NCBI GenBank assembly: GCA_963920765.1
Contig: OY987246.1
Coordinates: forward strand, 8,806,501-8,870,500
Origin: Ulota crispa
Lineage: Eukaryota > Streptophyta > Bryopsida > Orthotrichales > Orthotrichaceae
Direction of reading: 5' to 3'
Length of the DNA: 64,000 nucleotides
Of this stretch, positions 1 to 64,000 are shown piece by piece. The notes under the pieces are model-generated. The model did not search any database. It was not told the DNA's origin and saw only the letters and a program-made list of their open reading frames with translations. The translations under genes were made by a program, and so were the position numbers. Numbering within the stretch: position 1 is the first letter of the stretch; every line of letters begins with the position of its first letter.

Positions 1-40
1 AGGATATTTGTGTAATTTTTGAAAAGGTAGGGGTATCTAT

Positions 41-193
41 GTAAATATATTGCAAACTTCAGGGATATCCATGAAATTTTTCCTTATTTTTATCTAAAGA
101 AAAGGAACCTGAAGCTGTAAGTATATTGCAAACTTCAGGGATATCCATGAAATTTTTCCTTAATTTTATCTAAAGAAAAGGAACCTGAAGCTG
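41..193. repeat. 76-bp tandem duplication over a splice donor
   Basis: Two near-identical 76-bp units (41-117 and 117-193), each ending in ggaacctgaagctg. On the minus strand the right unit contains the presumed donor of the WD40 exon ending at 185, so the donor sequence itself is present twice. Confidence 0.85.
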
Positions 194-3100
194 ATTATTG
201 CGCCTCCATGACCCAGTTAAAACGTGGGAGTTCTCTTCCTTGATATCAAGAGCATCACCGTAAATTTGCACTCCATAAATACTTCGAACTGAAGTTCCAG
301 TTCTGGCATCCCAAACCTAATTTGCGGCTCAACACAAACTGGAAAGAATCATAAGTGAGCTTAACAAACCAAAAAATATGACGTGGCACATGGGAATGAA
401 GGATTGTATAGGTTTTATTATATCTTTTCATTTAATTTTAAATAAATGAATAATTATACAAGGCTAAGGGGCGTTTTACATTATGTTCCAAGTCCCACGT
501 CCTAATTCCTTGCGTTTTGCTTACATGGCAGCACCTTTTGAAAATTTTGGCATCAAAGAAGGTGAGACTTTATTCAAGGTTTTGGATCAACCATTTGACT
601 AAACTATACTTTTGGTTCCATCCCATCAATTATTTTGCATAAAATACTCATGACTTACTTTAGTACTTCTTTTTGCTTTTAACAACCAAAGAAAGAAGGG
701 ATCTCACATTGAGGTGGGACTTGCAAAGATGGAAATTGGGACCTAGTGCAAATTGCCTCCAAGGGCAAACTTTCATGCTTACCTTGGGATTTGGAAACGT
801 CATAAACAACAAATAACTTTGCAAGGTGAAATTGTTTATGGTTTTGTATATTTTTAAACTCTTAAAGAGCATGGAAATTTACTATATGTATATGGTTACA
901 AATCTAAATGAAAGTGAAAAAAAACACCAAATTGTATTTAGTATTCTGTTAGAGTTTCAATAATATTGAAAAGCACAGAGATAAATGATGTAAAGTTTTT
1001 GCAAATGTTACCAAATTTATCAGTATTGAATTCAAGGTGGAAAGTAAAGAAGCTTTATAGTATTGTTCTATAAGGATGTTTGTGGAACTTGCTTCAAAAT
1101 GTTATTGGTGTATAGATCATGATGCTAGGTTTACCTAAATTCATGCTATTCATGAAACTTTAATCTTAGTATGTAAAACACAAAAAAATCTTCTAATGAA
1201 GAGGATAATAAATCTTTAAGCGTTTTGCACAAAAATCCAAATATAAAACATGGGAAGCTCTTTTAATATTTTGCATAAAATTTATAATTTCTAGATTTTA
1301 TATAGTCTAAATTTAGATAAATATGTCATTATGACACAAAGTTTAAAATTTGCAAAAGAAAGTACAATAATCACTCATATGAGACATAATTTAAAAACTT
1401 GACACACTCAATCCTTCCCAATGACACCTTCTATCAGTGCACGTTCAAATTTGATTGGGCAAGTATCATGTATGAAGTTATGTACACATCCTTGTGAGAT
1501 TACACTTGAAATTTCGTTTACAATTTGCCCATCAATACATAGGAGACCGATTGGATGTAAAGTAGGATAATGTAAAAGCAATCTCTTGTCCAAAAGCTTG
1601 TTCTACTGATTATTTGGAAGATGCAACTAATCTAATCACTTATTGTAGAAACAATGTTGAAAATAAATAAATCAACAATCATTAGAGAATGTTTGTTTGT
1701 TGTATACATTGGAATTAGAGTAAAGATGTAGAAAGTTTACTAACTAACTTCAACCTCTTACAACTTTTGCATGCTATATTCTAATGTCAATTTTAGACTT
1801 CATTTTGGTTGAAAAGAAATTTGTTGGTTAGTAAGGGTTGTTCACACTACATTCCACGTCTTGTTTTTGTAAGTCCCACCTCAACGTGAGATCCCAACTT
1901 TATCTGGTTATTAAAGATCAAAAAGGAAAATTAAAGAAAGTTGTAAATATTTTTATGCAAATATATTGGTGGGACTTGGATTCAAATTTGGGTCTAGCAA
2001 AATGATCAACAAAGACCTTGAGTAAAGCCCCACTTTCTTTGGAATCAAAATTTTCAAAAGAATTACCATGTAAACAAAATACAATGAATGAGGAAGTGAG
2101 ATTTGAGATATATTATGAAGTGCCAAATTTCAACTTTTAGCTTTACACCAATCAAAGTCTCAAATTTCAATGAGACCAGGGACACCAGACATAGTGTGAA
2201 CCGCGTCTAATTCACAAATTAATTAGACCTCATTGACACACAACCATGGGAATTTGCATAAAGAATTTGCTTGGGTATATGACATATAATCCCACTTTAT
2301 GAGACTTTATAAATTCAAATAAACTCACTTGAACCGTGTTATCCCAACCTCCGCTCAAAGTGATGTTTATGTCATATGGGTGCCATTTTACAGCAAAAAC
2401 TCTATTGCTATGTCCTGCAGTAGTCACTCCATTCCTACAAAATCACCGAAACCACAATAGTCTTCATTATCGAGCAAAATAATTTACTATAAGTCTAGGG
2501 GCTGTTCACACTATATCCCACATCCCACTGAAACCTGTGAATCTAATTGGTGTGGAGCCAAAAGTTGAGCCAAAAGCTGAGATTTGGCACTTCAAACTAC
2601 ATCCCAAATCCCACGTTTTTGTTCATTGTAATTTGTTTCCATGGTAACCCTTTTGAAAATTGGCTCTAACAAAGGTGAGATTGCACTCAAGATTTTTGTT
2701 GACCATTCTGCTAGGCCCAATTTTCAGTCCAAGTCCTACCAATGTTTTTACATAAAATATGGGAATTGATATATTGCACAGAGAGGGGTTGATATTTCCA
2801 CATCCCCTCGAGTAAATTTTAGATTTCTACCATCATAAAGCTGAATTTGAGAAATTTGAATTCAAATTTGGACTCAAAGACCATGATTTAGTCTAGAACC
2901 ATAAAAGAAGTTGCAACTCAACAACACCCAATGAAAAAGCTTCTCTTTTTTTACAAACAAAATTAAAAGTAACACTTTTCTCCCTAGCTAAATTTTTTCA
3001 TTGGGTGTTGTTGAATTGCAACTTTTTTTACAATTCTAGATAAAATCCATGTCTCTTAGTCCAAATGGGTAATTACAAGAAACACCTGTACTATTTTTTG

Positions 3101-6100
3101 TCCCCTTCACCTCCTGCAAGAGCTTTTTGGCTTGTAACTTTTGCGCAGCAAGATCTTTTGAGCTAAAATTTCAGAGGAAGGTACATGTCATAGTTACAGA
3201 CCTTCCATAACTTTTTTGGTTCTTTTTAAATTATTTTCTTATTTTTTAACAGCCCCCAAATAGGTGTCTACTTTGGCCATTTTGGGGGTTTTTAGTACTA
3301 TTTTGGGTCCAAGAAAGCGGGCATCCTATCTCCCTTCATTGGCAAAATACAAAGAAATTCCTCAATAAAGCAATTGTACCATGTAAATGTGTTTAATGGG
3401 TTCTCAAATGGCTAGTTTTTATTTTATTTTTTTGAATTGTTTTACTATTTTCTAAAAAGCAAGAAAGAAATTGGCTTTTTAAGGTGATTTTATTTTGCGC
3501 ATAATTTTTAGAATAAATTTTAGCTAGATCTGAATTTTCAGGAGTATGCTATTTTAAGTGCTTTACAAATTGTCCATATTTTATTTTATTTAAAAAATTA
3601 TTATTTCAAAAGCTCATAGTACTACATAGTACTACCAGTTTTAAGGGTGTTTGAGACAAAATTGTGAAGTGTTTCTTGCAGCTACCCAAATCTAAATTCC
3701 AAATTCTCAAATTCAGGTTTTTGATTGTAGAAATCTAAAATTTACCTTGGGGTGTACAAATATCAACCCCGGTGTGCATATATCAATTCCCTAAAATATT
3801 CATGACTTACTTTAATACTCTTTTTTGATTTTAATAACCCAATGAAATTAGGATCTCAAGTTGAGATGAGACTTACAAAAATGAGACGTGAGACATAATG
3901 TGAATTGCCCCTTAGAGCTAAATATGTCACATGGCATATGAAAATGTCATAAATGACACTTTTGGAAGTTTAAAAGGTTGATCATAACCTAACAGATGTT
4001 TAATAGGCATCGCAATCCGTGGAAAAACATATTTATATTACTAATTCTTTATTGACATAAATATTGATGTAAATAATGAGATTGTTTTCATTTGAGCAAT
4101 CAAATCCATTGTAGTTGAATATATTTGACCTCGAAAGAAAGTAAGATGTCTTTCAGAATTACAATTCCTTAAAATACAAGGGGTGATCCTCACGAAGATC
4201 AGAAGAAGACCAATTTTTACTCTTAAAGTGGTGATTACCTTAAAATCGAGTTTTAGTTGAAAAATGGAATTACATTTAAGGTAGGTACACGTAATGGCGT
4301 GGGTGTACCCAATGCCACTCATATGTTAGGTAAGAATTCATTTTTGAAATAAGATTTAAGCTTTGTTTAGATGGTTTATATTTTGAAACTCAAAAGGTAA
4401 GCCATCTAAACATGACTTAGATCTTATGTTACAAATGAATTCTTGCTTGACATATGAGTGCCATTGGGTACACCCACGCCATTGGGTGTACCTACCTTAG
4501 ACCACTACCCATACTGTTCTTCACGAGTGCAAATTTCCACTTGCAATCGTATAGTCTTACTACCAAAGAAGTTTTCTCTAAGTTTGTAAGAATATTTTAT
4601 TTCCTCTATCTTTTGAATTGGCCTATTTTGGATTTATATCTCACTAACACAAATTGTCATTGTCACTTTAGTTGGGTTTACTTTTTTTTGGAAGACGATA
4701 AAAAATTTCGAATAGTATACAAAAATAGATGAAAAAATTTAAGTTTTAGATATCAAGATATCATACATGTTTACCCTTTTTCAAATGTTTGTATTGGAAG
4801 TCTTGTAATGCCATCATATATCCTCACCTACATCATAAGAAACACAATTTAAAAGGGGTTGCTAAGTTTGAGACCCTCATTATCATATTGCCAATTCAAC
4901 TGAAGTTTTTTCTTTCTCTCTAGTTTTCAACCTGCATTATTTTGGAAAACACCCTTTGTAACTTGTAAAATTGCAAAAAACCTTGTAAAGGTCATTGATG
5001 CACCTACATTGTAATGGTATATTGAGCCATATGCATGCTAAAGGCAATGCTCCCACACCCAACTCCGCAAACACTTTGTTCATTGAAGGCAAACCTTTCA
5101 ATAATGAAATTGAATATGCAAATATGTTAACCTATTAACTTTACTATTTAGAGCTTGCCTATTTGTGTAGTGATGAATTAAGGATAGATATTTTGATGTT
5201 CATTTATATCATGTATGGGTGGTCACCAAGGCATTTTTTTCTGGTAAAAAAATGACTAGCTTGACCAACTGGGAGTAGTCCCTCCAGTTTTAACCAAGAC
5301 GTTGAGGACATCTGGCAATTTTTTGCCAGAAAAAATGTCCTGGTGGTCACACGAGTAACCGTATACATTTTGCTAATCACAATCACAAGATTGTGGAACC
5401 TTTATGGGGGGCAATTGTGCAATTTCAAAAATCAAAAGGGTAATTTTTGGAAAACCATAAAACAAAGGGACATTTTTCAAATTTTTCCTTCTTTTCTTTT
5501 GTCACTTTTTAAGAAAATGTACCTAGAATCAACATATTTTTTTTTTGTTTTTTTTTTTTTTCCAATTTTCATAAACAATTAGTTTATAACTTTATACTGT
5601 AAAAAACTAAGAATATTTTAATTTGCAATACATTTTCTTGACATGGTTTGAGTACAAAAGAGGGAGAACTTAAGTTCATACACACCTTGAAGTCATAACC
5701 TGAGGTTGCAAATTTTTGTCCAGTTGGGTGATGGTCAATAGCAAAGATTTCATTGTCTGGCTCTAAACTCACAGCCAAATGCTTCTCCGAGGTAGCATGC
5801 CAATGGTGAATTTGTCCGGTCATATCTACCACACTCAATACCACCAATGCAAGTCACTTGACAAATCTCCAACCAAACTTAGAGATGAAAAAACTAAAAA
5901 TAACTACACTACAACGCTTCTTGGGTAGGACCGAGGAAAAAAATAAAAAAGAATAAACAAACAATAAAAATTGTAGAAACAACGATTTTAGGGAAGTTAT
6001 TTTTATAAATATATAAAGTGGGTAGAATTTTCTTTTTTATAAGGTATTGGTGATTTTGATGTTTGCTGAACAACATTGCTTAATTTGTATACTTCCAAGG

Positions 6101-8733
6101 TCCCAAAATGATTGTTCACATTCAATCCCCAATTTTTTTTGCATTAATTTTGAGTAGGCCATATGGAATCCTTTTTGTATCCAGTTTAAAAATAAAATTG
6201 AAAAACTTGTGCAATTAGCTTCATTTATTCTTGTAAGATTAAGTTTGGATTTACATGAATCATATTGTTTTCAACATAATCAATGAAAGTAGTGCAAAAA
6301 TGTTGCAATAAAAACACAAGAACAATCATTTTGGGACGAAGGGACTCAAGGAGTATTTGACAATAATGTGCTAATCTTGCCTTAGGAATCTAATAACAAA
6401 ATTCAATGATTGTATATTTTGACTAATAAGTACATGTTATTATTTAGTAGAGCTAGAGGTTCTGCACTCTTGATTCCAAAATCATTGAATGCTTTGCAGT
6501 TGGAACTTGCTCAAAAGTTAACAATTAGATAAGATAGAAAAAATTCATGTTGATCAATAATATTTAGAAGAAAACATAGTAGATTAAAAGAAGTTGGACA
6601 AAAAAATTGGCCACAAAGTCATAAATACAAAAGAAGAAGTGATGGTACTTTGTTTCAAGAGAGATTGAGGAGTTTTTAGATTCTCTATTAGATCTAATGA
6701 TATAGATTCAAACTATATTTAGATTGTGTTATTGAATAATGTTATGTACAACAATTTTAGTTTAAATTGGTTAGAACTTATCAAAATAATGTTAGAACTT
6801 ATAAAAAGAATGACTTGTCTAAAAATTAAATCATCATTTTCATAACACTAATGTCATTTGTTGGGAAATCTCCATATGGTTGGATGTATGAATGCTATGA
6901 ATGCTATAGGTGAACTCATATATTTGAACAAATTTTCATCCATTTGTAATTAAATGATCTATATTTTCTTAGATAAAGTTTATTGATTTACTTTATTACA
7001 AAGTTTACAATTTACAATATATGGTGATTTTGGGGTAGATATAATTAAACTTTTAAAATGGCATCAACATTGCAAGAAAAAAGTGACCTAAATGACAAGT
7101 TTACAACAACAATAAATGTCCAAAATGACTTTAATTGAATCATCTGATAATTATTGTGGGTATTTATAGTTATAGTGAAACAATCATTTTGGACACTTTT
7201 TTCTTGTGCAAGTGGTTTTTAGAGACTTAGGTTCATGTACCACATGAAACCAATATGTTCTCAGCGATCTTTGCGTACTTTGAAGGTCGAAAGCTCATGG
7301 ATGTGCACGTCCATTTATGCATGCCTTTTCTTCCAACATCCAACTTGTACAAGAAACGCCCACTCCTTGTATTATATATCTACAAATCTTACATTTATAC
7401 AAAATTTATTAGATTAGAAAGCAAAACAAAAAAAATCTCTACATAGCATATTTGCATCATGTTTATTTTAGAAACTCACATCCATATCTATTTAATTATT
7501 AGCATTCTTTAGCAACTATGAGAATTTGTTCATCTCTTATGGTCCAAAATAAGATTATGACACATTTAACTACTTATGGATTATTCACGTACTTATGAAC
7601 TTTCTATGTCCTTGAACATGAGAGATTTCTCCATATTTTATAATTTATGTATCCCAAAGTGTTTCATATCTTTTGATTTGCAGACATCTCTCAATAGTTT
7701 GCAATTCACTCCCCCATTTTTTGCAATTGCCTTCCAAATGTTTTATAAGCCAAAGCAATTTTTGTACTATTATTATGAACTTTGAATAATTCACATTTAG
7801 TTAAATGTAGTATGATTTTAATGTTGAGGCAAATCTCCAAAAATATCATGTACATTTACATTTCAACTTCACAATAGGGTCATAAAGGATCAAATAGGGA
7901 GATTTTAGAAAACTTGAAAGATCACAATAGTTGTTATTATGCATTATCACATCATAATAGAGTTAATGTCTATGTTATGTTACTTGATTACAAAACAAGC
8001 AACCTATAAAAAGGTTTATCCTTATAGTACTAATTTGATTCTCAAATAAAATACTTATTCAAACTTCCTCAAAATAACTTCTCTTAGTGCAAAACCTCCT
8101 CTCTTTTTGTTTTAACCAATAAAAAGAAAGGGTCTACTCACCTCAATTGTCCCTACAGATGTGCCTATGGCAAGCAAGTCATTGCTATCTTTGGAAAAAC
8201 GAATGCAGGTAGCATTCGTATTTTTCCTGAAAGCCCAGCCAACGAAACAAAAAATCCTAAAAATTCATGAAAGTGGCTCCCCTTCAAATACTGATGTTGT
8301 CACGCTCGCAACTTAGTTCACAAAATACTCACTTGATAAGGTAGATGAGATAAAATATTATACAACAAACTAAGATGGAAAATGCATGGATTGAACAAGT
8401 CACACTTGCATTACTCATATAAGAAAAGCTTGAGACAAGTCTCTACATTAAAAATAAAAAACATTGGCACCAAACTCAAATGACCATATTCTCAAACAAA
8501 CTTTATTTTCTTTTGCATGAATCCCAAAGACATCTTACTACCATTGCTAAATAATGTCATAGTTGAGTATGTTACTTGAATAAACAACCAGACCAAAACA
8601 CAAAGCAAAGAAAAGAAAATGGGTAAAGACCACAAATGTTTGTAAACTTACGGCCTCTAAAATAAGCAACCAGACAAGACTATAGAAGTACTGATCAAAT
8701 TGTAGAGCAAGTAAAAATCCAAACATGCCACAC

Positions 8734-8769
<36 letters not shown>

Positions 8770-9925
8770 ATGTATGTATATGTATATGTACATTTCTAAA
8801 TGTGCTCTAATTATGCACTTGTGGACCTTTGGATTTTTTTTGTGTAATTTTGGATTGTGCAAAAAATCTAAAAATCTCCCCATGTATAAGCAAATTATTG
8901 AGATATCTCCCAACATTTACATATAGAGGTGGGGACATAAAGATCCATTCCTCAATCACATCCCTTCCACACCATCAATACTTCACTAAATCTAAAATTT
9001 AAAATTACATATGTTGAAAGTTCTAATAAGAACGTGAGAATGTATTGGTTTTAGATTAATGGTGAACTTGTAATGATTTTAAAAGTGTTCTAATCATAAT
9101 TTGATGCTTTTTCTAAATGATTTTTTATTAACACTTCTCCAAATTTGATTCATGTCAAATTTTAGTGCATTGTGTCCCTCTTTCTATCTACAAGAGGCTT
9201 GCTTGAGTTGAGGCATTTTCAAGCTCTAAAAGGTGATTAAATGCTAAAAAAAATTGTTGGTGGAAAATTAAAAATTGATGAGTATAGTATATTTGGTAAT
9301 GCAAATTTGCACTTGACATGAGTTAAAGGCATGGAGTTGGAATACTCTACATCTCAAAATTTAATGCATGTTTTCCCCCTTTATAGGCTTTTAAAATATG
9401 TAATTGATTTTAGATTTGGTGAAGAATTGATTACATGGAAATGGTTTGAGTGAGGAATGGATCTTTTTGCCCACATCTCTATCTCCAAACTTCTTCTTTT
9501 TTGTATTTATATTTATTTTCTTGGAGTTTAGACTATCCAAATTTAGTTTAATATGGCATAATAATTAATGAAAACAATATTACCATACAAATAAGTGAGG
9601 GGAAAAACGCTTACATGGGGATCACAAGAAGAGGCTGAAGGTACTCCCCAGGCTTCTTCTCCTCCTCATCATTTTGAATTTGAAAATGCTCAACATGCGA
9701 AGAATCGTACGCCCTCTTCTTCGTTGTCTCAATTCCCAAGGCCGTTTCTTCGAGCTCCTGTTTCATGGCAATGTACTCAGTTTCCTCCTCCAAATCCAAT
9801 GCACTTCCCTCGTTTATTGCATCAGCAAACAGCTTCACTTGGGTAGTGTCGCCCAAGGTTTCCGTTTTGAGGTCTTTGTGGCACTCCAAAAAACTGTAAA
9901 AATCCGACTCCATGTCCTCCTCCAT
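185..9925 (-). CDS. WD40-repeat protein, 5' part (partial, 7 exons)
   Basis: Exons, in transcript order: 9925-9615, 8226-8142, 7343-7241, 5825-5686, 4827-4775, 2434-2329, 316-185. All have AG/GT borders and phases agree at every join, giving 310 codons before the gene leaves the window. Residues 1-104 are acidic and non-repetitive. Beta-propeller repeats follow; telltale stretches are ATCIRFSKDSNDLLAIGTS, GQIHHWHATSEKHLAV, KFATSGYDFKVRIYD, GHSNRVFAVKWHP and SGGWDNTVQVWDARTG. The 53-bp exon 5 is too short for ORF calling but supplies VRIYDGITRLPIQTFEK, exactly completing a blade. The start ATG at 9925 opens the longest frame and has a second in-frame Met four codons on. WD40 proteins are scaffolds; the partner is unknown. 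The last donor (GTTCCT) is weak and lies in a 76-bp duplication, so that exon's 3' end is the least certain border. Confidence 0.85.
467..760. mobile_element. MITE, GGGGC-TTCACA family, copy 1
   Basis: Starts ggggcgttttacattatgt and ends with the inverted, diverged form (acctagtgcaaattgcctcc). Interior stretches (a tgggacttg segment, a catgacttactttagtact segment) recur near 1832-2150 and 2496-3914. It lies in a WD40-gene intron and has no coding capacity. Confidence 0.65.
1832..2150. mobile_element. MITE, GGGGC-TTCACA family, copy 2 (diverged)
   Basis: Begins aagggttgttcacactac and shares interior segments with the copies at 467 and 2496: fragments on aagtcccacctcaacgtgag and the ccttttgaaaatt-type region. 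The right end is eroded, so the boundary is approximate. Confidence 0.5.
2877..3057. mobile_element. Short foldback element
   Basis: About 65-bp arms: left aaagttgcaactcaacaacaccc region, right its reverse complement (gggtgttgttgaattgcaac). A roughly 50-bp unpaired centre remains. Non-coding. Confidence 0.75.
3067..3687. mobile_element. DNA-transposon-like repeat, TTGCAAGAAACA family, copy 1
   Basis: Ends gggtaattacaagaaacacc and (reversed) gggtagctgcaagaaacact, about 18 bp of imperfect terminal inverted repeat. Both flanks read aaat. Close copies lie at 40015-40743 (same orientation) and 61793-62523 (opposite). This copy lacks about 110 bp present in the other two (the stretch around gctatgaatcaaggatgttg). 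No transposase is visible. Confidence 0.8.
4274..4499. mobile_element. Near-perfect palindrome (foldback MITE)
   Basis: Arms of about 110 bp. The left starts aaggtaggtacacgtaatgg and the right, reversed, aaggtaggtacacccaatgg, with a shared ggcgtgggtgtaccca. Complementarity continues through catatg and aagaattcatttt almost to the centre. It lies in a WD40 intron. Two apparent short ORFs on opposite strands here are simply the two arms. Confidence 0.85.
5216..5354. mobile_element. Small inverted-repeat element
   Basis: Left arm tggtcaccaaggcatttttt ctggtaaaaa pairs with the right arm tttttgccagaaaaaatgtc ctggtggtcac. About 35-bp imperfect arms, total about 139 bp, in a WD40 intron. Confidence 0.65.
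8727..8793. repeat. TA / TATG microsatellite
   Basis: A run of alternating ta passes into tatgta units. It lies in an intron of the WD40 gene. Confidence 0.9.
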
Positions 9926-10085
9926 GGCTTTTAACGAATTGTCAATATTTGAAAATAGTAGTTCAAAACATCTGAATGCAGAGGTTTCTAAGAATTACTG
10001 CTGCTTTTCAAAATGAAGACATTTCTGCCAAATATCGGAGTAACTGACACCGGCGCTCATTTCCATCTCTTCATATTTATGTGAA

Positions 10086-10560
10086 GTACACTGAATGCTG
10101 CATTTAGGTTGCATTAACAATTAGGTTGCCTTACCATGGAAAGTTACCTCATGACTTATTGCTTAGCCACTTGGAAACATATGCAGCTGTTTATATACTA
10201 GGATTTTATATGGTTTACAACTTGAAAGCCAGTACAATGGTGCCTGACTAAGATGAAAGTGTTCGGACTAAAAAACAATTTGTCTCAGGAAAGCATTCAT
10301 TGTAGCCAAGCGCAGCTACTTCAAGGTAAGTTCCGGGCCTGAATGGGACACGGACAATCATCTTAGCAAAGCGTTTTTCTAACAAGGGTTCATCTTAGCC
10401 AAGTACTATTGTAGTTTGTTTTGTGCAACTTTTTTGTTGTTACCAAGATTTAAACAATAATTATTAACAAAAGTTAGTATAGTAACAATAAGTATTTATA
10501 TAGTGTAAAATGTCAAGAAATTAGTGCGAAGTAACCTTACACAATAGTAAGTGTAGTATG
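10086..10560. mobile_element. MITE, CACTGAATA-GGTTGCC family, copy 1 (expanded)
   Basis: Left end tacactgaatgctgcatttaggttgc. Interior features match the 43.5-kb copy: gttgccttacc, tcatgacttattgcttagcc, tatggtttacaa, aataattattaaca, aataagtatttatatagtgt. About 150 bp (roughly 10240-10390) has no counterpart in the other copies and may be a further insertion. The right end is approximate. Confidence 0.65.
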
Positions 10561-12978
10561 TCTTGTTTGCACTTTATACAGTCTCTTTTTTAAATTTAAG
10601 TGACTTTTCATCCTTCCTTTCCCTACCTTATTCTTCTCCCTCTCCCTCCTTTCTAATAGAGAATTTCAAACTTTATGACAAATAGACAATTGATCATTTA
10701 TAATAAAGTTATAGATTGAATGGATGCAACCTGGGGAGATATACTCATTCTCATCCATTTAACAAGTAAGCCCTTTATGTCTTGTGTATTGGGGCAATAA
10801 TCATGCGCATGGTACATAAATTCATGACCAATCCATATTTAGTTAGACATGGCATTGAAAATTTTTCATTAAAGAAAAGCGCACATAAATAATTTCTTTT
10901 AGGTCAATCATTTCAGTACATTGATCACTCAAATTCTTCTTTTTTATCTCGCAATTAAGGATTTGACATAATCATAAGTATTCTACACAAGTTATTTCAA
11001 TTAGGGCAATAACCTGATTACAAAGACCCCTTCGCACTGATTTGAAGTAAATTTTGTCTAACTATTATGAAATATTGTTTTGCCTTTCACCCTTGTTTCC
11101 CAAGAAGGGGTATTGACCACAATCTTTTGTCACCCTTTTGGTAATTATTTGGGATGTATCTTTTTGAAGCAGCATCCTTCACACACACTCTAGTTGAGAT
11201 ATATGCTCGCAAAATCCCCGTGCTTGTGTGAGTCAAACTATTTGAGATGATATTTGAATACTATAGCTTAAAATGGACTAAATTAATTTAGATTATTACG
11301 AACTCCTTATTAGAGGGCCTTGCAAGTTCACTTTTTCCTTGAATTAACCCCTAAATACTTGAAGCATTTTTTGAGCTTCTAGGAATTTGCTCTAAATCAA
11401 ACAAAAGCCAACATTTAAAAAATACATATAATTGTACTAATTCAAATTGAATATGTTAAAGATCACATAGGAAAAGAAAATACAACAACATCACTAATGG
11501 ATTGAAAGATTATAATGTTTGATCATGAGGTAGTTAAAACTTCAAAAATAACTTGAAGTCATTCAATCCTCTTTTTATATGTTGAATCTAAAAAATTGGC
11601 ACCAAAAATTGCAAGGTTAAAGGACAAAACATACATAACTCCAATCACTTTACAACTTTTTAAAATATCTTTTACAATTTTTTAAAATGAATTTCTAGTG
11701 TAAATTTGTTCTCCAAGATCTCATGTATTGGAGGCTCATTTCCAAGAGCTTTGAGTGCTAAGGTAAGAGCACCCGTGATAGTTTGTGTCCCCATCCCTAA
11801 TACCTACTTGTGTCAATGATGTCACTAGTTGACAATTAAAAAAAATTGGTTATGGTGAAAAATTGATGGTTATGGGTGATTGGCATGACAATTTTGAGTG
11901 CCCCATCTCACTATTTAAGAACTCCTCAAGTTAATATTATGAGCGTATGAGCACACTAAAGACATCTCCTACACACAACTATAGATTTTTCAAGAATTTA
12001 GGACTTTGAAAAATCTTTCCTGATCAAATGCTTGCAATTGGAACTTTCAAATTGATGCCAATATTTTTTATTTCGTCACCCCAACTTAACACTAATTTTT
12101 TTCAAAGTTCATAAACTAATTTTCCTACCTCAAAAACCTTAGTTTCACGCTAATGGGTGCTCCTACCTTACATTAAGCGAAGAGCCTTATACAAAATCTT
12201 GAATAGAAATATCATCATCAATTATTTTTAAAATCAGAGTTTTGATGCTTAAACTAGACTAAAAAAAGTTCAGAAATAAAAACTACTAAAAATAGCAACT
12301 TAGTTAAGTTTATGGAACTTCAAAGTTGTAGACGCCAAAAGTTGGTGCCTTATATATTTCGGGGTTAATGGAAATCAATGTCACCAATGAGGGACCCAAT
12401 AATTGAAATAACTTGTGTACTAAGTTATAGAAAGTCAAGAAGGATCAATTGAAGTTGCTGATTTGCGTTTATAAAAAGAAAGAAAAAAACAGTCATTTCT
12501 TTTCAAGAGTCCACTTTTCTAAATTTCTTCACTTCCTCAAAATTCCAGTTTTATTGCAGTGGAAAATCCTTAAAAGAGTCGTAATAAGGTTTCTTGACCC
12601 CTAAACGCCCAATTGGTAAGGGCAAATATACGTTATAAATGACACTTTTGTAATTTTCATGAAATCTACTTCAAAAGAGAAAATAAGAATAATAATGTCT
12701 AGTAATTATCCATACAATCAAACTTTCAAAAAAGTTTTGGACTCTTGTTTAATGAATTTAGAAGTATTTATCATTTAATATTCATCAAAATTGCAAATTT
12801 TATTCATAGTTCTTAAAAGTTGGTATGATTGGTTAAAAATAGACATTCTATTCTAAAACTCAAAAATGTAATGTTTTTGAAGGAGAGAACATCATTAGTT
12901 TTTTGAAATAGGAAACTTTATAACACTAGCAAATATTGAAGTGTTTGTTTTTGAAAAATTCTCTTTGGTGGAGTTTAA
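10561..12978. other. Intergenic stretch without a gene
   Basis: AT-rich, no coding signal seen on either strand. It holds the 11759-12172 MITE. Around 11344-11700 and 12195-12260 there is a relic of the 640-bp TTAA-CCC family (compare 42223-42867 and 53556-54192), apparently split by that MITE; its left end reads ttaacccctaaata and the right end is not recognisable. Confidence 0.6.
11759..12172. mobile_element. MITE, GTAGGAGCACCC family, copy 1
   Basis: Left end taaggtaagagcacccgtga; right end, reversed, taaggtaggagcacccatta. It is inserted in an older relic of the TTAA-CCC family. Related copy at 18284-18600. Confidence 0.7.
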
Positions 12979-13203
12979 CCCTTGAACGACAAGAAGGTCC
13001 TTTGTGGCTAGTACAATATGGGGTATTTTTCTTGTATTTGGAATGGATCCACACCTCTACTACATTTGAGATCAATAAAGAAGTTGGAGAATAGATCAAT
13101 GCGGTTCTAGTGAGCTACTTGAGATTCCAAATTAAAAAATTTGTTGGTAGCAAATGACAATCATATGTTGGCGTATATACTATGCCCTATTGTCATTCAA
13201 GGG
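12979..13203. mobile_element. TTAA-CCC MITE (225 bp)
   Basis: Flanked by TTAA on both sides (12975-12978 and 13204-13207). Left terminus CCCTTGAACGACAAGAAGG; right terminus reversed CCCTTGAATGACAATAGGG. The interior has no long ORF. TTAA target site plus CCC terminus is the piggyBac signature; a TA target site with an ACCC terminus would also fit. Confidence 0.75.
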
Positions 13204-13375
13204 TTAACTTGGACTCACATGATTCAAATTGGGTTGGAAAGTAGACTTACTTTTCTATATGAAGATATTTTTAATTTTTTCAAAAAATATATATTTTTCA
13301 TTTTGGACAACCTGCAAAAAAGGGCAGCAATTAGGAAATGGTCAATAGGGCATTTAGAGGTTGTTTGCAACCTCT

Positions 13376-13986
13376 AAGGCCTGGTTCAGACTAGCAACCG
13401 GTTGAGATACTGAAATTGGCACCATGTCCGGTGTTTCACGTGATAGAAACCTTTCTGTACAATTGTGTGTCATCCAAGAGTGTGCCTTTGCCAAACAAGT
13501 TTGGTACCACCCTTGGAGCAAGCCCCAAACTTCACTATTTTGTCTGCCAACATGGCTATATTGGTTGGTGAAGATGGATGTAAAAATATTGGGTAGACCC
13601 TTAGTCTGAACCTTGCATTGGTCAAAACCCAAATTTCAACCAATCACGTTCAAAACAAAATTTGCCAGTCGCTACACTGAATATTACATTTAGGTTGCCC
13701 CACACTAGTTTCTCAACATTTCACACTATTTAAATATTTACCGCTGCTACAATATTTTTCATCAAAAATTATTGCAGCAAACTTTTTTTAGAGGGCCTAT
13801 TAACAACAATGAAGCTGAAAAAAGACAAACTAATGACTTCCAAGTCATAAACCACGTGAAATCTAAATATTTAGTGGGTTGCATAGGCTTCCAAGTGACG
13901 AGTCATGAGGTAACTCACCAGGGTAAGGCAACCTAATTGTCAAGGCAACCTAAATGCAATATTCAGTGTAGTCTGAACCGGGCCTT
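13376..13986. mobile_element. Non-autonomous DNA transposon, 18-bp terminal inverted repeats (PIF/Harbinger-like?)
   Basis: Left terminus aaggcctggttcagacta; right terminus reversed aaggcccggttcagacta, one mismatch in 18. If the element begins at GGCC the flanks are TAA and TTA, resembling but not matching a 3-bp Harbinger target duplication. The right half is a copy of the CACTGAATA-GGTTGCC MITE. The element ends about 260 bp upstream of the S1FA-like start codon. Confidence 0.7.
13672..13971. mobile_element. MITE, CACTGAATA-GGTTGCC family, copy 2 (best preserved)
   Basis: Left ctacactgaatattacattt aggttgcc pairs with the right ggcaacctaaatgcaatatt cagtgtag, nearly 28 bp of terminal inverted repeat. 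Total about 300 bp. Its right end directly abuts the terminal repeat of the element at 13376-13986. Confidence 0.85.
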
Positions 13987-14021
13987 ATTGGCAAAGACAA
14001 CAGTGGAATCAGGCCTCTCGA

Positions 14022-14047
14022 CCAATGAGAGCCACCCTAGACGTCAC
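14022..14047 (+). promoter_or_regulatory. Candidate promoter boxes of the S1FA-like gene
   Basis: A CCAAT motif near 14022 is followed by GACGTCAC at 14040-14047, an ACGT-core palindrome of the kind bound by plant bZIP factors, about 200 bp before the ATG. Position and motif are visible; function is inferred. Confidence 0.35.
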
Positions 14048-14245
14048 AATCCGATACGAACGAGAAACACGCGGATGAATGAAAAATCTCCTCGCCAACA
14101 CATCCAGAGGACATATATGGATGACATCCGTTGAGTGTGTGAGAGGAGCAGTCAAACAGAAGCGCGAACTCTCCCTTCCCCTCTCCCACAGAACTGCTCC
14201 AAGTTTTTGCAGAAACAGAGGTTTTTGCTTGGCGGTCGCGGAGCA

Positions 14246-16015
14246 ATGGCGAAGTCTGCAGGGTCGGCGAACGTCGACCCCTTGGGCAAGGTACGTACGC
14301 GTTTAATCGCGCTTTTTTCCAATACAAATCAGTTTTTGCTTTGATCGTAGTATCGATTCCTGGTTATGGCCTGGTTAGGGTGTTCGAGTTTGATCGCGAG
14401 GATGCTGTGTAGGTTTTAGTCCCCGAGGCTTTCATCTTTTTGTAAAGAAGCTCTTACTTCATTAGAAAACGATGTGTTCATTTGAATTTTATTATCGCTT
14501 TTCTCGATACACGTTTTTTCGCGCTTTTTTTCAGTACAAATCAGTTTTTGCTTTTCTCGTAGTATCGATTTCTGGTTAGAGCTTTCGAGTTTGATCGCGA
14601 GAATACTACTCTGTAGGTTGTAGTCCCCGAGGCTTCTTCATTTTGTAAAGAAGCTCTTACTTCATTAGAAAACGATGTGCTCATTTGAATTTTTATCATC
14701 GTTTTTCTCGAGGTGAAGCGTGCGTTGAGAGGCGAGGCAGAACTTGTGTATGTGTGTGTGTGTGTGTGTTTTGATATTTGGTGTAGTTTTTTGCTAATCT
14801 TCTGTAGATCCGTGAGTGAATCTTTTCCTCGTTAGCGATTGTGATATTCTGTAGAGAATCATTGTTGCACTCAATCCATTACCCTAATTCCATCAAGTGT
14901 TTGTATATTGTTTGCGTACTGGTTTGCTATAACTTGGCATTGATAGCCAGCTAGCGAATCTTCGGCTAGTCATGCAATGTTGATTCTGATTCTGAGAGTA
15001 TAGAATGCAAGGGATTTTTATTCTAATCTCTACGTTGTAGAGTTTTACAACAGACTATGTCTTTTTCCCTATTAAGCAGAACTGCCATAGTGTCTGGTCT
15101 TCTATGATCATAGGACGGATTGCTGGTTTTGGTAGCAGAGCATACTGTATTCACATTACCTTGGACTCGGTTCAAATTCCATTCAGATGCATTGAGGTGC
15201 TTGTAGGTCGTAGTAAATTATCAACGGGCATTCTCGTGTCTTGCTTTTTGCATCCATCTGGTCATGGAAAACTGGAGAGGATTTTGTATCTGCTCGCGGA
15301 GATTTAATCCAGCTCAAGTCCAGTTGGACTCGTTAAACCTCGTGAACCTTTTTTATCAATCTAATGAGTTTCTGAAGTGATTTTGATGGAGAGGACGGAT
15401 GAGGGAGACCATCTATTTGTGTTGCACAATGCAAAATATGCATTGCCTGTTTTCGAGGTATTTTGTAATGTCATAGTTAAGGTGTTCAAATTGCAAGTGG
15501 ATAATCAATAAAGTTTGGAATTATTGTGGCCATGAAGCCTTGCATGTGAAAGTGACATTAAAGACGTATTGGGATTGCAAGAGTTAAGAAGGTGGTCTAA
15601 AGGTTCTCAAATTTGTTAAACTCTTTATTTATTGTGTAGGCAACTTCTTGTGCCATAATGGATTGTGATTGTGAGAGCGTTGAATTGAGTAGGTCTTTTT
15701 CTTAGGTTTGTTTGAGGGAATTTGCAATGTGATGTTAACAAAGGTGGTATTAAAGAGGTCTAGGTGTATCTCTGTACAGCCTGGCTAACAGATTGACTGG
15801 TGAATCAGGGAGGTATTCAGAAGAGCACTGGTTTCAATCCAGGGCTGATTGTTCTGATTGCGGTGGTGGGAGCCTTGTTGATTTTTGGTGTTGGCAACTT
15901 CTTGTTGTATCAGTATGCTCAGAAGAATGCCCCGGCCAAGAAAAAGAAGCCAATCTCGATGAAGAAACTGAAAAAGGAGAGGCGGAAAGGAGGAGTACGT
16001 CCAGCTGGAGAATAA
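14246..16015 (+). CDS. S1FA: S1FA-like small DNA-binding/membrane protein
   Basis: Two exons, 14246-14290 and 15809-16015 (donor gtacgt, acceptor cag), phase 0, giving 83 residues, a little longer than the roughly 70-residue plant family. The first exon codes MAKSAGSANVDPLGK. Exon 2 contains the family core GFNPGLIVLI, a hydrophobic stretch of about 20 residues ending in FGVGNFLLYQYAQKN, then the basic tail AKKKKPISMKKLKKERRKGG and a final PAGE. In spinach S1Fa was described as binding the negative S1F element of a plastid ribosomal protein promoter; the conserved hydrophobic segment has made its nuclear role debated. The basic tail could be a nuclear-localisation or DNA-contact region. The gene looks intact; GC is higher around its first exon than in its surroundings. 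Confidence 0.93.
14305..14706. repeat. Two-copy tandem repeat of about 205 bp in S1FA-like intron 1
   Basis: 14305-14512 and 14520-14706 share tacaaatcagtttttgcttt, cgtagtatcgat, gtttgatcgcga, tagtccccgaggctt and gaagctcttacttcattaga in the same order. It is a recent local duplication directly downstream of exon 1. Confidence 0.85.
14750..14771. repeat. TG microsatellite
   Basis: Alternating tg run within the intron of the S1FA-like gene. Confidence 0.9.
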
Positions 16016-17068
16016 GTGGTTACAAGGCTCGTTGCATCTTTATGACAGGACTTTAATGTCTTGCGAGAGGTGCGAAGACAAAAAGGTAGAGAAGTTGTTC
16101 AGTTCCTTGGTATTGTACATTGACATAAATGCTTATATTTAATTTTATTTCCTGGCCAACATTGGTTAGTTAAGTTTCTGAGCTGGGCATCACTTTGGGG
16201 GCTAAACAGCTTGATCGTTGGTTTCTGAGTTTTGTATCTAAGAAGGGCTTGTTGAATGTGAGAGTGTGAAGTTGTTTCCTTTCCTTTTTTTTGAAGGCAA
16301 TCTCCAAGTTGTCTTCCTGCACATGTATGTATGCAATTGAGGAGATGAAACATGCGCACCTGCTGCATGTGGTGTGGCATACAAAAGAAGGATGGTCACG
16401 CAATTCTTTTGTGGTTAAGATTTAAGAGTTGCATGCTCTAATTTTATCGCTTAGAACTGCCAACAAAATCTACTGGAGGAATTTAGTTCTCCCAACAGGG
16501 TTAGACTTTTGTTAATACATGTAATACTAATCGGCTTGTTTAAACCCTAAATCCCGGTATAATAGTAGTGGCAACTCGTATATTTTGCTATTTTTTTGGA
16601 AGCCCAACCTCTTGCCTACTGGAAGTTTGTTGAAATTGAAGGAGCAGTTTATCAGGCTCTCAACAATATCATCGCATCGAGACTACTTTATAGAGATTGG
16701 CTTGCAGTTTGCAAAATTTGAGTGAAGTTCATAGTTGCATGTTTATTGAGGGGCGGTGATGTGATGTTTTGATAGCTACATTTTTTTATAGTTCTAAGTT
16801 GTAAAAGAGCAGTGCAATTTGTATGTTTACTTGAAAGCGTATATCTGCTAATGAAATTGAGCAATTGCACAAAAATGTAACAGCCTCAGAAAGCACTGTG
16901 AGTGAAGTCAATATTGGCCAGTTGGGGCAGCCTATTTGTGCCTGTGATGATATTGGAAACCCCTTCAAAGCATAGCAGGTTTCAGAGTCCGGTAGGTTTC
17001 TCAGCAAACTCTGTTTTGCCTTGCTCAGTTTTTTTTGCAAGAGAATAATATGTTCCTCATGCGTTTAA

Positions 17069-17310
17069 CCCCTGAGCGCCCAGCTCAAAATCCAGTTTAG
17101 ACAGACCTCCTTGCAGTCGAAGTGCCCCTACAAACTGAAAAATATAATCTACAAGATTGAAACCATACAAATTGTTAGTAGGAATCATCTCCATCGTGAT
17201 GGGCTTGATTGGAGGTGGTTTCATCAAAGGAGCAATGAGATTACCTCAGTCAAACTTGTGTTGACCCAACTTTTGGAAAGACATTATAATGTCTCCTAGG
17301 CGCTCAAGGG
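17069..17310. mobile_element. TTAA-CCC MITE (242 bp)
   Basis: TTAA at 17065-17068 and 17311-17314. Left terminus CCCCTGAGCGCCCAGC; right terminus reversed CCCTTGAGCGCCTAGG. No coding capacity. Confidence 0.75.
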
Positions 17311-18283
17311 TTAAAGGTTGGTATCTTGTCATTTTCTTTGTTTTCTCATGCAAGAGAGTCCATGTTTGCACTTTTTCTGCACTTTGATTGATGTGCAAAG
17401 TTTTTTGATTTTCTCAACAAAATGAAACTTAATTTTGTATAACATAACTCTTGTTTTCCTTTGCAAGAATGCTTCAAGAGTTTTTTGTTTTCTCTTAGGT
17501 TGAAACCTCCTATTAAGGAGCATTGTGTTATCTACTCCATAGACACTTCTTAGGAAAGACATTCCATCTACATGTAGACCATAGGGGAGGGGCTTTGCAT
17601 CCAAAGAAGTTACACTAAGTAAGAGTTGATACCCTACTTGAAAAGCAAGTCATTGATGCATACACCTAACATTTTCAAGAAGTTAATATTGAATATACCA
17701 TCCTTCTATCATCTAGTTTGCAAATGCTCACCTTGAATATTGCATGTATCTATACTTCAATTAGACATACTTTTGAATTTGCAACCAATTTATATCTTGT
17801 AGTTTTGAGGTTCAACTTATTTTTTATGCATTTTCACTTACTAGTGATACACTAAATGCTTATTCTCCCCCAACAATGGTATTGTGTAGCAATTGGAAAG
17901 ATGTGTTCCATCATGCAAACCAATGTGAATGTCTTTTAGGCTACTAGGGGTCGCGTCCCCGAACTTGCCATTGATAGTTTAACGACAAACATTTATGAAA
18001 ATGGAGGCAAGGTATAGTGGTAACCACCATATCCCAAGATACAAAGTTGGGGCAACCATTTCATGTGGAATAAAAATTCTAACTTTGCTAAAGCATTGCT
18101 ATCTTTAATTACCTTACACAAGGGCCTCCATATTGCTACTCTTGCATGGAGTGTTGCCACCCATGTAGAATGTGAATCATTATGCTATGGATTGTTTTAC
18201 AATTTGTTCCTTTTTCATCCACTACTTCACCCACAAGAGAGAACATTTCTAGCACAACATTGTAAGCCTCTCGCACAATAACT

Positions 18284-18600
18284 TGAGGTAGGAACCCCAT
18301 CCTTGTGAGGGTCCCCATAACCATCACCTTTGAAATCTTGGAAAATCTATAAAAGCAAAAAGATGTAATGACAAGGATTTACAACATGTGAAAATGAAAC
18401 CTTAGTGTTGTTTATGGGTGCAATGGTAGTTTGCTATTTAAAAATTCACAACTTATTCTCACGGTATCCAATTAATACATTCAAAAAAGCAAACTCATTA
18501 TTTTTTTGTTGCTAATAGGATCTTATAATTTGCTAGATGTTTATTAATAATCATCATGTTCAAAACCCTTAAACTCACGCTTATGGGTGTTCCTACAATA
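18284..18600. mobile_element. MITE, GTAGGAGCACCC family, copy 2 (diverged)
   Basis: Left ttgaggtaggaaccccatcc; right, reversed, ttgtaggaacacccataagc. The right end resembles that of the 11759-12172 element (cacgctaatgggtgctccta there, cacgcttatgggtgttccta here). Confidence 0.5.
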
Positions 18601-18865
18601 CACATAGTTAAATGTTACCACAAGTGAAGTGGCAAGGTGAGCTGTTACCAAGCAATTTTTAATAATAATCAGGATTCTAGAGTATATTTCAACAAGATTT
18701 TATTTTTAAAGTTAGTACATTGAATCTTAGATTACATGAAGTTCAAGGCAGTGTTTGAATATTGTGTGCAAGAATTGTAAGAGCTCAAAGTTTGATTGAT
18801 AAATTTTTCAGCTTCTTGGAAATTCACAACATTTATTATTGAGATAAATTAGGGTGCACTATTAA

Positions 18866-19776
18866 CCCCTAAAGGACCATGGTCTTTATTTTATCAAAAG
18901 ACACTCAAAGTTGCCCCTTCTATGGCAAAGAGTAAAAAAGTTTGAAAATTAGTCATTTTGCATATCTAATTGTATGATCTTGTACTAGATTACTATAAGA
19001 ATGTGTCATACAAAACTCAAGAACTTTGACCGCATAAGTTGGAAGATATTTGCATTTAAAATGTAGAAAATAACTTTTTTGCACTTGGCCTGACTAGATT
19101 ATTTAACTTTGAATTTTTTTAACTTCAATTTTTGCACCATAGAGTTTGGAATTCTATTTTTTTGTGGTGGGAAGTTGAGTTGGGAATCTTGAGAAAAAAA
19201 TTTAAACAAAAAAAAAAAAAATTCTTTCTTTAAAAAAAACATTAGGTAGAAGAAGGTATGAGATTGAACAAAAACTTAAATTGCTACTAATCCTACAATG
19301 GAATTGAAACGCAATAATCCCAATGGTGAGATTGTTCTAGAAAGCAAACTTTACACTCTCAAACAATTTTCTTTGAAAAAAATGTTATACTTGCATTCAA
19401 AAATGAAGTTTATAAGTTATTTTTTCAAGAAGATGCTTGAATTGCCCGAAAAACAAGATTGTTCATAACTTTCTCATAACTAGTCCAAATGAAATGAATC
19501 AAAGCTTTAGATGTAGACAAAGATATAATCTATGAGAAAAAAAAATTCAAGTTTTTATAAGAATTTTGTTTCGTTGCCTAGAGTCCCCAAATTTGTACTT
19601 ATTTGGGCATAACTTTTTCTTTCTAGCATCAATTGGAATGAAAGTTAGATTCCCCAAAAGCTAATGAGTTTTTCTATTTTCAAAAAAAGTTTCAAAAAAT
19701 AAGGACAAAAATTGAGGATGTAGGTACCTGCCCAAAATCCCATTTGTCCCCCATAGGGACAATGGTCTTTTAGGGG
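18866..19776. mobile_element. TTAA-CCC element (911 bp)
   Basis: TTAA at 18862-18865 and 19777-19780. Left terminus CCCCTAAAGGACCATGGTC; right terminus reversed CCCCTAAAAGACCATTGTC, 16 of 19 bases the same. It is the largest of this group here; no transposase reading frame is visible, so it is non-autonomous. Confidence 0.85.
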
Positions 19777-21639
19777 TTAAAGTACATACTTTGAATCTGC
19801 ATCATTAACTTTGAGGTCTTACCATCTATACGATAAAGGGAAATTTTGATGGATACCCGTGAAGTATGCAATATTTGTATAAATGTTGTTAGTTTTTCAG
19901 AAATTGCACAAATATCCTTCAACCATAAGTTTCCAACGTGTTTTTTTTGTTGTGCATGCCATTTCTGTCTCCCTTTGTGAGCACACTAATACTTTTTTCT
20001 TCTTTTGAGTTTGTGCAATTTCTAAAAATCCAGGGGCATCTATACAAATATTGCAAGATTAGGGGTATCTATCAAATTTTCCTACAATTAATGATATTTG
20101 CAAATATGTGTCTATTGGTTATATTATTCAAATCTAGTTCTTGATTCACTCTCCACACCCCACATTTATCCAAATAATGAGTGCTCTATAACCTCTACAA
20201 GTTATAAGGTACGTGTGTGCCTTGCATGCTCTTTGCTACATGTCTCTCTTTGCAAGTGGCTTTCACCCTCCATTTCCCTACCTTTTCCTCTTCCTTCCCT
20301 CCTCAAATTTTCTTCCATGCCTTTTCCTCTCCCTCCCCCTTTCTTGAATTTCCTTTTTTGGGTAAATGAGACACCCATGCTTGACATCCAATCTATATAT
20401 ATATAAAAGAATCTCATGGATTGTTTTGGATGAAAAGTAAAGAGTTTGAGTGCAATTACAAGTTGCATTCCATGCATGTAAGTTGCGCCTTTTACATTTT
20501 AGTTTATTTAACAAGTTGCACCTTTTATGCTTTTTATGGGTGCACTTTTTACATTTTCTATAGTGATCAACCCGTTGGTACAACCGGTGAGTAAACTAGT
20601 ACTTTATAATAGAAAATTTCAAACTTACAACAAGAAAGCTACAAAAAAAAAAATTTAATGACTTTTCACCTTCCCAGTGGATGCCCTCTCCCTTCCACCC
20701 TCTGTGATAGAACTTGCAATGTTGATAGAGAATTATATCACAAGAAAGACAACCAACTCTTTTTAATATAAGTTAAGACTTAAAACACACATTCCAATCT
20801 ATTCAATCCTAAAATTCCAAAATCCAATGTTAAGTTTTATGAGGAAAGTACATTATATGGTTTCTCATTGTAATTTGCACCTCTTCCAAAAAAGTATTAT
20901 ATTTTAGATAGTTTAGTTACTTGGTACGATTTTGACTTTAAAAAAAATTCCATGAAATTCAAGATTATCTAAGGAAAGTTGAAACCCCAAACTTGTAGAT
21001 ATCACCTAATTTTTTTAAAAACAAACTGAAAGACAAAAGGAAACCTTAGTCAAATTCTACGTGCAGTTTGACTTTGTTGGAGCAAGTTGGGACATCAAAC
21101 GGTTGAGAGGTACCACAACTTAAAGACTTTGTACCTCAAACCTCATCATGGAGACTGAATATCATGTAACGTACTCCATGAATAAATAAACTCAAAAGCA
21201 TTGAAGTGATGCCATGTTGCAATTGCAGATATTATGTCACCATCCAAACGTGTCTACAATACAAAAGAAAACAATTAATATTCAGTGTTTGCACTTGGGG
21301 GACAAATTTGAAGGTTTGTTGTTACGAATCTCCCTAGGTCCATAACTTCAATCATCCAAACATTCATATAAAACAATAATTTAGACACAATAAATTATAA
21401 AAACTAGAAGGAGCTCAATCACCCGACCATAGAGAGATTAATTCCCAACAAGAATTAATCTCCTCACCCTTCAAGCCCCATCTTGTACTATCAATCTTTT
21501 CATAAAAATAGAATCACTTTGACTATTTTTATCTTTCTATTTTTAACATTCATCTCCAACTCTTTGCTAGGGTAAAACTCTTAGTTACATTTAGAACTAT
21601 TCTAAATGTAAGTTATATCAAATCTCATCTTTTACTTGG

Positions 21640-21725
21640 AGTTGTTTAACTCCAAGTTCCACTCCTTATCTTATAAAATCTCATCTTTTACTTGGAGTTG
21701 TCTAACTCCAAGTTCCACTCTTTGT
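21640..21725. repeat. Two-copy repeat with a short hairpin
   Basis: cttggagttgtttaactccaag and cttggagttgtctaactccaag are each self-complementary and followed by the same ttccactc; the intervening ataaaatctcatcttttac is also repeated. Confidence 0.7.
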
Positions 21726-21823
21726 CTTGTCATCAAGTGTATGTACCATGCCTTTGTCCTCAAGTTGTACATCTTGTACACTTGTCCTCAAAGGTGCATT
21801 CCAGACATTTGTCATCAACTTAT

Positions 21824-22140
21824 CATGATACTTATCATCAAGTCATCCTGATACTTGTCATCAAGTTATCAAGATACTTATCATCAAGTCATCCTGATAC
21901 TTGTCATCAAGTTATCAAGATACTTATCATCAAGTCATCCTGATACTTGTCATCAAGTTATCAAGATACTTATCATCAAGTCATCCTGATACTTGTCATC
22001 AAGTTATCAAGATACTTATCATCAAGTCATCCTGATACTTATCATCAAGTTATCAAGATACTTATCATCAAGTCATCTTGATACTTGTCATCAAGTTATC
22101 AAGATACTTATCATCAAGTCATCCTGATACTTGTCATCAA
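21824..22140. repeat. 46-bp higher-order tandem repeat of two 23-bp monomers
   Basis: Two alternating 23-bp monomers, atacttgtcatcaagttatc aag and atacttatcatcaagtcatc ctg, form 46-bp dimers repeated about seven times with few changes. Diverged monomers (cttgtcctcaag, cttgtcatcaagg) continue to about 22285. Overlapping ORFs rich in Ser/His/Gln/Val are by-products of the repeat. Confidence 0.9.
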
Positions 22141-23020
22141 GTGTACATATCATGTCTTTGTCCCCAAAGAAGCATTCTGTACACTTGTCATCAAGGGTAC
22201 ATCCCATGCTTTTGTCCTCAAGTTTTACATCCCGTACACTTGTCCTCAAAGGTGCATCTTGTACCCTTGTCCTCAAGTGTAGTACCCTTGTCATGCAAAT
22301 GGAGTTATCTAACTCCAATGCACAATTCCATCATCCAAAGATGTTTGCGTTTAAGGCTTTTCTTATTGCCCACTAATTCACATTTCACTGTGCATTAGTT
22401 CATTTATCAAGCATTCATCCATCAAGGGTCATGACATTTGTTTTAAAGAAATCAAGGATAGCAAAATTGTGAGATATGGAATTAAATAAAAACCATAATA
22501 CATTTCGATTGTTTTCTAAAAATCATATTTTCTTGAACAAAACAATTCTAATATATAGTGCAATTGGTCAACTGCAAAAACATGAGATTTGGTGTTCACT
22601 CACATTTCACACATTTGAAAATAGGATTTAATTGCATTATGAAAACCTTGTAATAAATGTCCTAATAACTTAAAATGGGTGTTAAAAATCATTGGATAAA
22701 AAACAAGCTTGATTTTTCAGAAAACACTAATCTATCCATATAAAAGGATTAGTTGAGTGATTTGATTGGTTAAGAAAAGTGTTGTAGTGGAACTTCTAGT
22801 GACCAGTTATAATTCATTATTAACAACCACATGAATTATGAAGCCCCTCATTTTGATTGACTAAGAGAGTGTGATGGTGCAACTTCCAGTGACGTGTTTG
22901 TTCTTTTTGCAAAAGACCAATAGGGGAGAGAGAGGTACATACATAAAGTGGTTTACAATGAGGTTTTACTTCGACTCTGGTTGCTAATGTTTGTGAATTA
23001 ACAAGTCACTCATGGTTTTA

Positions 23021-23447
23021 ATTTTTAAAGGGAATGACTAGGGGGACACCCCCCTATTGCTATGTGGACACCCCTATAGCCTAACCTATTACATTTGAGA
23101 TTATTATTAGGTTAAAATATGAAATAAAATCAAAACAATAGTTTAGCGCACATCTGCATCTACAAGAATTGCAAACATACAACAAATATATCTCATTTGT
23201 GACATAGTCAAGAGTTAGACTTAAAAATGAAGATAGCAGCTGGTTTAGCTCTTAAATATGTCACAAATGAGACATAGTTTTTATATGGTTGCAATGCTAG
23301 TAGACACAGATGCACGCTAAAATGTATTTTTTGATTTTATTTCTTATTTCAACGTAATAATAATCTCAAATTTAATAGGTTGGGCTATAGGGGGTGTTCA
23401 CGTAGCAATCAAGGGGGTGTCCCCCTAGTCATTCCCTTTTTAAATTG
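23021..23447. mobile_element. Long palindromic foldback element
   Basis: Arms of about 200 bp: left aagggaatgactagggggac accccc..., right its reverse complement with scattered mismatches. Complementarity continues through ggctata, aacctattaaatttgaga, gcgcatctg, caaatgagacata and the aagagtta region to near the centre. Confidence 0.88.
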
Positions 23448-23610
23448 GTCACATTTTGCAATAAGATTGCTACAACAAAATTTACTTATTGGAGGGATAT
23501 TCATGTTGCCTCTGTTGTACCAACATGTACCCAAAATCATTATAGTGTACAAGTTTAGGTACTCATTGTACCAATTTAGGCAACAACTTGATTCAAAGCA
23601 AAGTCCTAGT

Positions 23611-23760
23611 GTAAACCACTTTATGCATGTACCCTTCTCTCCCCAGTTGATCTTTTGCTAAAAGAACTTGTTGTAAACCACTTTACGCATGTACCCCTCT
23701 CCTCTGTTGATATTTTGCTAAAAAGACTCAATGTAAACCTTTTTTATGCATGTATTCCTC
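23611..23760. repeat. Three-copy minisatellite of about 60 bp
   Basis: Units share tgtaaaccactttatgcatg, taccc-ctctcc and gttgatnttttgctaaaa. A reversed single copy (ggtacatacataaagtggtt tacaatg) lies near 22935 on the other side of the palindrome. Confidence 0.8.
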
Positions 23761-23929
23761 TCTCAACATGTGGTGGTCAACAATAAAGTATGAGAAATCA
23801 CTGGAAATTACACCACAACACTCTTTTTAGATTGAGACACTTCACTAGATATTAATAACATGTCATTGACAATTACACCACAACAATCTCTTAGCCAATC
23901 AAAATGCATATGTATTCTTTTATATATAT

Positions 23930-25140
23930 ACTAATTTATGTGCCTGTTGTACCAACGAAGGCAACAAAAACATCCTTGCAACAAACAAATTGTGCAATAG
24001 CAATCTTATTTCCATGCCTCCCTATCTCTATGCCTAGCCTCCTATCCTTGTGCCCCCTATCTCCATGCCTCCTATCCTTGTGCCCCTATCTCCATGCCCC
24101 CCTATACTCGTGCCCCTTAAATTTTACTTAATTTCATTTATGAATTTCATTAAACTTGTACTCTACTCTATTTTACTTTTCATCCAATATGGGATTCTTT
24201 GAGAGAGTACATGAGCGTTTTGATTGGTCAAGAGAAAGTTGTGGTGCAACTGCTAGTGACATGTTGTTAACGTCTGGTGAAGCAAATAAAACAGAGTGAT
24301 GTGGTATAACTTGCAATGATTTGTCATACTTTATTGTTACTCTTATATGTTTTATTTTTCATCTAAAATGGGATTCTTTTATATATACTAGTTTATACAC
24401 CCGTTGTACTAACGGGGTTAACAAAAATATCCTTGCAATAAACAAATTGTTGCAATAGCAGTCTTATATTTGTGCTTCTTATCCCTGTGCCCCCTATCCT
24501 CGTGCCCCCTATACCATACCCCCTATTTTCATGCCTCCTATCCTTGTGCCCTCTATCCTTGTGCCCTCTATCCCCATGTCATCTTTTTGCTAAAAGAAAA
24601 TTGTGGTGTGCAATTGCTAATGACGGAGCAACTGCTAGTGACTTGTTCCTAACGTCTAGCAAAGAGTTGTAGGTGATTTTACTTTATCCATTTATAACTT
24701 TAGTTAAACTTGTACCCTACTCTATTTTTTAGGTGGAACTAAAGATGGACTTTGCGGAATTGTCCTCCCCATCTATGAAATCGTCTACGAAACCGTTGAG
24801 TTCGATTGCTGTAGCATGATATTCTGTTATACTGCCCGTTGTACCAACGGGATTATGCCCTCCACCCCCTATCCCTGTGCCCTATTTTTGTTGAGAGAAA
24901 GTTTTGGTGCAATTGCCAGTGACGGTGCAACTGCCATTGACATGTTGTTAACATCTAGTATAGAGTTGTAGGTGATTTTACTTTATTCCATGTAGAACTT
25001 TAGTTAAACTTGTACTCTACTTTCCTTTTCAAGTGGAATTAAAGATGGGCTTTGCGGAATCGTCCTCCCCACCCATGAAACCGTCGAGTTCAACGGCCAC
25101 CACCACCACGCAATATTTTGTTATTATATAGATAGATAAG
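23930..25140. repeat. Tandem array of about 400-bp units with C-rich minisatellites (Helitron-like?)
   Basis: Roughly three units, each with a head such as cccgttgtaccaacggg, then a run of cctatccctgtgcccc variants, a gcaactgctagtgac stretch, gagttgtaggtgattttact, and a tail gctttgcggaatcgtcctcc followed by cgcaatattttgttatta at the array end. Heads with short palindromic cores recall plant Helitrons, but no CTRR end with its hairpin could be confirmed. Reversed copies lie at 39235-40012 and 40745-40860. Confidence 0.6.
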
Positions 25141-25630
25141 AAGATAGGAAATATCTGATGCACGTTTGTAAAAAACCAATTGAAAATGAGAAATGCAAGA
25201 TTTTAGCCAGTGAAGCCAAAACTCCTTCCCCAATGCTGCCCCTAATCATGAACAGCCACCGACAAAGAACCGTGGTTGAGATATAAGAACCCTCGGTCAT
25301 AGGCCAACCTACCCAAAACCGTGGTCATTTCTGCAGGATTTCTAAAAAAGGCATGACTCTGACACTGGCCCTGGTTATTATTGAGATCGCCGATCCACCC
25401 CTCCCCAAGGCAAGCCTTTCGTCTTCGCCATAGTTAAGCTGACTCTCTCGGGGAACATCTGTCTCGCCATCAAACCTCGTCCTGCCGGTACAACAATTCC
25501 AGAGCTCATGATTTCTCTATAGAAACTTCGATGTGGCTGAAAGGATTTTTTTACACTCGTGGTTTGTGCGCCGTATTGTTGCTGTTGCTGTTGCAGTTGG
25601 CGCGATCTACGAGGCCAAGGTTAACTTACT

Positions 25631-27059
25631 ATGAAACTGAGTAACTCGTCGGAGCTGTTGGCTGCGGAGCCTCTGTTGTCGAGCGCGAGCCCGCCATCTC
25701 GGAATTCGACCAAGTCCAGCGCATTCGTCACCACGCTGGACATGGCGGGGGCCATGTACTCGCCCATCCTCAAGGCCGCTGGCAAGGCCGAGCCCGCCGT
25801 GTCTCGCATCCACTGCATCCCCCTCTTGATGCTCCTGGTCTTCGTCATCCTCTGGGCTGCATCTTCAGGTACCAGATCCTTCCATTCAAAATCTCATGCA
25901 GGTCCTCTACTCTGCTCTGTTTAGGGTTTCGAACAATCGTTCCATTCAAATCTCATGCAGGTCCTCTACTGTTCTCTGTTTAGGGTTTCGAAAACTGAAA
26001 TGAGCTCTCGTCTTCCTTTTTCAACCGCAATGTATGCAGCAAGAGAGGGTTATATGAGAGAGCTTTGGTGCACACGTGCTGATTGATGCGTGTGTGTTTG
26101 TTTCCTTTGAATGGGATGAGTAGAAGAAAAAGTCTTGCATGATGTGAGAATGCCAATCTTCCCGTTCAAATCTCATGCAGGTCCTCTGTTTAGGGTTTCG
26201 AAAACTCAAATAAGCTCTCCTCTTCTTTTTCAACGCAAATGCAAGCAGCAAGAGAGGGTTATATGAGAGAGCTTTGGTACACAGGTGCTGATTGATGCGT
26301 GTGTGTTTGTTTCCTTTGAACGGGATGAGTAGAAGAAAAAGTCTTGCATGATGTGAGAATGCCAATCTTCCCGTTCAAATCTCATGCAGGTCCTTTACTT
26401 TGCTCTGTTTAGGGTTTCAAACTGAAATGAGCTCTCCTCTTTTTTAACCGCAATGCATGCAGCAAGAGAGGATTGTATGAGAGAGCTTTGGTGCACAGGT
26501 GCTGATTGATGCTTGTGTGTTTTGTGTTTTTTTTGAACCGGATGAGTAGAAGAAAAAGTCTTGCCTGATGTGAGAATGCCAACAATTTTAAACCAGTTGA
26601 GGCCATCTGAGTTGGAGCTGAAGCTAGTGTCTGCGAAGGAGATAAATCCTCAACTCGGTGGCAGGATAGTGCTACAGCAACATCAACATCAACAGCAGCA
26701 GCAACAGAAATCGTCTCTTTCTGCAGCAGCTGATGCTCTTGGACACAAGTCTCAGGACGGCACTCCTGCAAAAGCTTACTTGAGAGGCAATGCGAGACCT
26801 GACAATATAGGGTAAAGACCTAATCCATATAAATCCTTGATTTTCTTTGTTTGTAACCAGCACGACCAAGAAAATTTGTACTAAATTTTCTGTGAACTTC
26901 CTGTACCGGTTTTTGCAATTTTTGCAATTTTGGCAATGTTGTCAACGGTTAACGTTTTTGTTGGTTACGTGTATATTAGATAACTGATGGAGAGCTGGCA
27001 AGATTGATACAAGTATCACGCTTGGAGAGAATCCTTCGATGGAAGGAGTCGAAGTGTTG
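25631..27059 (+). CDS. Unidentified single-pass membrane protein (partial model)
   Basis: Exon 1 is 25631-25868, with an alternative donor at 25901; both leave phase 1. It codes MKLSNSSELLAAEPLLSSA..., a Ser/Ala-rich head, then RIHCIPLLMLLVFVILWAA, a membrane anchor at residues 59-77 as in type II Golgi proteins. Exon 2, 26550-26811, joins in frame through acceptor gatgagtag and contains LPDVRMPTILNQLRPSELE, a CAA/CAG run giving Q-rich QHQHQQQQQQK, and PAKAYLRGNARPDNI. After the gtaaag donor an exon near 26981-27059 reads ITDGELARLIQVSRLERILR to a stop, but its phase does not fit; acceptor 26992 (gatggag) fits phase but gives an unfamiliar tail. I do not recognise the family; a Golgi enzyme is only a guess. 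The region is richer in GC than its surroundings, as in the other real exons. Confidence 0.55.
25866..26580. repeat. Tandem copies of an exon-intron-exon junction
   Basis: Units of about 210 bp each contain ttcaaatctcatgcag|gtcct, tctgtttagggtttcga, gcaagagagggttatatgag, tgctgattgatgcgtgtg, and gggatgagtag|aagaaaaagt followed by gatgtgagaatgcca. The last unit runs into true exon 2. The copied segment therefore includes a donor, the intron, and an acceptor with the first bases of exon 2. Two internal fused segments, 26124-26180 and 26333-26389, are flanked by ag and gt, are each 57 bp and are open in the gene's frame. Confidence 0.85.
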
Positions 27060-27109
27060 ATGGTGATGTATCTACTCATAGTTCGCCACATCGGTGTTCA
27101 TGTTTATAG

Positions 27110-27785
27110 TTTAGGGTTATGAATTTTTTTAGCAAGTACTTTAGTTGACAAGATTCTTTGTGCAAGAACTGTTAGTACCATTCTTTGGAGGGATTATTTC
27201 ATCTTTCATTTTGTGTTGGAAATTATAGGTATGGTGTTGTTGTTAGTGATTGGAATAAGAACACAATAGTATGGTGTTTTTCAATATTCACCAAAACAAA
27301 ATTTGAACGATTCATAAATCTTTCTTGGTTTTCGCTCCTTGTAGAGTTGATTATGTATTCTATTAGTTCTTTGGATTTGGTTAGACTTTTAGCATGCTGA
27401 CCTGGGATCAGATTTTCTTTCTTTTTGGGGGTGATACAGCCTACAGGAGGATCAGTCTGACCCTTTCTTCAATATAAAATCCTACATAAAGGAACATGAG
27501 TGGACTTGGTGTAGGGTTTGTGATTGTGCTAACTACAATTTGCAACTTTGGACTTGGCCAATGTTGGTTAATGTACTCATCTATTGTGTGTTTGGTGAGA
27601 TCATGATATTCGTACGAATACAATAAATTGTAGGTAAATTGTAGGTCTTTCAAAAAATTGTTATGCTTACATAAGTTTATCAATAGTTAAGAATAAAAAA
27701 CCAAGTGTTATCAATAACAATACATGGTATTTCTACATATGGATGGTTGACTAATTGACGACCAAGCCTACAAAGTTTATTGATA
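27110..27785. repeat. Segmental duplication, copy 1 (partner at 40870-41590)
   Basis: About 650 bp nearly identical to 40870-41590, in the same orientation, from tttagggttatgaattttt to gaccaagcctacaaagttta tt. Small indels separate the copies. It lies just 3' of the unidentified membrane-protein gene. No ORF is conserved convincingly between the copies. Confidence 0.85.
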
Positions 27786-28131
27786 AGTATTCTATTAATA
27801 TGCTCTACACATAGTTAACTAGAGTTCACTGGAGTTTATTTTAGTAAAGGGATCCCATGGACCAATAGTAGAGGACTTTTACTTTCTATCTTTGATCTTC
27901 CCTTGTATATAGTAGGGAAACCCTACTTGGATTATTACACTTGTTACTTCTTCTCCTTGCATACTTTGTTATATCTCTATCGCTGTGTTTTCTTTGCAAC
28001 TTGCAGCTTAATCGGAATGCAAAAAGATGACTTTTTCTGCAGAGTCTTTTTGTACTCTCGGTATATGATTGGATTGTTCTTCGTCACATTTGCATGACCT
28101 CGCTACCTGATATTTGGCAACAGGTGTAGTG
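27786..28131. mobile_element. LTR-like fragment
   Basis: gataagtattctattaatat gctctacacatagttaactagag... ccctacttggattattacac ttg... ending ggcaaca. It matches the reverse strand of 38858-39222 over the first 180 bp. The TGTTGA start seen there is missing here. Probably a solo, truncated Copia-type LTR. Confidence 0.55.
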
Positions 28132-29869
28132 ACCCGTTGGTTTGGTCTATTTGATCTGGTGATAACAAAGTTCAAGCAAATTATGAGGAACAGCTCTTGT
28201 CAATCATTGACAGCCAATTGGAAAATGGGCTTCACTCAACACAAATTCGTTGTGCGGATGGATGACTAGGTTTGTAGAATAGGGAATGCAAAGGTACCAC
28301 GTTATGAAGTATGATTTGGGGATGTGTACAAGAAGGAGCTTTTGATTCGTTTTTTTTTGTTTGTTTTCTAGTATAGGCTGGTGTAGGCTGTATATCTTAC
28401 ATGTGCTTCCGGTGTACCGCAGCTTCAAGAAGTAGCTCTTGTGCGAAGAGGTTTTGTAAATTCCGTGACATTCGAGTAAACCTTCTTTCTGGCTCTGAAT
28501 CGAGGATCAAATCATGGATAGCAATAAGGATGAGGGTTTGCAGTGCATGAGAATCGCAAAAAACGCTTTGGAGTCGGGTGACAAAGTCCGTGCCTTGAAG
28601 TTTTTGAAGATGGCCAAACGCATATACCCAAATTGTCAAGTGGACGCTTTTCTGCGGGAGCTAGCAGAAGGAGAAGAGCCTACTGCAGCGAAAAAATCTG
28701 ACAGTGAAGTGGACTCTAAGAACCAGGCTGGCACTCAAGGTGGTGAAGGGAGGGCTACTGGCATGCCTCGAAGCAGATCAGGTAATTATGCAGCTGAGGC
28801 GAATGGAAATGAGGAAAAAAGTAGGAATGGAATTCCTCGGAGTAGGTCTACCGCTTCAGTCTCTGATGCTACACCAGAACAAGTTGAGACGGTTCGTAGG
28901 ATTCGAAAGACAAAAGATTATTACGAGATACTAGGCTTGTCGAAATCTTGCTCTGAGGGCGAAGTACGCAAGGCCTACCGAAAGCTCTCTTTGAAGGTTC
29001 ACCCTAACAAGAACAATGCATCAGGGGCTGAGGAGGCATTTAAGGCTGTCTCAAAGGCTTTCCAGGTTGCCTTATAACTCCAGTCTTCTGCCATCATGTT
29101 GCGTCTTGATCTTGTATGCTGTTTTGGGCATAATCTTTTTGGTGGTCATATAAATGGAGATTGTAGCTTATTGTGAACATTCTGCGCTGTGGATACGAAA
29201 AGTGTTGTTGTATTGAAGTCGTTGTCAGAGGTTTCTCATGCTTCACCAAGGTCTTCGTCCTCGTGTTCTCTCCTTTGTTTTGCGTTGGTTTGGAACAGGT
29301 TCTTAGTGATGCAGAGCTTCGAGACAAGTATGACAGAGATGGGCCTGAGGAAGATGTTCAGCAGGTTAGGCACAAACACACTGCGAGGCAGTATGGGAGT
29401 TCCAATGTTTATTATGAGGATGTTCGATGCGAATGACATATTCAACTCATTCTTCTTTGGCATGCAACAACCAAACGGTAACATCCGCAGAGCTCATTTC
29501 GTAATTAGGACTCAAACCCCTCAGTACACACATCGCGGAGAGGCTCACTCCATCAGCGTTTTTTCTGAATTAGGTATGGCAGTAGCCAAGGTGGCACTAT
29601 GTTTGTGCAGACCATATATTTTTAGGCTTCTAAAGTATTTTTCATCACAAAGTATTTAGGTGATGAGGGTTGTTGGGATGAAGAAATCTGGCTCCACATA
29701 TGAATTTAACAATTTCATATAAGGGACACAAAAAGTTTCTTCTCAACCAAGTTCCTACAACAAAGCATTATATTTTAATTGAAAGTAGCTACATAAACAC
29801 AAGAAACACAATGAATTTTGACAACATTTTAACTTAAACATACCCTAAGTTAAGAAAGTCACATTTTGG

Positions 29870-30009
29870 GTACAATAGAACTCCTTTTAAACTAATATAC
29901 TTGGGACATGAGTTACTAGTTCATATAGTGGCATGAGAAAGGGGTGGTAGTGTTATGACATGCCAAATATTAATTTAGGGGATATTAGTTTAGAGGAGTT
30001 CTATTGTAC
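29870..30009. mobile_element. 140-bp foldback MITE in the DnaJ intron
   Basis: Left gtacaatagaactcctttta aactaatatac; right reversed gtacaatagaactcctctaa actaatatcc. About 30-bp terminal inverted repeats. Confidence 0.85.
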
Positions 30010-30547
30010 AAAGCGCAAAAGATTCAAAATTTCAAAGTTAAATCTAAATGTATGGTAAACTTCTAAGCACCATACAACAACATGCAAAGTGAAATGACTT
30101 TGAAACACTTTACAATAAAAAACTTGTACAACAAAATCAAGCATTTAACAACACTATCCTCAAGACATAGAAATCAATAAGCAGTTAAACAAATCTTCTT
30201 AAGTTTTCAAAAATAAAATTGACCTCTTCAACACACTTTCACCAAGTTTTCTTTGGTTGCTCAACTTCAAAGCAAGAGAAAAAAAGACAAACCAATAAGC
30301 AACAAACCATATGATAATACAATTGGTGCCATATATTTTTGGAAGGTCATTAGTTGTCACCACATGGCGACTTAATCACAATTATTTTTTATATCACTAA
30401 ACTGACACTTGGCGACATAGCCCATATGGTGTCATGATTTTAGGTTGTCTACAAACTTCATCCACAAAATTTTTGGCGATAAAATTTTACAAATCTGTGT
30501 TAGTTCCTTAGGGCAAAGAGAACTTGGGTTTTCATAAACGAAATTTA

Positions 30548-31090
30548 GCTTTTTTTATTTTTTTATTTTTTTATTTTTTTATTTTTTTATTTTTTTTATT
30601 TTTTTATTTTTTTTATTTTTTTTATTTTTTTATTTTTTTATTTTTTTACTTTTTTGTTTTTTTGTTTTTTTGTTTTTTTGTTTTTTTGTTTTTTTGTTTT
30701 TTTGTTTTTTTGTTTTTTTATTTTTTTGTTTTTTTGTTTTTTTGTTTTTTTATTATTTTATTTTTTATTATTTTATTTTATTATTATTATTATTATTATT
30801 TTTTTATTTTTTTAATTTTCTGTTTTTTTGTTTTTTTGTTTTTTTGTTTTTTTGTTTTTTTGTTTTTTTATTTTTTTATTTTTTTATTTTTTTGTTTTTA
30901 TATTTTTATGTTTTTATGTTTTTATGTTTTTATGTTTTTTTATTTTTTTATTTTATTTATTTTATTTTATTTTTTTATTATTTATTATTTATTTTTTTAT
31001 TTTTATTTATTTATTTATTTTTGTTATTTTTATTATTTATTTTATTTTATTTTATTTTTTTATTTATTTTTATTATTATTTTTTTTTCAA
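30548..31090. repeat. T-rich octamer microsatellite, about 540 bp
   Basis: (TTTTTTTA)n changes to (TTTTTTTG)n, back to mixed A/G, then to TTTTTATG, TTTTATTT and TTATT units. The strand is almost pure T with a single purine every 4-8 bases. Phe/Leu/Tyr-only ORFs across it are artefacts. It lies in the last DnaJ intron. Confidence 0.95.
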
Positions 31091-31099
31091 GATTTCTAT

Positions 31100-33030
31100 A
31101 CAAGCTTCTACCTTAGAGACTTTGCTAATAGAATCTAAGTTACAAGCATAGCAAATATTGCTTGAGCATAAACCTCTTTCTAGAAGGTCAAATGACTAGT
31201 GATTGACTCCATGATCATATATCACCTCAAACTATCTAATTGGTTATTGAGAGGGACTCCTATAGAGTATACACCCTAAATGCCACTATGAACGGCAAGA
31301 CTCTACTTGACATATAAGTAGGTTCTAATACCTCTTATACTTTGGGCTAAAGGCACTGAATAGTAAGGTCCTAAAACTAACTCATCCTATATTATGGTAT
31401 GTAAAGTATACTTATATACTTTTCATACAACAATGACCATCTATTTGCATAAGACCTATTTAAGCATAAAAACTATCTATTGATAGTTAAATGCTTATAA
31501 ACATGAGGCTATATATACTTACACGTTTTATAGAAGCTCTTTAGAAGCTCTTTAGAATTTCTTTAAATTTTTCTTTTAGCATTCCTTTCTATAAAAACAC
31601 GCTTTTCAGTCTTTCACGCTAACAAGGCAAGGATAAACAAATATATTTAGTAATCCCGATCTGATCTCACCTTTTACTAATGGGCAGATGCAGATTGGTC
31701 ACAAGATCCGTATAAGCTGGCTCAGTAAATACTACTATGGTAAAGCCCTTGAGCTTTTTACAAGCTGACCAGTAATTAGGAAGGTTGCTTTAATGAGTAG
31801 CAGCTAATCTACTGCTAAGCAAGATTAAGCGGGGCTTTTTCAAAAAATTTGGGAGGCATAGCTTCTGGCCTACCACCAAGGCACCAACAGTCTAAACTTC
31901 TCGACCAGGACCTCTGGTTATGGCCTCTCTTCTTGGACCTTTGAGTAATTAGCTCTTTGGCTGTACATTGTTGCGGAGGCAAAGCTGATGTTTGCTCACC
32001 CCACAAGTCTCTGAGTGAATACTGTATACTCAGTGGTGCTAACTCTACAGCAACCAACCACTTGAGCTCGGAGCTATCTTTCACACAGTCATGGGCTCTT
32101 CACAGAATGCTTCACAGGTTCAATATTTGCTTAGGTTTGGAGTAGGAGTTTTGTGCTTTGCTAAATTTTCTCCTTGTGAAAGCAATAACACGCGTCTTAG
32201 GGCTGTAGACACCTCGTGCAACCTCTCTCAACTAACATTGGGTTGTTTGGTTGTTTGGGATGGGCACAGGTGAAGCCCTGGACCTCTTGGAGAAATTGGC
32301 AATTTTCTAGCTCTATTCTACTACTTTCCTAAACCTTTATAACTCTAGAAACTATGCTTTTTCTAGAGGGACAAATCTTGCTTGTAAACTTCAATATCTA
32401 TGCTGGTTTTTGCTTATTTGAGGACACATGCTTTTCAGCTATAAAAATGTTTTTTACAGTCTTCGGGACTACCCAGGAAACATTACTATATTGGAATTCC
32501 ATATGGTCGCTTTGTCATGACCAGGCCTGATTATACACGGGTTGGGCTAGTGACTCTGGTCCTTTTGAAAAAAGTTGTTTTTCTCAGAATTTTGATAGGC
32601 TTGATGTAGCACTATGACTGATGTACATTACTGCCTCAATGCCTCACGAGTCACGAGAGATGCCAAAAAATTCTTTTTGATTAAAAGGCAAACTTTTGAC
32701 CCTTTGTATTCTCCTAATGATACAAAGACTTGGACTCTGTGCAAGCAAGTTCTCGAAGTAGAATCAACCCTGTCATGGTGCTTGTATCCGAACACATCTA
32801 TTAACTTGAGTATAGAAAGATGCACACTCGCTCCAATATGACTATACTGCTCATAGATTGCTTTGGTATCTATACAAAAAACTCTCAAAAAATACTCCCT
32901 GAACTTTGACTAGATCAGCGTATAATAGCTCCAATAAGAATCTTTTCAGCTTTAGAAAGCGCCAAATTCAGCTTGGGAGGTACCAGAACAACGTTTTTTT
33001 TTCGCCAGGAAAAAAAACGCTGCACTCCAT
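31100..33030. other. Rest of the large DnaJ intron; possible retroelement relic
   Basis: No exon found. Around 31688 the plus strand reads WADADWSQDP, resembling the ADADW motif of Copia RNase H, but it is followed at once by stops and no other polyprotein block was found. A perfect little hairpin, cgttttttttcgccagg aaaaaaaacg, lies at 32992-33019. Confidence 0.3.
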
Positions 33031-33370
33031 TAACCTCCTTAGGCTGCTACAGCTTCTCTCAATTCTTATTCTGTTGATTGTCTCCCTGTTTCCATTCTCT
33101 CAACCAGTCTTGAACTTGATGTCAGTAGCTCCCTATCAGATTCAACGGAAGACTGCTGACCATGAGGTGCATTATTATGTCAAGTCTCACAACTTTTACA
33201 AAGAATACCCCCCAGGAAGTGCTGCCCGGCGTAAAGTGGTAGGGCAAGTGGAGAGTGAGTATAAAGACATACTTGTACAGAATTGTCGAATGGAGCTTGG
33301 TATGAGACGATGGGGTCAATCTTCGGAGACCCCTAATTGCGATAGATTTGAGCGTTTTCAGAGGTCCTGA

Positions 33371-34746
33371 TATGTACATGTATGTCCGCTTGCCTTTAGC
33401 AGCTAAAGAAACATTAGTCATGTTTGAGATTATTCTATATGGCACACCACGAAGTACTCTGTACTTCGTGGAATAAAGTCATACTCGTGGATCCACTTTT
33501 TCCCTTATGCTTATCTTAGCTGTTTTATTACCTGGCACTCATATGTCCATATTATTAGAAATCGCGATCTTATTGTTTTAGAGTAGTGGACATATCGCAG
33601 CCTACAATAGTCAGGCTAAGGGAGGCCCTGGTTAATTATAAACTACATCAGTTGGGAAGGGCCTTGGCCTACACTTCTTGACCTTGACCTGGAGGAAAAC
33701 ATCATGTACACAATCTTATTGGAAATCAAGATGATTGTGAGCAGTGTACATACCATGAGTAGAAATTTTCTTTTCAAATGTGGTTCTTTTGGCTGTTGAG
33801 TCTTTTCAGCAATTAATGATTCTTTATAGGTTTAGAGAACTTAACCATCTATTATGTCTGGTTGGTGCGATTGACGTGTTTAAGAAGTTATTAGTGTAAT
33901 TGACATTCTTTTATTTCTTGAATGCCGGTACGCATCAGTAAGGGATTGTAGATTAGGAGGATATCAATGGCATTTCAATCTTGGGGTATGAAGTCAGTTT
34001 TTGAAGAGCACGTAGCTTGTAGAAATCCACCAGTATTTTGATTTAGAAGGGCTTCCCTCTCTCTAATTCCTAATTCTTTGTTCAAATGTTTTGAGTTTCA
34101 TTTTAGGAAGATGTCTCTTGTATTTCTGCCTTCTTTGAGGGCTGGGCATCTCAGTTTGCATCAAGCCCCAAAGGTGACCTCTTAGGGACTTCCGTGCTCA
34201 GTCTGGTGGGTGGAAGCTTCACTTATCCCCATTTGCATGCACAGATTCCTTGTTAGTCATAACGTAATTATGAAAGAAGTCTATGAAACCAACATTGGCA
34301 TTTAGTTGAGTCCCACTAGAAACTCCTCTCTTGGCAGGAGGGTGTACTTCCCTCAAACTTCAAGTCTTTGTGGTTCTTTTCCCTCAAATCCAATAATTTC
34401 AAGTACCTTCAAACCAGAATCTTGCACCATTCAAAATCCTCAAATATTAAAATCCTGCTACTTTAGAACCTATAGTTTTGTTTATTTTCTCGAATTCCAT
34501 CGGTCCTTCGGTGTTCTAACAGTTGGCCTCCTTAGCATGTACCAAACAATATTTGCCATTGTTCCCCTTGCACATTGAGCAAATATTAAATTTAGCTAGT
34601 GTAATTACCACCTGAGTTTGTACAAAACCTGTCTCTTAATCACTCATAAATTCTCGAAGTCATTGCTAATTTTGTTCGAAGTGCTGCTCATACCTCTGTT
34701 TCGTCGTCCAGTTCCGCCATTCTTTGTAATGCAGTAAAAACATGAT
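33371..34746. other. Gap between the DnaJ and beta-propeller genes
   Basis: About 1.4 kb with no exon I can defend. The missing N-terminal exons of the gene at 35089 should lie here if it is complete. A short open stretch near 33530-33580 on the plus strand (VHIIRNRDLIVLE) is the only candidate and lacks a GT donor. Confidence 0.3.
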
Positions 34747-34999
34747 ATTCGTTAATTAAGGAAAAACACTTTCCCAAAACGGATTTTGGGATACTGAAAT
34801 TTTGTATTTGTGAGAATATTTTGGTGATTTAAAGTGAGTTTTTTGATAATTCCTTCAAGATATTTCATCAGTGATGTAAGGTCTTGAAGAAATCATCATA
34901 AAATTCACTCTTAATCACCTCAAAACTCTCAAAAATGAAAAATTCATAAAATGAAAAATTCATAAGTCCCAAAGTTGAGTTTTCCCAAATTAACGAATA
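34747..34999. mobile_element. MITE, ATTCGTTAATT family, copy 1
   Basis: Left gatattcgttaattaaggaaaaa; right reversed ccatattcgttaatttggga aaa. TA adjoins both ends, as expected for a Tc1/mariner-type target. It lies just upstream of the first recognised exon of the beta-propeller gene. Confidence 0.75.
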
Positions 35000-35088
35000 T
35001 GGCGTTTAAAGCAATATTTTCAAGTCCATATCGATACAAATTTCTTGGCATGACTGTAATGCTATACACTATTGCCAAATTGTTGCAG

Positions 35089-38000
35089 GTTGAAGGGCTT
35101 GCTCTTGTAGCGATGAGCTTGTATCAGGGCATGCTTGGAATTTTATGTGTGGAGTGGATCTCGACCTATCCAACGTTGTTAAAGGAGTGCGGTGTTTGGC
35201 CCATAAAACCATCCTTGACACCGAGGCTCAACCTTCATTTTTTTCCTTTACCGACAGAGAATTCCATTCCTGGTCCCGTGGTAGCAATCGCCAATCCCTG
35301 TGTTGTCCGAGGCTTGGCCTTTATTGGTGCAAATGAAGGAGCTGGCTATGGAGCTTTGGACCTCAAGGGACGACCTCTCCTGGTGTTATTATCTTCTCAA
35401 CAGGGTAGTTATGTCAACACCTGACTATCCTCCATTTTCTGCCAGTTGCTGCTGCTACGTAGAACAAGCTGGGAATACGTACAAATTGTGACCTGTAAAC
35501 ATGGCATGATTCGATCCGCAGGTTTTATTTATCACAGTTTGCGGTTGCAATGTATGGTTTTAGATATATCCACCTTTCAGTTTCAACCTGGTCCGTGGGA
35601 GATCAGGTATACGTCTCAGGACTTTGGAGGTTTGATTGAAATCGGCTAGTCTTTGAATTGAGTTTCTGACTTCGTCATACGAAGTTTGATATAAATAAAT
35701 TTGGATGTGGACATTCTCACGGTTGCTGGTAGTGTTCTTCATCAGGAACCTGAATCCCAGTACGTCATTGTTGCTCCCCTGGTCCTTTGCGGGGAATTTT
35801 GGAGACTTTGTTGGAATCAAAAGTGGCATCCAAGAGACGGGGTTACGCCATGGATCAGGAGTTCTAGCAATGTCCTCTGCTGGTATGATGTTTGTAGAAG
35901 CTGGTGGACGAAGGGCTTCGTTACCTCTTCACCTAGATGGCCTTCCCACCTGTTGGATTAGGCTTCCTCAAAATCGCTTGGTAAACTTCTTATTCTCCAA
36001 GCTCTCGATTTTGTCAATCCCAAGTGACCTAATGACTGATCATTGGACAGTATCTCGTAACTTTAGATGATGTAGGCTTTTGGCATCAATTTGCAAGCAT
36101 GAATGATATAACACAAGTACCTTTTGCAGCTTTCATGAAACTGTGGGTCGTCCACTTGAATTTCTGCCCTTCATGAATTGAAGGTCCTAGGTGATGAATC
36201 AGGAGGACTCCACATCCTGGGGCTCAGCAACTGGGAGCCGAATATCATCTCGAAAATAGTCTTAAGCAACCTATTACCTCCTGTGAGGGTACGTTGGCCA
36301 TCTCTCTACACCATTCTTCTTGAAAATTGACAGAGCTGGGAATATCAGTTCAACTCCTCTGCTTCATAGTTTGGAAATTTAAGAAGCCCGACCAATGTTA
36401 GAGCAAATGTCCTTTTAGTCAACACTAAAGTCTTTTTCAGAAAGCATTAGGGCTTTCTTTTCTGTACCTTCTTGAGATGGATATTTTCCAATGATATCAA
36501 CATATTTACCTCTGTAATGGCCTTACTGCAACTCTGCCAAAGTCAACTTTGATTGAGACAAATGTACGTGGTTCCGTAGATTGGGGCAGAATCAATATAC
36601 ACTAAGAGTGCAAAGGTGGTGAGGGCTTAGTGTGGTATAGTGAAAATTATTAATGTTCGACTCAGCATCTTTGTATTATTGGACCAGATACTGCTCCATG
36701 TGACGAGGAAGCAACATTTTGAAGACACTATCATCTTCGCTTCGGGTCAAGGTGGCAACTTCCAGCTGTTCAAATTAATCCGCACTCCTGTAGGTATGCA
36801 CGTATGCACCACACGGTAATTCGCAGTATATTATGAGATGATGTTTCATTGCATCAGCTTTTTATAAAACAAAATAACTTTGCTGTGCATTATGTTGTGA
36901 ATGCTTGAATGAACCTACATTTATGGAGGGACGGCAAGGCAACTGCTGATCGACGCTTATACCACTCAATGATATTATGCAGAATCGTCTGAAGGTTTTC
37001 CTGTTGAGTATGGAGAGAAATCGTTTAGAAAAGATATGGCAACAGGATCAAGTGCATTTCTAGACAGTCTGACCCCCGTTAGAGATGTTATCCTCGTTAA
37101 AGATGTGATTCACAATCCTGATCCGTTTCTGCTTTTAGCCTGCGGAAGTGCGCCAGCATCTACACTACGCAAGTAATAATGTATTCGTGTGATTATGTTA
37201 AAAGATTGTAGAACTCTATGTGCAGCAAGATTTTTCTTGAAAATCTGAATTAACTGGATTGATATGAGGGAATTGTCATTGCAGGGGGAGTCTCACGGCG
37301 ACCTTTCATGTTGACAAAATCATGGAAGCGGATGTAAGGAACTTGTTACTTCTGTACGTCTTGAGCTATGCTTTTTCTCTGTATTGTGATTTATCAAATC
37401 GACTCGTTTCATAATATGTCCTTGGTATTTATCTCTGGCACAATTTATCTTTGGTACTCGAAGATGTGATATGTTTTATCTTCTTTTGGAACTCGTAGAT
37501 ACGAGGATTGCCTCAGCTGCTGCCTTTCCATGGATTCTGGGGATCAGAGTTCCATACACACATGTTGGTTTCATATCCAATAGCAGTACGTTGACTTACC
37601 GCTCAAAATCCTATTAACCCGATATTCGTTAATTGGGGAAAGATAGGTGTCCCACTTTGTATTCCACCTGAAACCCAAAAAGTTACTTTAGACCAGATTC
37701 GAAGGTATCAGATTCAGTTTGAGCCAGTAAATTTTCCTCGCAAATTCCTCCTCTCAGGTGAGGGCACGTGTAGGTTTTAGGAGGCCATCTAAAACCTTCA
37801 TATCAAAATTCTGAAAGTCCCAAAATGTACGATTTTTCTCAAATTAACGAATATTGGGTTTATTCCAAGACCGTGTAACGTGCTCGTGGAATACATCGGC
37901 TTCTTTTGTTCCATTCAAACCATTCACAAGCAAGAAGGAATAGTCAGAAAAGCCAATTGTGAATCTACTTGACTTTTCAAGTAATTGAATATGGTACAAG

Positions 38001-38170
38001 TCTGGAATGAATGTCAAATTTTCTGAGACTATCATGAGTATACATGGCCTAAACTTTGTGCTTGAACAGAATGTCGGTGAAGTATGGACTACCACGGGTA
38101 CCAAGACTGAAGACCAGTTTATGAGAGGGATAGAGCGAAGACGATGCACGCTGGCACTTTCAGCTCTAAG
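35089..38170 (+). CDS. CPSF-A/MMS1-like beta-propeller protein, internal part
   Basis: Exons: 35089-35404, 35522-35606, 35746-35980, 36184-36288, 36688-36793, 36983-37172, 37285-37333, 37499-37585, and probably 38070-38170. Phases agree through the first eight (0,1,2,0,0,1,2,0), giving about 390 continuous codons. Recognisable stretches are GPVVAIANPCVVRGLAFIG, LAMSSAGMMFVEAGGRR, DGLPTCWIRLPQNR, GDESGGLHILGLSNWEPNI, FLDSLTPVRDVILVKD then PFLLLACGSAPASTLRKGSL, and the exon with PFHGFWGSEFHTHMLVSYP. Order and pattern match the N-terminal propeller (MMS1_N) of the plant CPSF-A-subunit-like protein typified by Arabidopsis At3g11960, related to DDB1 and SF3B3. Such proteins scaffold ubiquitin ligase or RNA-processing complexes; the role of this branch is unclear. 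N-terminal exons and the whole C-terminal CPSF_A part are missing, and a MITE sits between the last two exons, so the locus may be a fragment. Confidence 0.72.
37620..37855. mobile_element. MITE, ATTCGTTAATT family, copy 2
   Basis: Left gatattcgttaattggggaaag; right reversed atattcgttaatttgagaaaaa. The interior differs from copy 1, so the two share ends rather than the middle. It lies in an intron of the beta-propeller gene, where a coding segment of the family appears to be missing. Confidence 0.75.
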
Positions 38171-38857
38171 GTAGTCTGCTCTAATTGCGACCCTCACATT
38201 TAAAGCGTTCCATAACCAATCCAAGAATGGGTATAAGATGGTTCTTGAATGGACCCTTCTTAGTTTTAAAAGAAAAGGTGTATTTTATTGCAAGAGCCAA
38301 TCATACTCCTCTATTCACTTGATCTTTTTACAAGTTGTAAGGGGATGCTTTATGGGAGGCCTAGGGTCACAGATAGGTGCTTACTACAAACAACTTTGAA
38401 AATTCATCAACAATTCAAAAATGCCTCAAAAAAATTGGGTTACATTTAGCATCCATTTCACTTTGACGGAAAATTAGGCAGAAAATCTTCATGTCTTGAA
38501 AAGCCCAAGAAAATCCAGAACAGCCCTTAAAGTGACGGTTTTAGAGCGACTACCTTACCGGGCGGATGGTTCATTCAGGTACACCTCACCCATTGACCTT
38601 CAGTTGCGTGAAAATCGAGTGATAGTTGAGATCTATGACGTAAATTTTATGTAGATCCTTAATCAAAATTTTCAGCCCTCTGGTTCCTGCATTTTCATTT
38701 TCCTCACAATTTCAAGGAGTCGTATTGCATGGTGGTAGAGGACAGAAGATCATTTCAGCAGTTAACTCCGTATTGCTGCCGAGAGAGTTTGCTATTTATT
38801 ATAAAATTTTGAATGAAGGCTTCACATTATCCTGCCGTCGGTTGACTTCATTTTTCC
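38171..38857. other. Non-coding flank of the beta-propeller gene
   Basis: No convincing exon. An open stretch on the plus strand near 38717-38885 (GGRGQKIISAVNSVLLPREF) has no family match I can name and runs into the LTR. Confidence 0.3.
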
Positions 38858-39222
38858 TGCTGTCAGATTACGGAAACCTCTCTTAGAGTTCTGGACAACG
38901 ACAGCAGTTCTAGAGATTTACGAGCGGAATGGAAGCTCCCTTTTCCACCTCCTAATTCTCCGCGAAACCTCAAAGGAAAGAGTTGGGAATAGAAAACACA
39001 ACTGGGCCACAAAAGAGATATAACAAAAGTATGTAAGGAGAAGAAGTAGCAAGTGTAATAATCCAAGTAGGGCTTCCCTAATATATATAAGGGAAGATCA
39101 AAGATAGAAAGTAAAAGTCCTTCTCTACTATTGGTCCATGGGGTCCCTTTACTAAAGTGAACTCTAGTTAACTATGTGTAGAGCGTATTAATAGAATACT
39201 TATCTCAACACTCCTCACTCAA
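38858..39222 (-). mobile_element. LTR-like element (solo, Copia type?)
   Basis: Read on the minus strand it starts TGTTGAGTGAGGAGTGTTGA and ends CTGACAGCA, so it has TG...CA termini and a length of 365 bp. The first 180 bp after the start match 27786-27960 in the opposite orientation. Direct 5-bp flanks do not match, so it is not a clean solo LTR. Confidence 0.6.
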
Positions 39223-39234
39223 CATAATATTTGT

Positions 39235-40012
39235 GTCAAATTCTAAACAATGTCCTCTGGCAGTTGCATCGTCACTGGCAATTGCACCACAACATTTTCT
39301 CAGCAAAAAGAGGGCATGGGGATAGGGGGCATGGGGATAGAAGGCACAAAAATAATATTGCTATTACAACAATTTGTTTATTGCAAGAATATTTTTGTTA
39401 AAATCCGTTGGTACAACGGGTGAATATTGTGCGGCGGTGGCGGTAGAACTTGACGGTTCCGTAGGTGAGGAGGACAATTCCGCAAAGTCCATCTTTAGTT
39501 CCACCTAAAAAATAGAGTAAAGTACAAAGCGGCGGCAGTGGTGGTGGTCGCACTCAATGGTTCCATAGGTGAGGAGGACAATTCTGCAAAGTCCATCTTT
39601 AGTTCATCTTTAGTTCCACCTAAAAAATAGAGCAGACTACAAGTTTAACTCAAGTTATGAATGGAATAAAGTAAAATCACCTACAACTCTTTAATAGACA
39701 TTAACAAGAGATCACTTGCACTTGCATCATCACTGGCAATTGTACTACAACTTTCTCTTGGCAAAAAGAGGGCATGGGGATAGTGGGCACGAGGATATGC
39801 GGCATGGGGATAGATGGTACGGGGATAGATGGCACAGGGATTGGAAGGCACAGGGTTTCGGGGGCACGAGGATAGGGGGCACGAAGATGGGGGCATGAGG
39901 ATAGGGAGGCATAGGATAGGGGGCACGGGGATATGAAGCATATGGATAGGAAGCACAAGAATAGGAGGTGGGAGCATAATCTCGTCGGTACGACAAGTGT
40001 GTAACCTAGTCT
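39235..40012 (-). repeat. Inverted copy of the C-rich repeat family
   Basis: Reverse complement of the 23.9-25.1 kb unit: gaggacaattccgcaaagtc, tagttccacctaaaaaatag, caaaatcacctacaactctt, and a 200-bp run of gggcacggggata variants (39765-39970) that translates to Pro/Tyr/His-rich frames without meaning. Confidence 0.7.
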
Positions 40013-40014
40013 AA

Positions 40015-40743
40015 GGTGATTGCAAGAAATACTTGTACTATTTCTTGTCCCCTTCACCTCCCGCAAGTGCTTTTTGGCTTGTAACTTTTGCGTAGCAAGT
40101 TCTTTTGAGCTGAAATTTCAGAGGAAGGTACATGTCATAGTTATAGACCCTTCATAATTTTTGCGGTTTTTTTTAATTATTTTACTATTTTTGAACAACC
40201 CCCAAATAGGTGTCTACCTTGGCCATTTTGGGGGTTTTTAGTACTATTTTGGGTCCAGAAAAGCTTTTCTAGGGCTATGAATCAAGGATGTTGTTAACAA
40301 AGCATGCTTACAAGCATTTGTAGAAGGGTTTTGCAAAATTATAAATTCCATGGCATTTATATTGCCTCAAAGTGGGCATCCTATCTCCCTTCATTGGCAA
40401 AATATGAAGAAATTTCTTAGCAAAGCAATTGTACCATGTAAATGTGTTTAATGGGTTCTCAAATGGCTAGTTTTTATTTTTTATTTTTTGAATCATTTTA
40501 CTATTTTCTAAAAAGCTAGAAAGAAATTGGCTTTTTGTTGGTGATTTTGTTTTGTGCATAACCTTTAGAACAAAATTTTGCTAGATTTGAATTTTCAGGA
40601 GTATGCTATTTTAAGTGCTTTACAAATTGTCCATATTTTATTTTATTTAAAAAAAATTATTCCAAAAGCTCATAGTACTACCTAGTACTGCCAATACTAA
40701 GGGTATTTGAGACAAAACTGTGAAATGTTTCTTGCAACTACCC
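40015..40743. mobile_element. DNA-transposon-like repeat, TTGCAAGAAACA family, copy 2
   Basis: Same orientation as the copy at 3067-3687, and including the roughly 110 bp missing there. It is inserted in the C-rich repeat family, whose continuation (ttatataataacaaaatatt gcgcgg) resumes right after it at 40745. Confidence 0.85.
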
Positions 40744-40744
40744 T

Positions 40745-40860
40745 TTATATAATAACAAAATATTGCGCGGTGGTGGTGGCAGTCAAACTCAACGATTCCA
40801 TAAGTGAGGAGGACAATTCTGCAAAGCCCATCTTTAATTCCACTCAAAAAGTACTCAAAG
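40745..40860 (-). repeat. Fragment of the C-rich repeat family
   Basis: Reverse complement of the tail of the 25-kb unit (caaaatattgcgcggtggtg, gaggacaattctgcaaagcc). Together with 39235-40012 it brackets the inserted element. Confidence 0.7.
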
Positions 40861-40869
40861 TCTAAGTTG

Positions 40870-41590
40870 TTTGTGTTTATAATTTAGGGTTATGAATTTT
40901 TTAGCAAGTACTTTAGTTGACAAGATTCTTTGTTGCAAGAACTGTTAGTACCATTCTTTGGAGGGATTATTTCATCTTTCATTTTGTCTTGGAAATTGTA
41001 GGTATGGTGTTGTTGTAGTGATTGGAATAAGAACACAACAGGGTAGTGTTTTTCGACATTCACCAAAACAAAATTTGAACGATTCATAAATCTTTCTTGG
41101 TTTTCGCTCCTTGTAGAGTTGATTATGTATTCTATTAGTTCTTTGGATTTGGTTAGACTTTTAGCATGCTGACCTGGGATCAGATTTTCTTTCTTTTTGG
41201 GGGTGATACAGCCTACAGGAGGATCAGTCTGACCCTTTCTTCAATATAAAATCCTACATAAAGGAACATGAGTGGACTTGGTGTAGGTTTTGTGATTGTG
41301 CTAACTACAATTTGCAACTTTGGACTTGGCCAATGTTGGTTAATGTACTCATCTATTGTGTGTTTGGTGAGATTATGATATTCGTACGAATACAATAAAT
41401 TGTAGGTAAATTGTAGGTAAATTGTAGGTAAATTGTAGGTAAATTGTAGGTCTTTCAAAAAATTGTTATGCTTATATAAGTTTATCAATAGTTAAGAATA
41501 AAAAACCAAGTGTTATCAATAACAATACATGGCATTTCTACAGATGGATGGTTGACTAATTGACAATAAGGACCAAGCCTACAAAGTTTA
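40870..41590. repeat. Segmental duplication, copy 2, with 11-bp repeat expansion
   Basis: Near-identical to 27110-27785. At 41399-41453 the unit ttgtaggtaaa is present about four times plus a partial, against one plus a partial in copy 1. The neighbouring LTR fragment of copy 1 is absent here. Confidence 0.85.
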
Positions 41591-41919
41591 TTTCTAATGA
41601 CTTGTGACAAATCTGTCTCACACTGATACTACGTCGTAAAACCCCATAAGTTTTTTTTGCTACTTACTAAATTAGGGACTAGGTTCTCTAGTCACAACAC
41701 ATAAAGAAAAATCCTTAGTCTTTTGTTCCCATCCTGGCCTGCCCAATCTGAAGTTGAGTCTGGAAGGCCAGCCAAATTAAAGTGACCAATTCATGGCGAC
41801 GATTTCGAATCTTAGAAATATAAATGGGTGATTAATTAAATCATTGTAAGCTTTAAAAGTGGACTTTTTGTCTTTTAGATTGGACATACAAGGGTTGCAT
41901 TCAACTCCCGTAATGGCAT

Positions 41920-43515
41920 ATTAGGGTGCCGAACCTTTGATTTCCGGATAACTTTATCCGGATAACTTTATCTTGAAATTCACCGAGAGTTATCTCAAAA
42001 TTCATCGAGAGTTATTTTGAAATTCACTGAGAGTTATTGGGTGGTGCTTATACAACATCTCATAGAATTGTCACCCCTTCCAAAGCTTCACAAACCACCT
42101 CATAATTATAATGGCTTCCTATGAATAACTTTTTCTCCTTTTCCCTATCCCATTATCATATTCCCCTACTCACACACGACTTGTCCTACCAATCACAATG
42201 CAACATGCTCATTAACCCTTAACCCTAGACCGCCCAAGGGGACGGAATGTGACTGCTATGCATTTTAATTTGAAATTTTTTACATTTATTGAAGATTAAT
42301 TTAAGTGGTTATTTTTTTAAATTATTCTTATTAAAGTCTTGTTTTAGTATCAAAAATCTGATTTTGAAAATGAATGACTATGATTTGTCTATTCAAGATT
42401 TTGTGCAAGGGTGTCCATTGCAAATCTTCACTTTCTAGTGTTGAGAGCACTCAAAGATGAGCCTCAAGTACACTAGAACTTGGAGAAATAATCACATTAG
42501 AAACTTAATTTAAAAAGTTATAGAGTAGATTTTAAGAAGCCGTAAATTGATTAGGGTTACACATGTTGTACTTTACATACTCAAATTTTTTTGACATCCT
42601 CAATTTTAAATTTGAGATGTGAAAAGAGGATTGAAAGATTTCAAATCACTTTCACAGTTTTAACACCCTCTTCATCAAATGATAACTTTTCAATCCATAA
42701 GTGATATTGTTGTGTTTTCTTTTCCTATGTGGTCTTTAACATATCTAGTTTGAATTTGTACGGTTACAATTTATAAAAAAATGATGTAACTTATCAAAAT
42801 GTTGCCATTCTATTCATCCAAGAGCACACCCTGAGATACTGGAGAACGTCCGTGGGCGGTTTTAGGGTTAAAGGACCGCTGGGTGGTCGTGGCCTGCCCA
42901 TACTGTAGGTTCAACAATACTTATACTGTAGCTTCAACAATGTTTTGGTTGATGGGCACCAATAGTATAGCTTCTAAAAGTTTCAAAAGTCAATAGTGCA
43001 TGCCTACCTCATGAAAATTGCAATAAGAGCAACTTGGAACCCAACATTGTGATTTTAAATTTTCTCACAATTTGGGTTACCTAAAAATATGAGTATATTT
43101 GATAAGATTGTTTTGTGCCTTCTATGATGGATCATGTGTTTATGGTCACTTTGGGAAAAAAAACAGATGAAAAACGACATTTTATGTTGTATAGATTGTT
43201 TTTTCAAGGTCATAGGACAAAAAACGTCCTCATGGGAGTTTAGGGGTTAAGCAAGTCAAGGAGGTGCTTCCCTACATGCTCATTGAGAGGCAGTCTTTGG
43301 CCAAGGTCACCTTATTGGAAGGGAGGGACCCCTACGAGATCACTTGATAACATTTTGTCAAAAGGGGCCATAACTTGTTTGAGTTATGCGGCACCTCTTG
43401 AGGTACTGGATAGAAGTTATTTGACCCGATAACTCACAAATGTTATCAAGTTATGTGGTGAACTCACTTGGAGTTATTGAGACAAAAACTCTCAGGTTTG
43501 ACACCCCCTATTGTT
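41920..43515. mobile_element. Outer inverted-repeat element carrying a TTAA-CCC element
   Basis: Left ttagggtgccgaacctttga and right, reversed, ataggggtgtcaaacctgag. Both ends carry short repeats with gagttat (about three 28-bp units at 41970-42060). The TTAA-CCC element at 42223-42867 is nested inside. A single TTAA-CCCC terminus at 43225-43250 marks another, unpaired element end. Confidence 0.55.
42223..42867. mobile_element. TTAA-CCC element (645 bp)
   Basis: TTAA at 42219-42222 and 42868-42871. Left terminus CCCTAGACCGCCCAAGGGG; right terminus reversed CCCTAAAACCGCCCACGGA. Its interior is homologous, in reverse orientation, to 53556-54192 and to the relic at 11.3-12.3 kb. Confidence 0.8.
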
Positions 43516-43545
43516 GAAATAACTAATGATATTGGAGCATCTCTA

Positions 43546-43847
43546 ATAAATAGTGCATTTAGGTTGCACTATCAATTAGATTGCCTTACCTTGAAAAATT
43601 ACCTCAAGACTCATTGCTTGGCCACTTAGAGGTGCATGCAACTTTCTAAATACTAAGACCACACATGGTTTACAATCGGGATGCCACTAATTTGTTTTTC
43701 TATAACTTTGTTGTTGTTGCCAAGCCCTTCAAAATTTGTAATTGCAGTGATTATTGATGAAAATTATGGTAGTGCCAATAAGTATTTGTATACTGTAGAT
43801 ACCATATAATTAGTATGGGGCAACTAAATGCATGAATTAGTGTAGTG
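43546..43847. mobile_element. MITE, CACTGAATA-GGTTGCC family, copy 3
   Basis: Left tagtgcatttaggttgcac; right ggggcaactaaatgcatgaa ttagtgta. The interior includes cattgcttggccacttagag and aataagtatttgtatactgt, as in the 10.1-kb copy. Confidence 0.75.
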
Positions 43848-45011
43848 GTTTGGCCAGTCCCAGACTTCCGGAATTCAATGTGCTGGCAGAAACAAGGTTC
43901 TAGCAACATAGCATTATTCCTCGTCAAAACTGCAAAACTAGCATCACCACACTCAATTGGCAAAGTTTGAGTTTTTGCAAGGGTAGCAATTCATCCCGAC
44001 TAATATTTTGGGTGGCAATAATCAACTGAACAAAAGTAGGTCTTCTACGGAAGTGACTTTCCACGGACCCTATGCAACTCAAATGAAAAGCGATCTCTTG
44101 CAAAACGCGAGCTTGAGAACACATGCTTTTACAGCTGTCACTATTCTACACTTCTGCAATTCCTCTTAGCATTTTCAGTGAAATGCATGCATCGTAACAT
44201 TACTTAAGCAAGTCAAGACATAACAAATGAATTTGAGACAAAACATTCAGCAGCTGTCAAAATATGAATTCTCAACGTGCAAGATGAAGAGGGAAAGGAG
44301 AACGTACATTATATCAGACTGCAGCACCAGCCTACTGTATTCCTCATATGTTCATTAATTAAATATTATTTTCCTGCATGAAGCTCAAAACACCAAAGAC
44401 ATTTTGCTCCCATCACTTAATAATTTTATTTATTGTTTAGAACTTGATAAATGAAAATGTGCACCCGATGCGACAAATTCGACGAGTACATACAGTATAT
44501 GCAACTCCATCTCTTAAAACAACACTCTTCCGAAGTGCAAACATCATAATTCTTCAAAGATCACAAATTTATTACCGTCCTCAATTCATAAATGTACAAG
44601 GGAAAAAGTGACTGTACATCCAATTGAACCGTGATCTAGTGCAACACTTAAATACGGCTCCTACAACGCCACGGTGTACCCAAACCTGTACTGTACAAGT
44701 CTAGCTAATCAGAAAAGCAGGGCACATTTCCGGAGATCGATCTGCGTACCAAATGCTTCGATTGATAAGCCCGAAGTATCCACCCACTGCAATGAGAGTG
44801 AACAGATGAAGCTGCACACACGCAGTTTGTAAACAAATATCTCTACTACTACAGAATATTCTGCAACCAACTGCAGATTCCTTCATGGTCTAAACATACT
44901 GTGAACAATCACTTGAGGAAACGTAGCAAGTACCTCAAACGTCGCAAGTACAACGTGAGTACATGGCTGAAGTATTTGAAGACGAGGGAGAGACTTCCGG
45001 ACTCCAATAAC

Positions 45012-48000
45012 CTAAGTAGTTAAGCTGTCAGGGAGATTCGTTTGATTGGTTCCCAGACAGATTCCACCCACGTCTGGAAAGGTTTCGAAGCCTTCTAAAG
45101 GCCCCACAGTTCCGTCGTAGTTGATGTTGATGGGATATGGCAGCAAGTGACCCTTCATATCGACGACCTCGTCAGCAGTGAACTGCCCCCAGAGCTCTTG
45201 CGACACTCGTCTCACTTCAGTGACACACTCTAGGCTTTCAGCTTCAGTAAAGCGTGGATCAACGCGACCCATATGTTCAGCCCATAAAGACATACGGTAT
45301 CCATAGATCTGCAATTCAACAACGCTACTCATATAAATTGTGGTCGATGACAATTAAGACTTCCTCGCTTACCGTTTTATGGTAACAACTGCTATTCCAT
45401 ATTTTTCTTTTTTCTACAACTACAACATCAATTTTATGCGTCGTCTTCAAAGACCACAAAAACGTTTTTATCAAGCGCCTGCAGCGACCCTCGGTTGTAA
45501 ACTCACTCACCAAATATTTCCGTGTTATTTTACACCACTAATTTATGAGCGGCCTCTATTATCTAGTCCCCCATTGATTCTATGATTCCTATTGGTGGTG
45601 GTCAACGTGAACTGATTATTGAAGATCGAAAAGCTGGTAAACAGTCGAACTGCTGGAATACTACCTTCTCCAATGTCATCTCCCTACTCTCACTAAACAT
45701 CACCTTAAGAACAGACATTCAAAACTCACTCTCCCTTTAGCCTACTGCACTGAGGTGTGGTAAGAAGCTGCATACAAATGGCATTTCACAAGTGTGAAAT
45801 GAGTCTCAAACGACATCATTGCCTATTGCGACCCTAAGTAATTCTCTAAGATCACTTTCACATGCAACGCTATAATATCGTCACAAAATTACAGAACTCA
45901 ACACTGACAATCACGTACATTCTAAGCGCCTAGGCTGTGATGTTAAAGAAGATGGGCTGTAAAAACATGGTATACGTCCTTTAAAGTGAGACCTTTCAAT
46001 AAATATCCATTCAGTACATCATTGAGACCGTATTTGCTAATGACACAAAGACGGAAAAAGAGTTGAAATCAATACGCATTTAGAGCTATGTGATGTGACC
46101 AAGTTAAACATGGTGTTGTGGAAGCAACAGAGGATGTTTACTAACCTGACCAAGAGGGTGGCCTCGCTTTTGAGACCAGGAGTAACGAGGTTGGTACCCT
46201 CCCATTGCAATCTCGGTGTCACGAGACCCGTCCATCGACCGTTGGTTAATATTGGCTGAACCACAAACGATGTACTCGTCGTCCACCACCATTCCCTTCG
46301 CATGTACGTAGATCATGAACCGCCTATTCTTCTGACTTAAGCCCTGCAAACCAATCACAATCGAAAGAAGGTGAGCTATGTTGAAAGATATGATGTTGTC
46401 TAAAATAACCGTTTTTTTACTGGAACCTTGTTTGAAAACCATTTCTTTTTTATACTACACCCTCGTATTAGAACCAAGCTATCAATTTGATTACATTGTC
46501 TAGAACCGCATTCACTTACATGCTTTGAAGTTGGATCAGGTGGATTGGTAGGGGGGTTTTTCTTCTCGATCTCACTCATGGTCTCCCGATTTCCGAGGCA
46601 AAAGAAGTTCAGATAGTCTTGTGGGTGGCGCTCATTAAGCTTGCCCACGTCTTTCAAGGCATCCGCAATAACACCATACATCATCTTCATCGTTTGCGTC
46701 TGCATTCAACAAAAAACAAGCCAGCTCAATAATAGGAAAAGAATTCTTCTATAAACAGTTGCAACTCCAGTTCTCTAGATATCTTCCAGGTTACAGAAGG
46801 TACAAAGTATTAAAACTCTTAGGAATTCGATCTCGTCTCTAATGGACTGGTTCCGTTTATCAGTAGTAACCCGTTTCTTCCAAATCATATTTTTGTAAAA
46901 ATACATAAAGTGACTCAAGCAGCATTGCCTAATACTTAGACCCCCAGCCTGCATGCTGAACTGTGATGCTCTCTTAAATATAGCCTTACCTTAATCCCAG
47001 CACCAGAAATATTTCTTAAGATTTCTATTCACTGCCTTAGAGAGTGAAGTCACCTGAAAGTAGAGAATCTCTTGCATAGCGGCAGTATCAGGAACACCTT
47101 CGGGCCACATGGGAACGATAACATACACGGCAAACCGCTGACCTGCCCTGATCTTGGATGCCACCTTCAGTGCTAGTTCCATCGGTATCAGATGGTTCGC
47201 ACCTGGTATTTGCCCACATTGGATTAAATGCCTGACAATAGCAACGCGAAGGAGAAAACGTACAAGGCTTGATAATATGGAAAAAAGAAGCCGACCGAGG
47301 TTCAAAGATAGGTGAGAGAGAAACTCAGCTTTCGAAACCAAACGAGAACCACTAATTAATGGTTTAAGAATGTCCTATTTGATTAATAATACTGTGAGAT
47401 AAATAATTCAGATGGGGCCAGATTTTATAGCGCCAGAACTAGTGAAGAGCACTGTGGATGTTGAAAAACAGACTTAAGCATGTTGAGAATTACATTGATC
47501 AACGAACTCGCCTAACTCAGTTTCATGGCAAATCAATTACCAGCATTTTTGTAATCAGGCCAGTTGTAAGAGGAACCGATAAAGTATTGGTTCTCGATGT
47601 AAACGAAATGTTGAGCTGACCGGATGGCTTTGATGTAGGCCATTTGTATGCTGATGTCTACGGCAATGCTCTTTCCCCAGATGAGATGCTGCGTACATAG
47701 ATTCACTTACACAAGGTCTGTCAGTCCAAGAAATTCCATGATCATTTGGCCACCAAGACTCTAGTTTACTAAATTCAACATTGCACAGTTGTTTGAGAGT
47801 TGGTGTTCCATGAGTTGTATGAAATTCAATAAATGAATGATAGTTTGAAATAGAGTTGGTAAATGAATTGACTTTAGAGACCAAATCCGCAGATATTTAA
47901 CAGATTCTACAAGGCATGCAACCACACAAATCTTATGATACTGAAATACGGCCATGAAATGCAAGATGACCTGTTTCTCGGCTTCTAGGACATTCCTTGG

Positions 48001-51000
48001 AAATCCTTTGACCGATCCAGAGTCAATCGAACGAAACACCTGCAAATAAATTAAGAATAATGAACAGTCAGCTTGCCAAACTATAACTAGGATAAAAAGG
48101 GAAGATAACTTCCAGCAAGGATAACGCCACAGAAGTTTAGTTGATAATGCTGATGCTTCATAATGTCAAGTTCTAGATCCAAGGCAACCGTGTCACGCTC
48201 TAATTGGCTTCTCAACGGCTCTTCAGAAGAAGGTTATAACCTATAATCCATTTGCTCAATGTGAGCCTTTTGACCAATCAAACATACAGATAAAGATGTT
48301 CAATACGTGCCCATACGTCCAATACCTTCTCGGAAAAGACGCCCTCGAAGGTAATTCAGTCTAATACTATTCACTCACCAGAGCAAAAGCAAATTTACAG
48401 GCATTGAAGAAAGAAGGTTAAGATTTTTTAGGCAAAAGGCAGGCCCCACTGATTACAAGCTCACCTGGACATGCCAAGACTCGGGATCATCGTCTTTGGT
48501 AACATACAGCTTGGGGTCACCTTCAGGAGGAAAAGGCTGTTTGGGACCCAAAATCCATGAAATTCGCTCAATTTGTATGAGTTCATCATCGTGCCGGTGA
48601 GTTGCCTTCCTCCATCTTTGCTCAAAATTGGTCAGAATATCATATGCAGCCGGCCCGTCAATCTTGCAATGCCAGTCATGCCAAGGTTCCCTTGGACCTC
48701 CACCATCAGCCCCTGCCTGTAAGCAGAGTAAAGCCGAGTTTATAAGTAAGGGAGATTGCAAAATACTTAAATATATGAAAAACTGAAAGAACGTTGCCTC
48801 AACATCCTTGGGAAAAGAAGACCAGAATCTATTTGAACAATCTTGAGCTCGCCTTAGGTGAGATTTACCAAACGCTACCGAAAGAAAACAAGAATTGGTC
48901 ACTAAGTGAGTGCCATGCATGCTCTCCACTGTGTCAAAAATTTGAGTTTTTTTCCCTATTGCCATCTATACTTGAACTTCTTTGATAATTCCTTCTTCAA
49001 ACTGACATTATAGAATATCCTGAATATTTGCCACACTATCCACGATTAATGCACACTTGTCACATGTTAGAACTATATCACATTGAAAAATTGGAATGTC
49101 CAAGTGGTAAGATTAAGGAGATTTGAGTGTAAAATCGAGAAGGGCGAGTTCTCACAGCTGCTAAAAATGTCAAGAAAGGAGAACGGGGCACACAGAAACA
49201 AAAAATTAAAACAATAATAATTATTTTCCAATATGGAAAGAAACGAATTAACTCACTGTAAACGTAGGGTTATGGTAATCGTTCTTATGAAACGTATTCA
49301 GCGTGCTGAAGAGAGAGTGAGATGGCGTGTCAAAACGCCCGTCACAAAGATCCAAACCACCGATGAAGGATACCAATTTGCGTTTGTTCCCAGGACCTTG
49401 AGCATCAACGATTGTACATTTTTGATGATGCGTGTACAGGGTTCCCACAACCTGCATTCAGGAACACAATAGTTAGCTGCAGATCTCTTAAACGTAACAA
49501 AAAAATATGTCTCATCGTGTTCTCATATTTTTCCTTTCTCCTTGAGTGGGACTTTAATATACAAAACTTTAATAAATAATAACAAAATACTTTAATAGTT
49601 ACAAAAGTCCTCTGAGAAGAGTAAAATCAGTATTACAATGTTAATATGTTAGTACACTTAAATACCAGTTAAACTGTCTAAACCAAAATTAGGGCGAGGG
49701 AAAATCGTCCTATTTCCAACTCTAGCAGTTATTACAGAGCAAACTGTGGCGAGGACCTGTTGCCTGAACCAGCTGAGTTTGGCGTCAGCATAACGTGGAG
49801 CCAGTACGCAGCGAACGGCACTGTTCCTGAAAAAACTCTTGGTCTCCTCGTCATGAACTCCCATCAGTCCTTCCTGTGTGAAACACAACGGACCAAAAAT
49901 TAACATTACAGGACTCTTTGCTGATTATACCAAAACTCACAATATGCTGAATGGTGTTGCCTCAAAAGCGACAGCAAAACCCAGAACTTGAAGGAGGACT
50001 AATACTATCTTCAACAATAATTTGATAAGTCCCGTCTCCTTCCTTCCTTAGCGTTCATGAAATGCTATAGAGCTCAACTAATAAGCACCCTTGAAAGTTG
50101 AGCTGATTCAATCGTGTTCTTATTCCCTCCATAATACTCTTAATCACAAAAATATCACGTTGGGAAGACAAGCTAGCTCCCGTTAAAAGTTTGACAGCTG
50201 AATTGAAAACAACAAAAAAACCTATATTTCAAAACATTGCATAATTGTTTAAGATGGTAGGCTAGAAATATCTCGTTCCTTCTTAATGTTCTCAGCATTC
50301 TACTGCCCATCTAACACACGCATTTGACAGTTGGATTAATAATGATCTCACTCTGATTATCTTCTGCATCCCTCACCCAAGCTAGTTCCCATCCAAAGAT
50401 TGAAAGTTTTAGATAAAGAACTTTCTATTCACAAATTTCGCAATTGGAATGACATTGGATCCGCAACAACATACCGTTTTAATAAAAGGGCTATGATGAG
50501 ACGTTTTGTCATCCCAGACAAGCAAGAGCACTCTCACTCCCTCCGCAGACTTTCGCTTCAACAGGTCTCCAAGGATCAACTCCCCACCGTCCGGAATCTC
50601 TCGTCTAGTATCACGCAGCAATCTGACTTTCGTATAAACAGACCACCCTGCAATATATACCAAATGATGCGCTTCCAGAATAGCGGTACACAACTCCTCC
50701 CAAGCTTGCCTATGATGAAACGGCACTCCCCCTTCCAGCTTAATCTCAGGCAAGGAACCGTCCATTATATGAGCATCTTGATACATAGTAAGCTGACAGC
50801 CTCTCCTACTAGGGAAGTAAGTATTAGGAACTCCATGCAAATTGTTTGGCTCTCCAATACCGCCATAATAAATGGGGTTCCTGTCAACAGAAGTGAACTT
50901 CATCTTGAAAAAAATCTGCGCATCGCCGTGCACGATTTTGCCATTGGCATCAACGACATCGTGCCACCCTTCAATTTCTTCACCGTTAATGACTCTTTCC

Positions 51001-52831
51001 ACAGGGATATTCACCTCTCCGATAAGCTGAGCTCCGAGCATGTCATTGTCTTTGATATTGATCTGCACCTCGTTAATGTAATGTGCAACTGGGATTGAAA
51101 AATGCTCATCCCAAACAGGATCGGTATCATTAGGAATAACCCGGGTTCGGACCAAGCGTGCTCCAGCTAAATTAACCGCAGCATAAGGATCGCTGGTGAT
51201 CCCCTTCGGACGATGGCCATGTCCTAGTGTGCCATCACCAATTTCTAGTTAATGAAGTACCCTAGTTTGTACTCATAACCAACTTCTCTTACTTTATTAT
51301 TGCCGATTATTTAGTTAAGATCCACAATAGTGAAGATGTTCAAACAGCTTCAGTGAAAAGTAAAATACAATTAAAATGTATTGCACAAAATCTCATATTG
51401 CAAACTATGAAATAAAGATAGGATTTGGAAAAGGTGCTGGCACGAGCAAAAACAGTCAAAAAAGTCTACAGTTTGAAAAATAGTAAAACAACTCGTAATC
51501 CCGAGAGCTAATCCGAAATCACCTTTGTCTTCCACTTTCGTCTTGGCCTTCACAAAGGGCGCCTTGCACACCGTCAAATAAGAGAAGCATTGCCTGACCT
51601 TCTCGCTGAACAGGTCCATGTTCGGCAGGTTCCTGGCCTCTTTGATCAAGACCTCCAAGGTTCCGTGTAAGAGTACTTTATCCTTGACAAGCTCCGACAT
51701 AGTGTCTTGCTGTGTTTCGTGACCGTCCATGATATAGCCTCCTTGGTTACGTCCAGATCCGTGATGACCTGCAGGAACAACAGATCTTATCAGAAACATA
51801 AACAACACGCCACTCTTGCTATTGATTCCAAATCCCTCAACTTTAGAAAGCTCGAAACGCAACAAGCTTCTGTTACAAATTTCTACTCTCTTGAATGAAA
51901 CACTCACAATTATGCAAACTTTCTCTTGATATTTAAGATAAATATGATAAATATTAGAAAATAGGCTCACGAACCCGAATTGATTGATTGATTGGTTTAA
52001 TATTCAACAAGCTTCGAATCTGGTCTTCAATTCGCTTGAATGCAAGAGTAAGATTGAAAGCCATTGTAGCAGGTAGGAGTGGCTCTGTTGATCTATTTAA
52101 TAAATCCCTATTCTATGCTCCTTATACTTTCACAAACTCTTGCTGAAAATCTGTGGCGAATAAAGCTTACAAACCGGCAAACTCAGAAAATTGAATCAGC
52201 AGAGACGCCTTTGCTGTTCTCTTAAATTAGTCTAATGTGAGAATCCGCATTCTACAATTTTCATGCTCCTACACCTTTGTGGAAAATATATAATTATCAG
52301 GTCAGTGTACTCGAAACCTGAATTGACGGATTAATTACTTTATTGAGTATTTGTGAAGTACTGGCGAACTCAAAGACCTGAATCGATGGATTAATTACTT
52401 TATTGATTATTTGTGAAGTACTGGCGAACTCAAAGACCTGAATCGATGGATTAATTACTTTATTGATTATTTGTGAAGTACTGGCGAACGTGAACGATAT
52501 TAAATACTAAATGATTAAAAAAATGTAAGAAACAATCCTAGTAAGACTAACGAACGTAAGCAAAACTGGTACACTTAAAGAAAAAAAGAACAACTACCGA
52601 CTTAAGTTACATACCTGCAAGATCCTGAGCTGCCATAGCAATTCCGGCTCCATGCATTCCAGCTTGAGGCATCTTCTGCTGTTTCTGATGCTCATGGTGA
52701 TGAACTTGAGGGCGATGAACATGCCCTGGAGCATGCCCTGGGGCATCACTACTCAAGGGATGTGCGACATCAGCTTCCGGCGTGTTAACCCCATTCGAAG
52801 GGGAAACAGAAGGTGCCGCAGCCCCTGGCAT
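45012..52831 (-). CDS. PLD: Phospholipase D, C2 type (complete, 12 exons)
   Basis: Exons: 52831-52615, 51768-51523, 51223-50475, 49873-49757, 49451-49257, 48716-48465, 48039-47971, 47688-47541, 47202-47054, 46699-46520, 46343-46146, 45308-45012. All joins are in phase and total 2817 bp, 938 residues plus stop. It hydrolyses phospholipids to phosphatidic acid at membranes. Residues 1-104 are a Gly/Pro/His-rich head ([16 protein letters not shown]). The calcium-binding C2 domain follows ([20 protein letters not shown] to about 240). HKD motif 1 is HHQKCTIVD (His452, Lys454, Asp459), the linker motif is YIENQYF in exon 8, and HKD motif 2 is HAKGMVVDD (His788, Lys790, Asp795). The C-terminus ends PDSLTT. 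Head and length favour the beta/gamma/delta group over alpha. Start: first ATG of the open frame, just after a stop-containing 5' region. Exon 4 uses an unusual donor, GTCCTC. Confidence 0.96.
52314..52494. repeat. Three-copy 60-bp tandem repeat in PLD intron 1
   Basis: Units share acctgaatcgatggattaat tactttattgattatttgtg aagtactggcgaa; copies 2 and 3 are almost identical and copy 1 differs at a few bases. Confidence 0.92.
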
Positions 52832-52873
52832 CCTTACTGTCTTCCCCTGGCTTAAACTTGCTTTCCTAAGTTA

Positions 52874-53089
52874 GTTGCAAGGTTTGTGACAAAAGAAGTT
52901 GCAAGATTTGTGACAAAAGAAGTTGCAAGGTTTGTGACAAAAGAAGTTGCAAGGTTTGTGACAAAAGAAGTTGCAAGGTTTGTGACAAAAGAAGTTGCAA
53001 GGTTTGTGACAGAAGAAGTTGCAAGGTTTGTGACAAAAGAAGTTGCAAGGTTTGTGACAAAAGAAGTTGCAAGGTTTGTGACAAAAGAA
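52874..53089. repeat. 24-bp minisatellite (9 units) upstream of the PLD start
   Basis: Nine units of gttgcaaggtttgtgacaaa agaa, almost invariant (one aagatt, one agaaga). It lies 43 bp before the PLD start codon, so it falls in the 5' UTR, a 5' intron or the core promoter. Because 24 is a multiple of three it is open in most frames (EVARFVTK on plus, FVTNLATS on minus), but no start or partner exon suggests translation. Confidence 0.92.
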
Positions 53090-53229
53090 GATCGTCTTCT
53101 AAAGTTATTCTGCGGGCACAAACCGCAGATCAAACTTGCGAACTCATCCAAACAGCCCTGCACAAATATGTTTTGTCAGCAACCGACTCAAGGTAGACGA
53201 TGCTAAACCTAAGCTTAGTCCTGTCTCGT

Positions 53230-53515
53230 AGGAAATTAAGTTACGGCCAGTTTCCATGGACAGGGATCGGAGCGTACAAGCTCACTGGATCCTCCGTCCC
53301 CCTCGTCACATTCATTGACATCGAGTTTGCCCAAAGAGTTTGCCCAAACGCAGGGTCGTGCACGAGTGCGCAGGACCCTCCGATCGCCACCCCTCATCCT
53401 GAGTCGTCGATTTAGCTGGACTATGGGGAACTTTGATGGGCCCGGTTGGCTCAAGGCCGGGTCAGGAACTCCAGGCTGGTTCGGCCTGGTCCCCATCCTG
53501 TCGTTCAGGGTTTAA
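53230..53515. other. GC-rich segment upstream of PLD
   Basis: About 280 bp of unusually high GC for this window, open in several frames but with no recognisable domain. Most likely promoter or 5' UTR sequence of PLD, or an unclassified repeat. It contains a local duplication, agtttgcccaa twice. Confidence 0.4.
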
Positions 53516-53555
53516 TTTTTGTTTTAGGTAACCGTCCCCATACCCGAGCGTTTAA

Positions 53556-54192
53556 CCCCTTAACGCCCCTGGAATTTTGGAGTATCTTAAAATTTGCTTG
53601 AAAGTGAATAAAATGTCAGCATTTTGATTAATTTTATCAATTTTTTTGAAATGTAACCGTAAGAAAATATGTTATAGATTGTATATAAAAAGAGATCACA
53701 ACTATTTCACTTATGGATTGAAAAATTATAATGTTTGATCATGAGGGTGTTAAAATTGTGAAAGTGGTTTGAAGTCTTTCAATCCTCTTTTTGCATCTCA
53801 AACCTAAAATTGAGGGTACCAAAAAAATATGAGTATGTAAAGTACAACATGCATAACCCCAATCAATTTACGGCTTCTCGAAATCTATTCTACAAAAAAA
53901 TTTAAATGAATTTTTAATGCAATTTTTTCTCCAAGTTCTAATGTACTTGAGGCTCATTTCTAGGAGCCTTCAAGACTAGAAAGTGAAGATTTGCAATGGA
54001 CACCCTTGCACAAAATCTTGAATAGACAAATCATGTTAATTCATTTTCAAGATCAGACTCTTGATGCTAAAACTAGACTTCAACAACAATTTAAATATAT
54101 ATACCAACCACAAATAACATCTTGAAAAATCGTTCAATATCCCTAAACAAAATTCAGAGGGGTGTAAAAACCGCCCCTCAGAAATTGGGGGG
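53556..54192. mobile_element. TTAA-CCC element (637 bp)
   Basis: TTAA at 53552-53555 and 54193-54196. Termini CCCCTTAACGCCCC and, reversed, CCCCCCAATTTCTGAGGGG match poorly, but the interior aligns in reverse orientation with 42223-42867 (cttgaggctcatttctagga, gtgaagatttgcaatggaca, caaaatcttgaatagaca). Confidence 0.6.
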
Positions 54193-54196
54193 TTAA

Positions 54197-54418
54197 CCCT
54201 GGAGGGCCCTTGGGCTTTGGAGCTACGGTACCAAATATGGTTGCAACCAATATTCAGAAGTTTGAATCAGCTAGAAATTAAGTGTTACAACCATACATAT
54301 TAAAGGGTTGTATGATGGTGGGTGCATAAAAATTTTGGAAAGCCCTCAGAATAGCTCAAATACATTTGTACATACAGCCATACATGCAGTTGCAAAGGGC
54401 TTTTATGACATTCAGGGG
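54197..54418. mobile_element. TTAA-CCC MITE, sharing a TTAA with its neighbour
   Basis: Left TTAA-CCCTGGAGGGCCCTTGG; right reversed CCCCTGAATGTCATAAAAGCC, flanked by TTAG. About 85% like 61501-61738 over its length (tctggagctacggtaccaaa, catacatattaaagggttgt, atgatggtgggtgcat). Confidence 0.75.
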
Positions 54419-55560
54419 TTAGGGGTCTAGGGTACTTCAAGGTCTAGGAAAATTTAGGAAAAAAAATCAAAAGGATTAGCCTTTCAACAAGCTATCATGG
54501 AACCTAATTTTTGTGGAAAAAGTATTGTAGATTATTTTACATTTTAGGGCAAAGTTGCAGCTCATAGGATCCCTATTAGCGACTCTAGACTACACTTGAA
54601 ACTACTTAGATGTGTTCCTATACATGTACTTGACGGTCTCAATCCCAACCCTTCCAAACTAGCTCATAAATTGACATGTGGCATGATTTGCTTGTGCAAG
54701 TGGCATTCACTACTCCACTTTGGGTTCAAAGTGAGTGGTGGACACCTCAAAAGTAGGGTTTGGCTTTGGAAAACACTTAGGTATGGGGATGGTTACCTTA
54801 GAGTGACTTGCACCCCAAAATGCAAGTAGGTAAGGAAAGTTTAGCTAAAATTGGAACAAATCAATGATCAGCAGAAGCTCATCCAAAAAAACTACTAATA
54901 TAAGCTATTTTCATCCAAAATATGGTGAAATGGGTTTCAGCTCAAATAGGGATATGACAATTTCATCATATTTTTCACTAGAATTTCTTAGTGCAGTGGT
55001 CACCATCTCATTTTCAAGGTAAGATTTAGGCAAAATTTGCTAAGAAATTAAACGTTGTCTTTCAAGCCTAGGACATGACCTCCGTTGCATGGGTTGGCCA
55101 TGCTTTGGCTCATGGGCTGGGTTTCCGGGGCTAGGTTTCAAGCTGACTCCGCCTCTTGGAGTTAAATTAGATACTCCCATTCCATAGTGTTTAAGGGTTT
55201 GGGATACTCCAGGGTCTTGAAAAATTCAAGAAAATAATCAATAGGGTTAGCCTTTCAACAAACTATCATGGAATGTCATTTATGGAAAAAATCATTGTGG
55301 AATATTTTTATATTAAAGGGCAAAGTTACAACTCATAGGGTTCCTATAACCAACTCTAGAGTAACCTTCAAACTGCTTGGATGTGTTCCTATAATGGCAT
55401 TTGACTATCCAATCCCAACCTTCCCAAAATAGCTTAGCAATTGACATGTGGAAAGAATTGCTTGTCCAAGCAGCATTGAGTGCTCCACTTTAGGTTCAAT
55501 AGTGTATGATGAATCCCTCAAATCTAGGGTGCAGAACTGAGTGCCACTCAAGAATGGGTA
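54419..55560. repeat. Diverged direct duplication
   Basis: 54420-54840 and 55190-55560 are alignable (ggttagcctttcaacaaact atcatggaa, ttacaactcataggatccctat, cttcaaactgcttggatgtgttcctat, aattgacatgtgg...cttgt). No reading frame is shared, so it is non-coding. Confidence 0.65.
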
Positions 55561-58010
55561 TATCTACATTATATAGAATTGTGTGATAAACCTATATATG
55601 AACTATTAGAAATTACATTATCTTTTGCACTTGTATTGTTATTAAAATCATACTTTTTTAAATAAAAATAGGAATGATGTTTGTACCACACTATTTTTAC
55701 TGTTCTCCCACACCTTTTATATATGGTCAATATTTAAAATATTATATTAAATGTGGACCATGGGCAAAACATCACTAATTTAAAACTATAACTTGACATA
55801 GAAGTTGCAATTTTAACATTATTTTTTTGCTCTAAATTATGCTCATAGTCTCAATTAAAAACCTAGCTTATGCTAAGTTTAAGTTGGACTTTTTATTCAA
55901 TACTATGTGTGGAATTTAGAGATGAAATTGCAACTTCTATGTCAAGTTATATTTTCAAATTAGTGATGTTTTTCCTATAGTTCACAGTTATTATAATATT
56001 TTAAATATTGACCATATAAAAAAGATGTGGTAGAAAATGTTGTGATAAAAATATCAATTTGCAATAGCTTCTAATTTTTTAAAATTTAATTGAATTTGAC
56101 TAATTTTTTATCAAATAGTTTCAAATTTTACTTGGTTTCTTGCAATTTCAACTGGTTGACATTACACTAAATGCCAATTCTCTCCAAACACTAACAATAG
56201 AAGATTTTTTACCCTTGGAAGATTACCTTTGAAGGCAAACCAACAATCAAGAAGAATTGTCATCTTCTAGAAGGTGAATTGGTGAAAATGACAAAACACC
56301 AATGGAATTCTGAAACAAAATATCTAAAATTCTTAAAAAACATTGTATGACAAAAAATCAATCAACCAAACAATACGAAAAGCAAGAGAAACTCCAGCTT
56401 TATAATCTCAAAATATGGAATGTTAGAGTTGACTCTCTTTTAACCCCTAAATCCCGAAGGGTGTTGCAGATGGAGAAAAGTCTAAAACTGCCATTTTTTT
56501 ATGATTTATTCAAATATCAAAATAATAAAGTTTTCTTGAAGTTTTTACCATATCAAGGTGAGGCAGTATGTGAAAAAAAAATTAGCCCATTTGATAGCGT
56601 TGATTAAAAGATTATAACATTCATAATTTCATAAAAAGTTTTTTTTGGCCCTGTCTGAAAGGGACAGTAGACTTTGAGGCCCCTCATATGAAATTTTTGC
56701 TCTACACAAACTCAAGAATTAGGGGTATTCATAAACGTATGATGTTAGATTCAACCATGCAAAATTTTAGACGCAATTGAGATGTCTAACTCACTCTAAA
56801 TGAGCATGTAATATAAGGTGGTCAAAGTAAACAACTATACTCTAGCCAATGTTTAGGTTTTTTTTGCACATTCAAAAAAAAATTACAAATCCAAATGGTA
56901 AAGTGACGTAACTCCACATTGTTTACAAGTAGGGATAAGTTTTTAAGGAAAATTACTAAAGTATGCAAAGCTATGGTAATTCAAGCTTTGTCACTAATCT
57001 TAAAATCTCCTTCATGAATAAAGGAAGATAGAAAGAAAGAGTGACTTCTATATACCATCATGTTCAATAAAGATAAACCTTTTGTTGGCTCCATGCTTTA
57101 ACAATAAGCTACCAAACTTCTTTGATTTGGTGAGCTAAACAAACTGCTAGTTGCTTAAAATTTTCATTACAAATGGCTAATAATGGCAAAACCTAAAAAT
57201 AAAAAAACCATTTACGCTTTTCCCCTTTGTGGGTGAAGATTAAAACGACATCTTTCAAAACATCCCCTATGGCCGTACATATATTTGCCATTGCAATTTT
57301 GGTCAAATGTGTAAGGCCACGTCTTGCCATCATTGCAAACCACACAGTTTCCTCTCAAATTAGAGATTAAGGGGTAATAATATCCATTATGGCTTCTTGG
57401 TTTTTTGCAATTTTGTCCTCCCCATTATGTAAGAGAAGTTTGCTTGTATTTCTAGATGAAATTGAAAATGAGTCATTGGCCTTGACAGCTCTTTACCATT
57501 CTTACACTCATGAACACACATGAAAAATATGTTCACTGTTGTCATGTCTATTTGAAACATATATATTTTGCATGTCCCTTGGCAAGTCTCCAATAAAAAA
57601 CCATGCCAGAAACCCCATGCCAAGATCCTCAACCAAACCCCCACCAAGATTACTATTGAAGCTAATTTCAGGCAAAAAATTTCTTCACTACTCTCTACTT
57701 GCACCAAGTTGTCCAAGTAGTCTACATCATTTCAAGCATCATGAATGTTCACTCAAACATCTAATTGATTTTACTTTTCTTTTCACACAAAGGTATTCAT
57801 TGTATGCACCTTGTCTCCAAATTTTAGAAACATCCGCTTAATATTGACTTCATGGTTTGCCGTGTTGTTTCTCCTATTTTTTCAATGGGCTCTAGGTAGT
57901 TAGTCCAATTTCCAATACCATATGTCATTTTATTTGTTTGACTAATTTTTGTATACACTTCCAATGATAATAATCTCATTTTCTAATTATACACTAGTCA
58001 AAAAATAGCA
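55561..58010. other. Intergenic stretch without a gene
   Basis: AT-rich. It includes an inverted segment pair at about 55690-55800 and 55900-56030 (atggtcaatatttaaaatat tata; cataaaaaagatgtggtaga), and a lone TTAA-CCCCTAAATCCC terminus at 56440. No coding signal found. Confidence 0.5.
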
Positions 58011-58330
58011 GTGTTTTTGCCGTCCCAGGGCCCGCTCAAATGCCCGTGCTCTATTGATGATGCCCTGAGAGGAGGTAAAATAGCTGGCGAACCTGAAAAG
58101 CTCCTCGAAGTAGCAGCAAGCGCTAAAAGGAGTGCTTTTTCCCAAAGAAAGAATAGTCACGTGACACGTCATATGAATATAGTGGGACTGTTCCGAAGAA
58201 GAATGCGACTCTGAAACAGCATTGTTTCAAAGCACCTGAGTCCAGGCCTCCAGGGTACAAAAAGGCTGAGGTCCACGTGGCATGCAAATTTACAATATCT
58301 CTGCAATCATTCACTCCTTAACCCCTATTG
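58011..58330. other. Isolated higher-GC segment
   Basis: About 320 bp with a 67-codon open frame on the plus strand (DDALRGGKIAGEPEKLLEVA). No motif is recognised and no splice-compatible neighbour was found. It could be an exon relic or part of a retroelement. Confidence 0.25.
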
Positions 58331-58524
58331 GTCACAGGTTGTCTGCTGTCTTGTGCTTTATACAGATCCATATTATACTGATTGTAAAGTGTATCATGAA
58401 AGAATATTTTGCAAGTTGGTGGTTTGAATAAGAATTTGCACAATTTAAAGTTGAGATCTACCTATTGTTTATTTATATTCACATAAATTTGGAAACTTAG
58501 AATTCAAAATATCACTTGGAATCG

Positions 58525-58812
58525 ACTACACTGAATACTGCGTTTAAGTTACCCCACATTACTTTCATGACATTTTGCACTATATAGATACTTACCGATT
58601 CTGCAGTAATTTTTATCAATAATTTATCAATAATTGTAGTAAACAAATTTTAAAGGGCTTAGCAATAACAATGAAGTCATGGCAAAACGTATTAGTGGCA
58701 TTTAGGTTGAAAATCATGAGAAATCCTAACATCTAAAGAGTTGCTTGCGCCTTCAAGTGTCCAAATAATGAGTCATGAGATACTTTTTTAGGGTGAAACA
58801 ACCTGAATAGTT
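58525..58812. mobile_element. MITE, CACTGAATA-GGTTGCC family, copy 4
   Basis: Left ctacactgaatactgcgttt aagttacc; shared interior gacattttgcactatataga, aatttatcaataattg, gggcttagcaataacaa, gagttgcttgcgcc, aatgagtcatgagatac. The right end is decayed (aacaacctgaatagt). Confidence 0.75.
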
Positions 58813-59025
58813 AACTCTTAAATGTCCAAGGTATCATATTTTGAAATTTAAAAATTTTCATTAAACTTTGGAATCATGTTGAAGGCATAAGATTTGATTA
58901 TTTCAAGGTTTTTTTTTGACAAAGTTGTGGGCTGAAGTTAGCTTCAACGTTCAATTTTAATTTCTTCCATATCTTATTTCAATTGGGTAGAAGGTAAACT
59001 GCAAGCACACATTTTGTGTCATCAC

Positions 59026-59235
59026 TAGTAGAAAACTGCATTGAAACCCACTAAATTATGTCAAATTGTTTTTGTTGAGTTCCTTGTTTCCAACGCAAAA
59101 TTCAACAGAACAACTCAAAATTTTGCAAAATTTCAACGCAAAAACTCATTCCAACTCAAAAATCTACGTTGGAAACAAGGAACTCAACAAAAATAGCTAG
59201 ACATAATTTAGTGGGTTTCAAAGCAGTTTTCTATT
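59026..59235. mobile_element. Foldback MITE, about 70-bp arms
   Basis: Left tagtagaaaactgcattgaa acccactaaattatgtc... tgttgagttccttgtttcca acg; the right arm is its reverse complement. The centre is rich in caacgcaaaa/aactcaaaa. Confidence 0.88.
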
Positions 59236-59857
59236 CATGCATGAAAAGTGTCAGAAAGCCTATGACAAGCTGCCAGGTTGAAAAAACAGGCATCAAGTTT
59301 AGAAATAGGTGAAGATTTCCCTTGGGCACCTTGGGCAATAAGGGCCCTTTTATTGGAATTTGTCATCTAACAAAATCTAAAAGTGCTTTTGGACTAATTT
59401 CACTTGGAATATGTTTGTTGTAAAAATTAGAGTTCTTTTACCATTGAAATTTCTTTCATTCATAATGATTTTTGGTCAATAACTAAAGCTAAAAAAAATC
59501 TTTGTATTAGGTGGCCGCCCCTTGACAATTGCATTGCACGCTCATTTGTGAAACTATGGTAATTTTGTATCCAAAAGATGCCAACCTACATTAGGAGTTT
59601 CAGGCAGCTCTAAAAAAACCAGAAAATTATGTACTCATCCACATTCAATTAGCAAAATCCGCATGGCCATTTTAGATTATCTTTTTGGGTAGTGCCATCT
59701 AGAAGCCTTGGAGTTCAAGATTCTACGGTTACAATTTTGTTTTGATGTATAATGATGATCTTACAAGAACAATTCAAAAACTTCAAAAGTGTCTTCCAAA
59801 AACAAGAAAAACACCCTTGGGCATTTTGGGGTTATGGAAACCTAAATGCAAAATATT

Positions 59858-60145
59858 TAGTGCACATTAAATATTGAGATTAGGTTGCCCCTTATGAATT
59901 TCTTAACATTTTACATTGTATTAATACTAACTAATACTACAATAATTTTCACCAATAATTATTACAATAAATAAATTTCATAAGACTTGGCAATAACAAC
60001 ATTGCAAAATATCAAACTAATAGTATCCAAATCTTGTGAAATCTTAGTACCTAAAGAGTTGCATGCACTGCTTGGTGGTCAAGCGATGAAGCATGAGATA
60101 TATTTTTTGGATAAGGCAACCTAATTGTTAAGGCAACTTATTCTT
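59858..60145. mobile_element. MITE, CACTGAATA-GGTTGCC family, copy 5
   Basis: Left attaaatattgagattaggt tgcc; right aaggcaacctaattgttaag gcaac. The interior follows copy 4 closely (acttggcaataacaacattg, cctaaagagttgcatgc, aagcatgagatat). The two copies lie about 1 kb apart in the same orientation. Confidence 0.75.
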
Positions 60146-61496
60146 GTTGTTTAGGATACAAAATAAAAGCATCCTTAATGCAGCCATTAGAGGGGTTTAG
60201 ATATCTCAAAAAAACGGTGAACAAATGGTTGTGAACTAGTTTTTGTTCATTGGTGAATATGCTATCACGACCTTCGAAGGTTGTCATGGCTCGTTCATAG
60301 AGTAACTTGACCAGGCTTTTTAAGAATCTTATGCACGTGAACAATTTTGGTGCAGAATGCCATAATTGAAACCCTCTATTAAAGAGCCAAGCGAATGGTA
60401 CATAACATTCAATAGCCTAAAGAGAGGCTGCCTTTCCCTCTTTTCAAATATCATCCACACAATTCATCATGACAATTATTATTATTATCATTATTATTTT
60501 TCTTAACATGACTGGCCCCCACATTGACATATGTGCACTAAACTGAGCCTCTTTTTCATAAACTCTCTGACAAATTCAACCAAGTGTCCCCTAGCTAAAG
60601 AATGGTGTGGAATATTCTACACCATTCTCTTGGAGGGAGGGCAGCCTTTACTAGTGCTACTAAATGTTATGAACCTTGAGTTAAATTCGTGAAATATGGA
60701 AAATACGACAAGCCAATGTAGTCTCTACTTGGCTCTTTATTTTTGAAGACATTCCAAAAATTTGCCTTTGTGTTGTACAGTTTTTTTTCTTTAGTTGTGC
60801 TCTCCACTCCATTCATAATAGCTCAGTCGACATCATCATGGCAACAAATGCACCAATTAGGGCAAGAAAGGGCAAAACCCAAACATCTTGATAAGAACAT
60901 CAACTCTGTCAAAAACTACTGGTACTTACATGTCTCTCAAGATTAAAAAAAAACAGCCGTAAGGTAGAACCACCCATTTCCCAATCATTTAAGTTCATGC
61001 AAGGACAGCACATTAGAGCAACAATGAGGCACAAATTTTTTTTGGTGGCTTTATACAAAATATTGTAACACAAATTTTTTCGGAAATTTTCATGCAAAAT
61101 TGAATTATATACAAATTTTGAAGTGCTTAAAGTGTTTGGAGCCCATACACAATCACTAAACTATTCTAATCCTAATCATAGCCAAAACACTTCTTGCTCA
61201 CTACTTCCTACTTTCTTTTAGGGCACATGTCATGACCTCATTTGTCTTAATTTTGAAAAGGGAAATTTTATGCATTCCAAGGCTTGAAAATAGGCGTTGG
61301 AAATAGCACATCCTAGACTGGTTGGGTTTGGATCCCTGGTTGGGAATGGGTGGTTCTACCTTAATACTGCATCAAAAAAAGCTAATGGTTGGATTGCCAT
61401 GCCTTCTACAAACCTTCAAAACCTAATGGAGTGGAGCCCTTAAAATAATCACATTGTTATTGTGCAATCAATTAGCACTTTTGCATTGAAGATGCT
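60146..61496. other. Intergenic stretch without a gene
   Basis: No coding signal. A short att microsatellite lies at about 60477-60498, and gttctaccttaa-type repeat sequence recurs at 60965 and 61350 (ggtagaaccacccatttccc versus gggaatgggtggttctacct), an inverted pair about 390 bp apart that may mark another MITE. Confidence 0.45.
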
Positions 61497-61500
61497 TTAA

Positions 61501-61738
61501 CCCTTGAAGGGCCTTTGGGCTCTGGAGCTACGGTACCAAATACGGTCACAACCAATATTCAAAAGTTTGAATCAATTGGAAATTAAGTGTTACTTACAAC
61601 CATACATATTAAAGGGTTGTATGATGGTGGGTGCATATTTTTTTTTGGAAAGCCCTCATAGTAGCTCAAATACATCTATACATATGGCCATACATATGGC
61701 CGCAAAGGGCTTTCATGACATTCAAGGGTTATGGGTTG
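61501..61738. mobile_element. TTAA-CCC MITE (238 bp)
   Basis: TTAA at 61497-61500, TTAT at the right. Left terminus CCCTTGAAGGGCC; right reversed CCCTTGAATGTCATGAAAGCC. Sister of 54197-54418. Confidence 0.78.
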
Positions 61739-61792
61739 ATGATTTTGGAGTGAGATTTGTGACAATAGTCATTTTAGATGAGAGGATATTAT

Positions 61793-62523
61793 GGGTAGTT
61801 GCAAGAAACACTTCACAGTTTTGTCTCAAACACCCTTAAAACTGGTAGTACTATGTAGTACTATGAGCTTTTGGAATAATTTTTTTAAAATAAAATAAAA
61901 CATGGACAATTTGTAAAGCACTTAAAATAGCATAATCTTGAAAATTCAAATCTAGCAAAATTTTGTTCTAAAGGTTATGCACAAAACAAAATCACCAACA
62001 AAAAGCCAATTTCTTTCTAGCTTTTTAGAAAATAGTAAAATAATTCAAAAAAATAAAATAAAAACTAGCCATTTGAGAACCCATTAAACACATTCACATG
62101 GTACAATTGCTTTGCTGAGGAATTTCTTTGTATTTCACCAATGAAGGGAGAAAGGATGCCCACTTTGAGACAATGTAGATGTCATGGAATTTATAATTTT
62201 GCAAAACCCTTCTACAAATGCATGTAAGCATGCTTTGTTAACAACATCCTTGATTCATAGCCCTAGAAAAGCTTTTTTGGACCCAAGATAGTACTAAAAA
62301 CCCCCAAAATGGCCAAGGTAGACACCTATTTGGGGGTTGTTCAAAAATAGTAAAATAGTTTTAAAAAAATTGCAAAAATTACGGAAGGTTTGTAACTATG
62401 ACGTGTACCTTCCTCTGAAATTTCAACTCAAAAGAACTTGCTACGCAAAAGTTACAAGCCAAAATGCACCTGCAAGAGGTGAAGGGGACAAAAAATAGTA
62501 CAAGTGTTTCTTAGAATCACCCC
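61793..62523 (-). mobile_element. DNA-transposon-like repeat, TTGCAAGAAACA family, copy 3
   Basis: Reverse orientation relative to the 3.1- and 40-kb copies, full length. Ends gggtagttgcaagaaacact and, reversed, gggtgattctaagaaacact. It begins about 55 bp after a TTAA-CCC MITE. Confidence 0.85.
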
Positions 62524-64000
62524 ATGATTGTGGTAACTTTTTTTTGTAGCTTATGTTTTTGCCACATTTTTGAACTAAATGTAACTTACTTTTAAATTTC
62601 CACTATTATAGCTTAAAACTTGAATTTATTATCACCTTTTAGAAGGAAACTATATTTGCTTTTCAATATTCTATAGATAAACACTAGAGAATGCAATAGT
62701 AGGTCCAAACATATTGATTTGATCTAAAAATATTTTTTCATAAATATACAATTTAAATTGTCTTTACTTTACTTTATGATTTTCCTAGATTGTACTTTAT
62801 TACAAATTTTCAAATTTCAAACAAATTGGAACACCTCCCTACAACTTTCAAAGGTTAAGGAGCAATCCATACTATGCCCAAAACCCCCAATCCCATCAGA
62901 TTTTCAAGATCTTGTTGATTGAGAAGTTGGTAAAATGAGACTAGCAACTTTGTTCCCGACCTCAAGTCTTAAATAGCACTAGAAGAAAACTTCGTAGAAG
63001 TTAACATAAACTACCTGATAGTTTCTTGCTTTTAACACAAAAATTCTAGTGTGCCTAATCTCAATTCATTGAGAAAGTCCATGTGGTATAAAAAAATTTA
63101 AATTTTTGGCACCAAGAAAATGACGCATTGTTTTAGAGTTTGGATTTGGGAAAAACAGGTCTTCCAATCCCAACTTTGGAGCTTCCTAAGAGATGCTTTT
63201 TGCAAGTTTGTTCCAACATTTTTTTGGAGATGTTTTCCATTCTCTATCCCTTCATCTTGAATTGATTTCTAGATTCCCAACCTTACCTCTTCATTTGTAA
63301 TTAATTTTTGAACAGTTTGTTTAAAAAACATTAAAACATTTTAATTTAATAAGTGCAGTGTTAAAAATCACAAAAAAAATCCTCCAATATCCAAAAATAT
63401 TTAGTAAAGGTTAGAGCTTATATTTTCAGATGTTATTTTATGAATGTAGATGTTTGCAATTTAGGTGAACAGAGAACCCAACCAAGTTGGACTTGGATAC
63501 GGTCTACATGCAAAGCATTTTTTGAGCTTCACCAACAATAATGCTTTCTCCATGGTATTGCCTTATTTAAACTATAATTGTATTTATATATTTCTACAGT
63601 TTTATTGGTTTATAAGTGTTGGTTTCAAAGTCCCAAAGTTTTTTTTCCTCATTTTCACTACAGTTAGGGTTTGATGTGGCAATGAGACCTATAGAACTTT
63701 AGACAAGGGGCATTCCATCAACCACCACAAATGGGCTTGGTATACTGAACACAAGTAGTCAAGAGCCACATGGGAAGATAAAATTGACTAACTCCATAAT
63801 ACAAGGTTTCAAACTCTAGGATTTCCCAAGGGTTGTTTCTTGGCATTTTGGCAGGAAGGAGCCACGATTTTCTCACGTACGTTTATATTTTTTCATAAGA
63901 AATTAAAAGTTTTTTCTACCTCAAGAGGTGTACGATAATGCAAGCACTACATTCGTCCTCTTTTGTGACAAAGCAAGTAAATTATTGTAAAAAAACAAGT
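62524..64000. other. Right-hand end of window
   Basis: AT-rich sequence with no coding exon, RNA gene or clear repeat end that I can support. Confidence 0.5.

Follow-up and report, generated by a model that had tools for sequence, protein, structure and literature searches.

The window, that is the whole stretch of 64,000 nucleotides of Ulota crispa DNA that was analysed, is gene-bearing and includes a plant-type phospholipase D, a piece of which is identical to Arabidopsis PLD alpha 1 at 103 of 230 residues. It also holds eight TTAA-bounded elements, namely the seven of a preliminary description and the copy at 11344-12368, which fall into five families (A to E) and lack a transposase of their own:

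11344..12368, + strand: divergent family A MITE, flanked by TTAA at either end and containing additional internal sequence; terminal inverted repeats (TIRs) matching at 11/16 bases; missed in the preliminary description
12975..13207, + strand: family D MITE, 233 bp, TTAACCCTTGAACGACAA...TTGTCATTCAAGGGTTAA; TIR 14/16
17065..17314, + strand: family C MITE, 250 bp, TTAACCCCTGAGCGCCC...GGCGCTCAAGGGTTAA; TIR 13/16
18862..19780, + strand: family E non-autonomous element, 919 bp, TTAACCCCTAAAGGACCATGG...CAATGGTCTTTTAGGGGTTAA; TIR 14/16
42219..42871, - strand: family A MITE, reversed; 81.6% identity over 516 bp to 53605-54106
53552..54196, + strand: family A MITE, 645 bp; right TTAA common to the next element (54193)
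54193..54422, + strand: family B MITE; right flank TTAG (54419-54422); 85.8% identity over 240 bp to the copy at 61497
61497..61732, + strand: family B MITE; right flank TTAT (61729-61732)

Termini and families of the window elements

The seven start coordinates given in the preliminary description were correct, each being the first C after a TTAA. TTAA is present on both sides of six of the eight elements and on one side of the two family B copies, whose earlier recognition as sisters (54197 and 61501) with a single TTAA each is confirmed by their identity and their right flanks. The MITEs measure about 230-650 bp, with one family at 919 bp and one longer family A copy at 1,025 bp, and the TIRs, which start with C's, match at 13-14 of 16 bases in the window copies of families D, C and E. 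When TTAACCC/GGGTTAA pairs are scored without gaps, four in the window (12975-13207, 17065-17314, 18862-19780 and 11344-12368) reach 11 or more matches among the 16 terminal bases, compared to a mean of 0.005 and a maximum of 1 in 200 first-order Markov simulations.

Paired CCC termini with TTAA flanks had been claimed for the elements starting at 12979, 17069, 18866 and 42223. The claim held for the first three, while the fourth has both TTAAs and termini that match at 10/16 bases without gaps. The score of this element is the same with a right end at 42871 or at 43250; the latter was rejected as the family copies fit 42871, where the family A alignment fixes the end. For the element starting at 53556, the description of both TTAAs and poorly matched termini was accurate, and since other family A copies have well-paired ends, the mismatch can be attributed to decay.

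The assumption of one single family of elements had to be given up, as likeness across the five families is confined to short stretches near the ends. Family A comprises 42219-42871 (reversed), 53552-54196 and 11344-12368, with the last copy showing 74.5% identity over 310 bp to the other two.

Copies, borders and empty sites in the genome

Matches in the genome numbered 41 for family A, 42 for B, 41 for C, 45 for D and 43 for E, and the corresponding first-look candidates amounted to 4,265, 2,108, 423, 4,217 (40 of them scored) and 3,855. Exact TTAACCC/GGGTTAA pairs spanning 219-249 bp were found 4,477 times genome-wide, compared to 60 for the swapped pattern; the reversed-pattern controls gave 1,834 and 162 pairs, respectively. 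The figure of 1,834 seemed too large for background; as the listed pairs mostly measure 223-226 bp, they look like an unrelated inverted-repeat family.

One could argue that such pairs arise by chance or represent a satellite rather than transposons, given that TTAACCCT, with 15,198 forward hits vs 13,103 for the reversed pattern, is no rarity in a genome this rich in AT. The copies have, however, exact boundaries and are dispersed over many contigs, where their flanks are mostly unrelated, and empty sites exist, so that we regard the probability of this explanation as practically negligible. In all five families the copies run from TTAA to TTAA, begin with CCC and end with GGG.

The border alignment proposed in the preliminary description gave the expected result, with TTAA at 183 of 190 ends of the fetched best-scoring copies of the five families. 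By family, TTAA stands at 30/30 ends in A (omitting the right ends of L097 and L098, which lie outside the match), 50/52 in C (26 copies), 12/12 in D (6 copies) and 32/32 in E (16 copies), counts that are biased because the queries contained TTAA and the copies were the best-scoring ones. The least biased part of the count is the right end of family B (33 copies aligned), where 31 of 31 other fetched copies read TTAA though the query copy read TTAT. As all of these copies read TTAA at this position, the TTAG and TTAT flanks in the window represent point changes.

Sites without an insertion point in the same direction: the empty paralogous sites align across the insertion point without a gap, usually over one TTAA, and it is in the best-conserved cases that this single TTAA is seen. 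A family D copy (L085) and a family C copy (L117) occupy the same site, which in L046 is unoccupied and reads a single TTAA (identities of 92.7% across 205 bp and 93.0% across 71 bp); L118 (family C) likewise has an empty site with a single TTAA in L085, and for L086, a family D copy within a family B copy, a single TTAA is present in 10 of 10 displayed hits out of 37 that cross the site. Exceptions are L072, L103 and L090, for which the empty paralogues show TTAG, TCAA or no TTAA. Since the empty sites show one 4-bp site and no gap, we conclude that the 4-bp TTAA target is duplicated.

These borders also bear on the alternative, raised in the preliminary description, of Mariner/Stowaway-type MITEs with a TA target and an ACCC terminus. 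The TTAG and TTAT right flanks of the two family B copies in the window would fit it, and one empty site alone cannot separate the two targets, because T-TA-A reads the same under either. Over independent insertions, however, the outer T and A are kept (31/31 at the family B right end, 183/190 overall), and not variable around a TA as in Tc1/mariner (Stowaway) elements; moreover, the transposase between termini of this type is DDE_Tnp_1_7 and not a mariner enzyme (see below). We thus consider a mariner-type origin extremely unlikely. Elements of the PIF/Harbinger (Tourist) type duplicate 3 bp, TAA/TTA, according to PMC10004981, whereas in the copies studied here all four bases of TTAA are conserved at either end.

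piggyBac transposases between TTAA-CCC termini

A profile search of the genome returned 120 matches to PF13843 on C1-C11 (best E 1.3e-73), most of them broken, and in the control genomes such matches were found in 0 of 14. Some of the transposase frames are free of stops, among them C1:1180709-1181995 and C4:3591922-3593028. No terminus pair was present within about 1.5 kb of the transposase domains in any of the 30 fetched loci, relaxed ends included. Four of the 30 loci were extended (L009, L018 and L014 leftward, L019 on both sides); both ends were present in two of them, L018/L040 has a right-hand TTAA and a left-hand TTCA, and in L019, extended on both sides, no terminus pair was found. 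The two bounded transposase copies of about 5.0-5.1 kb are bordered at each end by TTAA and a CCC terminus. The element on C3 is 5,027 bp long with the ends CCCCTCATCGCCAA and CCCTTCATTGCCAA, and it has a second copy that is 90.5% identical over 5,029 bp, with homology ending at the same two termini. The element on C2 spans positions 696-5797 in the joined locus, has the ends CCCTTGACCGCCCA and CCCTTCACCGCCTA and contains a PF13843 match.

piggyBac transposases possess a C-terminal cysteine-rich (zinc-binding) domain. In the enzyme of Trichoplusia ni, the DDD triad is formed by D268, D346 and D447, as given in PMC7351741, and pieces of L009 align with this protein at all three aspartates, the third being covered by a weak phmmer alignment (E 0.05) together with a Pfam match for the same piece (E 2.4e-9). 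The L009 frame is interrupted by stops; a piece of it matches the piggyBac/piggyBat structures 6x67 (phmmer E 1.6e-25) and 9c0f (2.7e-21), and L019 aligns to piggyBat across motifs corresponding to the DDD triad.

The link between the MITEs and these elements was assessed in 60 end-to-end comparisons, each against 1,000 shuffles. Between the 42219 end of family A and the left ends of the two transposase elements, the match scores are 15 and 18, values that none of 1,000 shuffles attained, and the right end of family C shows a weaker match that was still attained by none of 1,000. Families B and D match the transposase-element ends weakly and family E, within the 60 comparisons, shows no match. 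Judged by these terminal sequences, the tie of MITE to transposase is established for family A, holds less strongly for C and cannot be called firm for the other three families. The search for a DDE_Tnp_1_7 transposase flanked by the same termini, proposed in the preliminary description, has thus succeeded at two loci, whose ends relate them to family A.

Kolobok elements also use and duplicate TTAA, and the TTAA duplication by itself would be compatible with some of families B, D or E being of this type, as would the missing link between family E and a piggyBac element. The termini are, however, of the CCC type also seen in the elements that carry a piggyBac transposase, with a close resemblance in the case of family A, and we consider a Kolobok origin of any of these families very unlikely.

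Taken together, the TTAA borders, the empty sites and the DDE_Tnp_1_7 domain between TTAA-CCC termini all agree with the piggyBac-like reading put forward in the preliminary description. The elements are almost certainly non-autonomous transposons of the piggyBac superfamily, namely MITEs, one 919-bp family and one longer family A copy.

piggyBac elements in a plant genome

piggyBac is best known from animals and serves as a widely used genome-engineering tool, and MITEs of this type in animals are flanked by TTAA. Like piggyBac (T. ni) and piggyBat (Myotis lucifugus), the elements described here combine a TTAA target and its duplication with short TIRs and a DDE_Tnp_1_7-type transposase with DDD. 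They differ in that the L009 frame is broken by stops and the host is a plant, and the two bounded elements, at about 5.0-5.1 kb, exceed the 2,472 bp given for T. ni piggyBac in PMC10140906. The MITEs resemble the animal piggyBac MITEs described from coral (PMC2872659) and Daphnia (mPok1 and mPok2, PMC4912750) in being short, non-coding and high-copy, but they reside in a plant and comprise several families, four of which have thousands of first-look candidates in a 275-Mb genome. We are hence dealing with a known kind of element that is abundant here in a host unusual for it.

We imagine that transposases of the piggyBac clade, now mostly broken, would have bound the shared terminal sequence, and that the MITEs would have been cut out leaving TTAA overhangs, as in established piggyBac chemistry, and inserted at other TTAA sites. 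Since each inserted copy has TTAA at both ends, the elements become targets for each other, and chains in which neighbours share one TTAA could arise in this way.

As a native plant element piggyBac is thinly documented. The five usual superfamilies of plant MITEs are likewise short, non-autonomous and high in copy number, but have other target sites and other termini than those found here. A survey of 207 plant genomes assigned MITEs to five superfamilies and one special group, and makes no mention of piggyBac, TTAA or Kolobok (PMC12550479). A review includes piggyBac for angiosperms (PMC10004981). Among the literature matches listed, no title describes native piggyBac elements in mosses; the apparent mentions of 'piggyBac' for Niphotrichum, as they occur in PMC10619864, are the word 'piggybacking'.

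On balance, we lean towards the view that piggyBac has long been resident in this land-plant lineage and forms a diversified and dominant class of DNA transposons there, with many divergent transposase lineages over C1 to C11 and with several MITE families that, in their thousands, crowd regions such as the gene-bearing window yet hardly occur near the transposase copies. If this is true, pipelines for plant genomes that rely on five MITE superfamilies could overlook such elements. Thousands of MITEs and over a hundred transposase matches in a plant genome show that the piggyBac superfamily can thrive there and speak for including TTAA-CCC elements when plant transposons are surveyed, and whether the superfamily's origin in plants lies in old inheritance or in transfer becomes testable by phylogeny.

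Elements and other repeats in the window

The preliminary description had reported TTAA-CCC...GGG-TTAA elements, and these are real: four ungapped terminus pairs in the window (C5:8806501-8870500) match at 11 or more of 16 bases, whereas 200 simulations gave a mean of 0.005 (maximum 1). The pair reported at 42223 scores 10/16 and thus lies outside these four, the element itself being a member of family A by self-comparison of the window. The same comparison divides what had been described as a single family into five families of piggyBac-like MITEs (A to E), including one family A element (11344-12368) absent from the earlier list. Likeness between families at an E-value of 1e-3 is confined to the B-D pair (33 bp at the ends, 82%).

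11344-12368, family A element
12975-13207, family D element
17065-17314, family C element
18862-19780, family E element
42219-42871, reversed (minus strand), family A element
53552-54196, family A element
54193-54422, family B element, right flank TTAG
61497-61732, family B element, right flank TTAT

The genome comprises 274.8 Mb in 157 contigs (C1 to C10 of 15.8-41.4 Mb each, C11 of at least 5.08 Mb). The window carries plant-type genes, namely phospholipase D pieces (C2, PLDc and PLD_C domains; 45.0-51.2 kb, minus strand), as well as a DnaJ protein gene at 28.5 kb. A match to Rfam ES036, a bacterial sRNA, at 27606-27648 (38.8 bits against a threshold of 37.6) is likely due to chance. Hairpin elements without TTAA-CCC ends, whose arms are 85-94% complementary (55703-56035, 4277-4499, 59029-59233 and 23020-23446), are perhaps MITEs of other superfamilies. 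Also present are a divergent repeat of up to ~290 bp in five copies with 66-80% identity (10087-10234, 13672-13963, 43549-43845, 58525-58794 and 59864-60140) and two pairs of ~730-bp repeats with 92-93% identity (40015-40750 and 61786-62521; 27095-27781 and 40868-41592).

The target site

A single site cannot separate a TA from a TTAA target, and the decision comes from the outer bases, which are conserved across many insertions: the target is TTAA. When the borders of genomic copies were inspected, as had been proposed earlier, exact TTAA was found at 183 of 190 ends of fetched copies, a count that takes in one window copy per family and leaves out the window copy at 54193, with TTAA on its left and TTAG on its right, and two right ends beyond the match coverage (loci L097 and L098). 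The queries for A, C, D and E contained TTAA and thus favoured copies carrying it; the right end of the family B query read TTAT, yet the other copies have TTAA there (31 of 31). That the window copies at 54193 and 61497 have TTAA on one side only had been observed correctly, but it therefore loses its value as a hint of TA targeting, the TTAG and TTAT flanks being one point change each.

Table. Ends and own-genome matches of the five families (40 candidates scored per family; identity is the median pairwise value among the best-scoring copies, their number in brackets)
Family; ends with TTAA; matches; first-look candidates; identity
A; 30/30; at least 41; 4,265; 93.9% (6)
B; 59/64; at least 42; 2,108; 87.4% (32)
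C; 50/52; at least 41; 423; 87.9% (26)
D; 12/12; at least 45; 4,217; 92.3% (6)
E; 32/32; at least 43; 3,855; 90.1% (6)

Empty paralogous sites within the genome show no gap where the insertion lies, and the clean cases have a single TTAA. Comparison of 76 joined flanks with all fetched sequence yielded 23 with a match crossing the insertion site, of which seven were aligned and examined, the other 16 including matches to the query's own locus and window-copy repeats. One position of a host repeat is occupied by a D copy in L085 and by a C copy in L117; L046 is unoccupied there and matches across the site with one TTAA (identity 92.7% over 205 bp, its two gap positions lying away from the site, and 93.0% over 71 bp). 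A D copy nested in a B copy (L086) is matched by 10 B copies empty at that position, each with one TTAA (10 examined of 37 crossing matches), and a C copy (L118) has an empty counterpart with a single TTAA in L085. However, without a gap at the site, the empty paralogues read TTAG at L072 (one examined) and TTAG three times and TCAA once at L103, and TTAA is missing in four of four at L090. The same host repeat that holds L085 and L117 also forms the flank on one side of a family E end (L130), being a repeated target.

Transposases and their ends

A profile search of the genome with PF13843 (DDE_Tnp_1_7) gave at least 120 matches, every one listed lying above the cut-off (116 scored of 528 candidates; best E-value 1.3e-73), and none in 14 control genomes. 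Ten of the 120 are free of internal stops. Among 30 fetched transposase loci, 27 have a DNA match to another over the domain. The copies are old or from many lineages, since best-match identities are 64-78% outside the pair L009/L018 (90.5%).

A transposase of this type between such termini, proposed earlier as a check, was found in two different elements on contigs C3 and C2. The C3 element (L009 extended) spans 5,027 bp, starts with TTAACCCCTCATCGCC and ends with GGCAATGAAGGGTTAA; its homology to a second copy (L018; right flank TTAA, left flank TTCA) extends over 5,029 bp and ceases at both element ends. The C2 element (L159 and L014) starts with TTAACCCTTGACCGCCCAAGGG and reads TTAACCCTTCACCGCC inward from the opposite side. 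Protein pieces of L009 match DDE_Tnp_1_7 (E-values 6.1e-61 and 2.4e-9); against T. ni piggyBac they align over the catalytic residues D268 and D346 (1.6e-25), and weakly at D447 (0.05; numbering from PMC7351741). At locus L019 (C2:34594948-34595949), a piggyBac transposase frame of 389 aa without stops carries the DDD motifs; no TTAA-CCC ends were found within ~8 kb, and it is perhaps a stranded or kept gene. Stop-free frames also lie at C1:1180709-1181995 and C4:3591922-3593028, among others.

Ends of 30 bases were compared in 60 combinations, each set against 1,000 shuffles. The family A end at 42219 scored 15 and 18 with the left ends of the two transposase elements, two other family A right ends 13 and 14 with the C3 element, and the family C right end 12 and 11 with both C2 element ends, none of these scores being reached by a shuffle. 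Ends of B and D were matched by 11-14 of 1,000 shuffles (the B right end was set two bases too far outward), and family E ends are absent from the matches listed. The chemistry of piggyBac comprises TTAA hairpins, seamless excision and integration at TTAA (PMC7351741), and the anatomy of the MITEs is consistent with its acting in trans; they would be non-autonomous copies moved by a piggyBac transposase. Joined elements are observed as a by-product: at 23 of 190 copy ends another CCC abuts over one common TTAA (53552 and 54193 in the window), compared with 21 of 880 window TTAAs that have CCC next to them, counted on both strands and with element ends.

Abundance and relation to known elements

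In families A, C, D and E, the majority of matches listed span the whole TTAA-to-TTAA query from first base to last. Exact TTAACCC/GGGTTAA pairs spanning 219-249 bp number 4,477 genome-wide, against 60 with the inner triplet swapped (TTAAGGG/CCCTTAA) and 162 for the reversed control of the swapped pattern. The reversed control of the original pattern gave 1,834 pairs, which look like a distinct repeat family rather than background because most of those listed measure 223-226 bp. This abundant AATTGGG...CCCAATT-armed repeat (e.g. C1:287797-288021) is apparently unrelated to A-E and was found neither in the window nor in other fetched sequence.

Families A-E make up 5.4% of the window, 5.0% of the flanks of other MITE copies (93 kb) and 0.15% of the transposase loci (134 kb). 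Because MITEs guided the choice of the first two samples, the contrast only suggests that MITEs may be sparser around transposases.

PiggyBac goes unmentioned in a 2025 MITE survey of 207 plant genomes, four of them bryophytes, with five superfamilies and one special group (PMC12550479), and in a 2022 review on land-plant transposons (PMC9033089). However, a 2023 review names PiggyBac as one of seven angiosperm MITE superfamilies (PMC10004981), plants are given as hosts in piggyBac papers (PMC10140906, PMC10813416), and PiggyBac has its own row in a table of fern repeats (PMC6890710). We therefore make no strong claim of novelty: the kind of element is already known, and what is new is its host and its scale.
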